Source of the DNA: Natrialba aegyptia DSM 13077
Lineage (GTDB): Archaea; Halobacteriota; Halobacteria; Halobacteriales; Natrialbaceae
Length of the DNA: 53,354 nt
Assembly (NCBI RefSeq): GCF_000337535.1
Contig: NZ_AOIP01000045.1
Location: forward strand, 1-53,354
Direction: 5' to 3'
In this document: positions 1 to 53,354 of the stretch, one piece after another
Numbering within the stretch: position 1 is the stretch's first letter
Layout: every line of letters starts with the position of its first letter
Notes under the pieces: model-generated
What the model was told of the DNA's origin: nothing
The model's input: the letters and a program-made list of their open reading frames with translations, nothing else
Databases searched by the model: none
Program-made: the position numbers and the translations under genes

Positions 1-1
1 C

Positions 2-412
2 TTCTACGAGGACGACGGCGAGACTCGCGCCTTCGAAGACGGGGAGTACAACGTCACTCACTTCTCTGTCTCGGAGAACAACGGCGGTGGCGTCGTCACT
101 TTCGAACGGGAACTTGGCGTGCAGAACTACGACGACTCGGAACTCTCCTCGTACCTGTTGAATCTCGATCAATCCGAGGCGCCGCGCAAAGTCCAAGCCG
201 CCTCGGCGAAGTACGACGAGGTTGACCCCGATGACGTCGAAGACACCCCCGAATCGTTTGCTTACGACCCCGACGAGGATAGTGTCCTCGTCCACATCCC
301 GGCCGACGAGGACCACAAGGTGAAGCTGTTCTTCAACGGTGGCGGGAACCGTGGCCGCGGGAACAGCGACAACAATTCCGGTCGCGGTAACGGAAACGGC
401 CGCGGACGATAG
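2..412 (+). CDS. Glycoside hydrolase family 31 protein, C-terminal end only
   Basis: The reading frame is open from the window edge, so this is the 3' end of a longer gene, not a small gene starting at the internal GTG at 119. It encodes the last ~136 residues of a GH31 enzyme (alpha-glucosidase/alpha-xylosidase type). It is nearly collinear with the end of the next gene: FYEDDGETRAFEDGEYNVT, SELSSYLL and DDVEDTPESFAYDP occur in both. GH31 enzymes hydrolyse alpha-linked terminal sugars, and this part is the distal beta-sandwich region with no catalytic residues. The last ~23 residues are a Gly/Asn/Arg-rich tail with repeated GRG. The arrangement is a tandem duplication of paralogues. Confidence 0.85.
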   Translation, partial: FYEDDGETRAFEDGEYNVTHFSVSENNGGGVVTFERELGVQNYDDSELSSYLLNLDQSEAPRKVQAASAKYDEVDPDDVEDTPESFAYDPDEDSVLVHIPADEDHKVKLFFNGGGNRGRGNSDNNSGRGNGNGRGR

Positions 413-430
413 GGCGCAATAGCTACCACC

Positions 431-438
431 CACTTTTA
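431..438 (+). promoter_or_regulatory. Possible TATA box in the gap between the two GH31 genes
   Basis: The gap at 413-532 holds an AT-rich word (cttttatc) about 95 bp before the next ATG. It is the best promoter-like word there apart from a TATAAAA that lies directly against the ATG, too close to serve a leaderless start. Weak evidence. Confidence 0.25.
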
Positions 439-532
439 TCAACCTCAAATTGTTACTCAAACAAGAGAGTAATGTACGAAAGTCGCTGGTGAGAACGAAA
501 GCACCCGGGAAACCACTAAATTCACTATAAAA

Positions 533-3181
533 ATGACTGATAACAGACCGTGTTCGATCGATCGACGTACCGTATTACAATCGACGGCAGCGCTGCTTGG
601 AGTCGGCGCGCTCGGCGCGAGTATCCCGAGCGCGCGCGCTGACCACTATGACTCCTCCATCCACTACGAACCTGAGGTGGACAAGGATAACCTGATGGAA
701 CTGGCCGTCGAGGACCATGAAGTCCTCGCGGACGGCGTGAAGCTGGACCTGGGAAGCCACGAGGGGTACATTCGGCTGTTCGCGGACGACCTCGCACGGG
801 TTTCGATCGTCGAACCCGGCGAAGAGGAGTATGAGTCCCGTGGGGTCGCTAACGGACTCGATGCGTGGGACACCCCCCGTTTCACTGTCGAAGAGGAGGA
901 GGCTACCATCTCCATCGGCACTGACACCATTACCGTCGAGATCAACAAGGACCTCTTTGGTGTGAAGTTCCTCGATGAGGACGGTAACGTCGTTAATGAA
1001 GACTACACCGAGAACGGATCCGCTGGGTACGAGAGCGACAAGCCCTATGCCTACAAGAAAACTGATCCGGACGAGGCCTTCTATGGTTTCGGCGAACAGC
1101 CTGGCCTGGATATCAACAAACGCGGCGAGAAACTCGGCAACTGGAATACCGATCAGTTCGGGTTCACCCCGGATAATGATTACATGTACGCGTCGGTCCC
1201 GTTTTTCGTCGGACTGAAGGACGTCGGCGCATATGGGATCTTCTTCGACGACCCCTATCACTCCGTATTCCACATGGCCGACGAGTCCGAGGACTACTAC
1301 TCCTTCCTCGCCGACGATGGCCAGCTGACGTATTACTTCGCCTATGGCCCCAAGATCAACGACGTCCTCGATCGGTATTCCGATCTCACTGGGACGATCA
1401 AACTTCCGCCCAAATGGGGAATCGGATTTCACCAGAGCCGGTTTCGGTACTCAGGTGAGGAACTCGTCGAGACACCACAGCGCTACCGTGAGAAGTCGAT
1501 CCCACTGGATTCGATGCACTTCGATATCCAGTACATGGACGATTTCCGGGTCTACACTTGGGAAGAGGAGTACCTCGACGCACTCCATACGCTCACCGCT
1601 GAAATGCCCAGCATCCAGACCGTCGCAGTCAACAATCCAGGCGTCGCCGCAGTGGAGGAAGTCGACGGCGAACCCTATGAGCCCTACCTCGAGGGGGAAG
1701 CAAACGACTACTGGGTCAGGGACTCCAACGGTGATACCTTCGCCGGTCAGATCTGGCCGCCCAAAGCTGTCTGGGCTGATTTCTACCGCAAGGAGGTCCG
1801 TGAGTGGTGGGCTGAACATCATGATGCCCTGTTCGACGAGGGCATTGACGGCCTCAAGAACGACATGGCCGAACCAACCGTTTTCGGGGCAGAGCACCCG
1901 AAGTACGACCTCACCATGCCGGTTGACAACGTCCACGGGATGGGCGAGGATACGATGCTCCACGAGAAGTACCACAACCTGTACGGGTTCGACATGGCCA
2001 GGGCTGCCGACATGTCCTTTGATCTCCACAGGCCGGACGAACGACCGTTCACGTTGAACCGGAATCTCTATGCTGGCGGCCAGCGATACGCAGCGCTCTG
2101 GACCGGCGACAACATCAGCACATGGTTGCATCTGCGTCAGTCCCTGCCCATCCTGATGAATCTTGGTCTGTCGGGCATGCCGTTCGTTGGGAGTGACATT
2201 GGGGGCTTCTCCGACCGGCCCACCCCGGAACTGTTCAAGCGGTGGATGGAACTGGGGGCCTTCTTCCCGTACTCTCGGAACCATGCCATCGACCATGAGT
2301 TCGTCGGGCCTGACGAACCGCGCAATCAACACCCATGGACGTTTGGCGAAGAGGCCGTCGACATTACGCGTAAGTACCTCGAACTGCGCTACCGGCTGAT
2401 GCCGTACCTCTACAACGAGTTTGAGGATTCGACGGACAACGGCAAACCGATCTTTCAGCCGCTGGTCTTCCAGTTCCAGGAGGACCCCGAAGTTCGGGAC
2501 ATCACCGACGAGTTCATGTTCGGTAACAACGTGCTGGTCGCGCCGGTCCTCGAAGAGGGTGCAACGGAGCGCGATGTTTACTTCCCAGCAGGCGAGACCT
2601 GGGTCGACTTCTGGACCAACGAGGTCCACGATGGCGGCCAGTGGAAGACTGTCGACGCCCCGATCGACCACCTGCCGATCTATGTCCGTAAGGATTCGAT
2701 CGTCCCGATGCGCGAGGTTCAGCAGTACACGGGTCAGAACCCGCTAACAACCCTCGAATTGGACACGTATCTCTCGGAGGCAGGCAAGACCACCTACTCG
2801 TTCTATGAGGACGACGGTGAAACTCGCGCCTTTGAGGACGGCGAATACAACGTGACGAACTTCACAGTCTCGGAGAACCGGGGCGGCGTCGTTACATTCC
2901 GGCGCGAGCAAGAAGTCCAGAACTACGATGGCTCGGAACTGTCGTCGTACCTGCTCAGTCTCGATCGGTCAGAGGCACCACGCAAGGTCCAGGCTGCCTC
3001 GGTCAAGTACGATGAGGTTGACCCCGACGACGTCGAGGATACCCCCGAATCGTTCGCCTACGACCCCAACGAGGACGCTGTCCTCGTCCATATCCCTGCC
3101 GACGAGGAACGAAAAGTCAAGCTGTTCTTTAACGGACCGTCTCAAGGCAAAGGACAAGGTCAGGGTCGCGGGAGAAGGTAA
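533..3181 (+). CDS. Secreted glycoside hydrolase family 31 (alpha-glucosidase/alpha-xylosidase type)
   Basis: This is an 882-residue protein with an N-terminal Tat signal (DRRTVLQ at 10-16, then a hydrophobic stretch ending SARA near 36), so it is probably exported folded. The GH31 barrel is complete. It has the substrate-binding DIQYMDDF segment (331-338), the nucleophile Asp444 in LKNDMAEP, the acid/base Asp526 in WTGDN (523-527), and GMPFVGSDIGGFSD (549-561). The family hydrolyses alpha-glycosidic bonds by a retaining mechanism; the exact substrate cannot be read from sequence. The distal part repeats that of the truncated upstream paralogue, and the C-terminus is a Gly/Gln/Arg-rich tail. 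The ATG at 533 is chosen because the twin-arginine motif follows it at the usual distance. Confidence 0.9.
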   Translation: MTDNRPCSIDRRTVLQSTAALLGVGALGASIPSARADHYDSSIHYEPEVDKDNLMELAVEDHEVLADGVKLDLGSHEGYIRLFADDLARVSIVEPGEEEYESRGVANGLDAWDTPRFTVEEEEATISIGTDTITVEINKDLFGVKFLDEDGNVVNEDYTENGSAGYESDKPYAYKKTDPDEAFYGFGEQPGLDINKRGEKLGNWNTDQFGFTPDNDYMYASVPFFVGLKDVGAYGIFFDDPYHSVFHMADESEDYYSFLADDGQLTYYFAYGPKINDVLDRYSDLTGTIKLPPKWGIGFHQSRFRYSGEELVETPQRYREKSIPLDSMHFDIQYMDDFRVYTWEEEYLDALHTLTAEMPSIQTVAVNNPGVAAVEEVDGEPYEPYLEGEANDYWVRDSNGDTFAGQIWPPKAVWADFYRKEVREWWAEHHDALFDEGIDGLKNDMAEPTVFGAEHPKYDLTMPVDNVHGMGEDTMLHEKYHNLYGFDMARAADMSFDLHRPDERPFTLNRNLYAGGQRYAALWTGDNISTWLHLRQSLPILMNLGLSGMPFVGSDIGGFSDRPTPELFKRWMELGAFFPYSRNHAIDHEFVGPDEPRNQHPWTFGEEAVDITRKYLELRYRLMPYLYNEFEDSTDNGKPIFQPLVFQFQEDPEVRDITDEFMFGNNVLVAPVLEEGATERDVYFPAGETWVDFWTNEVHDGGQWKTVDAPIDHLPIYVRKDSIVPMREVQQYTGQNPLTTLELDTYLSEAGKTTYSFYEDDGETRAFEDGEYNVTNFTVSENRGGVVTFRREQEVQNYDGSELSSYLLSLDRSEAPRKVQAASVKYDEVDPDDVEDTPESFAYDPNEDAVLVHIPADEERKVKLFFNGPSQGKGQGQGRGRR

Positions 3182-3197
3182 GGGTACGCTATAAAGG

Positions 3198-3263
3198 TTC
3201 TGTAGTTTCGCTATACGTGGTCGCCACGACTGCGTTATCGCTGTAGAAAGCGAAGCGACAGAA
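3198..3263. repeat. Imperfect inverted repeat between the GH31 gene and the IS5 remnant
   Basis: Arms at 3198-3212 (TTCTGTAGTTTCGCT) and 3249-3263 (AGCGAAGCGACAGAA) pair at 13 of 15 positions. A small perfect hairpin (CGTGG TCG CCACG) lies near 3216-3228 between them. It could be the transcription stop for the GH31 gene or a remnant of the IS5-type end that follows. Confidence 0.4.
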
Positions 3264-3298
3264 TACTGGTTTCGGAATTCCGGCTTCTCACTCGTGTT

Positions 3299-3575
3299 AT
3301 GGTCGCTAAGGCTGAATCCGTTGTCGCTAATCCCGACGAACCTGCCGCCCCTTTTGGGGTCGGCGGGTTCGCCGAATGGGCGATGCTCACCCTACATGCA
3401 CTTCGTATCGAGCTGGGCCACTCCTACCGCGTTGCGGTGGATTTGCTCAGCGAGATGCCCGGCGTCCTCGAAGAGATTGGCCTCACACGGCTGCCGCACT
3501 ATACCGTTCTCCACACATGGTTCGAGCGGATTCCAACGAAGATATGGCGTGCGTTCCTCGACACGTCGGTTGAGG
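3299..3575 (+). pseudogene. IS5-family transposase, N-terminal fragment
   Basis: The first ~92 residues match the N-terminus of haloarchaeal IS5-group transposases: FAEWAMLTLHALR, GLTRLPHYTVLHTWFERIP and DTSVEERT are typical. At the point where the first catalytic Asp segment should follow (near 3575), the sequence changes to unrelated residues, and the open frame then runs on to 3775 only by chance. No DDE residues remain, so it is inactive. Two copies of ACTATAGTA (near 3579 and 3688) lie just after the break and may mark a later rearrangement. Confidence 0.75.
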
Positions 3576-3768
3576 AACGCACTATAGTAATCGCCAGAAA
3601 TTTCTACTCACACCTCTCGTCAGGTCTTCGAGAGACAACGAGACACGCCAATCTTCGGCGGGTGGCACTACAAAGACTTCCAGATTCTACTATAGTATCT
3701 GTGTTATGCCAGTCTGCTTGCTGGCCGAGAGAGTTAGACGTAGCCGCCACAGTATCTTTGGCACGATC

Positions 3769-4104
3769 TACTTGACACCGCCGCTCATCTCGAACGTACA
3801 ACTCCGATCCTCGTCGATATGAATCCACTCGCGTTCACCGCCGGTTATCTGGATGAGACTGGTATTGTACTCACAGATCAGGCACTCGTATCCGATCGGC
3901 TCACCACGAGAGAGTATGACAGCGCCGTGTTTCTCGGATATAGACGTAGTCCTCGGCGTCGACCCACTCCTTGAGTCGGTCGGGCTCGATCTCGACGCGG
4001 CGCTCGGCGTGGATGTTGTATTCGTGTGTCGAGTCTCCGGGTCTAAGTTCCAACCGCTCGGTGTTGCAGTTACCTGTACAAGCACACACGCCAGCAGATT
4101 TCAA
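3769..4104 (-). pseudogene. Cys-rich hypothetical protein, split by one frameshift
   Basis: Two overlapping minus-strand frames join into one plausible ~110-residue protein. The first half (from 4104) holds CACTGNC, then EPDRLKEWVDAEDYVYI. The second half (to 3769) holds CLICEYNTSLIQITGG and EREWIHIDEDRS. The switch is near 3940, consistent with one inserted base or two deleted bases. The Cys pairs suggest a small metal-binding protein. I do not recognise the family. It lies between an IS5 remnant and an ISH3 element, a likely setting for decay, but a sequencing error could give the same picture. Confidence 0.5.
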
Positions 4105-4200
4105 TCATCATTGACATCATCGATCGGGTTTTCTCCCGTCATAATCCTAGATAGTCAGCGAGCGTCACATCCAGTTTCAGTTAGCGCCTCAGAGAACCTC

Positions 4201-5586
4201 AGTACCTCACAAAGCGTCTCTGCTCACTCAGACTGAAGCCGCAGTTTCATCCTGACCGGTAGTGATTTGACGGTAGTTCTGACCAAAGATCGAGCAGAGT
4301 CGTCGCTGTCGGCGGCGGTCAGCCGCCGACGCGACGGCGTTGCCACTCTCAGGAAGGCTGGTTCGGTCGGGCATTAGCGGTGGAACCGATCGTCCGGTGG
4401 CCGATTTGCAGGGACGGCCCGACGTACCGCGAGGGCCGTCCATGCTGCCCGGCACAGCATCTTGATGAACTCCTTGAACGACCAGGACCAGAGGCGACGC
4501 CCGCCACGGCGGGGCGTCGCCACGTATTCCCAATGCAGATACCGCCAAGCGTTCTGTAACAGCAGACTCACCACGACATACAACAGCCGAACCACCGGAT
4601 TTTGCGTTGTTGTCGTTGCAATGCTTTGCTCGGAGAGCCGGTACGTTGCCTCGATACCGAAGCGTTTCGCGTAGTGGTATCGAGCGTCGCGTGGTGAGTC
4701 GATGAACGGCGCGTCAGCGGCGTAGCCGTGACGCGCCACTCCATGTTCGTCGTATCGCCCGTTTTGGTAGGTACAGTCGATGTAGACGGGAAACTCGACG
4801 GTCCAACTGTGACCGTCGAGTTTCGCCGTTAGATCGTGCTGGATGACGCGACTCCAGCCTTCCGAGAGTTCCTGCTTGATCGTCTTTCCCCAGCGGACGA
4901 TCGGCATCACGTAGGCGTGGTTGTGTGCCTGGAGCAACGTGAGACATTTGCTATCGTAGAATTCTCGATCAAGATAGACGGCCTTGACCTCTGCGTCAAG
5001 GCCGTCGAGGATACCGAGAAACTCTGCAAGGACACTGCTGGCGGTGTCGCCGTCTTCAAGACGGCGCACCGCCAGCGTATAGCGTTTCTTCTTCACACGC
5101 GCGTAGAGTGTGGCGTAGGCGTGGAACGCAGTAGTTCCACGTTTTGCTTCCGAGTGATAAAGGCCGTCCGTATCGTCTTCGTCACCGTAGTAGGGCCGCA
5201 GGTGGAGGTCTACGACGACCTCCACCTGCTCAGGAAGGACCTCAAGCACGTCCTTCTGGAGAAGCATGTTCCCAACATGTTCAACCGATTCTAGGCCAAA
5301 TTTCTCGCGGAGGTGATACAGAACGGTGTTTTGGTGAGGTGAGTCTTCGCTGACCTCACAGAGCTTAGAGACCGAGGTCCCGTCGGCGCACGCGCCGACG
5401 AGGACCTCATAGATATCCTCAGCGTCGATTTCAGCGTTGTTGCCTAGATCGAGGGCAACTTCCTCGCCAAGGGTGTTGACAAGGAAGTTAAGAAGCTGGT
5501 CCTCGTGGATTTCACTGTCTGCTTGCTGTTTGGAGTGCACATCCTCAGCAAGCAGACGTTCTAACTAAGCGGCTTTGTGAAGTACT
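4201..5586. mobile_element. ISH3-type insertion sequence
   Basis: A complete IS is bounded by inverted ends, agtacctcacaaagc at 4201-4215 and gctttgtgaagtact at 5572-5586, identical at 14 of 15 positions. It encodes one transposase on the minus strand. I find no matching target duplication: the 5 bases outside the left end (acctc) and outside the right end (gaatc) differ. The flanks also do not belong to one gene: a methylase frame starts abruptly at the right end and is absent on the left. This suggests an insertion followed by a deletion or recombination at the left junction. Confidence 0.8.
4374..5540 (-). CDS. ISH3-family transposase
   Basis: The 388-residue length is usual for haloarchaeal ISH3 transposases. 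The expected DDE residues are present: Asp111 in VVVDLHLRPYYG, Asp191 in VYLDREFYDS and Glu297 in FGIEATYRLSEQ. The N-terminal ~100 residues (NAEIDAEDIYEVLVGACADG) form the helical DNA-binding part. The frame is intact, so the element may still move. It lies alone between the terminal repeats of its IS. This copy, or its recombination with another copy, accounts for loss of the 5' part of the adjacent methylase gene. Confidence 0.9.
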   Translation of the reverse strand: MHSKQQADSEIHEDQLLNFLVNTLGEEVALDLGNNAEIDAEDIYEVLVGACADGTSVSKLCEVSEDSPHQNTVLYHLREKFGLESVEHVGNMLLQKDVLEVLPEQVEVVVDLHLRPYYGDEDDTDGLYHSEAKRGTTAFHAYATLYARVKKKRYTLAVRRLEDGDTASSVLAEFLGILDGLDAEVKAVYLDREFYDSKCLTLLQAHNHAYVMPIVRWGKTIKQELSEGWSRVIQHDLTAKLDGHSWTVEFPVYIDCTYQNGRYDEHGVARHGYAADAPFIDSPRDARYHYAKRFGIEATYRLSEQSIATTTTQNPVVRLLYVVVSLLLQNAWRYLHWEYVATPRRGGRRLWSWSFKEFIKMLCRAAWTALAVRRAVPANRPPDDRFHR

Positions 5587-5587
5587 G

Positions 5588-8500
5588 AATCTCTATCTCA
5601 AGGCCCGAGGTCGTGCAGAAGAAGAGGGGAAGGACGATTTCGAGATGCCGGAGGTAGGCATCGTTTGTGCTGACGCCAAGATTGCTAACATCGAAGCTGC
5701 ATCTGAAGTCTTCGATGAAGTGGCTGGCGATCAACCTGAGATTCGTGATGCTCTAGAAGATATTCTTGGGGCTTTCGAGAACGTACAAGGACTTGGCTCG
5801 CTGCTTGACGTGAAAGGTACGTTGGAGGAGGAGTTTACGATGGAAGAGCAGCCGACCATAATGGAGTCCATTTCTGGTCCTGGCAGCCTGAGTAACTTCT
5901 TAGACAACCTCCATCAGGAAGTCGCTGAACAGAGGAACGGAGAATCCTTCCTCGCACAGGACCTGAAGAGTTTCTTGAGAGTCCTCGTTATACTCTCCCA
6001 AGATTATGACGTCGCGCTAATGAATCCTCCCTACGGGTCCAGAAATCGGATGCCAGATATGGTTAAGGACTATGTCGAAGACCACTACAAGTACAAGCCC
6101 GAATTCTACATCAACTTCTTTGAGGTTTGTGATAGACTCACTCGGAAAAGTGGACGTGTCGGTATGCTCGTTCCGCGTACCTTTATGTTCAAACGATCAT
6201 TTGAGCAATTCCGAGAGGACTTTATTGGTGACCAGGGGGCCTTTGATTTCCTGGCTGAGTTTGGAATTGGTGTACTAGATAACGCAACTGTTCGAACAGT
6301 CGGCACTGTAGTTCGAACGGACCAACAAATGAGTGACGAGGCAGTCGGTGAGTTTTACAGGCTTCATGATATCGAACGAGAAGAGAAGGAACATCGATTC
6401 CTCCAAGGTGCTTACGTTGACCCTGTTGATGCAGACGGTATTCAGCGAAGGTATACCAGAGAAATATCGGAATTCGGTGAAATACCTGGAGCCCCGATCT
6501 CCTATTGGGTTCCACTTGAAATTCGAGAACTCTATGACTCTGGGATAGTTTTTGACGCTGAAAACGCAAGAGTTGATCGGGAACCACTAGGGGCTGTTAA
6601 ACAGGGGTTGGCGACTGCTGACGACGAAAGATTTGTTCGGGATTTCTGGGAATCTGTAGATGATAGCTGGGTTCCATTTGCAAAGGGTGGTGAAGACGCT
6701 TGGATCCTTCCCCGTGTAAACAAAACCGTCTGGTGGCAAAATGAGGGGAAAGAGGTAAAGAGGTTCGAAGGATCGTACCCCCGTAATACTCAATATTATT
6801 TCCGTGAAGCTCTCACCTATACATACATCAAGGAGGGAGGACGGCGGTTTGGTTACTTAAATGAATATTCAGTATTCAGTCATACTGGATTCGTCTTTGT
6901 ACCAGATTCTGGCCCGTGGTCCGTGTTAGCATATGCTAATAGCAATTTACTTACATATTTGATGTTAGCACAGACTGTCGGACGTCATTGGAATGTAGGA
7001 GAGGTCTCTAAACTACCTTGGGACAAGGATTTAGAAAACAATAGCCACTTAGAAGAGTTATCAAAAGATATCATAGGTCTACTTCTTGGCCTGCGACAAT
7101 GCGATTTTGAATCACCGTATTATGATGGGCCTCTCCTTCTCAAGGTTCTCGGAATAAGTGAAGAACTACCTGGATACGAACACCCGCACAGAAGCCTTCT
7201 GGAAGACATAAGTCCCACATCTCCGCAAGAAACGGTTGATTCATCCGCTAGCCTATCTGAGATAGGTACCGAAGCGGCAAGATATCGAGCGCGGGTAAAT
7301 CGTGATTTAGAAAGAAAATCTAGAGAAATAGACAATAAAATATTTGACCACTTTGATATCGATAGAGACCGACAGCAAGAGATTCTTCGTGAAGTTGCCC
7401 TCCGAACTAATGAAGACCCACGAGTGAATCAAGAGTACGACTTAGAGGAAATCAAAGAGCCGTCCGATGAATATGATAAACAGATACAGGATCTCCTTCT
7501 CCATCTTACAATTAAGATAGCTCATGAAGACGACGATGGAATTGTTCCACTTGCTTTTGAACCAGAAGGAGAATTGGAGTTGATAGAGCGTCTTGAAAAC
7601 GAATTTGAGAGAATCTTTGGGGAGTATGCCCAAGATCGGCTCGCAGAGGTTGACCAACAGTTAGGAGATAAGCAACCTGAGGGAGGTGCCTATCCTAATC
7701 TTCAAGAATGGATTCAGGATGACCTCTTCGAGTATCACCTCAAACGATTCGAGAACACTCCGGTTCTTTGGAGACTAACAACTGAACGTCTCGTCTCAGA
7801 TCCACAGGGTGAAGGATTTGCGTGTCTCGTTGACTATCGACAACTCGATACAAGTCTCTTCGACCGTATCGAGTCTAGGTATCTGGAACCCCTAAAGAAT
7901 GAATATCGCACGAAGCGGAATGCCGCCGATCAGCGACGATCTGACAGCAAACTTTCGACTACAGAACAAACGGAGGCAGCCGAGGAGTACGAACGCTATG
8001 AAAGCGCTCTTGCGCAGATCGACGAGTTCCAAGAAGCCGCAATCGAACTGAGCTCTGAGCATCCCCGTGATTGGGGAGATGAAACGCAGGCTCTCGCGGC
8101 GGAACAAGTTCCGAAAGTCACTGAATTCCGAAACCGGACTGAAGAACGGCTTGAAACCCTCGATAAGTTAGTTGATGAGATGGAGCCTGACGAATTTGAG
8201 GATCTATTTAGTCCCACATTCCTTGAACGAGTAAATGAAAATAGGGACGAGTGGATCGACGCACTGGAAGACCTAGAAACGGCCTGTCGAGCTTATAGTA
8301 AGGACGCAAACCAACCTGTGGAGGCTCATCTCTATGATCTCTTCTCGTATTTCGACGACCTCGTTGGGTCAACTCACTACGGTAGTAATGGGATCTTCTT
8401 CATGAATTACTACTTCAGCAAAGGAGAGCAGTACCTCGATGATGGGGAACCACGCGACGGTCTCGAAGGAGAAATCCGACTGCTCGCTGAGTTGGCTGCC

Positions 8501-8716
8501 GAAACTGACGAAGACGTGGAATTAGGACAGGAGATCAAAGAAGACTGTAATGAACTCTCGAAAGCCATATCTTCAGATTGGCAGGAGCGAGCACTCTCCG
8601 AGGTACTGACATCAGGATACGATCCTGTGAAAAAACACGGAGTAGCGATCAATATTCAGCCGCTTGCAGAAAAGAAGATCGTCCCCGAAATTGTTGAGGA
8701 CAAGGTCATCAATTAA
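5588..8716 (+). pseudogene. PglX/DrmMI-like adenine DNA methylase, N-terminus lost at the IS junction
   Basis: The frame is open back to the ISH3 end at 5586. It reads NLYLKARGRAEEEG and then IVCADAKIANIE, which in PglX/BrxX/DrmMI proteins follows the SAM-binding motif I region. The catalytic motif IV is present as MNPPYGSRNRMP (about 125 residues after the ATG at 5645), but no DPACGSG-type motif I remains. The protein probably cannot bind SAM, though a ~1023-residue product from the ATG could still be made. The family methylates adenine in DISARM or BREX defence. Its partner helicase starts 15 bp downstream. The DNA at about 6100-7700 is visibly more AT-rich than the helicase gene, suggesting a different origin. 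Confidence 0.75.
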
Positions 8717-8731
8717 TCACCCTCCAATTCA

Positions 8732-11641
8732 ATGAGTATCGAATTCGACCCCGGAGACCGCATTAGACTCAACGGCGATCCAGCGGAGGTCATCCGTACG
8801 TACGAGGTCGGAAACCTCCCGTACCTCCGTGTCTACGTTGAGAGTGATGGTGCGAAGACGGTCTGTCTCGACCACGTCTCCGTCGAGCCAAGCAGTGATG
8901 CACTCGATACCCTCGACGATCAGGTGACAGACCTCCACCCCCGACACGAAGCAGTCTCATCAGAGTGGTTCGATCTCCGGACCGAGGCGCTCCAGCTCAA
9001 GATGGCCCACGAGCAGGGGCAGCTCCTGAGCATCTCGAACTCGCTCGTCCGTCTCGAACCCTACCAGCTTGCCTGTGTGAATCAGGTGATGCAGAAGCTC
9101 CGCCAACGAGCACTCATCGCCGACGACGTCGGTCTCGGGAAGACCATCGAAGCAGGCCTCATCCTCAAAGAACTCGAAGCCCGAAATCGAGCCAACAGCG
9201 TCCTCTTCCTCGTTCCCGCACACCTCCAGAAGAAGTGGATTCGGGATATGGAGCGCTTCTTCGACATCAACCTCACCGTGGCAGACCGCCAGTGGGTCGA
9301 CGCCGAGCGTCGACGACTCGGCGAGGAGGCGAACATCTGGGACCAGGAAGGTCTCCGTCTGGTCACCAGCATGGCGTTCCTCCGTCAAGACGAGTTCCAG
9401 TCCGAGATTGAGGGTGCCTTCTGGGATGTCGCCGTCATCGACGAAGCGCACAAGGCTAGCAAGCGGGGCGAGTCCCCCAGCAAAACCTCGCTTATGGCCG
9501 AACGTGTCGCCAATCACTGTGAATCCCTGCTGTTGCTAAGTGCGACACCTCACGACGGCAAGGGGGAGGCGTTCCGATCCCTCATCAGCTATATCGACCC
9601 GTTCCTCGTCGCCGAGGACCAAGACCTCACACGGGAGACGGTGAACCGCGTCATGATTCGGCGCGGGAAGGAGACCATTTACGACGACAACGGCGAGCGC
9701 ATCTTCCCCGAGCGAGATGTCCAGACGGCCACCGTCTCGATGTCGCCCGCAGAGGAGCAACTGTACGAGCGCGTGACCGAGTACGTCCGCGAGGTCTACA
9801 ATCGATCTGACCAATTGAACGAGCCCGCTGTCGGCTTCGCGATGGCCCTCATGCAAAAGCGGCTCGTGAGCAGCGTGGGAGCCATTCGAGAGACGCTCCG
9901 GCGTCGCCTTCACGGGCTGCTCGAACCCGACGAGCGGAGTCTCTCGACCGATGCAACGGCCTATCTCGAAGGCGAGGACCTGGAAGACTCTGACCGTGAA
10001 CAGGCGGAGCAGGAACTCGAACGCCTCACGGTCGCCCAGGGTGATGAGGCACTCCAAAAAGAGATCGACACCTTGCAGGAGCTCGTCGCCATGGCTGAGG
10101 ACCTCCCAGTCGACACCAAGGCCCGGAAGGTCAAACGCTACATCGAGCAGCTCTTCGAGGAGCATCCGGACGAGAAGCTTATCTTGTTCACTGAGTACCG
10201 CGATACGTTGGACTATCTCCTCAATCTCTTCGCCGACGAACCGTGGGCAGACGAGATTCTGACCATCCACGGGGACGTGAGCAAAGACGACCGAGCCCAG
10301 ATCGAAGACGAGTTCAACTACGGGAAGTCGCGATTACTGATGGCGACCGATGCGGCCAGTGAGGGGATCGACCTCCAGCACAGCTGCCACATTATGGTCA
10401 ACTACGAACTCCCGTGGAATCCGAACCGCCTCGAACAGCGTATCGGTCGGATCCATCGCTACGGCCAGGACAAGGAGGTAAAGGTGTGGAACTTCCAGTT
10501 CGATGGCACTCGGGAATCCGAGATTTTCGAGCTACTCCAGGACAAGGTCGAGGAGATCCGGTCGAAAGTCGGTGCGACGGCAGACGTCCTCGGGATGCTG
10601 GACGACGTCAATATCGACTCCCTCTTGATGAAATCCGTCCAGAACCAGGAACCAGCCTCAGCTACAAAAGAGGAACTCGAGGAGTTGATGGAAGAGCGTG
10701 AACAGACACTCCTCGAGTGGTACGAACGGAGCCTCATCGACTGCAGTACGTTCGACGCCGAGAGTCGACAGGAGATTCAGTCGATCGTCGACGACTCAGA
10801 GGACGTCTTCGGAAGTGAACAGGAGATCCGGGAGTTCTTTACCCGAGCTATCGAGGCGTTCGAGGGGTCAGTCGAGAAACGTGGAAACCAGTTGTACGAG
10901 GCAGAAGTCCCACCAGAAGTGACTGACAGCGGTCAGCCTGAGACGATGGGCCCGTTCACCTTCAGTCGTGATTTCGCCATCGATCACGACGGAATCGAGT
11001 ACCTCTCCCCGGATGCGGATGTTCTGCAGGCCCTCCGTGATTTAGTTCTCCAGCAGGAACAGCACGCGGGGAAGGCCGGAATGAAGCTGCTGCCGTTCGT
11101 CGACCAACCCGGCGTCACATTCGTCTACAAAGTCGCCTTCGAAGATGCAACCGGCAAGACGATTCGCGAGCAACTCATTCCCGTCTACGTCGACCTCGCT
11201 GGACTCGACGCCCAGCGATCGCTCGGCCAGCGTGTCCTCGATACAGATACGATCCACGCTCGTCCTGATGGGAGTACAGTCTCTCGGTTGCTCAAGCAAC
11301 GTGATGAACTCGAAGACGCCGCGGAGAGGTACATCAGTAGTATGGTCGCCGACATCCGTGATGACTTACTCGAAGCCCGCCAGCGGGACGTCCAGCAGGA
11401 ACTGTCTGACTTGGAAGCCTACGAGCAAGCAGAGCGAGATCGGATTCAGTCGTTTATCGATTCGTACGAACAAAAAGCGACAACGGGATCGGATATGCGC
11501 ATCGCGATTCGTAACCAGAAACAACGTCTTGAGCAGTTAGAAACCCGGATCGAGTCCCGAAAGGCAGAGCTACGGAAGCGAGAACGGGTCATCTCTCTAG
11601 CGCCAGATATTGAGGCGTACTGTCTGACTCTTCCAGTCTAG
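8732..11641 (+). CDS. SNF2-family helicase, DrmD-like (DISARM defence)
   Basis: This is a 969-residue SF2 helicase. The first lobe has LEPYQLACV (108-116), Walker A DDVGLGKT (131-138), DEAH (237-240) and LLSATPHDGKG (268-278). The second lobe has LFTEYRDTLDYLL, TDAASEGIDLQ and motif VI QRIGRIHRYGQ (569-579). The C-terminal third is rich in coiled coil (about 890-960). Such ATPases translocate on DNA. Together with a PglX-like methylase they form the class 1 DISARM pair DrmD-DrmMI. The DISARM genes drmA, drmB and drmC are not in the window. The gene itself is intact. An alternative is a stand-alone methylase-helicase system. Confidence 0.8.
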   Translation: MSIEFDPGDRIRLNGDPAEVIRTYEVGNLPYLRVYVESDGAKTVCLDHVSVEPSSDALDTLDDQVTDLHPRHEAVSSEWFDLRTEALQLKMAHEQGQLLSISNSLVRLEPYQLACVNQVMQKLRQRALIADDVGLGKTIEAGLILKELEARNRANSVLFLVPAHLQKKWIRDMERFFDINLTVADRQWVDAERRRLGEEANIWDQEGLRLVTSMAFLRQDEFQSEIEGAFWDVAVIDEAHKASKRGESPSKTSLMAERVANHCESLLLLSATPHDGKGEAFRSLISYIDPFLVAEDQDLTRETVNRVMIRRGKETIYDDNGERIFPERDVQTATVSMSPAEEQLYERVTEYVREVYNRSDQLNEPAVGFAMALMQKRLVSSVGAIRETLRRRLHGLLEPDERSLSTDATAYLEGEDLEDSDREQAEQELERLTVAQGDEALQKEIDTLQELVAMAEDLPVDTKARKVKRYIEQLFEEHPDEKLILFTEYRDTLDYLLNLFADEPWADEILTIHGDVSKDDRAQIEDEFNYGKSRLLMATDAASEGIDLQHSCHIMVNYELPWNPNRLEQRIGRIHRYGQDKEVKVWNFQFDGTRESEIFELLQDKVEEIRSKVGATADVLGMLDDVNIDSLLMKSVQNQEPASATKEELEELMEEREQTLLEWYERSLIDCSTFDAESRQEIQSIVDDSEDVFGSEQEIREFFTRAIEAFEGSVEKRGNQLYEAEVPPEVTDSGQPETMGPFTFSRDFAIDHDGIEYLSPDADVLQALRDLVLQQEQHAGKAGMKLLPFVDQPGVTFVYKVAFEDATGKTIREQLIPVYVDLAGLDAQRSLGQRVLDTDTIHARPDGSTVSRLLKQRDELEDAAERYISSMVADIRDDLLEARQRDVQQELSDLEAYEQAERDRIQSFIDSYEQKATTGSDMRIAIRNQKQRLEQLETRIESRKAELRKRERVISLAPDIEAYCLTLPV

Positions 11642-11646
11642 GGAGA

Positions 11647-11793
11647 ATGATGGCACATTGGATCCAATCCCTCCTTCGCACGGAAAACCAAGACCAATCT
11701 TTAGACGAGTTTGATATCTACGTTTTACTCCACGATCTGATCGACTCCGGCCTGTTTCCCGAGGTATCCTGGGTTTCGTCGAGCTGGCGTTAG
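11647..11793 (+). CDS. Possible 48-residue protein after the helicase
   Basis: An ATG six bases after the helicase stop opens a short frame beginning MMAHWIQSLLRTENQDQ, followed by SLDEFDIYVLLHDLIDS and ending in WR. The composition is acidic and haloarchaeal-like, and GGGAGA precedes the start. No family is recognised. It may be the cut remnant of a longer downstream gene or an extra small member of the defence operon. Confidence 0.3.
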   Translation: MMAHWIQSLLRTENQDQSLDEFDIYVLLHDLIDSGLFPEVSWVSSSWR

Positions 11794-12316
11794 ACGTCTT
11801 GATCGCTGGTACTAACGCAGGCATAGATCGCTGCTCGAGTCACAACCTTCTAGATAAACTGAGTAGGTTACAAAGAAGGTGGTTTTGGATAACTATTAGG
11901 AAGAAGTTCCCTTCTGAATATCCACCTTCGAGCTTGTCTCTCGAGATCCGGTAGTCGTTACGTAGGTATGCGCAAGTACCTTTTCTCGTCGGGTTCGCTC
12001 GCGCAGCTCGCTCACCGCTCTCTGCTCACGGGCGCGAAGCGCCCGTTCGCATGGTCAGCGAGACCTCCGGTCCCACTCGACTCCAAAAATCTATGCTAAA
12101 AAGGCCGCTCGCTCCCGATGATCGCTCGCGGGTGCAACGCTCGGGACTCGACCGCAGCGGCAACTGCTTCCCCTATACATAACAGGTAATTCACTGGTTA
12201 TGGATGTGAAAAAATTAGCAGAGGGAGTAGAGGGTATACTCGCTGAGGTCTCTGTACTGCTATAACGCACGCACGTGGTGTTGATCGCCCCTCGAGAGGG
12301 GTGGAGGGTTTTACAG
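11794..12316. other. Gene-free stretch between the defence locus and the plasmid-type genes
   Basis: No convincing gene is seen. Present are a perfect hairpin (ACGGGCGC GAA GCGCCCGT, 12028-12046), an imperfect 25-bp dyad with outer arms CATAAC/GTTATG (12179-12203), and the hairpin motif listed next. The junction in GC content near 11900-12000 fits a boundary between two accessory modules. Confidence 0.5.
12271..12305 (+). promoter_or_regulatory. 30-bp hairpin motif, copy 1
   Basis: GTGGTGTTG, then TCG, then CCCCT CGAG AGGGG, then TGG. Close copies lie at 14045-14076 (before the ArdC-like gene) and 43655-43684 (before a zinc-ribbon gene). The pairing stem is kept although its bases vary, which points to a structure rather than a plain binding word. 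It sits 12-45 bp before the first ATG here. Confidence 0.6.
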
Positions 12317-12370
12317 ATGGCAATGCACTCAGAGACGACAGTACAGACGGAGAACGGTGGCGGCAACTGA
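12317..12370 (+). CDS. 17-residue leader-like ORF
   Basis: MAMHSETTVQTENGGGN starts 12 bp after the hairpin motif, and its TGA overlaps the ATG of the next ORF (TGATG). The start at ATG 12317 is preferred over a longer GTG frame from 12301, because that GTG lies inside the conserved hairpin motif. It may be a coupling or leader peptide. Coding status is uncertain. Confidence 0.35.
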   Translation: MAMHSETTVQTENGGGN

Positions 12371-12492
12371 TGTTCGAAACTCTTCCTCCCGGCGTTCGCC
12401 CGGAAGACTGCGAGCCCGACGACCCTGAACCACCCGTTGATCCGGATCGCCACTACGAGGCCCGCATCGAACAGGAAATGGAGGATCACTAA
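12370..12492 (+). CDS. Small acidic hypothetical protein (40 residues)
   Basis: It begins MFETLPPGVRPEDCEPDDPE and ends EARIEQEMEDH. It is highly acidic, with proline-rich DDPEPPVDPD in the middle, as in small haloarchaeal plasmid proteins. It is coupled at both ends: its ATG overlaps the stop of the 17-residue ORF, and its TAA overlaps the next ATG (TAATG). No function is recognised. Confidence 0.5.
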   Translation: MFETLPPGVRPEDCEPDDPEPPVDPDRHYEARIEQEMEDH

Positions 12493-12842
12493 TGGGCGCT
12501 GTTTCCTTCGAGGCGCTCGCGTTCGGCAAGACTGCCGACGACGCGTTCAGAAACGCCGTCGAGGACGCAAAACACATGCACGGCCACGGCGGGTACACGG
12601 GGACGATCGTCGAGAAATCCTCATTCGAAGTGATCCCCAAGCGAGAGCATCACGGAAAGCAGAAGCGTCGATACGCACACCAGCTGATCGAGGACGGAGA
12701 TGAACGGATCCAACGCAAGCGAGGTCCTGCTGGTGCGATCAACTGCTCAGGGACGAACGCCGCCATCCGTTACCGCAAACAGCACGAGCTGGAAGGCAAA
12801 CACGGCGACGTCCGGCTCTTCTTCGGCTGGGTCGCCCACTGA
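12492..12842 (+). CDS. Hypothetical haloarchaeal mobile-element protein (116 residues)
   Basis: It begins MGAVSFEALAFGKTADDAF and contains HMHGHGGYTGTIVEK (36-50), RYAHQLIEDGDERIQRKRGP and AINCSGTNAAIRY, ending VRLFFGWVAH. The mixture of His/Gly-rich and basic segments is unusual for an acidic proteome and may indicate nucleic-acid binding. It is the third gene of a tightly overlapping set governed by the hairpin motif. I know similar proteins only as hypotheticals in haloarchaeal accessory DNA. Confidence 0.65.
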   Translation: MGAVSFEALAFGKTADDAFRNAVEDAKHMHGHGGYTGTIVEKSSFEVIPKREHHGKQKRRYAHQLIEDGDERIQRKRGPAGAINCSGTNAAIRYRKQHELEGKHGDVRLFFGWVAH

Positions 12843-12923
12843 CTCAGCCCTCACATGACTCGTGTTGTTCGCTCTCCTGAGCCGTGAGAAAGTCGAAGCA
12901 AGAGAAGCATCATTCTACTCGTA

Positions 12924-12965
12924 GTTACCCCACGGTTGTGGCCCCTATTCCGGACGTGGGGTAAT
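12924..12965. promoter_or_regulatory. 11-20-11 inverted repeat, operator-like (copy 1)
   Basis: GTTACCCCACG (12924-12934) and CGTGGGGTAAT (12955-12965) are inverted arms separated by exactly 20 bp. The same arms with the same 20-bp spacer occur at 24522-24563. It lies 37 bp before the ATG of the next gene. It fits a regulator contacting two half-sites three helical turns apart, or an RNA hairpin. Confidence 0.65.
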
Positions 12966-13002
12966 TGAGCAACAGCTCACTGCGCCTTCTGAAGTCCATT
13001 CT

Positions 13003-14010
13003 ATGTCACGATCCGCACACCCGATACCGATCAGTGCCGACAGTGCCGCCGAGATTCGAGCCGCTCGGCAGGCTGACTACGTCGCGTTTCTCCACCGCGT
13101 CCCGTTCGCGATTGATGCGCTCAACCTCGGCTACCTGCCCGGATTCCGCGAAGATTGTACCTACCAGCAGGGTCAGTACGAGACGCTCGAGTTGCCAGTC
13201 GGGATGCTCGACAACGACTTTCGCAATCCCGACCTCGAGCGATACATCGAGTGCTTCAGAGAGTACGAGCCTCGCGTTGGCGTCCTCGGTGACGCCTACT
13301 CCGTCGACGAGGCCTGCGAGTATGTTCGGGCTGCACGCGACCTTCAGGCGAGTTACCCTGAATCGGAGCTTGTGATCGTACCGAAGTGCCGCGAGGCGAT
13401 CGACGCGATCCCTGAAGACCTCGTGCTCGGCTACCCGCGTGGGTACTCCGATCAGCTTGCACACGAGTTCTCGGATCCGGCAGACTGGCGTGGACGACGA
13501 GTCCACATCCTCGGTGGCAGTCCACGTAAGCAGGTGACCGCGATCGAGCAGCTCACTCGGCCGACGCTTTCCGGCGATCCACCGGCAAACATCGTCGGGC
13601 TCGATTGGAACGGCTTGCACCGTGGAGCCCAGTTCGGCGAGTTCTGGTCAGCTGACGGCTGGGACGACAGCGGACGTGACGCCGATCACGTCACCGTCCG
13701 AAAGCTAGTGCGCCACAGCCTGGGCCGGATCAAAGCCTTCTGGCAGGCCCAGGGCATTTGGCCGGAGACACAGCTCCACGTCGAGGACGTCGATCTCGAG
13801 TACGAGGGACCAACGCCGAGCGACCTCTCAAGTGCGGCGTGTGCAGCATGTGAAGCGAACGTCTGGACAACTAACCGTGGACCGTTCGTTGCCGAGTACG
13901 ATACTGGCAGGGTCTGTGGGTACTGCTCGTACGACTGTTACTTTGAACATCGGACGCAGAATCGACTCGAGGAGATCGTCGATGAGCGGAGCGTCTTCAT
14001 GCCGGCGTGA
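13003..14010 (+). CDS. DUF6610-like protein with C-terminal zinc-binding Cys
   Basis: This is a 335-residue protein. Residues ~35-215 alternate short strands and helices (VGVLGDAYSVDEA, LVIVPKCREAI, VLGYPRGYSD, VHILGGSPRKQ, NIVGLDWNGLHRGAQFGEFW), reminiscent of a TIM barrel and possibly of queuine/tRNA-guanine transglycosylase-like proteins. The C-terminus has CAACEAN and CGYCSYDCYFEH, which could bind zinc. The DUF6610 label is from memory of similar haloarchaeal proteins, and the enzymatic idea is inference only. It is followed by an ArdC-like anti-restriction gene, so a role in DNA modification or protection during transfer is possible. Confidence 0.7.
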   Translation: MSRSAHPIPISADSAAEIRAARQADYVAFLHRVPFAIDALNLGYLPGFREDCTYQQGQYETLELPVGMLDNDFRNPDLERYIECFREYEPRVGVLGDAYSVDEACEYVRAARDLQASYPESELVIVPKCREAIDAIPEDLVLGYPRGYSDQLAHEFSDPADWRGRRVHILGGSPRKQVTAIEQLTRPTLSGDPPANIVGLDWNGLHRGAQFGEFWSADGWDDSGRDADHVTVRKLVRHSLGRIKAFWQAQGIWPETQLHVEDVDLEYEGPTPSDLSSAACAACEANVWTTNRGPFVAEYDTGRVCGYCSYDCYFEHRTQNRLEEIVDERSVFMPA

Positions 14011-14044
14011 GCCGATTTTTCACTCGAAGTCTGGTGTGCGATGA

Positions 14045-14076
14045 GCGTGGTGTTGGTCGTCCCCCTGAGAGGGGTG
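14045..14076 (+). promoter_or_regulatory. 30-bp hairpin motif, copy 2
   Basis: GTGGTGTTGG, TCG, then CCCCT GAG AGGGG and TGAGG. It sits about 45-75 bp before the ATG of the ArdC-like gene and matches the copy at 12271 in sequence and in its pairing arms. Confidence 0.6.
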
Positions 14077-14119
14077 AGGCGCTTTCGAACAGGCGAGAGC
14101 GTCAACACGAGTGATTCCA

Positions 14120-15061
14120 ATGTCTGTGACCACAGAGCGACCAGCTTCGTTCACCGAGACCGAGACGCGCAGCGACGAGATGAACAAGACGATCGAAAGC
14201 TGGGTTAACGACCTTGTCGACCTCGTCGACGAGGCGGCGGCCAGTGAGGAGTTCAAAGCCTGGCTCGATGTGCAGAGTCACTTCCACGACTACTCCTACC
14301 GGAACACGCTCCTGATCAAGCACCAGTATCCCCACGCAACCCGGGTTGCGGGGTACAACACGTGGCGCACCGAGTTCGACCGGCACGTCCAGGAAGGCGA
14401 GAGCGCGATCTGGATCTGGGCTCCAATCATCACGAAACAGTGCCCTGAGTGCGGAAACTCGCCGAGCTACCACGAGAACAGTTCCTGTGAGTACGACGAG
14501 ACGCCATCCGAGAAGTGGTCGAAAGGACTCGTCGGGTTCAAACCCACCGCTGTCTTCGATATCTCACAGACTGAGGGAGAGCCACTTCCACAGCTCGAGA
14601 CTGAGGCATACGGTGACGCCGGTGAGCTGGTGCCAGCCCTCCTCGAGAGTGCAGAGCACCTGGATGTCGACGCACAGATTGTCTCCCCTGAGGAGTGGGA
14701 ATATGGAGAAGCGAAGGGCGTCTGCAAACACCGCAGTCCCATGACGATGCGCCCGCGCGTCGAGGTGAAAGATCGAGACAACCAGGCAGACCTCGCTGGG
14801 ACGTTTATCCACGAGTACGCTCACGCCTTGTTGCACTTCGATATCGATGATCGTGATGAGCGAGCGAAACGCGAAGTCGAAGCGGAAGCTGTGGCCTACA
14901 TCGTCGGGCGCTATTTCGACCTGGATATGAGCGGGTCGGCGTTCTACCTCGCAGCGTGGAGCGGTGACGATCCCGAGGCGGTCGCTGATCGGCTGGATCG
15001 AATTAGCAACACGGCTCAAGAACTGATCGACACGCTCGAACGAGAGCAAGAAGACGGATAA
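14120..15061 (+). CDS. ArdC-like anti-restriction protein with zinc-metallopeptidase domain
   Basis: The ~313-residue protein has an N-terminal ArdC-type ssDNA-binding domain (WLDVQSHFHDYSYRNTLLI, then QYPHATRVAGYNTWR and GESAIWIWAPII). A CPEC...C insert (about 108-123) follows, then a C-terminal gluzincin-like domain with HEYAH at ~231-235 and a second acidic helix EVEAEAVAYIVG at ~252-263. ArdC proteins coat and protect incoming plasmid DNA from host restriction during conjugation. ATG 14120 is preferred over the in-frame GTG 14111 three codons earlier. The location beside the replication and transfer modules of a mobile element fits this role. Confidence 0.85.
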   Translation: MSVTTERPASFTETETRSDEMNKTIESWVNDLVDLVDEAAASEEFKAWLDVQSHFHDYSYRNTLLIKHQYPHATRVAGYNTWRTEFDRHVQEGESAIWIWAPIITKQCPECGNSPSYHENSSCEYDETPSEKWSKGLVGFKPTAVFDISQTEGEPLPQLETEAYGDAGELVPALLESAEHLDVDAQIVSPEEWEYGEAKGVCKHRSPMTMRPRVEVKDRDNQADLAGTFIHEYAHALLHFDIDDRDERAKREVEAEAVAYIVGRYFDLDMSGSAFYLAAWSGDDPEAVADRLDRISNTAQELIDTLEREQEDG

Positions 15062-15254
15062 GCGAGCCAAGGAAACGGCGACTGAGAAGCCACCATATCG
15101 ATACTGGCGAGAATGCCGTCGGTGTGGCATTGCCGTGTGACTGCGAAAGCAATCGGACAAGACGTCGAAACACCCCATGCAGAGACTCGAGGGAGTAGCA
15201 GCCAGTGACCGAACGGTGAGTCTCGCTCCGAGGGTTGGTGAAATCGCCAGTACT

Positions 15255-15290
15255 CATATATAGGTCAAGATAAGAGGCCCAAAAGAGGAG
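15255..15290 (+). promoter_or_regulatory. TATA box and ribosome-binding site before a 34-residue ORF
   Basis: CATATATAG at 15255-15263 is a good archaeal TATA box, about 27 bp before the GAGGAG at 15285-15290. That GAGGAG is 10 nt before ATG 15301. The arrangement argues that translation begins at 15301 rather than only at 15396. Confidence 0.55.
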
Positions 15291-15300
15291 AAAAACCACC

Positions 15301-15405
15301 ATGGTAACCCGAAACCGAATACAGTACTGGGCACGCCGCCGTGGCGTCCTCGACTGGCAGACGGATCCATACACATCCTCAGTGCGTGAGACTCAATGGC
15401 GCTGA
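15301..15405 (+). CDS. Basic 34-residue protein upstream of the PH-domain gene
   Basis: The peptide reads MVTRNRIQYWARRRGVLDWQ, then TDPYTSSVRETQWR. It is strongly basic (eight Arg), the opposite of the host's usual acidic proteins. It has the best ribosome-binding site in this region. Its stop overlaps the ATG of the PH-domain gene by 10 bp, so the two are probably coupled. Function unknown. A small DNA-binding or membrane-surface peptide, or a mere leader, are all possible. Confidence 0.45.
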   Translation: MVTRNRIQYWARRRGVLDWQTDPYTSSVRETQWR

Positions 15406-15956
15406 TACGGCCGCAAGAAAACGTCGAAGACGCAGACTGGCTCCACCTGACGGAAGATGAAAATGTACAGTGGTCCGGACGGCCGTCGCGATTCACGATC
15501 CTGTTCACGATCATCGGTGGCCTCCTGTTCGTACTCGGCGGGATCGTTGGCACACTGATCCTTCTGTCAGTATTCGACGGTCAAGCGCTGCCGGCGTGGG
15601 TTGGGTTCCTCCCGCTCGTACTCACTCTGGTCGGCGCGGGGATCGTCGGAAAGACGTATTTGGAGTGGTTGCGGCTGCTGTACGTGATAACCGACGAAGA
15701 AATCTACGTTAAACACGGGCTTGTCTCCCGCGATGTCACGCAGATCCGCCTCGATCGCGTCCAGAACACTGCGTACGAGCAAACGATCCTCGAGCGGATG
15801 CTCTCGTTTGGCGATGTCCGGATATACACCGCCGGAACGAGTACCGAAGATCTTACGTTCCGAGATGTGCCCGACCCCGAACGGATCAAATCGACGCTGA
15901 CACGGCTACTTAGCGAACAGAGCAGGAGCGGAGAGGCTACTCGGCCTCCAACGTAG
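15396..15956 (+). CDS. Membrane protein with bacterial-type PH domain (bPH2/DUF304-like)
   Basis: The 186-residue protein has two transmembrane segments (about 33-58 and 68-88) followed by a PH-like domain, LLYVITDEEIYVKHGLVSR, with the characteristic VTQIRLDRVQNTAYEQTILERMLSFGDVRIYTAG. This domain type binds membranes or partner proteins on the cytoplasmic face. The same layout (two membrane helices, then YVLTSETLYVR and LPLDRVVDTTFHQSPLGQLL) forms the N-terminus of the VirD4-like protein at 34875, so this stand-alone copy may interact with the transfer machine. Confidence 0.8.
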   Translation: MALIRPQENVEDADWLHLTEDENVQWSGRPSRFTILFTIIGGLLFVLGGIVGTLILLSVFDGQALPAWVGFLPLVLTLVGAGIVGKTYLEWLRLLYVITDEEIYVKHGLVSRDVTQIRLDRVQNTAYEQTILERMLSFGDVRIYTAGTSTEDLTFRDVPDPERIKSTLTRLLSEQSRSGEATRPPT

Positions 15957-16284
15957 GCTGTCTCTTCTTCTTTCGAGGAACACTTCTGACGGCTGGTTTT
16001 CCTTCACTAGCTTCTGTTTCTCACGCTGGATTTGATAACTCACTCGAAACGGCACTGCTAGATTGAGGCTGAACTGAATGGAGTTCTTCGAGGGAAGTAG
16101 GATGCTATTCAAAGAACTCCAGATCGAAGGGGCAGGTTCTTCAGATGTGCCGTTTTTGGATCTCGAAATATAAAGGACCGGTCTATCCAGACGATTAGAT
16201 AGTCTAGGTATCTCCAAACCACCCCCCTGATTCGGAATGAGCTTCAGTGGTTGGGTTCCAAGTAGAGCAGACCCTCCTTCTTGA
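15957..16284. other. Intergenic stretch between two convergent genes
   Basis: No gene is seen. It contains the distal ORB-like repeat at 16222-16243 just after the orc1 stop codon. T-rich runs near 15960-15985 could stop transcription of the PH-domain gene. Confidence 0.4.
16222..16243 (+). repeat. ORB-like origin repeat beyond the orc1 stop
   Basis: ACCCCCCTGATTCGGAATGAG matches the repeats on the other side of the Orc1/Cdc6 gene (17714, 17926, 18001). An extra initiator site here would let Orc1 bind both sides of its own gene. Confidence 0.7.
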
Positions 16285-17679
16285 TCAAATCTCGTACGAT
16301 CCGTTATGGAGTTCTGAAAGCCGTTCGTCGCTCTCTACAACTGCTTTCATCACTACATCTTTGTCCTTGATGAGCTGGTGTTCCAGATAGACTCCCTGCT
16401 TGTGTCCGCCACCAACCTGATGTGACTCAGAAATTCCCATTAGCGAGAGCGTGCTGAGAATCTGGCTCACTCGATCATACGAAAGGGGATCAGCGCCGAC
16501 GTCACCACAGGTCGTCTCGTACTGAGCGTAAATACCAGAGGTACGGAACCGGCGGTTGTTCGAGTCAGTCAACCGGCCGAGCGTATAGAGAACGAGTTTC
16601 GACTGCGGTGAGGTACTCTCGATTGTCTCCTTGACCCGATTGACCTCTGCGCGTTTGACTGCTTTATCGACATGATCCGTTCTAACGACATCCGCATCGG
16701 TGTCGTCAGCAATATCACCGGCAATCCGCAGGACGTCGACTGCCTTCCTCGCATCACCATGTTCATCCGCTGACCGGTCAGCAGTCTCGGTTATGACGCC
16801 GTCCTGTAGGACATCCTCTTGAAACGCATCTCGTCGATACTCGAGGATCTGCTCGATCTGATCGCTCTGGTAAGGTTCAAACACGAAGTCCGTCGTCCGC
16901 ATCGAGCTCTGAACGCGTGCATTCAGTTTTTGCCCGAAGTCGATGTCGTTGCTGATAGCGATGATTCCGATATAGGCATCGGTATGACCAGCTTCTCGGG
17001 CTCGCGAGAGTTCATGGAGGAGTCCCTCAGCGTTATCGACCATATCGATCTCGTCGAGGATGACGATGAGTCCATCGTAGTACTCGTCGATGATGTCGTA
17101 TGCATAATCGTAGTATTCGGCAGATCCTAAGCCAATACGAGGGATTTCGATGCCAGAACCCGATGCTTCACTTAGGGCACGGGCGATTGTTCGAGCGACT
17201 CGCGTTTCGGTATTATTCTTCTTGCACTCGACGTAGACGTTAGCAGCGGGAACGTTACGTGCAGTGGCAGTATCGATGAGACGGTCGGATACGTGTCGGC
17301 TGACAAGTGATTTGCCAGTCCCAGTTTCGCCATAAATGACGACGTGATTAGGTTGGGATTCGTGGACGAGGTGACGGATTTCTCCAGCAACCGATCTAAT
17401 TTCTTCGTCTCGACCAACAATGCGGTCCGGCCCAGGAACAGTTCCAATGGAGAGTAGATCTCGATCTGCCCAGATCTTGGTTGAAGAACCGTGTTCATCG
17501 CCTTCTCGAACGAACAATGGGTCATTTGCTGGATCGGTCGGCTCTTGTTGCTGGACTTCCTCAGTGGTAGACGTATTTTCAGAGGCCGAGATGTCCACCT
17601 TGGTTGAATCGAAATCATCCGGCTGTTGGTCCGTCATAGATTCGTCACCCCTTCCTTCAGATCCTTCGTTGTCCGTCAT
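16285..17679 (-). CDS. Orc1/Cdc6 replication initiator
   Basis: With the start at ATG 17679 (GAGGGTGA just upstream, and outside the nearest ORB) the product is 464 residues. It has an acidic low-complexity N-terminus (1-65), an AAA+ domain with Walker A GETGTGKS (117-124) and Walker B IVILDEID (205-212), sensor-1 AISND (241-245), and a winged helix at ~355-450 (SKLVLYTLGRL, VSQILSTLSLMGI). Archaeal Orc1/Cdc6 proteins bind ORB repeats and load the MCM helicase. The flanking ORB-like repeats and AT-rich stretch mark it as the initiator of the adjacent origin. A longer frame to 17895 is rejected because it would run through two ORBs. Confidence 0.92.
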   Translation of the reverse strand: MTDNEGSEGRGDESMTDQQPDDFDSTKVDISASENTSTTEEVQQQEPTDPANDPLFVREGDEHGSSTKIWADRDLLSIGTVPGPDRIVGRDEEIRSVAGEIRHLVHESQPNHVVIYGETGTGKSLVSRHVSDRLIDTATARNVPAANVYVECKKNNTETRVARTIARALSEASGSGIEIPRIGLGSAEYYDYAYDIIDEYYDGLIVILDEIDMVDNAEGLLHELSRAREAGHTDAYIGIIAISNDIDFGQKLNARVQSSMRTTDFVFEPYQSDQIEQILEYRRDAFQEDVLQDGVITETADRSADEHGDARKAVDVLRIAGDIADDTDADVVRTDHVDKAVKRAEVNRVKETIESTSPQSKLVLYTLGRLTDSNNRRFRTSGIYAQYETTCGDVGADPLSYDRVSQILSTLSLMGISESHQVGGGHKQGVYLEHQLIKDKDVVMKAVVESDERLSELHNGSYEI

Positions 17680-17713
17680 AGATTCACCCTCGAAAGGCAA
17701 CCACTTAGTCGTT

Positions 17714-18415
17714 ACCCCCCTCGTTCGGAATGAGATTCTCCGTCTATAGGCGTTGAATGGCATGAAACCGTGAGATTGCGTATTTATATCCGAAGAAACC
17801 CGATTCAGAGTGAGTTGTCGTCCAACCATATGTCGTACGCTGACTACACCCCCCCTAATTCGGAGTGAGTTATTCTCTTGATGGTGATATTCCACTAGTT
17901 CAAAATGATCAGCAATTCCAGCTTGACACCCCTGATTCGGAATGAGCTATCCGAGGGCCTGATCGGCGAGATGATTTATTGATGTGAGAGTTTTAGGGAC
18001 ACACCCCCCTCGTTCGGAATGAGATTCTGCCCTATATACCACCGGATTAGGGACGGTGTTTCCACTTGATCATGAGGTTTGGGTTTGAAATTCGTCGAGT
18101 GGACACTCTCAATTCAATATTCATCCCCTATATTCGGCGGATAGAATAGCTGTACTTCCAGTGTTAGGCGTATTCACGAATACTTCTAACTAGTGGCGTA
18201 TTCTACTTGGAGAACTATTGGGACTACTAGGTAATAAATCTAGGCTAACAACTAGACAACTGATAGACAACTGATCATCGGAAGTCTACGCTGTCTTGTA
18301 GTTTTAAAATATAGTTTCAGAAGACATCTTGTCTAGTCTGGAAATTGTAGCTGATTACTGCTGCTATCCATTACGTAGGTCGTACAGGATCTCACTCCGA
18401 ACGAGGGGGGTGTGT
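17714..18415. other. Replication origin: ORB repeats around an AT-rich unwinding region
   Basis: Four plus-strand repeats of consensus CACCCCCCT, 1-3 variable bases, TTCGGAATGAG lie at 17714-17735, 17847-17870, 17926-17948 and 18001-18022. One inverted copy is at 18389-18415 (CTCACTCCGAACGAGGGGGGTG). The ~360 bp between the last direct copy and the inverted copy are AT-rich and gene-free, and contain a tandem 11-mer TAGACAACTGA (18253-18263, 18264-18274). This is the standard layout of a haloarchaeal origin: oppositely oriented ORBs flanking a DNA-unwinding element, next to the initiator gene. It makes this DNA, at least by descent, an autonomous replicon. Confidence 0.88.
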
Positions 18416-18446
18416 GCTTCCACGCTATTCTGTTATTGCTGCTCGG

Positions 18447-18880
18447 TCAGAATGATGTGATCTTGGTTGATCGTGTTTCTGCCAACCTTCGTCGAATATC
18501 CGACCAATCCCATCTGAAGGTGAGACGATCCTCTCAACAGCCCACACCAGCTGCGTCTCATAGTACGACGGATCATACTGTCCTGTCTCCTCGTGGGCAA
18601 GGGCGACACACTCTCGTGATGATTTCCGGTCGCTTGTCCGGGATGGACAGCGAGGTCCTGGTTGCGAGCACGTTTGATGCCGTCATGTTCTTGTGGACGG
18701 CACGCCACCCGCCCGCTTCTAACCGCTCCGGGGACGTTCTCACGATTACTGTGGCAGTAACATCGGATGACGTCGGGGCGAGACGTCCCGTGTGCAGATC
18801 GTCATGTTTGCCAGCGTTGTCAATAGCGACATTGTTTGGACGTCTATTCGAAGAGGTGGTGAGGCGCAACGTTGAAGCCT
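18447..18880 (-). pseudogene. Family B DNA polymerase, decayed C-terminus
   Basis: Minus-strand fragments in three frames line up in the order of the haloarchaeal PolB C-terminus. They are GGWRAVHKN, then NQDLAVHPGQATG, then DRKSSRECVALAHEETGQYD with PSYYETQLVWAVERIVSP, then WDWSDIRRRLAETRSTKITSF before a TGA at 18449. At least three frameshifts separate them and the catalytic part is missing, so the gene is dead. It lies directly beside the origin, where plasmid-borne polB copies could be expected. The 160-residue plus-strand frame over this region (18412-18894) is its shadow. Recognition of PolB is from memory of its C-terminal pattern. Confidence 0.6.
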
Positions 18881-18914
18881 ACAAATCTTCATAGTCTATG
18901 TACGAAACGCAGGT

Positions 18915-19745
18915 ATGAGCTCCACACAACAAGCGAAGAATATACGGAAGGGACTTTCTACCCGTGAGAGCCGGCTCCTCTCGCACCTCGCCGCGGAGGG
19001 CCACCAGATCATCTCGATCGACGACATCGAAGCGACGCTCGAGGTCACATCCAATACCGCTCGCGAAATCGCTTCCCGGCTCACCGAGAAGGGATGGCTG
19101 GACCGGCTCCTCCCCGGGAAGTATCTCATCATCCCGCTTGCTGCTGGGGAGGAGGCCGTGTACACGACTCATGAATACCTGATTGCGTCGCACGTCGCAG
19201 AGCCGATGTATATCGGCTACTACAGCGCTCTCAGCCATCACGGGCTGACCAAGCAGGTCCCGCGAACTGTGTACGTCGTCACCCCGACCCGGGCCCAGAG
19301 TCGCGAGATCCACGGTGTTCCCTACCAAGTTGCGATGGTCACCGAGCGGAAGTTCTTCGGCTATGAGTCGACGTCTATCGAGGGAACCGCCGTGAACGTG
19401 GCCGACCTGGAGAAGACACTCGTTGATTGTGCCGACCATCCTGAGTACTGCGGTGGTGTTCGAGAACTCGCAAAAGCGATGGTCGTAGCTGACGAGCAGG
19501 ACTGTTCGTGGGTGACAGTCGGTGAGTACCTCCAGCGGCTTGACAATGGCGCGGCGACCAAGCGAATCGTCTACCTCGCCGATCAACTGAACATCGACCT
19601 CCCGACCCGTGAGGCGCTTGTCGAGTCGTTCACGAGCGGGTATTCGCTGCTCGACCCCACGCGAAGCGAGCAGGGGACCTATGACAGCGCATATCGCCTT
19701 CGGATCAACGTCGACCCGGACACGCTCGGTCCGACGGAGTCCTGA
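18915..19745 (+). CDS. AbiEi-like antitoxin/transcription regulator (type IV toxin-antitoxin)
   Basis: The 276-residue protein has an N-terminal winged-helix region (LSTRESRLLSHLAAEGH, then DDIEATLEVTSNTAREIASRLTEKGWL) and an AbiEi-type body (ALSHHGLTKQVPRTVYVVTP, TSIEGTAVNVADLEKTLVDC). AbiEi proteins repress their own operon and counter the AbiEii nucleotidyltransferase toxin. The toxin gene begins six bases after this stop. In a plasmid-like element the pair would serve both stable maintenance and phage defence. Confidence 0.85.
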   Translation: MSSTQQAKNIRKGLSTRESRLLSHLAAEGHQIISIDDIEATLEVTSNTAREIASRLTEKGWLDRLLPGKYLIIPLAAGEEAVYTTHEYLIASHVAEPMYIGYYSALSHHGLTKQVPRTVYVVTPTRAQSREIHGVPYQVAMVTERKFFGYESTSIEGTAVNVADLEKTLVDCADHPEYCGGVRELAKAMVVADEQDCSWVTVGEYLQRLDNGAATKRIVYLADQLNIDLPTREALVESFTSGYSLLDPTRSEQGTYDSAYRLRINVDPDTLGPTES

Positions 19746-19751
19746 CTTCCG

Positions 19752-20555
19752 ATGATCAGTCAAAACCGATTGCGTGTCCTCGCTCGGGAGCTCGGTGTTC
19801 GCCAGGGCTACGCCGAGAAGAACTACGTCAATTCGTGGATTCTCTGGGGTATCTTCACGAGTGGATACGGCGAGAACCTCATGTTCAAGGGTGGGACGGC
19901 GCTCAGTAAGCTGTACTTCCCTCAATCGTGGCGGTTCTCGGAAGATCTCGATTTCGGCGTCGAAGGCCGGTATCAGGGGTCAGAAGATGACCTCCGAGGC
20001 GTCCTCGACACGGTAACTGAGCGTTCCGGGATTGAGTTCACGATCCGCGAGCACCACGAGTCCCGCCAGCAACACTATCCGACACATTACGTCGACATGA
20101 GTATCCAGTATCGGGCGGTGCTCGACCATCCAAATACGACCAGCCTCGACGTAATGGTCGACGAGTACGTTGCGTTCGACCCAGTCCACCATACGCACTC
20201 CTACGAGGATATCCCCGAGTTCGAACTGCAGGCGTATAGTGTCGAAGAGATCTTCGCAGAGAAGTTGCGAGCGATCTTCCAACGGGGTGCAGCCAGGGAC
20301 TATTACGACCTCTATCAGCTCTTAGAGACCGAATCCGTTGACATCGAGTTCGATGTTGTTCTTCCTGCTTTCGACGCAAAGTGCGACCACGACGATCTCG
20401 ACGTCAATCTCACCACGGGGCTGCCGGTAGATCAGCGTGAGGACATACGCCGTCAGTGGGAGACGACGCTCCCAGACCTCACCGGTGATCCACCTATGTT
20501 CGATACTGTATGGAAGAGACTGGATGAGGCCGTTATTGCCAGAGGTACGGAGTAG
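19752..20555 (+). CDS. AbiEii/AbiGii nucleotidyltransferase toxin (type IV)
   Basis: The 267-residue protein has the family's nucleotidyltransferase signature, GGTALSK (47-53) followed by SEDLDF (63-68) with the metal-binding Asp residues. Further conserved parts follow: LQAYSVEEIFAEKLRAIFQRGAARDYYDLY. Toxins of this family block growth by transferring nucleotides to RNA targets, in some members to tRNA. It is the second gene of the pair with the AbiEi-like gene and looks complete. Confidence 0.88.
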   Translation: MISQNRLRVLARELGVRQGYAEKNYVNSWILWGIFTSGYGENLMFKGGTALSKLYFPQSWRFSEDLDFGVEGRYQGSEDDLRGVLDTVTERSGIEFTIREHHESRQQHYPTHYVDMSIQYRAVLDHPNTTSLDVMVDEYVAFDPVHHTHSYEDIPEFELQAYSVEEIFAEKLRAIFQRGAARDYYDLYQLLETESVDIEFDVVLPAFDAKCDHDDLDVNLTTGLPVDQREDIRRQWETTLPDLTGDPPMFDTVWKRLDEAVIARGTE

Positions 20556-20626
20556 GTGCGGACTCTTGTCTGAGCCCCGAAGTAATCAGGTTCATTTCGG
20601 GGATATTCTGAAATCGCATGTAGTGT

Positions 20627-20841
20627 TCTATTCATAGATCGGTTACTACCTATGCTATTCAAGCTATTTATGAATACCATACTATCCCTTCCATTTAGCA
20701 TATTTATGCTATTCACACTATCTACACGATTCTTGCTATTTACCGGCCGTAGATATAAGGGAGACTAGAACGCTATTTCAGAATAGCATGGCGGGAACGA
20801 ATAGCAGGAATAGCATAGATCGCACGAATAGCCCAAATAGC
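20627..20841. repeat. 9-bp-register iterons upstream of and inside parA (candidate centromere/operator)
   Basis: GCTATT or close variants occur at 20654, 20663, 20708 and 20735, with degenerate ones at 20627, 20681, 20717 and 20726; all these starts differ by multiples of 9. The inverse word AATAGC then occurs at 20782, 20800, 20809, 20827 and 20836, again at multiples of 9. The second group lies inside the ParA coding region and encodes four Asn-Ser pairs. A TATA-like word (GATATAAG, about 20752) sits between the two groups. A ParA operator or partition site is the natural reading. Confidence 0.75.
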
Positions 20842-21726
20842 CCATACGACTCGGTGAATACGGCGGGGAATTCTCGCGCTGTCTCGGTCTGTATGCTGAA
20901 GGGTGGCGTTGGTAAGTCGACCATCGCAGTGAACCTCGCGCGTCAGCTGGCCACCCACGACCATAATGTCCTTCTCATTGATCTCGATCCAAATGGCCAC
21001 GCTTCGGTCGGTCTCGGATTCGATGATCACTACCACAACACAGACGAGAGCATCGGCGAGGTCTTCTTCGATGACGCAGATCCCACATCCGTCATCTACG
21101 ATACCGACTACGAGTTCGATCTACTTCCCTCAAGTGAGGATCTTGAGCAGGTCGAGCGGGAGATCGTCGTTGGCGACGTCTTCCAACCGTCGGCGCTTCT
21201 GCAGCGGGAAGTCGTTGAACCTCTACTTGGCGACGAATACGACTTCATCGTCACGGACTCGCCGGCGTATCGCTCCCGTCTAACCGACAACGCACTCGTC
21301 GCGACGTCCAATCTCGTTCTTCCACTCGCGCCCGGCAACGAGGCGATGTCCGGACTGGAACGGACCATTGAGCGCCAGATTGCACCGCTGCGAAAACACA
21401 TGGACGTCGACGTCCTTGCGCTCGTTCCGAACATGCTCGACGGCCGTATCGATCAGCAGACGCAGGACCGCCAGCTCCTTGAACGGCTGAACTCACACAA
21501 CAGCTTGCAGGATCGAATCCCGAATTTCGCTCGAATCACGGACTGGGAGGCTGTGGGTACCGGCGACATTAGTCCGACACCTGGTATCCGCGACCGAACC
21601 AGTATCACAAAAGCGTATGGTGAACGCAAACCACTGTTGGACTACGATCCCGACTGTGATCAGCTGACGTGCTTCGATGAACTCGCGCACATCGTTGAGG
21701 CTGGTGAGGTGGTCCGACATGGTTGA
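20788..21726 (+). CDS. ParA-family partition ATPase
   Basis: The 312-residue protein has deviant Walker A KGGVGKST (38-45), LLIDLDPNGHASVGLG (62-77) and Walker B-like FIVTDSPAYRS (153-163, Asp157). ParA ATPases move plasmid copies apart together with a centromere-binding partner. The first 19 residues (MAGTNSRNSIDRTNSPNSP) are low complexity because they are encoded by the AATAGC repeats. The 3' end overlaps the next gene by 8 bp, giving the usual ParA-partner operon. Start at ATG 20788 with a probably very short leader. Confidence 0.92.
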   Translation: MAGTNSRNSIDRTNSPNSPYDSVNTAGNSRAVSVCMLKGGVGKSTIAVNLARQLATHDHNVLLIDLDPNGHASVGLGFDDHYHNTDESIGEVFFDDADPTSVIYDTDYEFDLLPSSEDLEQVEREIVVGDVFQPSALLQREVVEPLLGDEYDFIVTDSPAYRSRLTDNALVATSNLVLPLAPGNEAMSGLERTIERQIAPLRKHMDVDVLALVPNMLDGRIDQQTQDRQLLERLNSHNSLQDRIPNFARITDWEAVGTGDISPTPGIRDRTSITKAYGERKPLLDYDPDCDQLTCFDELAHIVEAGEVVRHG

Positions 21727-22138
21727 CGACGATGATCCGTTTGCAGATCTTGGTCAGACACTGGAAGACGATTCTAACGATCAAGACGAGACGACAACCA
21801 CAGAGGAACCGACCGAGCCATCGACCACAGACACGACAACTGAACACGTCGAAGAACCGGTTGAGGAGGACGTCGAGGGACTGGATCCGATGTCAGATAC
21901 TGCCTTTTCATACGAGGCAGCCAATCAACGGCCGTTCTACGCGCGCGAAGAGACTATCGAGAACTTCGATTCTTGGCTGAACTACGAACTAGAGCGTGAG
22001 CTTAGTACCCGTGGATATCAGAATATCGTTGTTCGTGAGATGACTGACGCATTGCTGCGTACGGTTGTCGAGGAAGACTTGGTTGACGAGGTTGCTGAAC
22101 GATTCGAACAAGAACGAAAGGATTCGATTTCAAAATAG
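21719..22138 (+). CDS. Small acidic partner of ParA, probable centromere-binding protein
   Basis: The 139-residue protein starts at the ATG that overlaps the parA stop by 8 bp. Residues 1-60 are an acidic Thr/Glu-rich linker (DETTTTEEPTEPSTTDTTT). The C-terminal ~75 residues form a compact helical domain (FYAREETIENFDSWLNYELE, VREMTDALLRTVVEEDLVDE) whose basic end is QERKDSISK. It has no ParB signature. The operon position, size and flanking iterons suggest it binds the 9-bp repeats; this is inference. Its stop codon lies inside the first downstream iteron. Confidence 0.7.
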   Translation: MVDDDDPFADLGQTLEDDSNDQDETTTTEEPTEPSTTDTTTEHVEEPVEEDVEGLDPMSDTAFSYEAANQRPFYAREETIENFDSWLNYELERELSTRGYQNIVVREMTDALLRTVVEEDLVDEVAERFEQERKDSISK

Positions 22139-22244
22139 CATGAATAGCATTCTCTTTCTCTTCTAAGGAAGATGGCGGAGGAATAGTTCTCTTCGGGATT
22201 GTGAATCGCTGGAAAATATTGGATAGCATGAATAGCATTCTATT
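22134..22244. repeat. 9-bp iterons downstream of the parA operon
   Basis: AATAGC occurs at 22134 and 22143, and again as GATAGC at 22222 and AATAGC at 22231. Each pair is spaced exactly 9 bp and both read ATAGCATGAATAGCATTCT. A degenerate AATCGC at 22204 is 18 bp before the second pair. These match the words upstream of parA, so the operon is bracketed by its probable binding sites. Confidence 0.75.
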
Positions 22245-22512
22245 CAGATGATGCACCCCTCTTGGAGTACCAAACTCACGAACTCAGGATATGATGTTCA
22301 TCACTTCATGATAAATATTATTATTTCCCATTGGGTAATTAAATATGATATAGTCGGGAATGAGGTGATCATTCCAGCGTCTGATACGGAATGCTGTAAC
22401 TGTTTCCCGGAGCGACCGCAGGACGGCTCCCGGTCGCTCCGGTAATGACGTGCAGCAGTCTGCCTGAATGAGTACTCTTGACTCCACTGCACGGAACGCT
22501 CGAGCGCTCCTG
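22245..22512. other. Gene-free stretch between the par locus and the integrase
   Basis: No gene is seen. It is AT-rich at 22300-22350 and contains a small dyad, GGAATGA (22357-22363) with TCATTCC (22369-22375), and the long hairpin listed next. Confidence 0.45.
22407..22442 (-). terminator. Perfect 12-bp stem hairpin after the integrase gene
   Basis: CCGGAGCGACCG (22407-22418) and CGGTCGCTCCGG (22431-22442) are perfect complements around a 12-nt loop. It lies 70 bp beyond the integrase stop on that gene's downstream side. A terminator is one reading; an integrase-linked recombination or binding site is another. No T-run follows on either strand. Confidence 0.5.
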
Positions 22513-23829
22513 TTAAGACGAGGTGGATTTTTCTCCGAAAGCAGCGTCCAGCTGTTCCCGCATGAACTCGCGGCGTACTCGGCGCGATCGTGAGTCTGAC
22601 AGATAATTCTGCATGACCACCTGAGGATCGCTACTACCCTGTTCTGCAGCTATTTCTTCGACGCCTTCGAGAACGCCCTCGAGGACTGCAGTATAGGTAT
22701 CGTACCAGAAGCGACGACAGAGCTGAGGACTCGGACGCTCTCCCTCGATTCTCTCAGGGAGATCGGCTTTCGACGCCAAATCTTGGAACCAGTTCCGGAT
22801 TGTATCTCGTGTTACGTGTGGTGTTTCTCCCTGTGATGAGGGGAACAGATACCCAGCCCACGTTTCGTCGTCCGCTAATTCGTCGAGTCGGGAGTCGAGC
22901 ACGGCTAACCCGAACAGTAGCGACACTTCTCCGGGCCCATTCTTGCGGTTCTCGAACGCAATAAAAGGGATGTCGTTTTCGGGGACGTCGCGATGGAACT
23001 GTGAGACATGGAGTGCGGCGACTTCGCTCGCTCGCAGTCCCCAGCCAGCTAATGCCACCACCAACAGCTGTTCTCGCGTCGTCATTGCGGCCTGTTTCAG
23101 TCTCCGGATGTGCGTCGCTGAAAGAGCTGGCGTTGGGGATTCTTCGACTTCCCACTTGAATTCGTCATAGAGGCCGCTCGCAGGATTCATCGAGGCGATC
23201 CGGCGGCCAACCAGATGCTGATACCAAGAATCGGCGACACGCCGCACGCGCTGGAGCGTCTGAGGACTGTACGCGCGCTCTGCTCCCTCGTTCAACCAGT
23301 CAAAGGCCGCGTAGCACGCGTCAACAGCTTCGTAAGCCGGTGCCTCTCGTTCTCTCTGAATCGGTGTGAGAAGGTCGTCTGTACCGTTCGCCTCCCGGTA
23401 GGCACGGACGTAGAGGTTCAGCCGCGTTCGGAGTGCGTCGATGGATGACGTCGCCAGACTGTATCGGGATCTTCGGCGGTTGAGGAACTGTTCGAGAGCG
23501 TCGATCGTTTCTTCGTCCGCTGTAGCCCACATATAGCCCTCATCATCGTCACCAAGCTCGAGGTCTTCCTTCCAGAACTCTCCGAGGGAGCGACCGTGAT
23601 GGCGTCGGAGTGCTGCGAGGAATGACCGTGCATCGTGATCCCGAAACCATTGGTGGGTTGGTTTCTCGCTGGTTGGATCGATACCTTCTGCTTCGAGGCA
23701 TGGGGCGATCTCGTCCCAGTATAGGTCCATGAAGTCTTCGAGCGAACACGACGTCCACCGGACACCGTCGAATGATGGTCTCCGCTCCACCTCGGTCTCA
23801 CCCTCCAGCTCGATATCCGATTTACTCAT
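22513..23829 (-). CDS. Tyrosine recombinase/integrase, divergent active site
   Basis: The 438-residue protein has a SAM-like N-terminal core-binding region (about 110-225) and a catalytic domain. Box I Arg266 lies in GWGLRASEVAALHVSQF. Box II reads SPQLCRRFWYDTY (367-379), keeping Arg372 but with Gln where the usual His stands. The C-terminal box reads GSSDPQVVMQNYLSD with nucleophile Tyr409, and the usual His of the GH pair is Ser. The family cuts and rejoins DNA by a 3'-phosphotyrosine link, integrating elements or resolving plasmid dimers. The loss of both His residues may slow catalysis or reflect a distinct subfamily. No att site could be identified. Confidence 0.8.
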   Translation of the reverse strand: MSKSDIELEGETEVERRPSFDGVRWTSCSLEDFMDLYWDEIAPCLEAEGIDPTSEKPTHQWFRDHDARSFLAALRRHHGRSLGEFWKEDLELGDDDEGYMWATADEETIDALEQFLNRRRSRYSLATSSIDALRTRLNLYVRAYREANGTDDLLTPIQREREAPAYEAVDACYAAFDWLNEGAERAYSPQTLQRVRRVADSWYQHLVGRRIASMNPASGLYDEFKWEVEESPTPALSATHIRRLKQAAMTTREQLLVVALAGWGLRASEVAALHVSQFHRDVPENDIPFIAFENRKNGPGEVSLLFGLAVLDSRLDELADDETWAGYLFPSSQGETPHVTRDTIRNWFQDLASKADLPERIEGERPSPQLCRRFWYDTYTAVLEGVLEGVEEIAAEQGSSDPQVVMQNYLSDSRSRRVRREFMREQLDAAFGEKSTSS

Positions 23830-23971
23830 TGGAACCTTCTCTGAGGGCTTCGACTGTTGGGAACTGGATTGGCGAAGAAACCGGTAGAAGCCTATTCACG
23901 GTCCAGTATGGCGATCCTAAGAGTGGCATATTCGAGTCATTCAGCAATTTAGTCGGATACCTTATCAGTTT

Positions 23972-24008
23972 GTGGGTTCGGCAGACCGGAAGAGTCTGCT
24001 GAACCCAC
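23972..24008. repeat. 15-bp stem hairpin between the integrase and the small upstream gene
   Basis: GTGGGTTCGGCAGAC (23972-23986) pairs with GTCTGCTGAACCCAC (23994-24008) across a 7-nt loop, with a single mismatch (G-U in RNA). The surrounding 23830-24132 is otherwise AT-rich and has no convincing gene. It could terminate the gene at 24133-24510, or be a recombinase crossover site, given that the integrase starts 140 bp away. Confidence 0.55.
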
Positions 24009-24132
24009 GCCAAATCTGATGAAAATCTGCTCTGCATGTATAAACCATATAGTGCGATATCATATTTTTTCGAGATCGCCACCACAAATTCGGCCGGAGT
24101 GCCCGTCATGGGATTTGATGTGAGCGATAAAT

Positions 24133-24510
24133 TCAGTCGGTGGTGTCTCTTGGATCGACGGGTGCGATATACTTGTTCTTCCAGGAATTCCCTTCGCGCC
24201 ACTGCCAGTAGTAATATTTGTAGCCGGGTTTCGTCTCCTTGATCGTGATGTATGCTCCACTGGAAGCTACACCTTCATAATCAGAAGGATCGGTCGAAAT
24301 CCCGCGTTCTTCGAGGGTGGTCTGTTCATTGTCAGTGATCGAGTCACGTTCTCGAGTTTCGGTGATTTCGCGCTCGCGTTCGGCGCGTTTCCACCGGGCA
24401 AGTTGCTCAGCATATGTACTCACTTGGTCGAGACGGTCAGGTGGCTGGCGTTCCAGTGGCTTGCGGAGGGTCTTTGGGAGATCTGGTGGCTCTGGTTTCT
24501 CTGTGGTCAT
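24133..24510 (-). CDS. Small protein of a haloarchaeal family (DUF6788-like)
   Basis: The 125-residue protein has a charged helical N-terminal half (YAEQLARWKRAEREREITETRER). The compact C-terminal domain reads GAYITIKETKPGYKYYYWQW, then REGNSWKNKYIAPVDP. The aromatic YYYWQWREG signature is one I associate with a common small haloarchaeal family labelled DUF6788; the name is from memory and the function is unknown. It lies upstream of the integrase on the same strand. Its ATG is 12 bp from the 11-20-11 inverted repeat, so it is probably controlled by whatever binds there. Confidence 0.7.
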   Translation of the reverse strand: MTTEKPEPPDLPKTLRKPLERQPPDRLDQVSTYAEQLARWKRAEREREITETRERDSITDNEQTTLEERGISTDPSDYEGVASSGAYITIKETKPGYKYYYWQWREGNSWKNKYIAPVDPRDTTD

Positions 24511-24521
24511 CCCAATTCTGA

Positions 24522-24563
24522 GTTACCCCACATCGCATAGAATCATATACATTGTGGGGTAAC
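24522..24563. promoter_or_regulatory. 11-20-11 inverted repeat, operator-like (copy 2)
   Basis: GTTACCCCACA (24522-24532) and TGTGGGGTAAC (24553-24563) are perfect 11-bp inverted arms with a 20-bp AT-rich spacer (ATAGAATCATATACAT), which may contain the promoter of the minus-strand gene. Same arms and spacing as at 12924-12965. It also lies ~25 bp before a TATA word that faces the transfer genes, so it may act in both directions. Confidence 0.7.
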
Positions 24564-24585
24564 ATCCTAGCCACTTGCCCAGGTA

Positions 24586-24594
24586 ACTATATAT
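24586..24594 (+). promoter_or_regulatory. TATA box facing the HNH/transfer genes
   Basis: CTATATATG lies about 30 bp before ATG 24620, the distance expected for a leaderless haloarchaeal transcript, and 23 bp from the right arm of the operator-like repeat. Confidence 0.45.
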
Positions 24595-24619
24595 GATCGG
24601 ACACAAACTGTCGGATGAT

Positions 24620-24751
24620 ATGCGTCGTCGTCGAGTCCTCACTGGGCCAAGCACCACTTTCGCTGGGATCGGGATGGCCGGGTATCCTGGCTCGGGCACT
24701 GACGAAAGTGTGATCGAGGGGACGCAACTACTCGAGGTCGACCTCGAATGA
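24620..24751 (+). CDS. Possible 43-residue Tat-signal-like peptide
   Basis: The peptide begins MRRRRVLTGPSTTFAGIGMAG and ends LLEVDLE. Four Arg followed by a mildly hydrophobic Gly/Ala stretch resembles a Tat signal that has lost most of its mature part. Its TGA overlaps the ATG of the HNH gene (ATGA). An in-frame ATG at 24593 overlaps the TATA box and is less likely. It may be a remnant or a coupling peptide. Confidence 0.4.
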   Translation: MRRRRVLTGPSTTFAGIGMAGYPGSGTDESVIEGTQLLEVDLE

Positions 24752-25413
24752 GCGCACTCGAGGCGCAGATTGAGTCACGCTATGACGATCCCGACACGTA
24801 TTCGGGGAATCGTCCGCCAGATTGGGAAGCCCGTCGAAAGACGGTTTACCGACATGACGACTGGACGTGCCAATCGTGCGGTCGCCAAAGCGGTCCGCAC
24901 GCTGGTGACGAAGGCGTTCAGCTCCACGCTCACCATATCATTCCGCTGGCGGAGGGTGGCTCGAACCGGCTATCGAATCTGGAAACATTGTGTGAGCCGT
25001 GCCACCAGAACGAGCACGACCACGATATCTTCACTGGTGACTGGGTCGGTGATGGTCCGCACGTGTATACGGTTGGGTCACTGCGAGCGACTGCACGCGG
25101 GATTTTTGCAGCGCTGGCAATCGCTCTGTGGGCCGTCGTCGTTGTTCGGGGAATCGCTCTCTCCGCCGGATATGCCCCGATGGCAGTGGAGAGAGAGGCT
25201 GCCCTCCTGGTGGGAGCGACACTGCTGGGTAGTCTGGTAGTCGTCTCGAAACCATTCCTCGTAACGAGTGTACTGGGAATTGTGGCCGCTGCGATAACGG
25301 CATTTGCCTGGGTCGACTTTGGATTGAGCCCCGAATTCGGACTCATTGGGACGATTGCGTGGCCGCCAGTCATCCTCGGAGCATGGGCAATTGCCTGTGA
25401 CTATATACAGTGA
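24748..25413 (+). CDS. HNH endonuclease fused to four transmembrane helices
   Basis: In this 221-residue protein, residues 27-92 are an HNH domain: zinc Cys pairs C41/C44 and C82/C85, catalytic HAHHIIPLAEGG (60-71) and NLETLCEPCH. Residues ~113-220 hold four predicted membrane helices (about 115-137, 150-168, 170-189, 198-217). HNH enzymes nick or cut DNA with one metal ion. Anchoring such a nuclease in the membrane at the head of a DNA-transfer cluster suggests it acts on DNA entering or leaving the cell. It could be the element's substitute for a relaxase or an anti-competitor nuclease. The domains are clear, the role is inference. Confidence 0.85.
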   Translation: MSALEAQIESRYDDPDTYSGNRPPDWEARRKTVYRHDDWTCQSCGRQSGPHAGDEGVQLHAHHIIPLAEGGSNRLSNLETLCEPCHQNEHDHDIFTGDWVGDGPHVYTVGSLRATARGIFAALAIALWAVVVVRGIALSAGYAPMAVEREAALLVGATLLGSLVVVSKPFLVTSVLGIVAAAITAFAWVDFGLSPEFGLIGTIAWPPVILGAWAIACDYIQ

Positions 25414-25448
25414 TCGTTCTACTTGTATCCATACCTATATCTAGGATT

Positions 25449-25458
25449 AAATATAAAT
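25449..25458 (+). promoter_or_regulatory. Promoter (TATA box) of the transfer operon
   Basis: AAATATAAAT at 25449-25458 lies about 25-30 bp before the ATG of the pilin-like gene at 25481, in an AT-rich gap. Good haloarchaeal promoter position. Confidence 0.55.
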
Positions 25459-25480
25459 ACTAGCACCTAAGAGAGCGAGT

Positions 25481-25819
25481 ATGGCACGCAAAACGAAAGG
25501 TGCCCGAGTCCTGACCGCCCTGTTCGCTTTCATTGCAACTACTGGGATAGCTGCTGCCCAGGAGAGCGAGATCAACAATTCCTTGTCGGAGATCGAGTCA
25601 TTCGTCGCAACGACACTCGGCCAGATCGGTGTCATCGTCTTTCTCGTTGGTGCCGCTGCCTGGTTCGTCTCCCGTAAACATGCTGACCGTGCCCAATGGG
25701 GATGGCGAGGCATGTGGGGCGGTGCGGGCATGATCATCCTCTCGGTCAGCTACAATGTGTTCGTGACGCTCTTCGAAAACCTCGCTCCAGGGATGGTCAC
25801 CCCCTGGATTCCATTCTAA
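25481..25819 (+). CDS. VirB2/TrbC-like conjugative pilin candidate
   Basis: The 112-residue protein has a cleavable-looking signal peptide (TKGARVLTALFAFIATTGIA, then AAAQE near 28), followed by two hydrophobic segments (about 47-64 and 76-96) joined by a short charged loop (SRKHADRAQWGWRG). This is the layout of VirB2/TrbC pilins of type IV secretion systems. Sequence identity to known pilins is not obvious, so the call rests on size, topology and position as first gene before surface, VirB6-, VirB3- and VirB4-like genes. Confidence 0.6.
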   Translation: MARKTKGARVLTALFAFIATTGIAAAQESEINNSLSEIESFVATTLGQIGVIVFLVGAAAWFVSRKHADRAQWGWRGMWGGAGMIILSVSYNVFVTLFENLAPGMVTPWIPF

Positions 25820-25883
25820 GTAGCACATCCAACAGAATCACGACTTACCCCTCAATCGACCCCCTTTCACCCCACACCCACGA

Positions 25884-27767
25884 ATGGATGGCCAGCGATT
25901 GTCGCTTGGACTGCTGCTCGTTGTCACCCTGATACTGTCAATTAGCGGTGTGGCGACGATGTCCACCGCGGAGACGACGGCCAACGAAACAGACGTCTTT
26001 ATCTCTGATAAACCGGATCCCAAGGCTGGCGAACACCCACCGTTCGTGCTCCCAGACCTGGTGGAAGTCAATGAAGAAGAGAATATCTCGGTAGCAGAGC
26101 TGAGTCAGATCCGCGATTTCTACTACTCGACGACCCAACCCCCGTATCAGGTCGGATCGGATCAGCAGACACTGAATGAGTACCGCCTCGAGCAACTCGA
26201 GTCGATCGAGCGCAACGAGTCGACGAGTCTCTGGTTTCCAGATTCGGACCGCTCGAACGGTACGTTCGTTGAAGACGCTCACATAACGATCCTTGGATCC
26301 GAAAAAGGGACCCAGACCCATCTCGAGTCGGACGCGGATGACCAAGACGACACCGAGAGTGAATTACTGCTGGTACCGGAGGATGGGACGGTCTTCGCCT
26401 ACGTTGATTACACGACTCGCATTCCAGAGGGGACTTGCACCACGACCAATGCGACGCGAACCTGTCTCAACGTTACACTCCTCGATCAGGAGGTCGACCG
26501 CACACTCGAGATTGGGTCCCAGTCGTGGAGTGGCGATTCAGAGACGCCCCACGAGATCGACTACGCGGACGCGGACGCGAGTGGGCCGACAACGATGGAG
26601 GTGGAGGCGACAATCACCACGACGCTTGCACTCGAGGAGTCCATCTACGAACTTGACGATAGTGGCTGGGGGGAGGATACAACCGATACCGACACGCTGA
26701 ACATCTCCCACACGGTCCAAGACGAAGCTCCTGTTGCCGTCACGACGAATCAAGAGCTTTCGATTGACCAGACGGTCGTCGAATCGAATGGAAGCCTCGA
26801 CCGGATTATCCTCGAGTTCGATGGGCCGGAGACACTCCAAGACCGGCGACTCTGGAGCACGGCGACGTTCGCCGAAGACGCCGGAAAGATCGAGAATATC
26901 TGGGGCGTCTACTCCCAGCGCCAGTACGAGACTGCCACGCGAGGCCACCCGCCAGAAGACAATCTGACGATCTCGCCGGATCAAAACATGTTCAACGAGA
27001 CTGGGTCAGTGCTGAACGAGACACTGTCAGCGGGCAACGACACCTCGACAGACGAGTCGATACTGAATGAGACGCTCGAGCAACAGCCACTCGCGTCAGA
27101 GACCCACCAGGAGGCATTCCCCAATGTCCTCGAGAAGCAACTCGCCGCACAGCGAGATACCCCCACGCTTGAGGGAGAACCAACCAACCTTGCGAACCCA
27201 CCAGAATTAGCTAGTTCGGACAGCTTCAGTGTCGCATCTGAGCCAGCACCACTCGATGAGAACGTCAATCTCTCCTCGGTCAACCCGCGTGGACAGAATA
27301 CGCTCATCATCAAGAACGCAGAGCAACCGGTCACAGAGGTTCGCGATATCCACGACGACCCGATCCCGGTGTCGACACAGACCGTCCAGGAGCGCGACGT
27401 CCAGCTCGAGACGGAGACCCTCAACGACACGCACGCACAGTTCCACCTGTTCGAGGAAGATAGCGGCGAGGCGCTTGCCGACGAGACACTCTGGCTCCAC
27501 GGTGCTGCCCAGGGACAGGTGACGACCGACTCGGACGGAACTGCAGTCGTCGAACGGAGTGACCTCTACGTGAGGGCGTCGTTCACGGGCGAGACCGATC
27601 CAGCGGAAGAGGTGTACTACAGTCCAGCTGAGACGGAGGCCACATTCCAGCCAGAGGCGTTCAACATCTACCAGCTGTTGATGAGCTTCACTGGAGCGTT
27701 CGTCTCGATCATCGCCTTCGTGATTTTGTACATTCCGTTCGCGTACATGCGAGGTGCAAACAAATGA
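25884..27767 (+). CDS. Large exported surface protein with C-terminal membrane anchor
   Basis: The 627-residue protein has an N-terminal signal (LGLLLVVTLILSISGVATMS), a long extracellular part, and one C-terminal helix (about 600-620, FTGAFVSIIAFVILYIPFAY) with a short basic tail. The extracellular part has many N-glycosylation sequons (NETD, NISV, NESTS, NGTF, NATRT, NVTL and a run NETGSVLNETLSAGNDTS). It ends with a beta-rich domain (about 515-595). It lies between the pilin-like and VirB6-like genes and may form the outer part of the mating apparatus or recognise recipient cells. No homologue is recognised. The start at 25884 gives the signal peptide directly. Confidence 0.7.
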   Translation: MDGQRLSLGLLLVVTLILSISGVATMSTAETTANETDVFISDKPDPKAGEHPPFVLPDLVEVNEEENISVAELSQIRDFYYSTTQPPYQVGSDQQTLNEYRLEQLESIERNESTSLWFPDSDRSNGTFVEDAHITILGSEKGTQTHLESDADDQDDTESELLLVPEDGTVFAYVDYTTRIPEGTCTTTNATRTCLNVTLLDQEVDRTLEIGSQSWSGDSETPHEIDYADADASGPTTMEVEATITTTLALEESIYELDDSGWGEDTTDTDTLNISHTVQDEAPVAVTTNQELSIDQTVVESNGSLDRIILEFDGPETLQDRRLWSTATFAEDAGKIENIWGVYSQRQYETATRGHPPEDNLTISPDQNMFNETGSVLNETLSAGNDTSTDESILNETLEQQPLASETHQEAFPNVLEKQLAAQRDTPTLEGEPTNLANPPELASSDSFSVASEPAPLDENVNLSSVNPRGQNTLIIKNAEQPVTEVRDIHDDPIPVSTQTVQERDVQLETETLNDTHAQFHLFEEDSGEALADETLWLHGAAQGQVTTDSDGTAVVERSDLYVRASFTGETDPAEEVYYSPAETEATFQPEAFNIYQLLMSFTGAFVSIIAFVILYIPFAYMRGANK

Positions 27768-27859
27768 CTGTTCGAATTCGAGCCAGCACAGTGTGGGCAA
27801 ACACCCACTCCACAGCTTCCGCGCTAACGACCACGACAGAGAACCCACTAAACCAATGA
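27764..27859 (+). CDS. 31-residue ORF coupled on both sides (ATGA/ATGA)
   Basis: MTVRIRASTVWANTHSTASA, then LTTTTENPLNQ. Its ATG overlaps the TGA of the preceding gene (27764-27767) and its TGA overlaps the ATG of the next gene (27856-27859), both as ATGA. It exactly bridges the gap between two operon genes, so it probably is translated, at least to carry ribosomes across. No family recognised. Confidence 0.5.
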   Translation: MTVRIRASTVWANTHSTASALTTTTENPLNQ

Positions 27860-29358
27860 CCATTCCCAGGCTGCCCGTTTCGATCAAAGGTATGATAGAA
27901 GGCGCTGATCCCAGTATCGTGGGATTGGCCCAGAAGAGCCTCGCCGCCCTTCCAGGTGGCGATCTCGCTATAACCGTCGCGTTCGTCGGCGACTGGGTCG
28001 CCGACTTCTTCATCTATATTTTGACCGGTATTCTGGGGTTCATTACCACCCTCGTTGCGGGCGGGATGCAGTCGTTCATCATCTTCGATAGCCCCTACAA
28101 CGATCCGGCAATGCAGGGTGCCTTCGAGCATAATCTGGCAATTTTCCCTCAACTACTGGTGATTGTCTTCATGGCTGGGATAGCCTCCGCTCCGTTCTCC
28201 GATCAGCGGGAAGTGACGAACTTCATGCTGATCTGGAAAACGCTGAAAACAATCATCTTCGTCGCCGTCGGTCGTCAGATCATGCACTTTGGGTTGCTCC
28301 TTACGAACGCGATCATCCTGCACATTTACACCAACGACTACGGCGACGCGTTTGGCCCCGAAGTGCTCGAGGCTGGATTTGAAGGGGCAGCTTCGCTGGG
28401 TGCGGGGGCGATCATCGGCGGGATTATAATCAGCTCGGTCTCCGTCGCAGGCATTTTGCTCGCTCTCGGGGTCTTTGTGTTCCGGGAGTTCCTGTTCAAC
28501 GCGACGTTCATCCTGCTCCCCGTTCTCGGAGCCATGCTCTACCTGGATTTCGGCCCACTCCGCCACAGTTCGGCGATCGCAAAAACGCTCCTGCGGGCGA
28601 CAGCGTACATGCTGCTTGCAGGGATCGTGATGGCGGGGCTACTACAAACAGGTGCGGCAGCCGTCGGCGCGTATTCGGATGTCGCCGTTGAGGGAGAGGA
28701 AGTAACTGAGGCGGAGTTTGGCGAACTCATCGAAGCAATGCTCTTCTGGCTGATCGGACTGCTCGCCCCCGCACTCGTCGGCCTCAAAGCTGCCATGATG
28801 GCAGGGATGTCGCCGAGAGGTCTTGGTCGGAGTGCAAAGAGCAGCTCGAGGTCGCAAGCTCAGACCTCTTCAATGGGCCAATCGGGTGGGAAATCGAGAC
28901 GTACTGCACTGATGGAGCAGGCGAGGTACGGAGGAGCGAGAGGGGCCAGATGGGGCGACAGAAAGATAGGTGGAAGGGCGAGCAGTGCTGCCAGTAGAGT
29001 AGGATCACGCGTCGGCCAAACGAAAGCAGCAGTTGGGAGTGCAGCCGCGTCGAAAATCCCGGATAGATATGTGAGCGGAAGTAATAAAATAGGATCTGGT
29101 GCGAAGAGAGGTGGAAAACGCGCAGCTTCGGACGTGAAAGCTGGTGTCTCCTACGGACCTCGAAATCTTCACGAATCCCCGACCGAGTGGGCGGCGGCCG
29201 GGTTGGAACGCTATCGGGAAAACCCCGTTATCGACACGTCAACTCAACAATCGACTAGTAGTGGCACAGTCGAAGCCAGCAACAACGCCGCCGACACATC
29301 TCCAGACCCGGAATCAAGTCAACAGCCACTGGACGAATACGACAACAACAATAACTAA
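27856..29358 (+). CDS. VirB6/TrbL-like polytopic membrane protein
   Basis: With the start at ATG 27856 the protein has ~500 residues. About eight membrane segments fill residues ~30-325 (for example FIYILTGILGFITTLVAGGM, LLVIVFMAGIASA, AIIGGIIISSVSVAGILLAL, GVFVFREFLFNATFILLPVL, LLAGIVMAGLL, LFWLIGLLAPALVGLKAAMM). A basic, Gly/Ser/Arg-rich cytoplasmic tail follows (about 330-500). VirB6/TrbL-type proteins form the inner-membrane channel of type IV secretion systems. A frame starting at GTG 27754 is rejected in favour of the ATG coupled to the 31-residue ORF. Its stop is 6 bp before the AAA+ gene. Confidence 0.7.
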   Translation: MTIPRLPVSIKGMIEGADPSIVGLAQKSLAALPGGDLAITVAFVGDWVADFFIYILTGILGFITTLVAGGMQSFIIFDSPYNDPAMQGAFEHNLAIFPQLLVIVFMAGIASAPFSDQREVTNFMLIWKTLKTIIFVAVGRQIMHFGLLLTNAIILHIYTNDYGDAFGPEVLEAGFEGAASLGAGAIIGGIIISSVSVAGILLALGVFVFREFLFNATFILLPVLGAMLYLDFGPLRHSSAIAKTLLRATAYMLLAGIVMAGLLQTGAAAVGAYSDVAVEGEEVTEAEFGELIEAMLFWLIGLLAPALVGLKAAMMAGMSPRGLGRSAKSSSRSQAQTSSMGQSGGKSRRTALMEQARYGGARGARWGDRKIGGRASSAASRVGSRVGQTKAAVGSAAASKIPDRYVSGSNKIGSGAKRGGKRAASDVKAGVSYGPRNLHESPTEWAAAGLERYRENPVIDTSTQQSTSSGTVEASNNAADTSPDPESSQQPLDEYDNNNN

Positions 29359-29364
29359 CGGAAG

Positions 29365-30738
29365 ATGGACAGAACATCTCAACCCAAGAATGTCCTGAAG
29401 AAAGTCGTTGTTGGCATCATTTCTCTCAGCCTCTTTACTGCGAATTATGTCATTGTTCCACTTGGAATCGTTTGGATTGTAGCGTATTTTTCCGATCCAA
29501 TTATAGCGCTAATTGCAATCCCTGTGATTTGGATGGCGACCCCATTTACTGCACTTCTGCTGACTGGTGGTCTCTACCCACTTCATGGTGAGAAGCCCGA
29601 ACAAGCGGATCGGATCTGGCTGGTTGGAACTTTCATTGGAACAGCGATATTGACAGCGGTGTGGTTTCTCCCTGCTTGGGAGAATAACTGGCCCGCTTTC
29701 GCAAGCATCCTTGCTCCGCTCCGAGTCTCTTCTATGTTTGATAACTTTTGGTACATGGGAGCCAGTTGGCTCGCGTGTGTTCCACTGATGCTATCTGTGA
29801 GTATTGGAACCACCGTAGAACTTCTCGATGAGAAAATCGCGACGGGAGAAGGGGAGCAGACAGCCGCACTGGACGCGGCTGCCCAGAGAGAGAAAGCCGA
29901 GACCAAACCTAAGACGTCCCACTCCAGCGATGGAGCGGCTCAAGAACAGCCCACTCCTTCTCAACTCCAATACGGCTGGCAGTCTGCGCCTGACACAAGA
30001 TTTGCGGACGTTGGTGGGATGGAGCCACTCAAAACGGAGGTCGAGCGCTCGGTGATCCGTCCGCTGACCCGGCTGGATGCCGCCTACGAACGCTTCAACA
30101 TCTCCCCACCGAACGGCATTCTCTTCTACGGTCCTCCAGGGACAGGCAAGACGCTGTTCGCTCGAGCCATCGCCGGCGAACTCGACCACCCGTATCTCGA
30201 GCTCTCGGCGGGCGATATCAAATCGCGCTGGGTCAATGAGTCCACCAAGCAGGTCAACCAACTGTTTGCGGAGGCTGCACAGTTCGATCGATGCGTCATC
30301 TTTATCGACGAGATCGACGCACTCCTCGCGTCGCGCGACAACGATCTTCACCGCGAGCACGCTCAGGTGGTCAATGAGTTCCTTGCCCATCTGGACGCCG
30401 ACGATCCGAATTACCTCGTAATCGCAGCCACGAACCGCGCTGAACTCCTTGATGAGGCGGCTACTCGCCGGGGTCGCTTTGACCAGCAGTACGAACTCGG
30501 CCTTCCAGATCGCGACGCTCGAGCGGCCATTTTCCGCGTCCGGCTCGACGAACTGCCGACGGGCCTTGACAACAACGCATCCAGGAAGATGGCCGAGCAG
30601 ACAGAGGGACTCAGTAGCGCAGATATCGTCGGGATTATCGACGACGCCGCGATGCGTGCCGCCGAACGCGACGCTGACGAACTCACGCTCGAGGATCTCC
30701 ACATGTCGCTCCCAGACCAGCCAGACCAACAGTCTTGA
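29365..30738 (+). CDS. Membrane-anchored AAA+ ATPase (Cdc48/FtsH-type module)
   Basis: In this 457-residue protein, residues 12-165 carry four predicted membrane helices and residues ~205-455 one AAA+ module. It has FADVGGMEPLKTEVERSVIR, Walker A GPPGTGKT (255-262), Walker B CVIFIDEID (310-318), the Arg finger region TRRGRFDQQYELGLPDRDAR, and a C-terminal helical lid ending with a LEDL segment. There is no zinc protease domain, so it is not a complete FtsH. Such ATPases unfold proteins or remodel complexes at the membrane. Its place between VirB6-like and VirB3-like genes suggests it powers assembly or disassembly of the transfer channel. It is not a standard T4SS component. Confidence 0.85.
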   Translation: MDRTSQPKNVLKKVVVGIISLSLFTANYVIVPLGIVWIVAYFSDPIIALIAIPVIWMATPFTALLLTGGLYPLHGEKPEQADRIWLVGTFIGTAILTAVWFLPAWENNWPAFASILAPLRVSSMFDNFWYMGASWLACVPLMLSVSIGTTVELLDEKIATGEGEQTAALDAAAQREKAETKPKTSHSSDGAAQEQPTPSQLQYGWQSAPDTRFADVGGMEPLKTEVERSVIRPLTRLDAAYERFNISPPNGILFYGPPGTGKTLFARAIAGELDHPYLELSAGDIKSRWVNESTKQVNQLFAEAAQFDRCVIFIDEIDALLASRDNDLHREHAQVVNEFLAHLDADDPNYLVIAATNRAELLDEAATRRGRFDQQYELGLPDRDARAAIFRVRLDELPTGLDNNASRKMAEQTEGLSSADIVGIIDDAAMRAAERDADELTLEDLHMSLPDQPDQQS

Positions 30739-30857
30739 GACCGTGCCCAGCAAGAGGTAGGTTGGGACCGCAAGATCGTTCAAAACCGGTACGTCATTGG
30801 AATATCAAAACCGGGGGTAACTTTTAACTAGATATCCCTAAGACGTACAGATTGTCT
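30739..30857 (+). promoter_or_regulatory. Gap with a possible internal promoter of the transfer operon
   Basis: This is the largest break inside the transfer cluster after 25481. It contains an AT-rich word (AACTTTTAACTAG, near 30820-30832) about 30 bp before ATG 30858. A single half-site GGGGTAAC resembling one arm of the 11-20-11 repeats precedes it, but I see no partner arm. Confidence 0.35.
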
Positions 30858-31250
30858 ATGGAAACATTCCCAATCGCAGGGCGTGTCGTTAATACGAAGT
30901 TGGTTTTCGGGTTGACCGCCCGAGAAGCTGGCGAGGTTCTCGTGGTTCCGTTCCTGGCCATGGGTATCGCCCAAAGCCTTGGCTTCACTGGGACACTGTT
31001 CCTGGGTGCCGGCGGGATCGGACTCGCCATCGGCATCCTCGTTTTGCTGGTTTCCCCTGCCGGCCAACGACCCATCAGCTATGCTCGTGCCGCCGCCGAG
31101 TACTATCTCGGCTCGAACGAGTACCACAACCGGAGAACGCGACCCGAACCAGAGACGCCCGTCGCCCAGGACGTCGTCTACGTTCGGCAGGCTGGCCTCG
31201 ATATCGAGACGATCGAAGCCGAGCAGGAAGCGGAAGCCGACGGACGGTGA
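30858..31250 (+). CDS. VirB3/PrgI-like small membrane protein
   Basis: The 130-residue protein has a short N-terminal motif (PIAGRVVNTKLVFGLTAREA), two closely spaced membrane helices (about 25-45 and 47-66) and an acidic C-terminal tail. The pattern 'short N-terminus, GLTxRE, paired helices' is that of VirB3/PrgI-type proteins, which dock the VirB4 ATPase to the channel. VirB4-like genes follow immediately. ATG 30858 is chosen over the TTG two codons upstream. Confidence 0.75.
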   Translation: METFPIAGRVVNTKLVFGLTAREAGEVLVVPFLAMGIAQSLGFTGTLFLGAGGIGLAIGILVLLVSPAGQRPISYARAAAEYYLGSNEYHNRRTRPEPETPVAQDVVYVRQAGLDIETIEAEQEAEADGR

Positions 31251-31256
31251 TCGACA

Positions 31257-32207
31257 ATGGGAACTGCACCCACCGACGAGACAGCTACCGAAACAACCCC
31301 AGAATCACACGAAGAGGACGAGGAGCCCGTTGTCCAGCCGACTGCCAGCAGTGATCACACGCCGCCCACACCCGAGTCCGACCTCGAGGTCCTGCGAGCA
31401 CTCGACAAATTCCTTGACGATATCGACACGGACCTCCCAACCGCTCGAGAGCGCTCCCGAGCGCGTGATCACTTCGACCTCAAGGATCGTCTTGGTGGAT
31501 CGACAACGACCCAGGAGACACTCAGCTTCGACTACGTCCGGGAGGATGGTATCGCCGTCGACGGCGACAGCTACATCGGCCTCTTGAAAGTCCATCCGCA
31601 GAACTGGCTCTCGCTCAGTGAACAGGCCAGACACGACACGATGAGCGCGTACATGTCTTTCCTCATGTCGCTCGAGTTCAGCGTGGCCGTCCCCTGCTAC
31701 CCGAAAACGTTTGACCTTACGGGGCATCTCGAGCGCTTCTACACGGCATCGTCGAGTACGACTGCTCGAGAAGAGACGCCGATACTCCAGTACGGACGGA
31801 AGTTCTACATCCAGTGGGCGAGTGACCGGATCACAGACGCCGACCTCAAACAACGCGATTTCTACATCGTCACACGCGTCGACGCCGATCAGGTCCACAA
31901 GAATCTCGACACGGGAAGCGTTCTGAGCCAGCTTGGCGATCTCCCGCTCATCGGTGCTGCCTGCTCGCGAGTACTTGCTCACACGCCGTTCGGCGAGTCA
32001 CACGAAGACGCACGAACTGAGCTCTGCATTCGTGAAGTGAGACAGCGACAGCGCCGGATTACAAACAAGCTCGGCCGGACGGAGGTCTCGATCGACCAGG
32101 TAACCGACCGTCAGGAGACCATGGAAATCCTGTACCACTACTACAACCACGTCGACCCACAGTTCGAGAAGTTCAATCAAGCGACCAAGACGGAGGGAGA
32201 GTACTGA
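31257..32207 (+). CDS. VirB4 N-terminal-domain-like transfer protein
   Basis: The 316-residue protein has an acidic disordered N-terminus (1-45). The domain around 95-160, SYIGLLKVHPQNWLSLSEQA, then YMSFLMSLEFSVAVPCYPK, resembles the N-terminal, non-ATPase domain of VirB4/TraE-like proteins. There is no Walker motif. It lies 6 bp after the VirB3-like gene and its stop overlaps the VirB4 ATPase start (TGATG). It may be a split-off N-terminal domain or an accessory subunit of the ATPase complex. Confidence 0.7.
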   Translation: MGTAPTDETATETTPESHEEDEEPVVQPTASSDHTPPTPESDLEVLRALDKFLDDIDTDLPTARERSRARDHFDLKDRLGGSTTTQETLSFDYVREDGIAVDGDSYIGLLKVHPQNWLSLSEQARHDTMSAYMSFLMSLEFSVAVPCYPKTFDLTGHLERFYTASSSTTAREETPILQYGRKFYIQWASDRITDADLKQRDFYIVTRVDADQVHKNLDTGSVLSQLGDLPLIGAACSRVLAHTPFGESHEDARTELCIREVRQRQRRITNKLGRTEVSIDQVTDRQETMEILYHYYNHVDPQFEKFNQATKTEGEY

Positions 32208-34888
32208 TGGGGCTTCTCTCAGGGCTTCGTTCTCGTCTCACCTCGGGTAGTAAGCACACGCTCAAGGAGATCGATGACGAGACGTTCGACCGGGCAGCAG
32301 CGATCGTCGAGGCCAACGGCGACGACCTCACCAAGGAAAACATCCGCGAGCAAGCCGAGCATCTCCTCGAACTCGAGGAAGTCGACGAAGGTGAGTTCCG
32401 ACTTGGGGTCGTCCAGGACGACACCGAACAGTCGCTCGCCGACCGGGATATTATCGCCCCACGAAAGCTGAAAGAGGTCTCCAACTTCTTCGAATCGGGG
32501 TACATGATCCGCAACGACAAGTTCGTCCGTACGCTAACGATCCACGGCTACCCCGAACGCGTCCCCTTGGGCTGGCTCGATGAACTGTATACGACGAACG
32601 ATCACATTCGGGTCACCCAACATATCCAGCCACGCGATACCGGTTCCGTCCTCCGTAAATTGCAGAAACGCCTCACCCAGTTACGGGCTCGCCTCCACAA
32701 GAAACACGAGAAGAGCCAGACCGACACCCACGAAGAGGAGGCCGACCGGGACATGGTCCAGGATCTCATCTGGGACATCATCCTCGGGGAGACGAAGCTG
32801 TTCGACTTCGCGATCTACATCGAAGTGGTCGCCGACACCGAACAAGAACTCAACGAGGCAACCGAACGCGTCGTTGATTTGCTCAGTACTGCGAACGCAG
32901 AAGCAGTCCCCCTCGAGAAACGGCAAGTCGAATCACAGGACGCACTCGGCCCGCTCGGTGACGATTCGATCAAGTCGACTCAGTTGATGCAGGAGACCGC
33001 CATCGGCACGATGTTTCCGTTTATCGAGCCGGTGATTACCGACCCCGAGGGGATATTCTATGGATTTGATACGACGGACACACCCGTAATCCTCGACAGA
33101 TACGAGCTCTCCTCGTACTCGAAAGCGATTGCGGGCACAATGGGCTCCGGAAAGACGTTCGCCGAGAAACACGAGATGTACCATCGGTTGATGATGGATC
33201 CCGAGATCGAGATGCTGGTTCTCGATCCGCTTGCAGATTTCGTCGACTTCGCGAACGATCTTGGTGGGCAAGTGATCCGCTTTGGCGGTGATAACACAGT
33301 CAATCCCCTTGAGATCCAGCGCGGTATCGACGACGCTGTGGATGACCCGTTTAAGAAGAAATTGCGCTCGGTGATGGAGCTGTTTCGCATCCATTTCTCG
33401 GCGGTGGCTGAGCAGTCGTTAAGCAAGGAACAGGTGGGGATCCTACGGCGAGCGGTCCGACTTGCCTACCTCCAGTACGGCATTACGGAAGAGACGGCGA
33501 CCCACGAGAACACGAGTCCGACGATCAAGGACCTCCTTGATATCCTCGCGGAGATCGCAGACGGTGGCCTGCCATCGGAATTCCTGGAACTGCACGAGGA
33601 TGCGAACGACGAGCGGATCTGGCCCGAGATTGACCAGCTCGAGACACGATTTCGAGATGGCGACGAGCAGTACGCCTACCAATTGCTGCTGGGTCTCGAG
33701 GCGTTCCAGAAAGGCGGCGAGAACGACAACCTGACCGGCCGGACAAACGTCGAACTCGACAATCGACTGGTCGTGATCGACATGTCGATGTTTGCCGACA
33801 CGGGGCAGGCACCATTGTTCATGCACGTGATGTTCGACTGGATCTACCAGCGAGCGGCCAGCGATCACGACCGGCGGACGCAGGTGACGATCGACGAGGC
33901 GCACTATCTGTTGCGGCGGGAGGCGACGACAGATATGATCGATCTGTTCATCCGGCACAGTCGCCACTTCAACACGGCAATCACGCTCATCTCCCAGACT
34001 GTCGATGAGTTCGTCGCCCAGTCGGACGACCAGTCCAAGGAGGCCGCCGAGAAAGCGCGCAACGTCTACAATCTCTGCGATATCAAGCAAATCTTCCACC
34101 ACGAGTCGGTCTCCGAAGATATGATCGACTTCCACGATCTCACCCCTTCCGAGAAAACGTTCCTGACGACGGCTCAGACTGGCGAAGACGGGGGTTACTC
34201 GGAATTTTTGCTCGAAGTCAATGAGTGGTCGAAACCACTTGCACTCCACGTGAACGACTACGAAGTCTCCGTCCTCGACGATGATCTCGACCCGTGGGAG
34301 TATCTCGTCGAAAACCGGTATATCGACGCCGACGACGCCAGATTCCTTGCCGCAGAGGACCGGCTCGACGACTACGATATCCCGGAATCGTTGCTCGAGG
34401 AGGTGGATCTGGATGAGATCGACAATGAGTCCGAAACCGACGAGGCAGTCATCGAACACGCCGATCGGGAGCGAGCCGGTGTGGAGACCGAATACCACGA
34501 GATGGACGCTGGTGAGACTGCTGAGGCCGGTCAAGAAGCGACAACAGCTGCAGATGAGGGAGCGGAGGAACCGCATGAAGAAGCGATAGAGGAACCGAAT
34601 GAGAAGGGAGCAGAGGATTCGCGTGCTGAAACGGCAGAAGATCGAGGCGACGATCTCACCACGATCTCTGGAGTCGGCGAGACGTACGCAGGATATCTCG
34701 CCGAAGCGGGTATCGAGACGGTTGGCGAGCTCGCTGTGGCAGATACTGAGTCACTTTCAGAGGAGACGTCGATCCCGCTCACGCTGCTTGACGATTGGGC
34801 TGATGCTGCCAGCACGATGTGTGAACCGGAGACAGCAACTGGAGACCCCTCCTCGACCACGGAGGTGACAACCGATGCAGACGACTGA
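32207..34888 (+). CDS. VirB4-like conjugation ATPase with C-terminal HhH domain
   Basis: In this 893-residue protein, residues ~95-280 form the VirB4 N-terminal domain. The ATPase domain has Walker A GTMGSGKT (311-318), MLVLDPLADFVDFANDLGG, Walker B QVTIDEAHYLL (559-569) and the motif ITLISQTVDEF. After an acidic linker (about 740-810), a helix-hairpin-helix segment appears (about 815-870: LTTISGVGETYAGYLAEAGI, then ETVGELAVAD). HhH domains bind DNA without sequence preference and are not usual in VirB4. It overlaps its neighbours by 1 and 14 bp. It powers DNA or pilin export at the membrane. Confidence 0.9.
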   Translation: MGLLSGLRSRLTSGSKHTLKEIDDETFDRAAAIVEANGDDLTKENIREQAEHLLELEEVDEGEFRLGVVQDDTEQSLADRDIIAPRKLKEVSNFFESGYMIRNDKFVRTLTIHGYPERVPLGWLDELYTTNDHIRVTQHIQPRDTGSVLRKLQKRLTQLRARLHKKHEKSQTDTHEEEADRDMVQDLIWDIILGETKLFDFAIYIEVVADTEQELNEATERVVDLLSTANAEAVPLEKRQVESQDALGPLGDDSIKSTQLMQETAIGTMFPFIEPVITDPEGIFYGFDTTDTPVILDRYELSSYSKAIAGTMGSGKTFAEKHEMYHRLMMDPEIEMLVLDPLADFVDFANDLGGQVIRFGGDNTVNPLEIQRGIDDAVDDPFKKKLRSVMELFRIHFSAVAEQSLSKEQVGILRRAVRLAYLQYGITEETATHENTSPTIKDLLDILAEIADGGLPSEFLELHEDANDERIWPEIDQLETRFRDGDEQYAYQLLLGLEAFQKGGENDNLTGRTNVELDNRLVVIDMSMFADTGQAPLFMHVMFDWIYQRAASDHDRRTQVTIDEAHYLLRREATTDMIDLFIRHSRHFNTAITLISQTVDEFVAQSDDQSKEAAEKARNVYNLCDIKQIFHHESVSEDMIDFHDLTPSEKTFLTTAQTGEDGGYSEFLLEVNEWSKPLALHVNDYEVSVLDDDLDPWEYLVENRYIDADDARFLAAEDRLDDYDIPESLLEEVDLDEIDNESETDEAVIEHADRERAGVETEYHEMDAGETAEAGQEATTAADEGAEEPHEEAIEEPNEKGAEDSRAETAEDRGDDLTTISGVGETYAGYLAEAGIETVGELAVADTESLSEETSIPLTLLDDWADAASTMCEPETATGDPSSTTEVTTDADD

Positions 34889-37800
34889 GAAAACCGAGAG
34901 TACCCCCGATATAGACGCCGAATCCTTTGAGTGGATTGTTGCAGAGGACGAGCAAGTGAGGCAGGTCTCCGACTTGGACGTGGAGTGGACGGGCACGCCA
35001 CTGCTTCGAGGCGGCCTTCGGACGTATCTGGTCACACTCGTCTTCGTGGCGGTCGCGCTTGCTCTGGCGACCGAGAGCATCGTCGGGGTCACAACAGGAC
35101 CGTCGCTCATCGGACTCGAGCCCTACACGCTCGAGACGGAGCTCATCACTGCCGAGATTCCACTCTGGTGGTTGAGTGCTGTTCCGCTCTTGGTTGGTCT
35201 GGTAGGCGTCGCGATCAGCGTGCGTCCGATTGTTCAGGCGCTTCGCACGACGTACGTCCTCACGTCGGAGACACTCTACGTTCGCACGCGGGGAATTCGT
35301 GGCGATGGGTTCACGAAACTCCCGCTCGATCGTGTCGTCGACACCACTTTTCATCAGTCCCCTCTCGGCCAGCTGTTGTCGTCTGGCACCGTCACGTTCA
35401 GTACGTTCGACCACACGTCGCCCGAACTCCAGTGTTGGGCGATCGAGAACCCAACAGAGCTTCACGAACGATTGCTCGAACTTGAGGCGTCCGCTGGCTC
35501 GCCACTCGAGCGCAAGCAAGAGTACATTCGCGTTGTTCCATCGACGGGCGAGCGACCACCACAGGAAGTCATCAACCAGATCCGTCCCTTGCACGATGTC
35601 CAACGAGGCGGCCAGTCGTGGTGGCAGCGACTCAATCCGTTTTCGGAGCCCGACCTGCTCACGTTTGAGTTTGTGATTTACAGCGACGGGACGGATTCGC
35701 CGATCGAATTCTACTACACCTGTGAGCAACACCTCTCCACGCTCTACGACCGACTCAAATCGGCCTATCCCGACACGGTAGAACTCGAGCGAGTCACGGT
35801 CGACTTTGCGGAGAAACTCGTCGCGCCCCAGCAGTACTCCTACGACGAGTTCGAAAGCGCCCTCGAGAACGGCACCCTCCAGTGTACGCCGGCTGAAGTC
35901 GAGGCACTCGTTCGTGTCCGTGGCTCCAAACCGACGCTTGCTGATGGAGGAGCGACGACCATGAGCGAGCAGGTCGATCGAGATGAGATCGGCGACGAGA
36001 GCATCAGTACAGAGGCGTTCGATACAGAAGGTTCTGATCCTGATTCCAGTCACCCACTCGGCACGCAACTCCCGAGTGTTGACCTCGATGCACTCCGTGC
36101 GAAAGAGAACGCAGAAAACCGCGATCCAGGGTCGCTCACGTTCTCCCTCGAGACGCCAGTCGATACTGGTGAGGGTGTGCTTGCGCGCCCCCATCCGGAT
36201 GAGGTTGAACCGTATGGGTTGCGGTGGACCGGCAGTGGAGATCCGATGGCGGCGATCAAGAAGTTCGATGGGCAGATGGGTGAGGACGATCGGTCAAAGG
36301 CGACCTCACACGCGCCGCTGACCGTGCTGATCGATCATTTTGCAAGCACGGATCACCCGATCGTCTTCCAGGCCGCGTTCGAAGGCGAGCCCGATCTGAC
36401 GAAAGAGGGTGAATACCACATCAACGAAATCGAACAAGGACGCGATACGTTGGCTGGTGAAATCGCCGTGGCCTTTCAAGAGTTTGTACGCGGTCCAAAG
36501 AACACCGAGTCGTCCTCATCGCGGTCAGAGTCACTCAGTGAATCTCGATCTAAGCGCATCGACGAGATCAAAAACGAAGACTGGGGACATACGTTCACGA
36601 CCAACCTGCGGGCGGTGACTGTCCCTACGAACTCGTTTCTAAGCGATACATCCGAAATCGAACACGACCTGAGAAATCTGAGTACCGTGTTCGATCCGCT
36701 TGCCGGTGACTACTACAAACTCGAAGGTGAGGAACTCCACGAGAAAGGAGTTCTCGAGCGCAGTCAGCGCAAGCGTTCGCGACGCTGTTTTAATCGGTTT
36801 CTCGAGGGTGAGGTCGTCGCTGGTGGGCGGGTGAGCCGCTCCGAACCCGACCTCCATCTGGATCCCGGCGAGCTCTGCAACATGGTCATTGTCCCCAGTA
36901 CCGAGCATCTCACCGACGAGGCGGTCAAAGAGACGCACGCGAATCCCGAAAGTCGCACGGCCCTCCCCGGGTTGGACACCGCCCAACGCCGTCAGTATAC
37001 TACGGGGATGGTCCTCGGTCAGGACGCCAACAGTGCTGTCGAGGGCCCGCTTCGGTTACCACCAAACCGTCAGTCGCGCCACTGGTTGCTCTGTGGCGCG
37101 ACTGGGAGCGGGAAAAGCCAAGTCACGTATCACATGTTACGCTCGCTCGCCGAGACGACACCCGGCCCGAACGTCCTCTTCGACCCGAAAGGCGACAACA
37201 TGTGTAAGAACTACCTGATGGCTCACTACAAGAGATTCGGGAATCTCGACGACGTGTACTACTTCCGGGAGCCAGGAACACTCCCAGCCATCTCGTTCTT
37301 CGATATTCGATCAGCGCTCGAGGGGAACGATCGCGAGACGGCAGTCAAGGAGAAAGTCGACCACTTCCACGAGCTGATGCGGATGATCATGGGAGCGGAG
37401 AAGTACGAACGGGCGTTCGTGGCGAACGAAATTCTGACGTTCCTGATCCAAGCGTTGTTCGATCCGAAACACGGTGACGACGTCTTCGGGTTGGATGATC
37501 TCGTCGAGGCCGCGACGCGAATGCACCATCATCAGGAGCTGCCGGAGGTTTCGGAGATCAATGCCGACATCCACGATTCACTCGCCGCACAGTTTGCCAA
37601 GGACGAAAACCAGTTCGACACGACGATGGGGGCGGTGATGAACCGGCTGAACAAACTAAAAGAGGATCGCCATCTTCACTGGATGCTTCGACACAAACCC
37701 GGTCGCGAAGCCGAATCCACCGGAGACGATCTTTACGGCTTCCACCAGCAGGAGACCCACTTCGACTTCAGTGAGTTCCTCGATGAAGATGTCACGATCC

Positions 37801-39395
37801 TGTTCGACCTCGGCGATCTCACGCTCGACGCCCAGCGTGGGTTCACCACAGTCATGCTGAGTGATTTGTGGCATTCGATCCAACGACGGCGGCGGACGAA
37901 CCCTGAGAACGTGGTCAACGTCATCATGGAAGAGGCTGCACCGTTCGTCGCGACTGAACTGGTCGCCGATCAACTGCTCCCTCAGGGTCGATCGTCGGGA
38001 CTGAGCCTCGGGTTCATCATGCAGTACCCCGAGCAGGTCAAGAAGTTCCACAATGGGAATGGTGCGTACGAGGAACTTCTGACGGAGGTGCATACGAAAT
38101 TGATTGGTGATATCTCGATGAAGGATCGGTTCGCGAAGACGTTCACGCACGACGAGTTGTCTGTGGAGGATGTCCGGAACCGGAACAACCGGATGGCAGC
38201 GGGCGAGTGGTTCACGAAACTCGTTTCCCCTGGATTCGGTGAGGAGCGACCAGCGCCGTTGACCTTGCACTCGCCCCCGATCATAACCGGGCACCCAGAA
38301 AGCGACGAGCCATTGACGGCGGCCGAACAACAACAGTTCGACGAAGAGCTTCTGCCGGAAGTACTTGAGCGGACTGAAGACGAATACGGGTTGTACGTAC
38401 CGTCCCACGAGGACGCGATGGAGTGGTCGAATTGGAGCGACACAGATCGGCGTGCTGGCGCACCGCCAGCACTGGACGAAGATGAGAGTGAAGTGACGGT
38501 GGAGTTCGACGAAGAGAGTGAGGATACAGACGGCCAGCAGCCGCTCGAGAAGACCGGTCCTGACGATGGGGCCGACGATCAGCACGATGATCGAGATGAT
38601 AGCAGTGACGTGGAGACCACCGATGATGATCCAGTTGGCGTTGCAAATGGAGCCGCCTTCTTCGACCCGGCCACGAGCGAAGAGGAGTGCCCGGTCACGG
38701 ACGATGAACTCCGGCAGCGGGGGCTCTCGCGAGACGACGCGATCTTCCTCAAACGCGTCCTCGACGCGATGAATCGTGACCTCCCGGATTACACGCTGTT
38801 GGAAGGGATGGAGGAGTTGCAAGAGGACCTTGATGGGGTTGACGTTGATGTGTTGACCGAACTCGAACTGCTCGAAAGAGAGAAAGTAGATCGACGACCG
38901 TACTATACGGTCCTGCCCGCTGGCCGAGAGCTTCTGGATGAGACGGTCACCGCCCAACCGGGGATTGGTGATCTTGGAGAGAAGACGCCACACAAAGTTG
39001 GAGTCGAACTCCTGGTGTGCTGGCTCGAGACTTTCGAAGCGGTCGATCGAGTGGAGCGATACTACCAGCAGTCCTCGGAGACGGTGTTCGACGTTGCCGC
39101 GTTCGACATTGATGACGAACTCGTGTGGGTTGGAGAAGTAGAGATGACGTCAAATAACGCGGAAGCAGTTGTGAGTGACTACGAGAAGATGGCTGCGGCC
39201 GACGCGGATGCCGTGTGGGCATTCCCATCACGTGACGACGCTGGCGAGATCGTGAATGTACTCGCCGATGCAGAACGTCTCCCTGAGAATGTGAGCGGTC
39301 GAACAGCTAACTCATTTTCACTTCTCCAGGAGGCAGTTGAAGGATTCGAAGCCGATGGAATGACGACTATCCACACCTTCAGGAAGCTGACTTAA
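34875..39395 (+). CDS. PH-domain/VirD4-like coupling ATPase fusion (1506 residues)
   Basis: Residues 38-130 hold two membrane helices. A bPH2-type domain follows (YVLTSETLYVRTRGIRGD, then LPLDRVVDTTFHQSPLGQLL), similar to the stand-alone protein at 15396. The central part is a VirD4/TraG-type ATPase with Walker A CGATGSGKSQ (~740-749), LFDPKGDNMCKNYL and Walker B VVNVIMEEAAPF (~1013-1024). A long acidic linker follows (about 1195-1275). The C-terminal ~115 residues contain VFDVAAFDIDDELVWVGEVE (~1398-1417), whose D...ExE spacing recalls PD-(D/E)xK nucleases. VirD4 proteins bring the DNA to the channel. This order of domains in one chain is unusual. Confidence 0.85.
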   Translation: MQTTEKTESTPDIDAESFEWIVAEDEQVRQVSDLDVEWTGTPLLRGGLRTYLVTLVFVAVALALATESIVGVTTGPSLIGLEPYTLETELITAEIPLWWLSAVPLLVGLVGVAISVRPIVQALRTTYVLTSETLYVRTRGIRGDGFTKLPLDRVVDTTFHQSPLGQLLSSGTVTFSTFDHTSPELQCWAIENPTELHERLLELEASAGSPLERKQEYIRVVPSTGERPPQEVINQIRPLHDVQRGGQSWWQRLNPFSEPDLLTFEFVIYSDGTDSPIEFYYTCEQHLSTLYDRLKSAYPDTVELERVTVDFAEKLVAPQQYSYDEFESALENGTLQCTPAEVEALVRVRGSKPTLADGGATTMSEQVDRDEIGDESISTEAFDTEGSDPDSSHPLGTQLPSVDLDALRAKENAENRDPGSLTFSLETPVDTGEGVLARPHPDEVEPYGLRWTGSGDPMAAIKKFDGQMGEDDRSKATSHAPLTVLIDHFASTDHPIVFQAAFEGEPDLTKEGEYHINEIEQGRDTLAGEIAVAFQEFVRGPKNTESSSSRSESLSESRSKRIDEIKNEDWGHTFTTNLRAVTVPTNSFLSDTSEIEHDLRNLSTVFDPLAGDYYKLEGEELHEKGVLERSQRKRSRRCFNRFLEGEVVAGGRVSRSEPDLHLDPGELCNMVIVPSTEHLTDEAVKETHANPESRTALPGLDTAQRRQYTTGMVLGQDANSAVEGPLRLPPNRQSRHWLLCGATGSGKSQVTYHMLRSLAETTPGPNVLFDPKGDNMCKNYLMAHYKRFGNLDDVYYFREPGTLPAISFFDIRSALEGNDRETAVKEKVDHFHELMRMIMGAEKYERAFVANEILTFLIQALFDPKHGDDVFGLDDLVEAATRMHHHQELPEVSEINADIHDSLAAQFAKDENQFDTTMGAVMNRLNKLKEDRHLHWMLRHKPGREAESTGDDLYGFHQQETHFDFSEFLDEDVTILFDLGDLTLDAQRGFTTVMLSDLWHSIQRRRRTNPENVVNVIMEEAAPFVATELVADQLLPQGRSSGLSLGFIMQYPEQVKKFHNGNGAYEELLTEVHTKLIGDISMKDRFAKTFTHDELSVEDVRNRNNRMAAGEWFTKLVSPGFGEERPAPLTLHSPPIITGHPESDEPLTAAEQQQFDEELLPEVLERTEDEYGLYVPSHEDAMEWSNWSDTDRRAGAPPALDEDESEVTVEFDEESEDTDGQQPLEKTGPDDGADDQHDDRDDSSDVETTDDDPVGVANGAAFFDPATSEEECPVTDDELRQRGLSRDDAIFLKRVLDAMNRDLPDYTLLEGMEELQEDLDGVDVDVLTELELLEREKVDRRPYYTVLPAGRELLDETVTAQPGIGDLGEKTPHKVGVELLVCWLETFEAVDRVERYYQQSSETVFDVAAFDIDDELVWVGEVEMTSNNAEAVVSDYEKMAAADADAVWAFPSRDDAGEIVNVLADAERLPENVSGRTANSFSLLQEAVEGFEADGMTTIHTFRKLT

Positions 39396-39450
39396 ACGAG
39401 GTTAAAATGACTGTTGACATGACATTCGCATTCACCGGTGGTAGACCCTT

Positions 39451-40377
39451 ATGACCTGGCGACAGGCAACCCGTGACGAGGTCTATGCGTACTATACCGA
39501 GGAGTTCCCCAAGTATGTAGACCAGTTGCCGCCGTTCATCACACCAACGGCACCGAAAGAGTTCGGGATCAGCTTCCGCGAACGCCATCCCATCCGCAAA
39601 GAGAAGCGACCTGACCGAGACTTCATCCGACGGCCGACGTGGCGCACCACCTCAGATGGCGAGCCAGTCTCACAGAACTTTAACAACTTCGAAGAACTCG
39701 TCTCGTTTATCCAGTCTCCCGCACGGTATGACCCGTTCCAAGGGAGTGAGTACATGTTGGCTGATCCCGATCTGCTCGAGAAGAGCGATCCGATTTCGGA
39801 TGGCGTCTACTACGGGTTAGACAACTGGGACCGATCGTGGGTCCTCGCGGTCGATATCGATGCGAAAGATATCGCCACAGCACGCGCTGAACGCGAGCTT
39901 GACGAGACCGACCTCGAGATCCAATCAGCAGATGCGAGTCGTGACGACACGTTGCTCGCCGAGACAGAGATTCGTGACGCCGACCCGACGGGGTATCCCT
40001 ACTCGTTTGAGGATATCGACCGTGCAATCGAGTATGGCTTCAAAACGCGTGAGATCTTCATGGATGTGTTTGGTGCCGAGGAGACGATGGTCGTCTATTC
40101 CGGTCAAGGCGTCCACGTCTACCTGCTTGATGAGGATCTTGAATACGGGTACGACGAGAAAAGCCGAGAAGTGCTCAACGACCTCCTGCTCGAGCGTTAT
40201 GAGATTCCGATCGATCCCGTTGTGACCGCCGACCGGAGTCGTCTGCTTCGCGTTCCCTACTCGTTGCACGCTGACGTCTGTCGCGTCGTCCAGCCGATCG
40301 AGAGCCCAACCTTCGATCCCCGAACGGAAGCCCGACCACAGTTCCTTGAAACGGAGACTGAACTCACCCATGATTGA
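39451..40377 (+). CDS. PriS-like DNA primase catalytic subunit
   Basis: The 308-residue protein has the archaeo-eukaryotic primase signature. The catalytic DID pair is at 135-137 (WVLAVDIDAKD), followed by an insert, then SGQGVHVYLLD (217-227, the sGxGxH motif), a third acidic residue in TADRSRLLRVPYSLH (259-273) and VVQPI. PriS makes the RNA/DNA primer. Cellular PriS genes are chromosomal; here the gene follows the transfer genes and overlaps a PriL-like gene, so it probably primes the complementary strand of transferred or replicating element DNA. Acidic insert 141-185 is atypical. Confidence 0.85.
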   Translation: MTWRQATRDEVYAYYTEEFPKYVDQLPPFITPTAPKEFGISFRERHPIRKEKRPDRDFIRRPTWRTTSDGEPVSQNFNNFEELVSFIQSPARYDPFQGSEYMLADPDLLEKSDPISDGVYYGLDNWDRSWVLAVDIDAKDIATARAERELDETDLEIQSADASRDDTLLAETEIRDADPTGYPYSFEDIDRAIEYGFKTREIFMDVFGAEETMVVYSGQGVHVYLLDEDLEYGYDEKSREVLNDLLLERYEIPIDPVVTADRSRLLRVPYSLHADVCRVVQPIESPTFDPRTEARPQFLETETELTHD

Positions 40378-41905
40378 CCCACGAGAGACTGACCGAGATG
40401 CCTACCTCGCTGCAGCGGTCCCAACCAACTACACCGATAACGAGATCGTCCAGCTATTCGCCCGCGGGTACGACCGCTACGTCGTCGATAATACGCCAGA
40501 CCGAGAGACGTTGCTTTCGGATCTCGAACAGTTCGGGACTGCTGCGTTCAAGAGCTCCCAGCGCAACCGTCCGCTCGAGTATCCATTCGTCGACGAACCT
40601 GCCACGCTCGTATTGTTGGCTACTCTCAGTACCGTTTGCGTGAGCGAACAACCCCGCTTCGAAGACACACCGCCTCGTCGGAATCAAGTCCTTCATAACA
40701 TCCGCGAGCTGTTCGCGACCAATCTCCTCGCACTTGTGCATGAGTACGACGATCCGACGCTCTACCAAGAGATGGCTGAGGTCCTCTACGCGAAAGGCCC
40801 CAGTCAGGACGGTCCCCACCCGGGTCGCGTTTGTACGGGCGTCAAACCGATGCCCGAATTCGACGAGGAGGAGACTGCCGAAAATGAGTCCGATCTCTAC
40901 GTGGAAATCCCAATGGCGGCTGCCTCTCGAAAGTGTCTCGCGCGAGCATCCACCGAAGCTACAAGTAGCGACGAGAAGGGCAAAATTCGGACACAGGTCA
41001 AGAACAACCACCTCTACGTCCCGCTCGACCACCTCCATGACACCTATCGATCGTACGCCAAGAGGTGTTTTGGCCGGTTACAGGCAGTTCAAGAGGATGA
41101 ACTCGGTGAACCACAACGCAAGTGGCTTCGAGAGCACGAAACTGCCATCACCGAACGGACTGACTACGCCCTCGAGATCGGCCAGTACGAGAAGGTGTGG
41201 AAAAACTGGGATCAAGGTGAGCAGATCGTCCGACTGCTCCAAAATGCGGTGCGAGCGTCACCCCAGACTCAGATCGGCGAGTTTCATACTGCTCAGGAGT
41301 TGTCCGACGCGCTCGAGGCATACGAACCAGAGAACGAGGGTGAGAAAGCTCAGTTGGGGCAACTGTCCAACCACCGTAGTGTCGCAAAAAAACTCGCTAA
41401 TTCTACGTCACATCGGTCGGTGACGATCGATCGGAGTGACCGCGTCAATACGTATCGGATCGGCCACTCGGGCGGTGGATCGCGGCCACTTGAAATCACG
41501 GAACTCGAAGACCTATTTGAATTACCTTGTCTGGCAGCACTCGACGAACGGCTCCAAGAGGAAAAGCCAGTCCGAAAAGACCTCTTCAATCTCGTTCGGA
41601 TGGTGATGTGGCTTCCGCAATATCGCGAGAAGCCCGTCGACGCGATCACTGATGAACTCAAAGATCTGTTCAGCCGGTGGCCATGGTTCGATCCAGAGAT
41701 CTCTGCCTACCAGATCAAGTACGAAGCCCGACGGGGCGACCGTGGCATTGGTTCCGAGGGGAACACCCCCCTGCCAATGAATTGTAATAATGACGATATG
41801 CAACGGTACTGTATCGGGAAAGAGCAGTGCCCCTACTCAATCTATGGCAGCCTCCCATTCCCCGACGACATGTACGACCAACTCGAGGAAACCGACCCCA
41901 TTTAA
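40370..41905 (+). CDS. PriL-like primase large subunit with Fe-S cysteines
   Basis: The start at ATG 40370 overlaps the PriS-like gene by 8 bp and gives 511 residues. The C-terminal domain shows the four PriL iron-sulphur cysteines in the expected spacing: C387 (FELPCLAALDERL), C472 (PMNCNND), C481 (QRYCIG) and C487 (EQCPYSIYG). The N-terminal half (YTDNEIVQLFARGYDRY, NQVLHNIRELFATNL) is helical as in PriL. PriL binds template and initiating nucleotides and regulates primer length. The pair is thus a complete two-subunit archaeal primase carried by a mobile element. Confidence 0.85.
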   Translation: MIDPRETDRDAYLAAAVPTNYTDNEIVQLFARGYDRYVVDNTPDRETLLSDLEQFGTAAFKSSQRNRPLEYPFVDEPATLVLLATLSTVCVSEQPRFEDTPPRRNQVLHNIRELFATNLLALVHEYDDPTLYQEMAEVLYAKGPSQDGPHPGRVCTGVKPMPEFDEEETAENESDLYVEIPMAAASRKCLARASTEATSSDEKGKIRTQVKNNHLYVPLDHLHDTYRSYAKRCFGRLQAVQEDELGEPQRKWLREHETAITERTDYALEIGQYEKVWKNWDQGEQIVRLLQNAVRASPQTQIGEFHTAQELSDALEAYEPENEGEKAQLGQLSNHRSVAKKLANSTSHRSVTIDRSDRVNTYRIGHSGGGSRPLEITELEDLFELPCLAALDERLQEEKPVRKDLFNLVRMVMWLPQYREKPVDAITDELKDLFSRWPWFDPEISAYQIKYEARRGDRGIGSEGNTPLPMNCNNDDMQRYCIGKEQCPYSIYGSLPFPDDMYDQLEETDPI

Positions 41906-42310
41906 TATAGAGAAAACTCACGTCGGATTCAACCCTCTCTTTAGGCTATTTCTTTCGAAACCATACAGAAGATCTAAAAAACCGGATTTGGTGCTATTCT
42001 ACTCAACCAATATGATATATGGAATATATTAATTACAACTATTGTCTAAGAGATATTATCCCGTTGCGCATTATCTGAGCCTTGATGATGGAGAAATCAG
42101 CGGATAAGGGGGATTCTTCTAAGAATGTGACATCTAACTATCTCTTCTGTCGTTCCTCAATTTGAACATTGAAATCTAGAATCGGCTGAGTTGGGTGGCT
42201 GAAACTCCCCGTTGCGCGTTTTTTGACTTTTGTGCTTGAAATCTTTGCTCGTTGCGCGTGTTGTTACGACCTTAGATATGCGCAACGGGAATTTAAAACG
42301 ATTTGAGGGC
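41906..42310. repeat. AT-rich intergenic stretch with four CCGTTGCGC repeats
   Basis: CCGTTGCGCA at 42061-42070, CCGTTGCGCG at 42209-42218, TCGTTGCGCG at 42249-42258 and the inverse TGCGCAACGG at 42279-42288. The flanks are AT-rich (for example TATGGAATATATTAATTA near 42013-42030). No gene is seen. GC-rich iterons in AT-rich DNA next to primase genes could mark a second origin, an oriT or an operator. 42279 and 42061 are perfect inverse copies. Confidence 0.55.
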
Positions 42311-43110
42311 TTAAAACCGGTCGTGAATGACGAAAAATCGTCCAAAGGAATGGGGGTTTGTGCAGAAAGAGAGGTGTGCGCGACGGGTAGTGAGACGTGG
42401 CGAGTTCAGAGGGCAAGGGACGGTGTATATATCAGAAACTGGAGGTTCGGTCTGGAGGAGTGTGCGGACTCGAGAATGGAGGGATTGAGTTGGGTGTAGA
42501 ATGGGTGGAAGGCAGAGGCAGTAACAAGGGGGTGGTCGGTAGGGGAATGAGAAGCATTTTCAGAACACGATCAGTGGGAGAGTGGAGAGCGGTAGAGAGG
42601 TGGGAGGGGACGGGGTGTGAGACAAGGTAATAGATGTGATAGAAAGTTGAGAGGAGAGCAGAATGTGAGGAGCCAATAGAGAAAGAAGAGGGGTGGGAGA
42701 AATAGAGAGAGGATGGTGCTCGAGGTGAGAGGGGGAGAAAAGAGTGAGGTGCAGAGAACGAGTGAAGGGCAGAGATCAGGGAGGAGTGTGGTGATCGGAG
42801 TGGAGGGGCAGAGGACTGGAGCAGGGGACTGGAGATGAAGCTGAGGAGAGGGGAGAGTGGGAGGAACGTACAAGCTAGGAGCCAGGCCGTGACGGGGAGT
42901 TTGGAAGAGCACTCGAGGATAGGGATAGAGCGGACCTGGAGGGGAGGTGGTACAGTGTGGGTTGCTCTCCTCGAGAGGAGGAATGTGGCCGTGGGCGAGG
43001 ACGTCGACGGTGAGGTGGGATTCGAGGGCGGTGGTGAGTGAAGAGCAGCTAGGAGAACGTCAGGCTAGGTGATCGTGATGGTGGTGTACGTAGAGTGATG
43101 CTGTCATAGA
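42311..43110. other. Gene-free purine-biased tract
   Basis: The plus strand is dominated by A and G. In 42661-42840 I count 34 pyrimidines in 180 bases, about 81% purine. No coding pattern of haloarchaeal type is visible; the long minus-strand frame in it is only the polypyrimidine complement. Weaker tracts of the same kind occur near 44250-44330 and 47340-47500. Confidence 0.6.
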
Positions 43111-43197
43111 ATGGCCCGCGTACCAGTTGTGTTGATCCCGGCGAACGTCACATACAGGACAAGGAGTTATCATCATCGCTCGATTAGACGACTACTG

Positions 43198-43530
43198 ATG
43201 GATTGGGAAGGGGTGAAGAAGGAACTACGGGACGCGGGCTATGCTGGGTTCGAGTTCGATAGCGGAAAGACTGCTGTACCGGGACTCTCCGGGGAGTGGT
43301 TGATCGGTAAGATTGCACGGGAGAGGAAACTGAAACGTGAGAACCAGTCGCTCTTGATACGAATTTGCGATTACCTACCGGGTAGTGCTGCTGTGAATGC
43401 TAACCCGGAAAATGCCCCGGAAAGCATACAGAATATTGCTGAAAGACACGGGTTAAACGTCGTGATAGTCAGCGTCTCTAACGATAAAGTGCGTATCGCA
43501 CTTTGTGACCCCTCAGAACATGATTTGTAA
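43198..43530 (+). CDS. Hypothetical protein (110 residues)
   Basis: Starting at ATG 43198, the protein reads MDWEGVKKELRDAGYAGFEF, then WLIGKIARERKLKRENQSLL, and ends IALCDPSEHDL. The alternation of helices and strands (NVVIVSVSNDKVRIALCD) looks like a folded domain, but I do not recognise it. A longer frame to 43111 has a Tyr/Arg-rich, non-haloarchaeal N-terminus and is not preferred. It is isolated: gene-free DNA lies before it and the hairpin motif and a zinc-ribbon gene follow. Confidence 0.5.
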   Translation: MDWEGVKKELRDAGYAGFEFDSGKTAVPGLSGEWLIGKIARERKLKRENQSLLIRICDYLPGSAAVNANPENAPESIQNIAERHGLNVVIVSVSNDKVRIALCDPSEHDL

Positions 43531-43654
43531 CGGTGTATTCGCAGACCTACACATCGGCTAATTCGACGACGTGATGGGTGAAATCAATCCTTGGGAAGTG
43601 TTCTATGAAACCTTTAGAGTGGCAGGGAAGACGTCAGACTAGACGATAGCGAAG

Positions 43655-43684
43655 CGGTGTTGTTCACCCACCTGAGAGGGGTGA
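43655..43684 (+). promoter_or_regulatory. 30-bp hairpin motif, copy 3
   Basis: CGGTGTTGTTC, then CACC CA CCT GAG AGG GGTG, then AG. It matches the copies at 12271 and 14045. Base changes in the left arm preserve pairing with a small bulge. It ends 8 bp before ATG 43693 of the zinc-ribbon gene. Confidence 0.55.
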
Positions 43685-43692
43685 GTCGGGAT

Positions 43693-44244
43693 ATGAGCTG
43701 GACTGACCAACACCAGACGGAAGACGCAGATGACGACGACCAGATCCTGAGCGAGGAATTCGACGACTGGGTTCAAGAAGGAACAGCGCCAGGCGAGGAA
43801 GACGCAGAAGACGACGGCCAGGCTGATACCACTGCAGCGGACGAAGCCGAGGATGGTGAGGAGAGTAGTGAGGGTGAGCAGGTCAGGATAGCATCGATGA
43901 GACCGGGTACTGTCTCGAGGCAGGGATCGGACGAGCCGCTGATGATGAACCAGTGCCCGCGGTGTGATGGTCGGAAATTCGTCTCGAAGAAGCTCGTGTA
44001 CGAGGAGTTCCACTACAGCGAAGGGGGCGAGCTCGAGGGGCACCAGAACAGAGTTCGAGCTGAGTTCGAGTACACGTGTCTGGAGTGCCAGGAACGGTTC
44101 CACGAATTGCCGAGGGGTGCGCGATCGTACTACTCGGAAGTGGCGGTGCTACGGCAGGATCTACGCCGAGCGATCCGAGTACAGCTGCGAGCATGGGGGA
44201 GTTCGATGAAGTCGTGGATGCGGAAGCCGTACAGAAGAGGGTAG
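43693..44244 (+). CDS. Zinc-ribbon protein with acidic N-terminus
   Basis: The 183-residue protein has an acidic, disordered first half (about 1-75). A zinc ribbon follows, CPRCDGRKFVSKK ... CLECQERFHEL (about 93-145), and the tail is basic (LRRAIRVQLRAWGSSMKSWM, then RKPYRRG). CxxC...CxxC ribbons of this kind occur in transcription or DNA-binding proteins. It is preceded by the third hairpin motif, so it likely belongs to the same regulatory group as the genes at 12317 and 14120. The exact family is unknown. Confidence 0.7.
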   Translation: MSWTDQHQTEDADDDDQILSEEFDDWVQEGTAPGEEDAEDDGQADTTAADEAEDGEESSEGEQVRIASMRPGTVSRQGSDEPLMMNQCPRCDGRKFVSKKLVYEEFHYSEGGELEGHQNRVRAEFEYTCLECQERFHELPRGARSYYSEVAVLRQDLRRAIRVQLRAWGSSMKSWMRKPYRRG

Positions 44245-44387
44245 AGAGCCGATGCGGTTTGAGATAGTGGAAGGATGAGAGTAGTGGAGTGAGGTGGGTA
44301 TGGAGCGGCGAGCAGAGGAGGACCGCACCGCACAGTACCGCCCTCCCACGGGCACCCGCCCACCTCCAGGTTCCGGGCTGCTCGCTC

Positions 44388-44506
44388 GCTCTCTTTGAGC
44401 TCGCTGTGCTGCCGGGCTTTCCCCCAGTGCAGGGTGTCAGAGGTTCTTCTCAAAGATTGGTCTCCCCCCATACTCCAGTGAATCAGCTGGTATGTAGGTG
44501 GGCGTA
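44388..44506. repeat. ~115-bp intergenic repeat, uninterrupted copy
   Basis: It runs from GCTCTCTTTGAGCTCGCTGT through GTGTCAGAGGTTCTTCTC and CATACTCCAG to CAGCTGGTATGTAGGTGGGC. A second copy is split by a transposon: its first half is 47600-47663 and its second half 50472-50535. This copy shows the pre-insertion sequence. It lies in a gene-free gap (44245-44657) with C-rich DNA before it. Confidence 0.8.
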
Positions 44507-44657
44507 TTAACCGACCAAAATACTGTTAATCCTTTCAGCCACATGGATTATCAGGCGCAGTTTAAAATGCCATGCAGTGCTGAAGGAAACACTGCCGTGT
44601 CGCCCTCAAAAGGACGTGACCCGAAGCACATCCTGTGGTCAGGTAAATTCTCTCTCC

Positions 44658-45419
44658 TTACAGGGTGATCTGCTCACCATCTTCAGGAACGTGAACATCC
44701 TCAGTCGCCGACCGCAGTTCGTCACGGGTGAGCAAGCAGTGGTTGATTGCCTCCATGTGAACAACGACAACCGTAGTATCGGTAGCGTCACGGACGGCAG
44801 AAATGTCCTCGATGCCCATCGTGATGGGCTCGCCCTGCTCGAACTGGGCCTCACCGCCATTGAGGACGACCGTGTCGGGCTCGAACTGATCGAGTGTTTC
44901 TTCGACCGGCTCGTACCAGATCGTGTCGCCCGCAACGTACACCGTCTCATCGGCCTTGAACACGAACCCCGAGACGGGCCCCATTCCCTCAGCGAGCTCA
45001 CCGTGGCCGTGGCGGCCGGGCGTCCGGTGAATGGTGATTTCCTTGAACGCGGTTTCGTCGTCGACGGGGCGGACGTCAGTAAAGCCCTCGTCGGTGAAGG
45101 CGTCGGCCTCTTCGGGCTGACAGAACAGCGCCACGTCGGCGTCGAGTTCCGCTTTGGCTGCCTCGTCCCAGTGGTAGGGGTGGCGGTGCGTGACAACGAT
45201 GGCGTCGTAGGATAGGTTAACCTCGGGCAGTGGAGCGAGTGGGTTCCGGTCCTGGTTCGCCGTGGTAAGTGAGTCAGGAATTGCCGGGTTGTCCGTCACC
45301 GTCGGCATCTCACCCTGTGGTGTAAACATCGGGTCGACGAGGAACGTCGTGCCACCGACGTCCACGAGGATGGTGGCGTTGCGAATCAACTGAACGTTGG
45401 CTTCAGCCGTCGTTGACAT
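44658..45419 (-). CDS. MBL-fold metallo-hydrolase (UlaG-like)
   Basis: The 253-residue protein has the first metal motif THRHPYHWDEA (77-87; H78, H80, H83, D85), variant of the usual HxHxDH. Also present are His137 in GRHGHGEL, Asp165 in YVAGDTIW, and a late His in VVVVHMEAINH. The N-terminal beta strands (LIRNATILVDVGGTTFLVDP) are typical of the UlaG-like lactonase group. Substrate unknown; ester, lactone or phosphodiester hydrolysis is possible. It is followed upstream by a Bat-type regulator on the same strand that may control it. Confidence 0.82.
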   Translation of the reverse strand: MSTTAEANVQLIRNATILVDVGGTTFLVDPMFTPQGEMPTVTDNPAIPDSLTTANQDRNPLAPLPEVNLSYDAIVVTHRHPYHWDEAAKAELDADVALFCQPEEADAFTDEGFTDVRPVDDETAFKEITIHRTPGRHGHGELAEGMGPVSGFVFKADETVYVAGDTIWYEPVEETLDQFEPDTVVLNGGEAQFEQGEPITMGIEDISAVRDATDTTVVVVHMEAINHCLLTRDELRSATEDVHVPEDGEQITL

Positions 45420-45497
45420 ACGAGACCAGCTACGGAAGCCATCGTGGTGGGATTTATTTCGACATATTCCAACCCACGCGGCGTTCGACGCGCTCGC

Positions 45498-46265
45498 TTA
45501 CTGAATGAATTCGATGTCCTCGGGATCGAGATCCACATCGAGGTCGACATCAAGGGAGTCGGCGACGAACTGCTGTGCCAGCCACGCTTCAGCCCGGTTA
45601 AGACGGTACTGGAACGTCGAACGCGACACACCCACGTCGGCGGCGATCTCGGTGACCGACTGCTGCCGTGGCTCCTCGTAGTACCCGCGTTCGATTGCAG
45701 CCTCGAGTGCCGACTTCTGTTCGGGCGTGAGAGTTTGCTGGACACGACCGTCTTCGAGCAGGCACGGCGGCGTGCCGAGCCGTTCGACGGACAGCGATAG
45801 TCCCTCCTGAAGGTTCTCACGAACTTTTTCGTGGATCGCTGTTACAGGCTCGTCGATGAGTAAACGCCATCGGAATTGGTTGCCACGACGCTCCGATCGC
45901 ATTATTAGCCCCTCGCCGACATGGTTCGCGGCGACGAGTGGAATCGACCGGGGGCCATCCCCTTCACGGCGAAGTGAATGGATTTTCCGTGACTCCGGGT
46001 TCAACGAGAGGATCGTGTACTCGTACTCAGTCACGGGCGCACCACACATCCCAGTTGTATTCGAATCACTGGCGATGCGTTCTAAGCGGCCGTCAAGTTT
46101 GTCAAGGACAGTAGCCGGGCCGACGATTTTGTCGATTCCCCACACTGCCTCGCTGGTCGCATTGACCTCCATCGACAGGGCGTATAAGTCTGGATGTTCG
46201 ATGAAGAGATCCATCACTTCGTCAGCCCCCTTCTCGTATTCAACAGTGAAGACGAACTCGCGCAC
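45498..46265 (-). CDS. Bat-type HTH transcription regulator
   Basis: The 255-residue protein has an N-terminal sensor region of unknown ligand (1-185) and a C-terminal HTH_10 domain (about 188-240: LTPEQKSALEAAIERGYYEE, then SVTEIAADVGVSRSTFQYRL). This C-terminal domain is typical of haloarchaeal bacterio-opsin-activator-like regulators. The tail has a repeated LDVDLDVDLDPED run. It reads toward the metallo-hydrolase gene 78 bp downstream and probably regulates it. Confidence 0.88.
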   Translation of the reverse strand: MREFVFTVEYEKGADEVMDLFIEHPDLYALSMEVNATSEAVWGIDKIVGPATVLDKLDGRLERIASDSNTTGMCGAPVTEYEYTILSLNPESRKIHSLRREGDGPRSIPLVAANHVGEGLIMRSERRGNQFRWRLLIDEPVTAIHEKVRENLQEGLSLSVERLGTPPCLLEDGRVQQTLTPEQKSALEAAIERGYYEEPRQQSVTEIAADVGVSRSTFQYRLNRAEAWLAQQFVADSLDVDLDVDLDPEDIEFIQ

Positions 46266-46471
46266 GATACCGTAACGTTCTCGCTCAACGGGTAAAGCCT
46301 GTTAGGTGTATCCTCTGTACACAACACGGCGTCTTCTTGAGGTGATCCGAACTGCAGCATTAGCTTGTTATGCAAGAGTGCGCACTGAACGGTACCTCTC
46401 CTCAACAACTGTCTGTCGTACTCCGCAAAAGAGTCAATCTTTTCACTCCGATAATTTCGCATTAAGAGGCG

Positions 46472-46735
46472 TCATGGGGGAAGGTGCCGGTCATACACGT
46501 TCCGTCGGTGACCAATCGCCTCAACGATGAGAACGTTGTCGTCGCGATCCCATGTGATGATCGCTCGGTAGTCGCCGGCGCGAAGTTTGTAATATGGGTA
46601 GCCGGAAAGACGCTCGAGTCGGTGTTCGGTCCAGTCAGTCGCCTCATCGACTTTATTCATCACACGATCGGCGACTTGCGGGTCAAGGTTCTCAAGGTGG
46701 CCGATCGCTTGTTCAGTGTACTTGACGTCAGTCAT
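46472..46735 (-). CDS. RelE/ParE-type toxin
   Basis: The 87-residue protein has the RelE pattern: YTEQAIGHLENLDPQVADRV, then RLERLSGYPYYKLRAGDYRA and IITWDRDDNVLIVEAIGHRR. Such toxins cut mRNA on the ribosome or act on gyrase until the antitoxin is lost. It is the downstream member of an overlapping pair (8 bp) with the RHH antitoxin. Confidence 0.88.
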   Translation of the reverse strand: MTDVKYTEQAIGHLENLDPQVADRVMNKVDEATDWTEHRLERLSGYPYYKLRAGDYRAIITWDRDDNVLIVEAIGHRRNVYDRHLPP

Positions 46736-47015
46736 TCAAGCCGAGGCGCTCGCGAACATCGTCGGCTGATTGCGTTTCGCCCTGCTCCCGCTGCTCGCGG
46801 CTCTTTTCAAGCTCTTCGAGCGTCTCGTCAGAGAGCCTCGTCGGTGGATCAATCCAGTCGCGGAGTGCGTCGCGGATCGCTTCCGACCGTGAGGTATACC
46901 CGCGACGCTCGTACTCCTCGTCGATCTCCTCGAGGAGCCGGTTTGGAACCCGGACGTCGATTTTGCTGGTACCGTTGCCGTTACCTTCACCGGCATCACT
47001 GGTGTCAGTACTCAT
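46728..47015 (-). CDS. Ribbon-helix-helix antitoxin of the RelE-type toxin
   Basis: Start at ATG 47015, giving 95 residues. A short linker (MSTDTSDAGEGNGNGTS) is followed by an RHH fold (KIDVRVPNRLLEEIDEEYER, then GYTSRSEAIRDALRDWI) and a toxin-binding C-terminal helix. Such antitoxins dimerise on palindromic operators and repress their own operon. A perfect 20-bp palindrome lies 5 bp upstream. The longer frame to 47039 is rejected because it would start inside that palindrome. Confidence 0.88.
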   Translation of the reverse strand: MSTDTSDAGEGNGNGTSKIDVRVPNRLLEEIDEEYERRGYTSRSEAIRDALRDWIDPPTRLSDETLEELEKSREQREQGETQSADDVRERLGLND

Positions 47016-47020
47016 TACTG

Positions 47021-47047
47021 TGTGAGACGTACGTCTCACAGATAAAT
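47021..47047 (-). promoter_or_regulatory. Perfect 20-bp palindromic operator and TATA box of the toxin-antitoxin pair
   Basis: TGTGAGACGTACGTCTCACA at 47021-47040 is fully self-complementary. On the minus strand the TATA-like ATTTAT (47042-47047) sits directly before it and the antitoxin ATG follows 5 bp after it. A bound RHH dimer pair would cover the start site, a clear autoregulatory design. Confidence 0.8.
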
Positions 47048-47663
47048 GTTTGCCCTGTACCTAACACTCTTGGTCTAGTGATCTTGCTTCTTAAGGGCAG
47101 ACCGAGTATTGTGTAGCTGGAACGGCCGGTACCCCTGGGTGACGATCGAGACAGTAGTCCGAGTGTTGGACAACTGAGATCGGCCTGACGGGGATGCGAC
47201 GTGGACGATCGATGGGTTCGATATTGGTGGTGAACGGAACACTCGAGAAGACAGAACACACTGGTACGCTTGAGGAGACGATGTTGCGTGAGTGCAGATA
47301 GGCGTGTGAACGTCTCGGACTACGTAGGGCAGAGCGGGGTTGGCGTGGAGGCGCCGCTCGAGGGGAAAAGGGCGAAAGGGATGGGGGTGAGTGAGGGAAG
47401 ATCGTAGCGGAGGGAGGGAGACGGAACGTTGGTTGTGAGGGAGACGATGTCGCCGAGGAGATGGCTCGAGAAGAGAGGGAGAGAGGTGTACACTCCCACC
47501 GAAAGCCCACCAGGCTGAGCTGAAGGTGGGGATACTGTAGCTGTCCCTCGACTGGTGTGTGGTTACGGCACGCCCCACTCGCCTTCCCTCCCTCTGCATT
47601 GCTCTCTTCGAGCTCGCTGTGCTGCCGGGCTTTCCCTCAGTGTAGGGTGTCAGAGGTTCTTTT
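47048..47663. other. Gene-free stretch ending in the first half of the split repeat
   Basis: No gene is supported. It is G/A-biased at 47340-47500, then C-rich (47540-47600), and ends with the left half of the ~115-bp repeat (47600-47663), the last eight bases of which (GTTCTTTT) are the target duplication of the transposon. Confidence 0.55.
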
Positions 47664-47909
47664 GGCTCTGTTGAAACCCTCGTTCGGTGATATGTTCTCG
47701 GAGCCGTGCTGAATCGAAGGCGCGCATCTTGCGGAGAGGTTAGTATGAGATTGGGGACAGACAAGCCCCTGTAATAGAGAGTGATTGTCTGTGTGCCAAA
47801 AACAGACTGTTGGCGAGAAACTGAACCTCCCTGGACGCAGTTCCAGATGCGTGACGACGTTGTTTGCAACGGCGTTTCACTGACCCACTCAGACTCGCGT
47901 TTGAGACTC

Positions 47910-48701
47910 CTAACTGTCGGTTTGAATCGTATTTGCGACCCGTTCGGGCGCTGTCTGCGTACCGACGTGTCCGACGGCATCAAGCTCTACGCACTGTCCG
48001 AGAGTGGGCTGGAGTGTGTTGATACTGCTTCGGAGATGGTCCGGGCTTTGCTCGCCAGTCAACAAGAGTGTCGAGCAGTCGATATCGACGGAGCTTCCAT
48101 GGTCGGACGCCTGGACTGCGCGCAACTCTCTGACAACCGTTTCGGCGAGGTCGAAATGAATCCGATCGGGCCAGATGGGTAACTGCGTTGGCGCTGGCAG
48201 TCCCGCTTCCTCCCGGTAGAACAGTTCCATCGCTGCTTCGCGCTCTCCGTTGTCGATCCGTTTTTGCATTCTCGCAGGCAAGTCGTTGGCATCATTGCTG
48301 GTCTGGAGAGCGGGTTCGTAGAGCACAAGCTGGTCAAGCGAGGACTCTTGGGCGGCCTCAAGTGCGATGAGTCCACCGAATGAGTGGCCGAATACTGCGG
48401 GGTCGTCATCGAAGATGTCCAACAGGGTACAGAGATCTGCGACTTCCCGGTCGAGACTGTAGGCGTCGGCATCACCGCTCTTCCCACGGCCCCGTCGGTC
48501 GGGAACAACCACTGTAAATCTGTCTGTGAGGTGTGGGTAAAGTGGATTCCACGCTTGGCGCGTTTCGCCACTACCGTGTACGAGAACTATCGGGGGGCCC
48601 TCGCCGTACATTTCGTATGCGATTTCCGTTCGGTCGTTGGAAGTGACTGTCTGCATGGCAGTCTGTGGTTCGGGATGTGACGGGGTAGGCATGTCTCTCA
48701 T
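47910..48701 (-). CDS. Alpha/beta-hydrolase, transposon cargo
   Basis: The 263-residue protein has a complete alpha/beta-hydrolase core: oxyanion VLVHGSGETRQAW (39-51), nucleophile Ser107 in FGHSFGG, acid Asp221 in TGEQSPDHLRSS and His245 in AVGHVGTQTAPERV. It resembles small-molecule esterases, haloperoxidase-like or lactone hydrolases; the substrate is unknown. A TATA-like AATTTAAAAG (about 48711-48720) suggests that the leaderless start may be the ATG at 48692, three codons into the listed frame. It lies inside the transposon next to a regulator on the same strand. Confidence 0.85.
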   Translation of the reverse strand: MRDMPTPSHPEPQTAMQTVTSNDRTEIAYEMYGEGPPIVLVHGSGETRQAWNPLYPHLTDRFTVVVPDRRGRGKSGDADAYSLDREVADLCTLLDIFDDDPAVFGHSFGGLIALEAAQESSLDQLVLYEPALQTSNDANDLPARMQKRIDNGEREAAMELFYREEAGLPAPTQLPIWPDRIHFDLAETVVRELRAVQASDHGSSVDIDCSTLLLTGEQSPDHLRSSINTLQPTLGQCVELDAVGHVGTQTAPERVANTIQTDS

Positions 48702-48752
48702 TCGTCCGGCCTTTTAAATTGGCCCACACGCCATCCCATTTGGTCGGCAACG

Positions 48753-49439
48753 CTACTCCGGGAGCGACGGCCACGTCGTCGCAATGGTTTCTTCGATGAG
48801 TTGGGTCTGTGCCCGGCGCAGGCGCTCAGAAACCGACGACGAGGAGATATCCAACTCATCAGCGACCTCCTCAAGTGAGGTCCGTCGTGGAATGTCGAAA
48901 TACCCCCTCTCGTAGGCCGTTCGAAGAGCCTCTCGCTGACGATCAGTCAGTCCTTCACCGGGTGGTTCAGTGTCTCCCTCGTGTGTGAGCCGGTGTAATC
49001 GGAATCCACCGTTTTGCTGCCAGAACTCACGGAAAGCGTCGAACGCCTCTCGACTGGCGAACCAGCCATTGTGACGCCAGCCAGCCGGTATTACCTCGGT
49101 ACGCTCGATGATGGACTCAGTACTGGCGAGCGCTTTCAACCTCGGCAGGTCGTCGATGTAGGGAGAGAGATTCTCCTCAAGGCTCTGCTCGGGAACGACC
49201 TGATACCGCCGCGTGCTCCCGGCCTCTCCAAGGACTGTGTACTCGCCAGCTTCACCAACCTCGTCCAGGACATCTTCGACCACTTGCTGGTTGCCATCGG
49301 TCACCGAAAGGACGAACAGCGGAAGCTCGTCATGGTTGAACCGTGGGTCGAGTACCACCGTCGCATTGGGGAGAGCTTTGGCGATGTCGACGAAGGGCAA
49401 GTGTTCACAGCAGGCGTCGAACTCGGCGAGAAGTGGCAC
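48753..49439 (-). CDS. Bat-type HTH transcription regulator, transposon cargo
   Basis: The 228-residue protein has an N-terminal sensor-like region and the C-terminal HTH_10 domain (about 167-217: LTDRQREALRTAYERGYFDI, then SLEEVADELDISSSSVSERL). The first residues lack the usual start of the family (a strand before the Cys/His-rich MPLLAEFDACCEH), and the frame starts at an ATG only. It lies just upstream of the hydrolase gene on the same strand and probably controls it. Its product carries motifs of the same type as the regulators at 45498 and 52455, so the three are related paralogues. Confidence 0.82.
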   Translation of the reverse strand: MPLLAEFDACCEHLPFVDIAKALPNATVVLDPRFNHDELPLFVLSVTDGNQQVVEDVLDEVGEAGEYTVLGEAGSTRRYQVVPEQSLEENLSPYIDDLPRLKALASTESIIERTEVIPAGWRHNGWFASREAFDAFREFWQQNGGFRLHRLTHEGDTEPPGEGLTDRQREALRTAYERGYFDIPRRTSLEEVADELDISSSSVSERLRRAQTQLIEETIATTWPSLPE

Positions 49440-49597
49440 AATCGGTTAGAGGTATATGCGTACCATAAATTTGGTGCTCTGGATTCGCTTCCTGTTGAAC
49501 TGGCAGTTACAAGCTTTGTATCGGTCATGGCGGTTCTGACGAAAATCAGGGACGTTCCGACCTGGTTCGCTTCACCGTCGATCTACACCTACACTGT

Positions 49598-50419
49598 TCA
49601 GAGTGTTTTATCGATGTTGTGAGTGAGACAGCCGACAACGAGTTCACGGAACTGCTTCCACCAGTGTCGTGAGTGGACGAATGCGCCATATTTCCGTTTG
49701 AGACGGGAGTTCACTGTCTCGTTCTGACTCCGCTGGCCATAGAGGTCGGCATCCAGCCGAGCATTCCACGCCTTGTGGAGCGACGAAAATTCTCGGTGCT
49801 TGATGAGAGGACGAACGCCAGCGTCACGGGCTACTGCGCGAACCTTCTGGTCGTCGTATCCCTTATCACCGAGGAGAATCGCCACATTCCCGGCATTCCG
49901 CTTGAGGAGCGACGGTGCGATCTGCGAGTCATGTTTTCTGGTCGTCGTCACGTGGAGATCGAGGATAGCATTCGCTCTCGTGTCTACGAGCAGTGTCACT
50001 TTCAACTGCTGAATCGTCAGCTTCGTTCGCTTCGTATAGTGTTTCGAGGCGTGACATCGGTCGAAGCCGGAGGCGTCGATTCCGACGACACCATTGGTCG
50101 GGAGAAGGGTGACCGAGAGGTTGAGCAGGACACGCCAGACTGCCATATCGAGCCGGTTGAACGCTTTACACAACGTTGAGGGTGACGGGAGTTCGGCCAG
50201 ATTGATCGCTTTCCGAATGCGGGGCATCTCGATGAGTTCGTCGAGAAGCATCCGATACGTTGTGTTCTTCCGAACTTTGAGACAGAGGAGAACGATGTGC
50301 TGGTGGAGTGTATAGCGTCGTTTTGAGAACTTCGAGGAGTAACGAGAGACAGCTCGGCGTGCCAAGTGAAATGCCTGCTCGACGAACCGGAGCAACCGCG
50401 ATTTCGGGAGGGCTTCCAT
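49598..50419 (-). CDS. IS5-family transposase of the cargo transposon
   Basis: The 273-residue protein has catalytic residues Asp115 (VVGIDASGFDR), Asp185 (ILLGDKGYDDQ) and Glu234 (SQNETVNSRLKRKYG), all in the order and spacing of the IS5/IS4-like DDE group. The frame is intact. It lies 52 bp from the right terminal repeat. I find no second terminal repeat just beyond its stop codon, so the nearest inverse end is the one at 47664, on the far side of the cargo genes. Confidence 0.88.
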   Translation of the reverse strand: MEALPKSRLLRFVEQAFHLARRAVSRYSSKFSKRRYTLHQHIVLLCLKVRKNTTYRMLLDELIEMPRIRKAINLAELPSPSTLCKAFNRLDMAVWRVLLNLSVTLLPTNGVVGIDASGFDRCHASKHYTKRTKLTIQQLKVTLLVDTRANAILDLHVTTTRKHDSQIAPSLLKRNAGNVAILLGDKGYDDQKVRAVARDAGVRPLIKHREFSSLHKAWNARLDADLYGQRSQNETVNSRLKRKYGAFVHSRHWWKQFRELVVGCLTHNIDKTL

Positions 50420-50471
50420 CCGGTCAGACTACCGGACGTACCTGTAACTCCCTGAGGATTTCAACAGAGCC

Positions 50472-50535
50472 GTTCTTTTCAAAGATTGGTTTCATCCCAT
50501 ACTCCAGGAATCAGCTGGTATGTAGGTAGGCGAAT
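50472..50535. repeat. Second half of the split ~115-bp repeat
   Basis: It begins with the duplicated GTTCTTTT and continues CAAAGATTGGTTTCATCCCA, then TACTCCAGGAATCAGCTGGT and ATGTAGGTAGGC. This matches 44449-44506 with a few substitutions and one missing base. Confidence 0.8.
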
Positions 50536-50611
50536 ATGTCGCCTAGAACCTGTCAGAACACGATGATGTTCGACGTGCGTCGTCTGGGTATTTAAGTCCC
50601 GTCCGGTGTGG

Positions 50612-51379
50612 CTACGGTTGCACTTGGTCTGTCGGTCGGACCAAGACCTCATTGATATCCACGTGCTCTGGCTGGGTCACGACGAACGTGATTGTCCGGG
50701 CAATATCGTCGGGCCGGAGTTGCCGCATAGATTGGTTGTATTCCTCTACATCTGACCTCAGATCTTCATCCGGAATGTCCTCAGTAAGTTCCGTATTCAC
50801 AGCGCCTGGCTCGATAGTCGAGACGCGGATGCCCTCTGCGGCAACGTCAAGTCGTAGCGCCTCTCCAAAGCCAGCTACACCGGCTTTTGCAGCCATGTAG
50901 TGCGAACTGTTCTCCATTGCGAATCGTCCGACAACCGAAGACAGATTTACGATATGCCCATTGTCTTGGTCCAGCATCTCCGGAATGACGGCATGAGTAA
51001 GCGTGATGACCCCATCGAGATTAACATCGATAGTGTTGTGGAGGGTCTCGCGGTCTGCATCCGCGATATGTGTCAGTGGCATATAACCCGCGTTGTTCAC
51101 GAGGATGTCGATGTGACCGTATTCGGCGGTCGTTGTTTCGACTAAGTTGTCGATATCCTCGTCATCGGTAATGTCGGTCGGCACTACAAGTGTCTCGCCG
51201 TCTTCGCCCTCAATCTGGGCCGCGAGATCGTTGAGTTCCTCTTCACGTCGAGCAGCAAGTGCGACACTCGCACCCCGCGATGCCAGGGACTTGGCCGTTG
51301 CTTCACCGATCCCGGAAGACGCCCCAGTAATGATTGCAACCTGTCCATCTAATTCGGAACCAAACTCTGCTGTCATCAA
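50612..51379 (-). CDS. Short-chain dehydrogenase/reductase
   Basis: The 255-residue protein has a complete classical SDR fold: cofactor motif TGASSGIG (18-25), NNAG (95-98), catalytic Ser147/148 in VNLSSVVG, and Tyr161 with Lys165 in SHYMAAKAG. The residue after the second strand is Arg44-Arg45 (AARREEEL), which favours NADP(H). It reduces or oxidises an unknown carbonyl/alcohol substrate. A 26-bp element upstream (51411-51436) is shared with the cupin gene, suggesting common control. Start at the first or second Met is undecided. Confidence 0.9.
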   Translation of the reverse strand: MMTAEFGSELDGQVAIITGASSGIGEATAKSLASRGASVALAARREEELNDLAAQIEGEDGETLVVPTDITDDEDIDNLVETTTAEYGHIDILVNNAGYMPLTHIADADRETLHNTIDVNLDGVITLTHAVIPEMLDQDNGHIVNLSSVVGRFAMENSSHYMAAKAGVAGFGEALRLDVAAEGIRVSTIEPGAVNTELTEDIPDEDLRSDVEEYNQSMRQLRPDDIARTITFVVTQPEHVDINEVLVRPTDQVQP

Positions 51380-51410
51380 CGGGAAGAAAGGTATGGAATG
51401 AGTTAGATTA

Positions 51411-51436
51411 GATGCTATCTGAAAAGGGTGTTTAAG
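51411..51436 (-). promoter_or_regulatory. 26-bp promoter-like element before the SDR gene
   Basis: GATGCTATCT GAAAAGGGTG TTTAAG (plus strand) is 25/26 identical to 52451-52476. Read on the minus strand it begins CTTAAACACCC, a TATA-like word about 50 bp before the SDR start. Confidence 0.65.
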
Positions 51437-51548
51437 TACTATTCATAACGAGCTCGGCACTGGTTCGTCGGGTCCTCCAGGTACTCGACCCCCGATTCCG
51501 CGAGGCCGATCTTTAGCACCACAAATGTGTCTTCAAGGCGCTCAAGGA

Positions 51549-51932
51549 TTAGCCGCTTGTTTCGCATGGCAGTATCTTGACGGTGGCTGAGCGGGCGCGC
51601 TCGCTGACCATCGATTCGAGGTATTGGCTACCATCGTACTTCTCGCGGTAGGCCTTGTCGATGCGGTCGTTAATTGGTCCATCTGCTGGCTCGAATGTGA
51701 CCTCCTTCGTCATACCGGCGGCCTCAATTCGGCCCGCGTTTTCTCGGACTGCAGCCTGGTGCCAACTGGAGTTCTGGCCGTTGTAGGCACGTACATAGAG
51801 GTCGTCGTCAACCTGAACGGACCAGATCCACGTCGGCGCGCCGTACGTCTCATTGTCCTCACGGAACGGTGTGATGTGCAAGTCATCGGATTCCACAATC
51901 TCTCTTAGTTCGTTTTCTGGCCATGCATTCAT
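51549..51932 (-). CDS. DUF2255-family protein
   Basis: The 127-residue protein resembles DUF2255 (label from memory). It has the start WPENELREIVESDDLHITPF, then GAPTWIWSVQVDDDLYVRAY, then WHQAAVRENAGRIEAAG and a YREKYDGSQYLESMVSERAR segment with the final TVKILP. Members of this family are small single-domain proteins, sometimes near redox or halogen-related genes; function not known. It lies between SDR and cupin genes on the same strand, probably co-functioning with them. Confidence 0.75.
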   Translation of the reverse strand: MNAWPENELREIVESDDLHITPFREDNETYGAPTWIWSVQVDDDLYVRAYNGQNSSWHQAAVRENAGRIEAAGMTKEVTFEPADGPINDRIDKAYREKYDGSQYLESMVSERARSATVKILPCETSG

Positions 51933-51998
51933 TGGTGATCTCTCCTCGAAAGTGGTAAAGGGATGCTCGGGTGACGGCCCAGCTATAGAGGCGTTGGG

Positions 51999-52406
51999 TT
52001 AGCTATCTGATTCTGGGTCGTACTCCTCGTCGGTAACGTGTTCCAGCCAAGTGACGACCTCCTCGTCACGCTCCTCCTGGATGGCGATGTGGGTCATAGC
52101 GTTGTCTGGCGTCGCGCCGTGCCAGTGTTTTTCGTCTGGTGGGAACCAGACCACGTCGCCTGCTCGGATCTGCTTGATCTCTCCGTCTTCGCGTTGCACG
52201 AGGCCACAGCCGCTCGTCACGATCAGCCGCTGGCCGAGCGGGTGGGTGTGCCACGCTGTGCGGGCACCGGGTTCGAACGTGACGCTCGCCGCCGCTGCGC
52301 GGGCCTCGTTTTGTGGGTCGAACAGAGGATCGATTCGGGCGTTTCCTGTGAAGTACTCGTCGGGCCCCTCGTTGGAGGGTTGTGAACAGCCTCTGGTGAT
52401 ATCCAT
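51999..52406 (-). CDS. Single-domain cupin protein
   Basis: The 135-residue protein has cupin motif 1, [20 protein letters not shown] (48-67), with H53, H55 and Q59, and motif 2, [18 protein letters not shown] (83-100), with His94 or His96. The metal-binding set looks complete. Cupins of this size, related to those beside carboxymuconolactone decarboxylase genes, act on or bind small organic molecules. It shares an upstream 26-bp element with the SDR gene. ATG 52406 gives the usual short N-terminal extension. Confidence 0.85.
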
Positions 52407-52450
52407 GGATTGTACCCACCCTTCAGTTGGGTGTCGTGTGACTTGGTTTC

Positions 52451-52476
52451 GATGCTATCTGGAAAGGGTGTTTAAG
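52451..52476 (-). promoter_or_regulatory. 26-bp promoter-like element before the cupin gene
   Basis: GATGCTATCT GGAAAGGGTG TTTAAG, one base different from 51411-51436. It overlaps the last codons of the Bat-like regulator gene and stands ~45 bp before the cupin start. Confidence 0.65.
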
Positions 52477-53132
52477 GATTCTTGTATGTCGAGCGAGGAG
52501 GTGAGGAGCTGGCGCTCGCCGCGCCGGAGAAGGCTTGACAGGGAAGGTTGTGAGATATCTAACTCCTCGGCGAGTTCCGCAGCCGTCACTTGGCGTGGAC
52601 TCTCGTAGTATCCACGAGAGACGGCGAGAGTCAGGGCCTCACGTTGGCGATCAGTGAGTCCCTCGCCTGTAGCGTTGTTGGACGAGGATTGGTCGGATGT
52701 GATGGAGATAAGGTCGAGCGAGATTCCGTGGTCCTCAAAAGTGATGTGGAAGTCGTGGAACGTCTCGTAGTCTTTGAATTCTTTCGTTTCGTGCCAGCCC
52801 TCCGGCGTGATAGTCGTCGATTTCATCTTCACACCATCGAAGCGTTCAGGGTTAAAGGCCGGGGAGATCGAGTCATCAAGTTCGACGGTGAGCTTGAAGA
52901 CAGTTTTATCGCCCCGTTCTCCGAGCAGGGTTACTGTTACGACTTCGTCGAGTGCTGCGAGTTGCGCTTCGGAGACGTCATCCTCGGCGTTGATCTCAAC
53001 GATGAACACCCGAGCGTCTGGCTCGATACAGAGGGCGTGAGAGCACACGATCTCGTCGGGTGGGAACGTCGTTGGAATACTGACGAGCGGGAGCGCGGAT
53101 GAACGAAGTCGGAATTCCGTCGTGATCGTCAT
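52455..53132 (-). CDS. Bat-type HTH transcription regulator
   Basis: The 225-residue protein has the C-terminal HTH_10 domain (about 158-210: LTDRQREALTLAVSRGYYES, then TAAELAEELDISQPSLSSLL) and an N-terminal sensing region. It is first in a same-strand row (regulator, cupin, DUF2255, SDR), a common arrangement for a regulator of its neighbours. The repeated 26-bp elements before the cupin and SDR genes are plausible targets. Confidence 0.88.
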   Translation of the reverse strand: MTITTEFRLRSSALPLVSIPTTFPPDEIVCSHALCIEPDARVFIVEINAEDDVSEAQLAALDEVVTVTLLGERGDKTVFKLTVELDDSISPAFNPERFDGVKMKSTTITPEGWHETKEFKDYETFHDFHITFEDHGISLDLISITSDQSSSNNATGEGLTDRQREALTLAVSRGYYESPRQVTAAELAEELDISQPSLSSLLRRGERQLLTSSLDIQESLNTLSR

Positions 53133-53274
53133 TGTACGGAGTCACGTTTTGCGCATAGTTAAGCATCCGGACGCCGCAGGCAGGTACTGCTGCCGCAAAT
53201 GTGATTGGCCTGTTGCATAACAGATTATCTCTTTTCACTACATTCATCCTCTATAGTCAGCAGATCGGCACTGT

Positions 53275-53354
53275 CTAGTTCTGCACCTCCTCGATCGGCG
53301 TCTTTCCGTCGAGAGCTTGATGCGGTCTCTGGCGATTGTAGTAGTGCATGAATT
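53275..53354 (-). CDS. IS3/IS481-type transposase, C-terminal end only
   Basis: The minus-strand frame entering from the window edge reads FMHYYNRQRPHQALDGKTPI, then EEVQN and a stop. The YNxxRPHQALxGKTP pattern is the hallmark C-terminus of retroviral-type integrase-core transposases of the IS3/IS481 group. The sequence just past the stop (GGCACTGTCTAGTTCTGC, near 53268-53285) is probably the IS terminus. Most of the element lies outside the window. Confidence 0.8.
   Translation of the reverse strand, partial: FMHYYNRQRPHQALDGKTPIEEVQN

Follow-up and report, generated by a model that had tools for sequence, protein, structure and literature searches.

An exchangeable DNA-processing cassette proposed for a widespread VirB4/VirD4 transfer operon of haloarchaeal plasmids

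Recent reviews state as an open question how conjugation in archaea generates its DNA substrate in the absence of a relaxase, and the same question is raised by a plasmid locus of Natrialba aegyptia DSM 13077 (contig NZ_AOIP01000045.1). The window, i.e. the whole stretch of 53,354 nucleotides analysed, shows no overlap between its ends in a circularity check and is therefore considered a fragment. Its region 24748–41905 is a type IV transfer operon of haloarchaeal plasmids whose last genes are, in this order, VirB4–VirD4–PriS–PriL (Table 1), and all genes named in the original prediction were recovered in the order given there, all on the + strand. At a place comparable to that of the VirB6-like gene, a sister operon (L007) harbours a TrbL/VirB6 gene (PF19590, 1.6e-139).

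Table 1. Features of the transfer operon and the adjoining non-coding region in the window
Feature	Position	Strand	Evidence
HNH nuclease	24748..25413	+	Pfam HNH 9.3e-13; four hydrophobic segments by hydropathy
TrbC/VirB2-like pilin	25481..25819	+	Pfam TrbC 1.5e-4, under curated cut-off; position constant across operons
Large surface protein	25884..27767	+	N-terminal and C-terminal hydrophobic segments (hydropathy); position conserved
VirB6-like membrane protein	27754..29358	+	nine hydrophobic segments (nine-TM); topology only, without Pfam match
AAA+ ATPase, membrane-anchored	29365..30738	+	Pfam AAA 3.4e-38
VirB3-like small membrane protein	30858..31250	+	two hydrophobic segments; ahead of VirB4
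Conserved protein ahead of VirB4, fold unassigned	31257..32207	+	no Pfam match; position conserved
VirB4 ATPase	32207..34888	+	NCBIfam NF045971 (VirB4-like CD1110) 2.5e-65, yet under that model's equivalog cut-off; C-terminal helix-hairpin-helix, HHH_5 5.7e-7
VirD4-type coupling ATPase, 1506 aa	34875..39395	+	TrwB_AAD_bind 5.2e-7 (above cut-off), DUF87 3.1e-6, bPH_2 2.6e-6
VirD4 C-terminal domain, residues 1262–1506	38658..39392	+	predicted winged helix and PD-(D/E)XK-like fold
PriS, catalytic primase subunit	39451..40377	+	PDB PriS 4.8e-6; TIGR00335 1.8e-11
PriL, large primase subunit	40370..41905	+	NF038197 'primase-associated protein'; four invariant Cys; hhalign; fold matches
Iterons, CCCGTTGCGC-type	42060..42289	at 42060(+), 42208(+), 42248(+), 42280(-)	repeat search
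Conserved core TCGTCCAAAGGAA, origin-like site	42338..42350	+	around 75 of 95 distinct PriSL loci
G-rich, purine-skewed non-coding tract	42400..43100		GC skew up to 0.74

Among 292 haloarchaeal genomes, 61 contain the plasmid-type PriS, which was also found in 78 plasmid records. The search for the same gene order in other haloarchaeal plasmids, as proposed with the original prediction, returned around 60 further loci, and the arrangement is therefore not due to chance. The original interpretation holds only in part. This is a widespread haloarchaeal operon rather than a single odd plasmid and its PriL gene already belongs to an NCBI family (NF038197). All 78 plasmids carrying the plasmid-type PriS were typed as non-mobilizable, and no documented transfer of any of these plasmids was found in the literature consulted. 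Not every gene of the operon belongs to the core of the machine: an HNH gene next to the pilin gene is confined to the Natrinema/Natrialba clade and most operons lack it, while the AAA+ ATPase gene is limited to one of two operon types. Therefore, neither gene is core, and the HNH gene is a clade-specific accessory.

The identification of PriS and PriL 3' of virD4 confirmed that a two-subunit primase of archaeal type is encoded within the operon itself. Aligned with solved PriS structures, the protein retains the three catalytic motifs VDIDAKD, SGQGVH and VTADRSRLLRVPYSLH, with D135/D137, SGQGVH and D261 (i.e. DhD, SGxGxH and the motif III Asp) being invariant. Its scores fall under the curated cut-offs of the models for chromosomal PriS (22.8 vs 26.8 bits for PF01896; 44 vs 143.5 for TIGR00335), which points to a diverged plasmid lineage and not to a chromosomal ortholog. 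In fact, the host possesses separate chromosomal copies of PriS (C30) and PriL (C15), so that the genes of the window are neither the chromosomal pair nor the only primase genes of the host. PriL has no Pfam match, but its C-terminus aligns with that of chromosomal PriL, including all four Fe-S cysteines (C387, C472, C481 and C487, all invariant), at an hhalign E of 8e-4 as compared to 0.5–0.7 in cross-controls. Its AF2 model, of only moderate quality (pLDDT 70.6), has PriL chains as its closest folds in the PDB (E >0.2, probability around 0.9). In a 2018 survey, PriL was nearly exclusive to chromosomal primases (PMC5862659).

A primase behind VirD4 is a constant trait of these operons. In all 81 VirB4+VirD4 loci with downstream sequence, the next gene after VirD4 encodes a primase, i.e. 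PriS–PriL in 49 and an NrS-1-type PrimPol in 32 of them, as counted in two VirD4-based samples, one with 49 PriS and five PrimPol loci and the other with 27 PrimPol loci. PriS usually overlaps virD4 by four bases. The primase of the sister operons matches the structure of the NrS-1 primase (4e-41), a phage replication protein, which here fills the slot behind VirD4. Thus, the original prediction that the replicative primase type was recruited is incomplete, since across operons the constant is a primase and not PriSL. On the VirB4 tree, the primase kind switches 11 times, at least seven of these switches being forced by strong branches, and the exchange also occurs between machines that are almost identical, e.g. 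those of L149 and L228. Within VirB4+VirD4 loci, the VirD4 C-terminus changes together with the primase kind. Among VirD4 relatives outside recognised VirB4 operons, some combine a PriSL-type tail with PrimPol (L265, L267 and L268) and others possess this tail without any primase (L217–L222), so that the link between the tail and a primase is not a strict one.

For the PriSL-linked VirD4, a C-terminal domain of the PD-(D/E)XK nuclease type is predicted. Its AF2 model (pLDDT 87) shows the order alpha-beta-beta-beta-alpha-beta, and the Foldseek matches include Can2, BstEII, NucS and EcoT38I, with a best E of 9e-4, low TM-scores and RIO-kinase chains ranking between the PD-(D/E)XK enzymes. While D1406, E1421 and E1423 are invariant in 50 of 50 sequences, the canonical Lys of the (D/E)XK motif is replaced by Glu (E1421xE1423), and K1438 in the next helix is present in 49 of 50. 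The domain may therefore bind DNA rather than cut it. No homology between the PriSL-type and the PrimPol-type tails was detected by hhalign (E 0.2). Acidic ExE motifs are seen in both tail types.

Behind PriL follows a conserved origin-like site, which consists of the core TCGTCCAAAGRAA, iterons at fixed distances and an AT-rich stretch. The fixed-offset iteron triplet was present in 39 of 46 distinct loci, as opposed to two of 499 control positions. With the core model R1, neither PrimPol loci nor orphan-VirD4 loci yielded a convincing copy, and an Rfam search returned no match. Inverted arms at the core reached a score of 7 in 62 % of distinct loci, compared to 19 % with arms exchanged between loci and 6 % after shuffling; a 10-bp stem can be clearly recognised in many type-B loci, though not in the window's own clade. 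Since arms are missing in some lineages, the window among them, we do not claim a universal hairpin. Two further candidates were dropped: the G-rich tract, which is restricted to the window's clade and thus no general feature, and the inverted repeat TTAACCAACA...TGTTGGTTAA found 3' of PrimPol genes in around 11 loci, which is not regarded as the equivalent of the PriSL site because its loop is unconserved and its position variable. In the annotated plasmids examined, the region downstream of the site contains OB-fold/Ssb-like genes, and in some of them also ArdC-like genes; bacterial leading regions likewise contain Ssb-like and ArdC-like genes.

None of the three major relaxase families PF03432, PF08751 and PF13814 was found above cut-off in any of the 30 operon-bearing genomes, neither in the operon nor elsewhere on the element, in line with the claim that no relaxase is visible. 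Such a lack has long been known for archaeal conjugation (PMC3158045, PMC9905601, PMC12857230), and relaxase absence alone is therefore not new. The HNH nuclease was rejected as a general relaxase substitute because it is clade-restricted, and no HNH-relaxase precedent was found in PMC5357655. The VirD4 C-terminal domain together with the site behind PriL is the more probable starting apparatus. On balance, we lean slightly towards a plasmid VirB4/VirD4 transfer operon with an exchangeable DNA-processing cassette, made up of VirD4 tail and primase and, in its PriSL form, the site. An initiator would bind the iterons behind priL; the nuclease-like VirD4 tail, or another nickase, would open a single strand at the TCGTCCAAAG core or close to it, which may make the site an oriT; VirD4 and VirB4 would pump single-stranded DNA; and complementary-strand synthesis would be started by the plasmid primase, in the recipient, on the replacement strand of the donor, or both.

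It is conceivable, if somewhat doubtful, that the nick is instead made by an undetected enzyme elsewhere on the plasmid, i.e. a highly diverged HUH protein or, in the window's clade, the HNH protein, with the VirD4 tail only binding DNA. The tail with its ExE motif may lack activity, relaxases can diverge beyond the reach of profiles, most genes on these plasmids are without a family, and unrecognised archaeal relaxases have been suspected (PMC3158045). However, besides the relaxase search in the 30 genomes, the absence of HNH from most operons argues against this explanation, as does the invariance of the acidic tail residues in 50 sequences, which would be unusual for a dead domain.

Rather unlikely, in our opinion, is that PriSL and the iteron site form a vegetative replication module, i.e. 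a primase-driven origin beside the transfer genes, with transfer starting elsewhere. Iterons, an AT-rich stretch and a conserved core are also typical of replication origins, and AEP primases encoded on plasmids mostly serve replication (PMC5862659), but the plasmids carry Orc1/Cdc6 initiators of their own (window 16285–17895; L010), and such a module would have no need to sit 3' of virD4 in every locus, locked to it by a 4-bp overlap, nor to be swapped together with the VirD4 tail while the remaining machine stays. We consider it very improbable that double-stranded DNA or proteins are the cargo of the machine and that the primase has its role in repair or in restarting replication, since, despite FtsK/HerA-type pumps being capable of moving double-stranded DNA and repair roles of PriSL being described in an archaeon (PMC12019639), the VirB4, VirD4, pilin-like and VirB6-like parts indicate a T4SS, primases and Ssb-like genes fit single-stranded DNA, and single-stranded DNA is the presumed cargo of related archaeal mating pili (PMC9905601). 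Returning to the exchangeable cassette, its most far-reaching form, i.e. haloarchaeal conjugation without a relaxase, in which a nuclease built into VirD4 opens the plasmid at the site of iterons and core 3' of priL and the machine has as an obligate part a primase of its own, of two interchangeable kinds, is put forward as a tentative and, as it stands, fairly improbable proposal.

Plasmid primases tied to conjugation also occur as RSF1010 MobA/RepB', IncI1 Sog and RP4 TraC; these plasmids possess relaxases, whereas here a two-subunit archaeal-type PriS–PriL with an Fe-S PriL adjoins the coupling protein. RepB' of RSF1010 is an AEP as well and is joined to the relaxase in relatives (PMC5862659, PMC12857230). 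Plasmids of the Sulfolobus pNOB8 type and Thermococcus pT33-3 resemble the haloarchaeal operon in their VirB4/VirD4-like ATPases, membrane partners and lack of a recognised relaxase (PMC12857230), but neither a transfer-operon primase nor a fused nuclease-like domain is described for them in the literature consulted, while here the primase always adjoins virD4. The crenarchaeal Ced/Ted DNA import systems share a T4SS-like pilin, a VirB6-like protein, a HerA/VirB4-type ATPase and the lack of a relaxase; Ced, however, imports chromosomal DNA, with HerA–NurA proposed to make the single strand and no primase mentioned (PMC9905601). PolpTN2 of the Thermococcus plasmid pTN2 likewise unites plasmid-borne PriS-like and PriL-like domains (PMC3973330), yet as a single fused protein and not as two genes inside a T4SS operon.

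For the making of a DNA substrate without a relaxase, candidates can now be named, i.e. a nuclease-like domain, a cis site of around 300 bp and a slot in which a primase is obligate, and the hosts of these plasmids are close to the genetically tractable Haloferax. The repeated replacement of two kinds of AEP primase by each other in one machine constitutes a natural experiment on what this machine needs. If PriSL acts in transfer, it would be one of the rare cases in which a mobile element makes use of the heterodimeric primase of archaea.

The transfer gene cluster claimed in the original prediction is real, with its named genes found in order on the + strand, i.e. from left to right those for an HNH protein, a TrbC/VirB2-like pilin, a large surface protein, a VirB6-like protein with nine TM segments, an AAA+ ATPase, a VirB3-like protein, a protein of unknown fold, VirB4 ending in a helix-hairpin-helix, a VirD4-like ATPase of 1506 residues, PriS and PriL (VirB6 and VirB3 were assigned by topology and position only). 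The window is the single whole contig C44 (53,354 bp) of a 4.6 Mb haloarchaeal genome in 65 contigs, and its ends do not overlap, which makes it a fragment. Elsewhere on it, a PglX-type methylase gene that lacks the initial ~387 profile positions precedes a full-length BrxHII helicase gene, the two suggesting a BREX-type defence locus that is partial or a remnant; there is also an AbiEi/AbiEii toxin–antitoxin pair adjoining a ParA gene. A further gene, encoding an ArdC N-terminal-like and M78 peptidase protein (weak match, 1.7e-4), is possibly anti-restriction, by analogy with conjugative leading regions.

When the gene order was sought elsewhere, VirD4–PriS–PriL was found invariably in some 60 further loci. 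Plasmid-type PriS occurred in 61 of the 292 haloarchaeal genomes sampled (33 of 77 genera), as well as in 78 plasmid records, every one of which MOB-suite typed as non-mobilizable. Of the two operon types, that of the window has AAA+ and VirB3-like genes and the other, which is commoner, a TrbL/VirB6 gene (PF19590). The HNH and AAA+ genes had both been counted as parts of the system; both are present in the window, but the HNH gene adjoins the pilin gene only in the window's clade and the AAA+ gene belongs to one operon type.

The two-subunit archaeal primase was likewise confirmed. PriS matched solved archaeal PriS (5e-6); its three catalytic motifs all aligned and are invariant across nine plasmids. 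The following gene has no Pfam match, and NCBI calls its product 'primase-associated protein' (NF038197). Profile–profile alignment with chromosomal PriL (E 8e-4, versus 0.5-0.7 in swapped controls) spanned the Fe-S domain and matched its four cysteines, these cysteines are invariant in 28 sequences, and a moderate AF2 model had Pyrococcus PriL chains 9f26 and 2dla as best PDB matches, the list also holding Sulfolobus and human PriL (E >0.2, probability up to ~0.9); together, this identifies the gene as priL. Since separate host copies exist, PriS on contig C30 and PriL on C15, the window genes are not the chromosomal ones, but an extra, strongly diverged pair. Two PriS–PriL pairs were also seen on a 285-kb contig of a distant genome in the same phylum but outside the Halobacteria, one of them near topoisomerase IA, ParA and a HerA/VirB4-like ATPase.

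To avoid circularity, loci were sampled by VirD4 rather than PriS. Among public-collection loci with VirB4 and downstream sequence, the next gene encoded PriS in 49 and an NrS-1-type PrimPol in 5, none lacking a primase behind VirD4, and of 40 loci chosen for not being PriS-linked, all 27 with VirB4 and room had PrimPol, although the samples partly repeat the same genomes and the counts are therefore not fully independent. The PriS start mostly lies inside virD4, with a 4-base overlap. On a tree of 74 VirB4 proteins (52 PriSL, 22 PrimPol; near-copies dropped), the primase kind switches 11 times, with at least 7 switches forced by strongly supported branches; loci L149 and L228 have near-identical machines and different primases. 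The VirD4 tail switches together with the primase within this set. Exceptions to this pairing are L265, L267 and L268, VirD4 relatives without the operon's VirB4, which combine a PriSL-type tail with PrimPol. The rule is also broken by chromosomal orphan VirD4-like ATPases (L217-L222), which have the same nuclease-like tail without VirB4 or adjacent primase.

For the tail (residues 1262-1506), AF2 predicted with high confidence (pLDDT 87) a winged helix and, after it, an alpha-beta-beta-beta-alpha-beta fold. Top Foldseek matches include the PD-(D/E)XK enzymes Can2 (9e-4), BstEII, NucS and EcoT38I; RIO2-kinase chains score among them too and TM-scores are low, so that topology and residues carry as much of the assignment as the matches do. 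All 50 sequences compared share D1406, E1421, E1423, E1369 and H1373. As the motif is D...ExE and not D...ExK, DNA cutting by the modelled tail is plausible, not assured. A PD...ExE-like motif of their own is present in PrimPol-type tails, which show no detectable homology to PriSL-type tails.

Coordinates of features in the window and in comparison loci
Feature	Location	Strand
PglX-type methylase and BrxHII helicase genes	window 5645-11641	
ArdC-like/M78 peptidase gene	window 14111-15061	
AbiEi/AbiEii pair	window 18915-20555	
Transfer operon	window 24748-41905	+
VirD4-like gene	window 34875-39395	+
Core and iterons behind priL	window ~42060-42350	
Skewed non-coding stretch	window 42400-43100	
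Orphan VirD4-like ATPase gene	L218:9359-13096	
PriS–PriL pair, non-halobacterial	L282:8830-10610	
PriS–PriL pair, non-halobacterial	L281:10124-12455	
OB-fold/Ssb-like gene	L004:11816-12682	same as site
OB-fold/Ssb-like gene	L005:25998-26879	same as site
OB-fold/Ssb-like gene	L006:33575-34471	same as site
OB-fold/Ssb-like gene	L007:31755-32654	same as site
OB-fold/Ssb-like gene	L009:30444-31292	same as site
OB-fold/Ssb-like gene	L010:31148-32047	same as site

Barring insertions, a conserved non-coding core, GTCCAAAGRAA, lies in operon direction 300-550 nt downstream of priL. Of 95 distinct loci, 58 have it without mismatch and ~17 more with one, the fetched stretch being too short in several others. 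Upstream of it, iterons stand at near-constant offsets (~-133 and ~-93 in direct and ~-62 in inverted orientation, plus another copy at ~-281 to -292); their sequence depends on lineage (the window has CCCGTTGCGC, the common type CGTCGAGC), yet positions agree, with 39 of 46 distinct loci above a similarity threshold that 2 of 499 shifted controls attained. The core of many loci lies within an inverted repeat whose arms vary from lineage to lineage but still pair (62% for own arms, 19% for swapped and 6% for shuffled ones), while the window's clade has the core without clear arms. When PrimPol-type and orphan loci were scanned with a covariance model of the common-type site, nothing convincing was found (one match, E 0.2); the site thus moves together with the PriSL cassette. 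Behind the core, the window's clade conserves a non-coding stretch with extreme purine/G skew, its GC skew reaching 0.74. Behind PrimPol, ~11 PrimPol-type loci (L209, L228, L245, L246 and others) carry the inverted repeat TTAACCAACA-N~21-TGTTGGTTAA, possibly an operator, whose loop is not conserved.

The predicted absence of a visible relaxase was borne out for the three families searched, as PF03432 (Relaxase), PF08751 (TrwC) and PF13814 (Replic_Relax) gave nothing over cut-off in 30 whole operon-bearing genomes; in bacterial controls, PF03432 and PF08751 matched over cut-off. That conjugation in archaea lacks a relaxase is already acknowledged (PMC3158045, PMC9905601, PMC12857230).

Judged from sequence, a DNA-processing cassette of the transfer system would fit better than a replication module formed by PriSL and the site, given that the primase always lies behind the coupling protein, that two kinds interchange, that the tail is nuclease-like and that a site is linked; moreover, Orc1/Cdc6 genes on the plasmids give an alternative route for replication. 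Downstream of the site, the annotated plasmids examined have OB-fold/Ssb-like genes, conserved and on the same strand, and some have ArdC-like genes, which recalls the leading region of bacterial conjugative plasmids. The system had been proposed as undescribed, and we found no description of the operon or the primase slot in the open-access literature; the concept of a transfer-linked primase on a conjugative T4SS, however, is known from bacteria and is here met with archaeal parts and without a relaxase.
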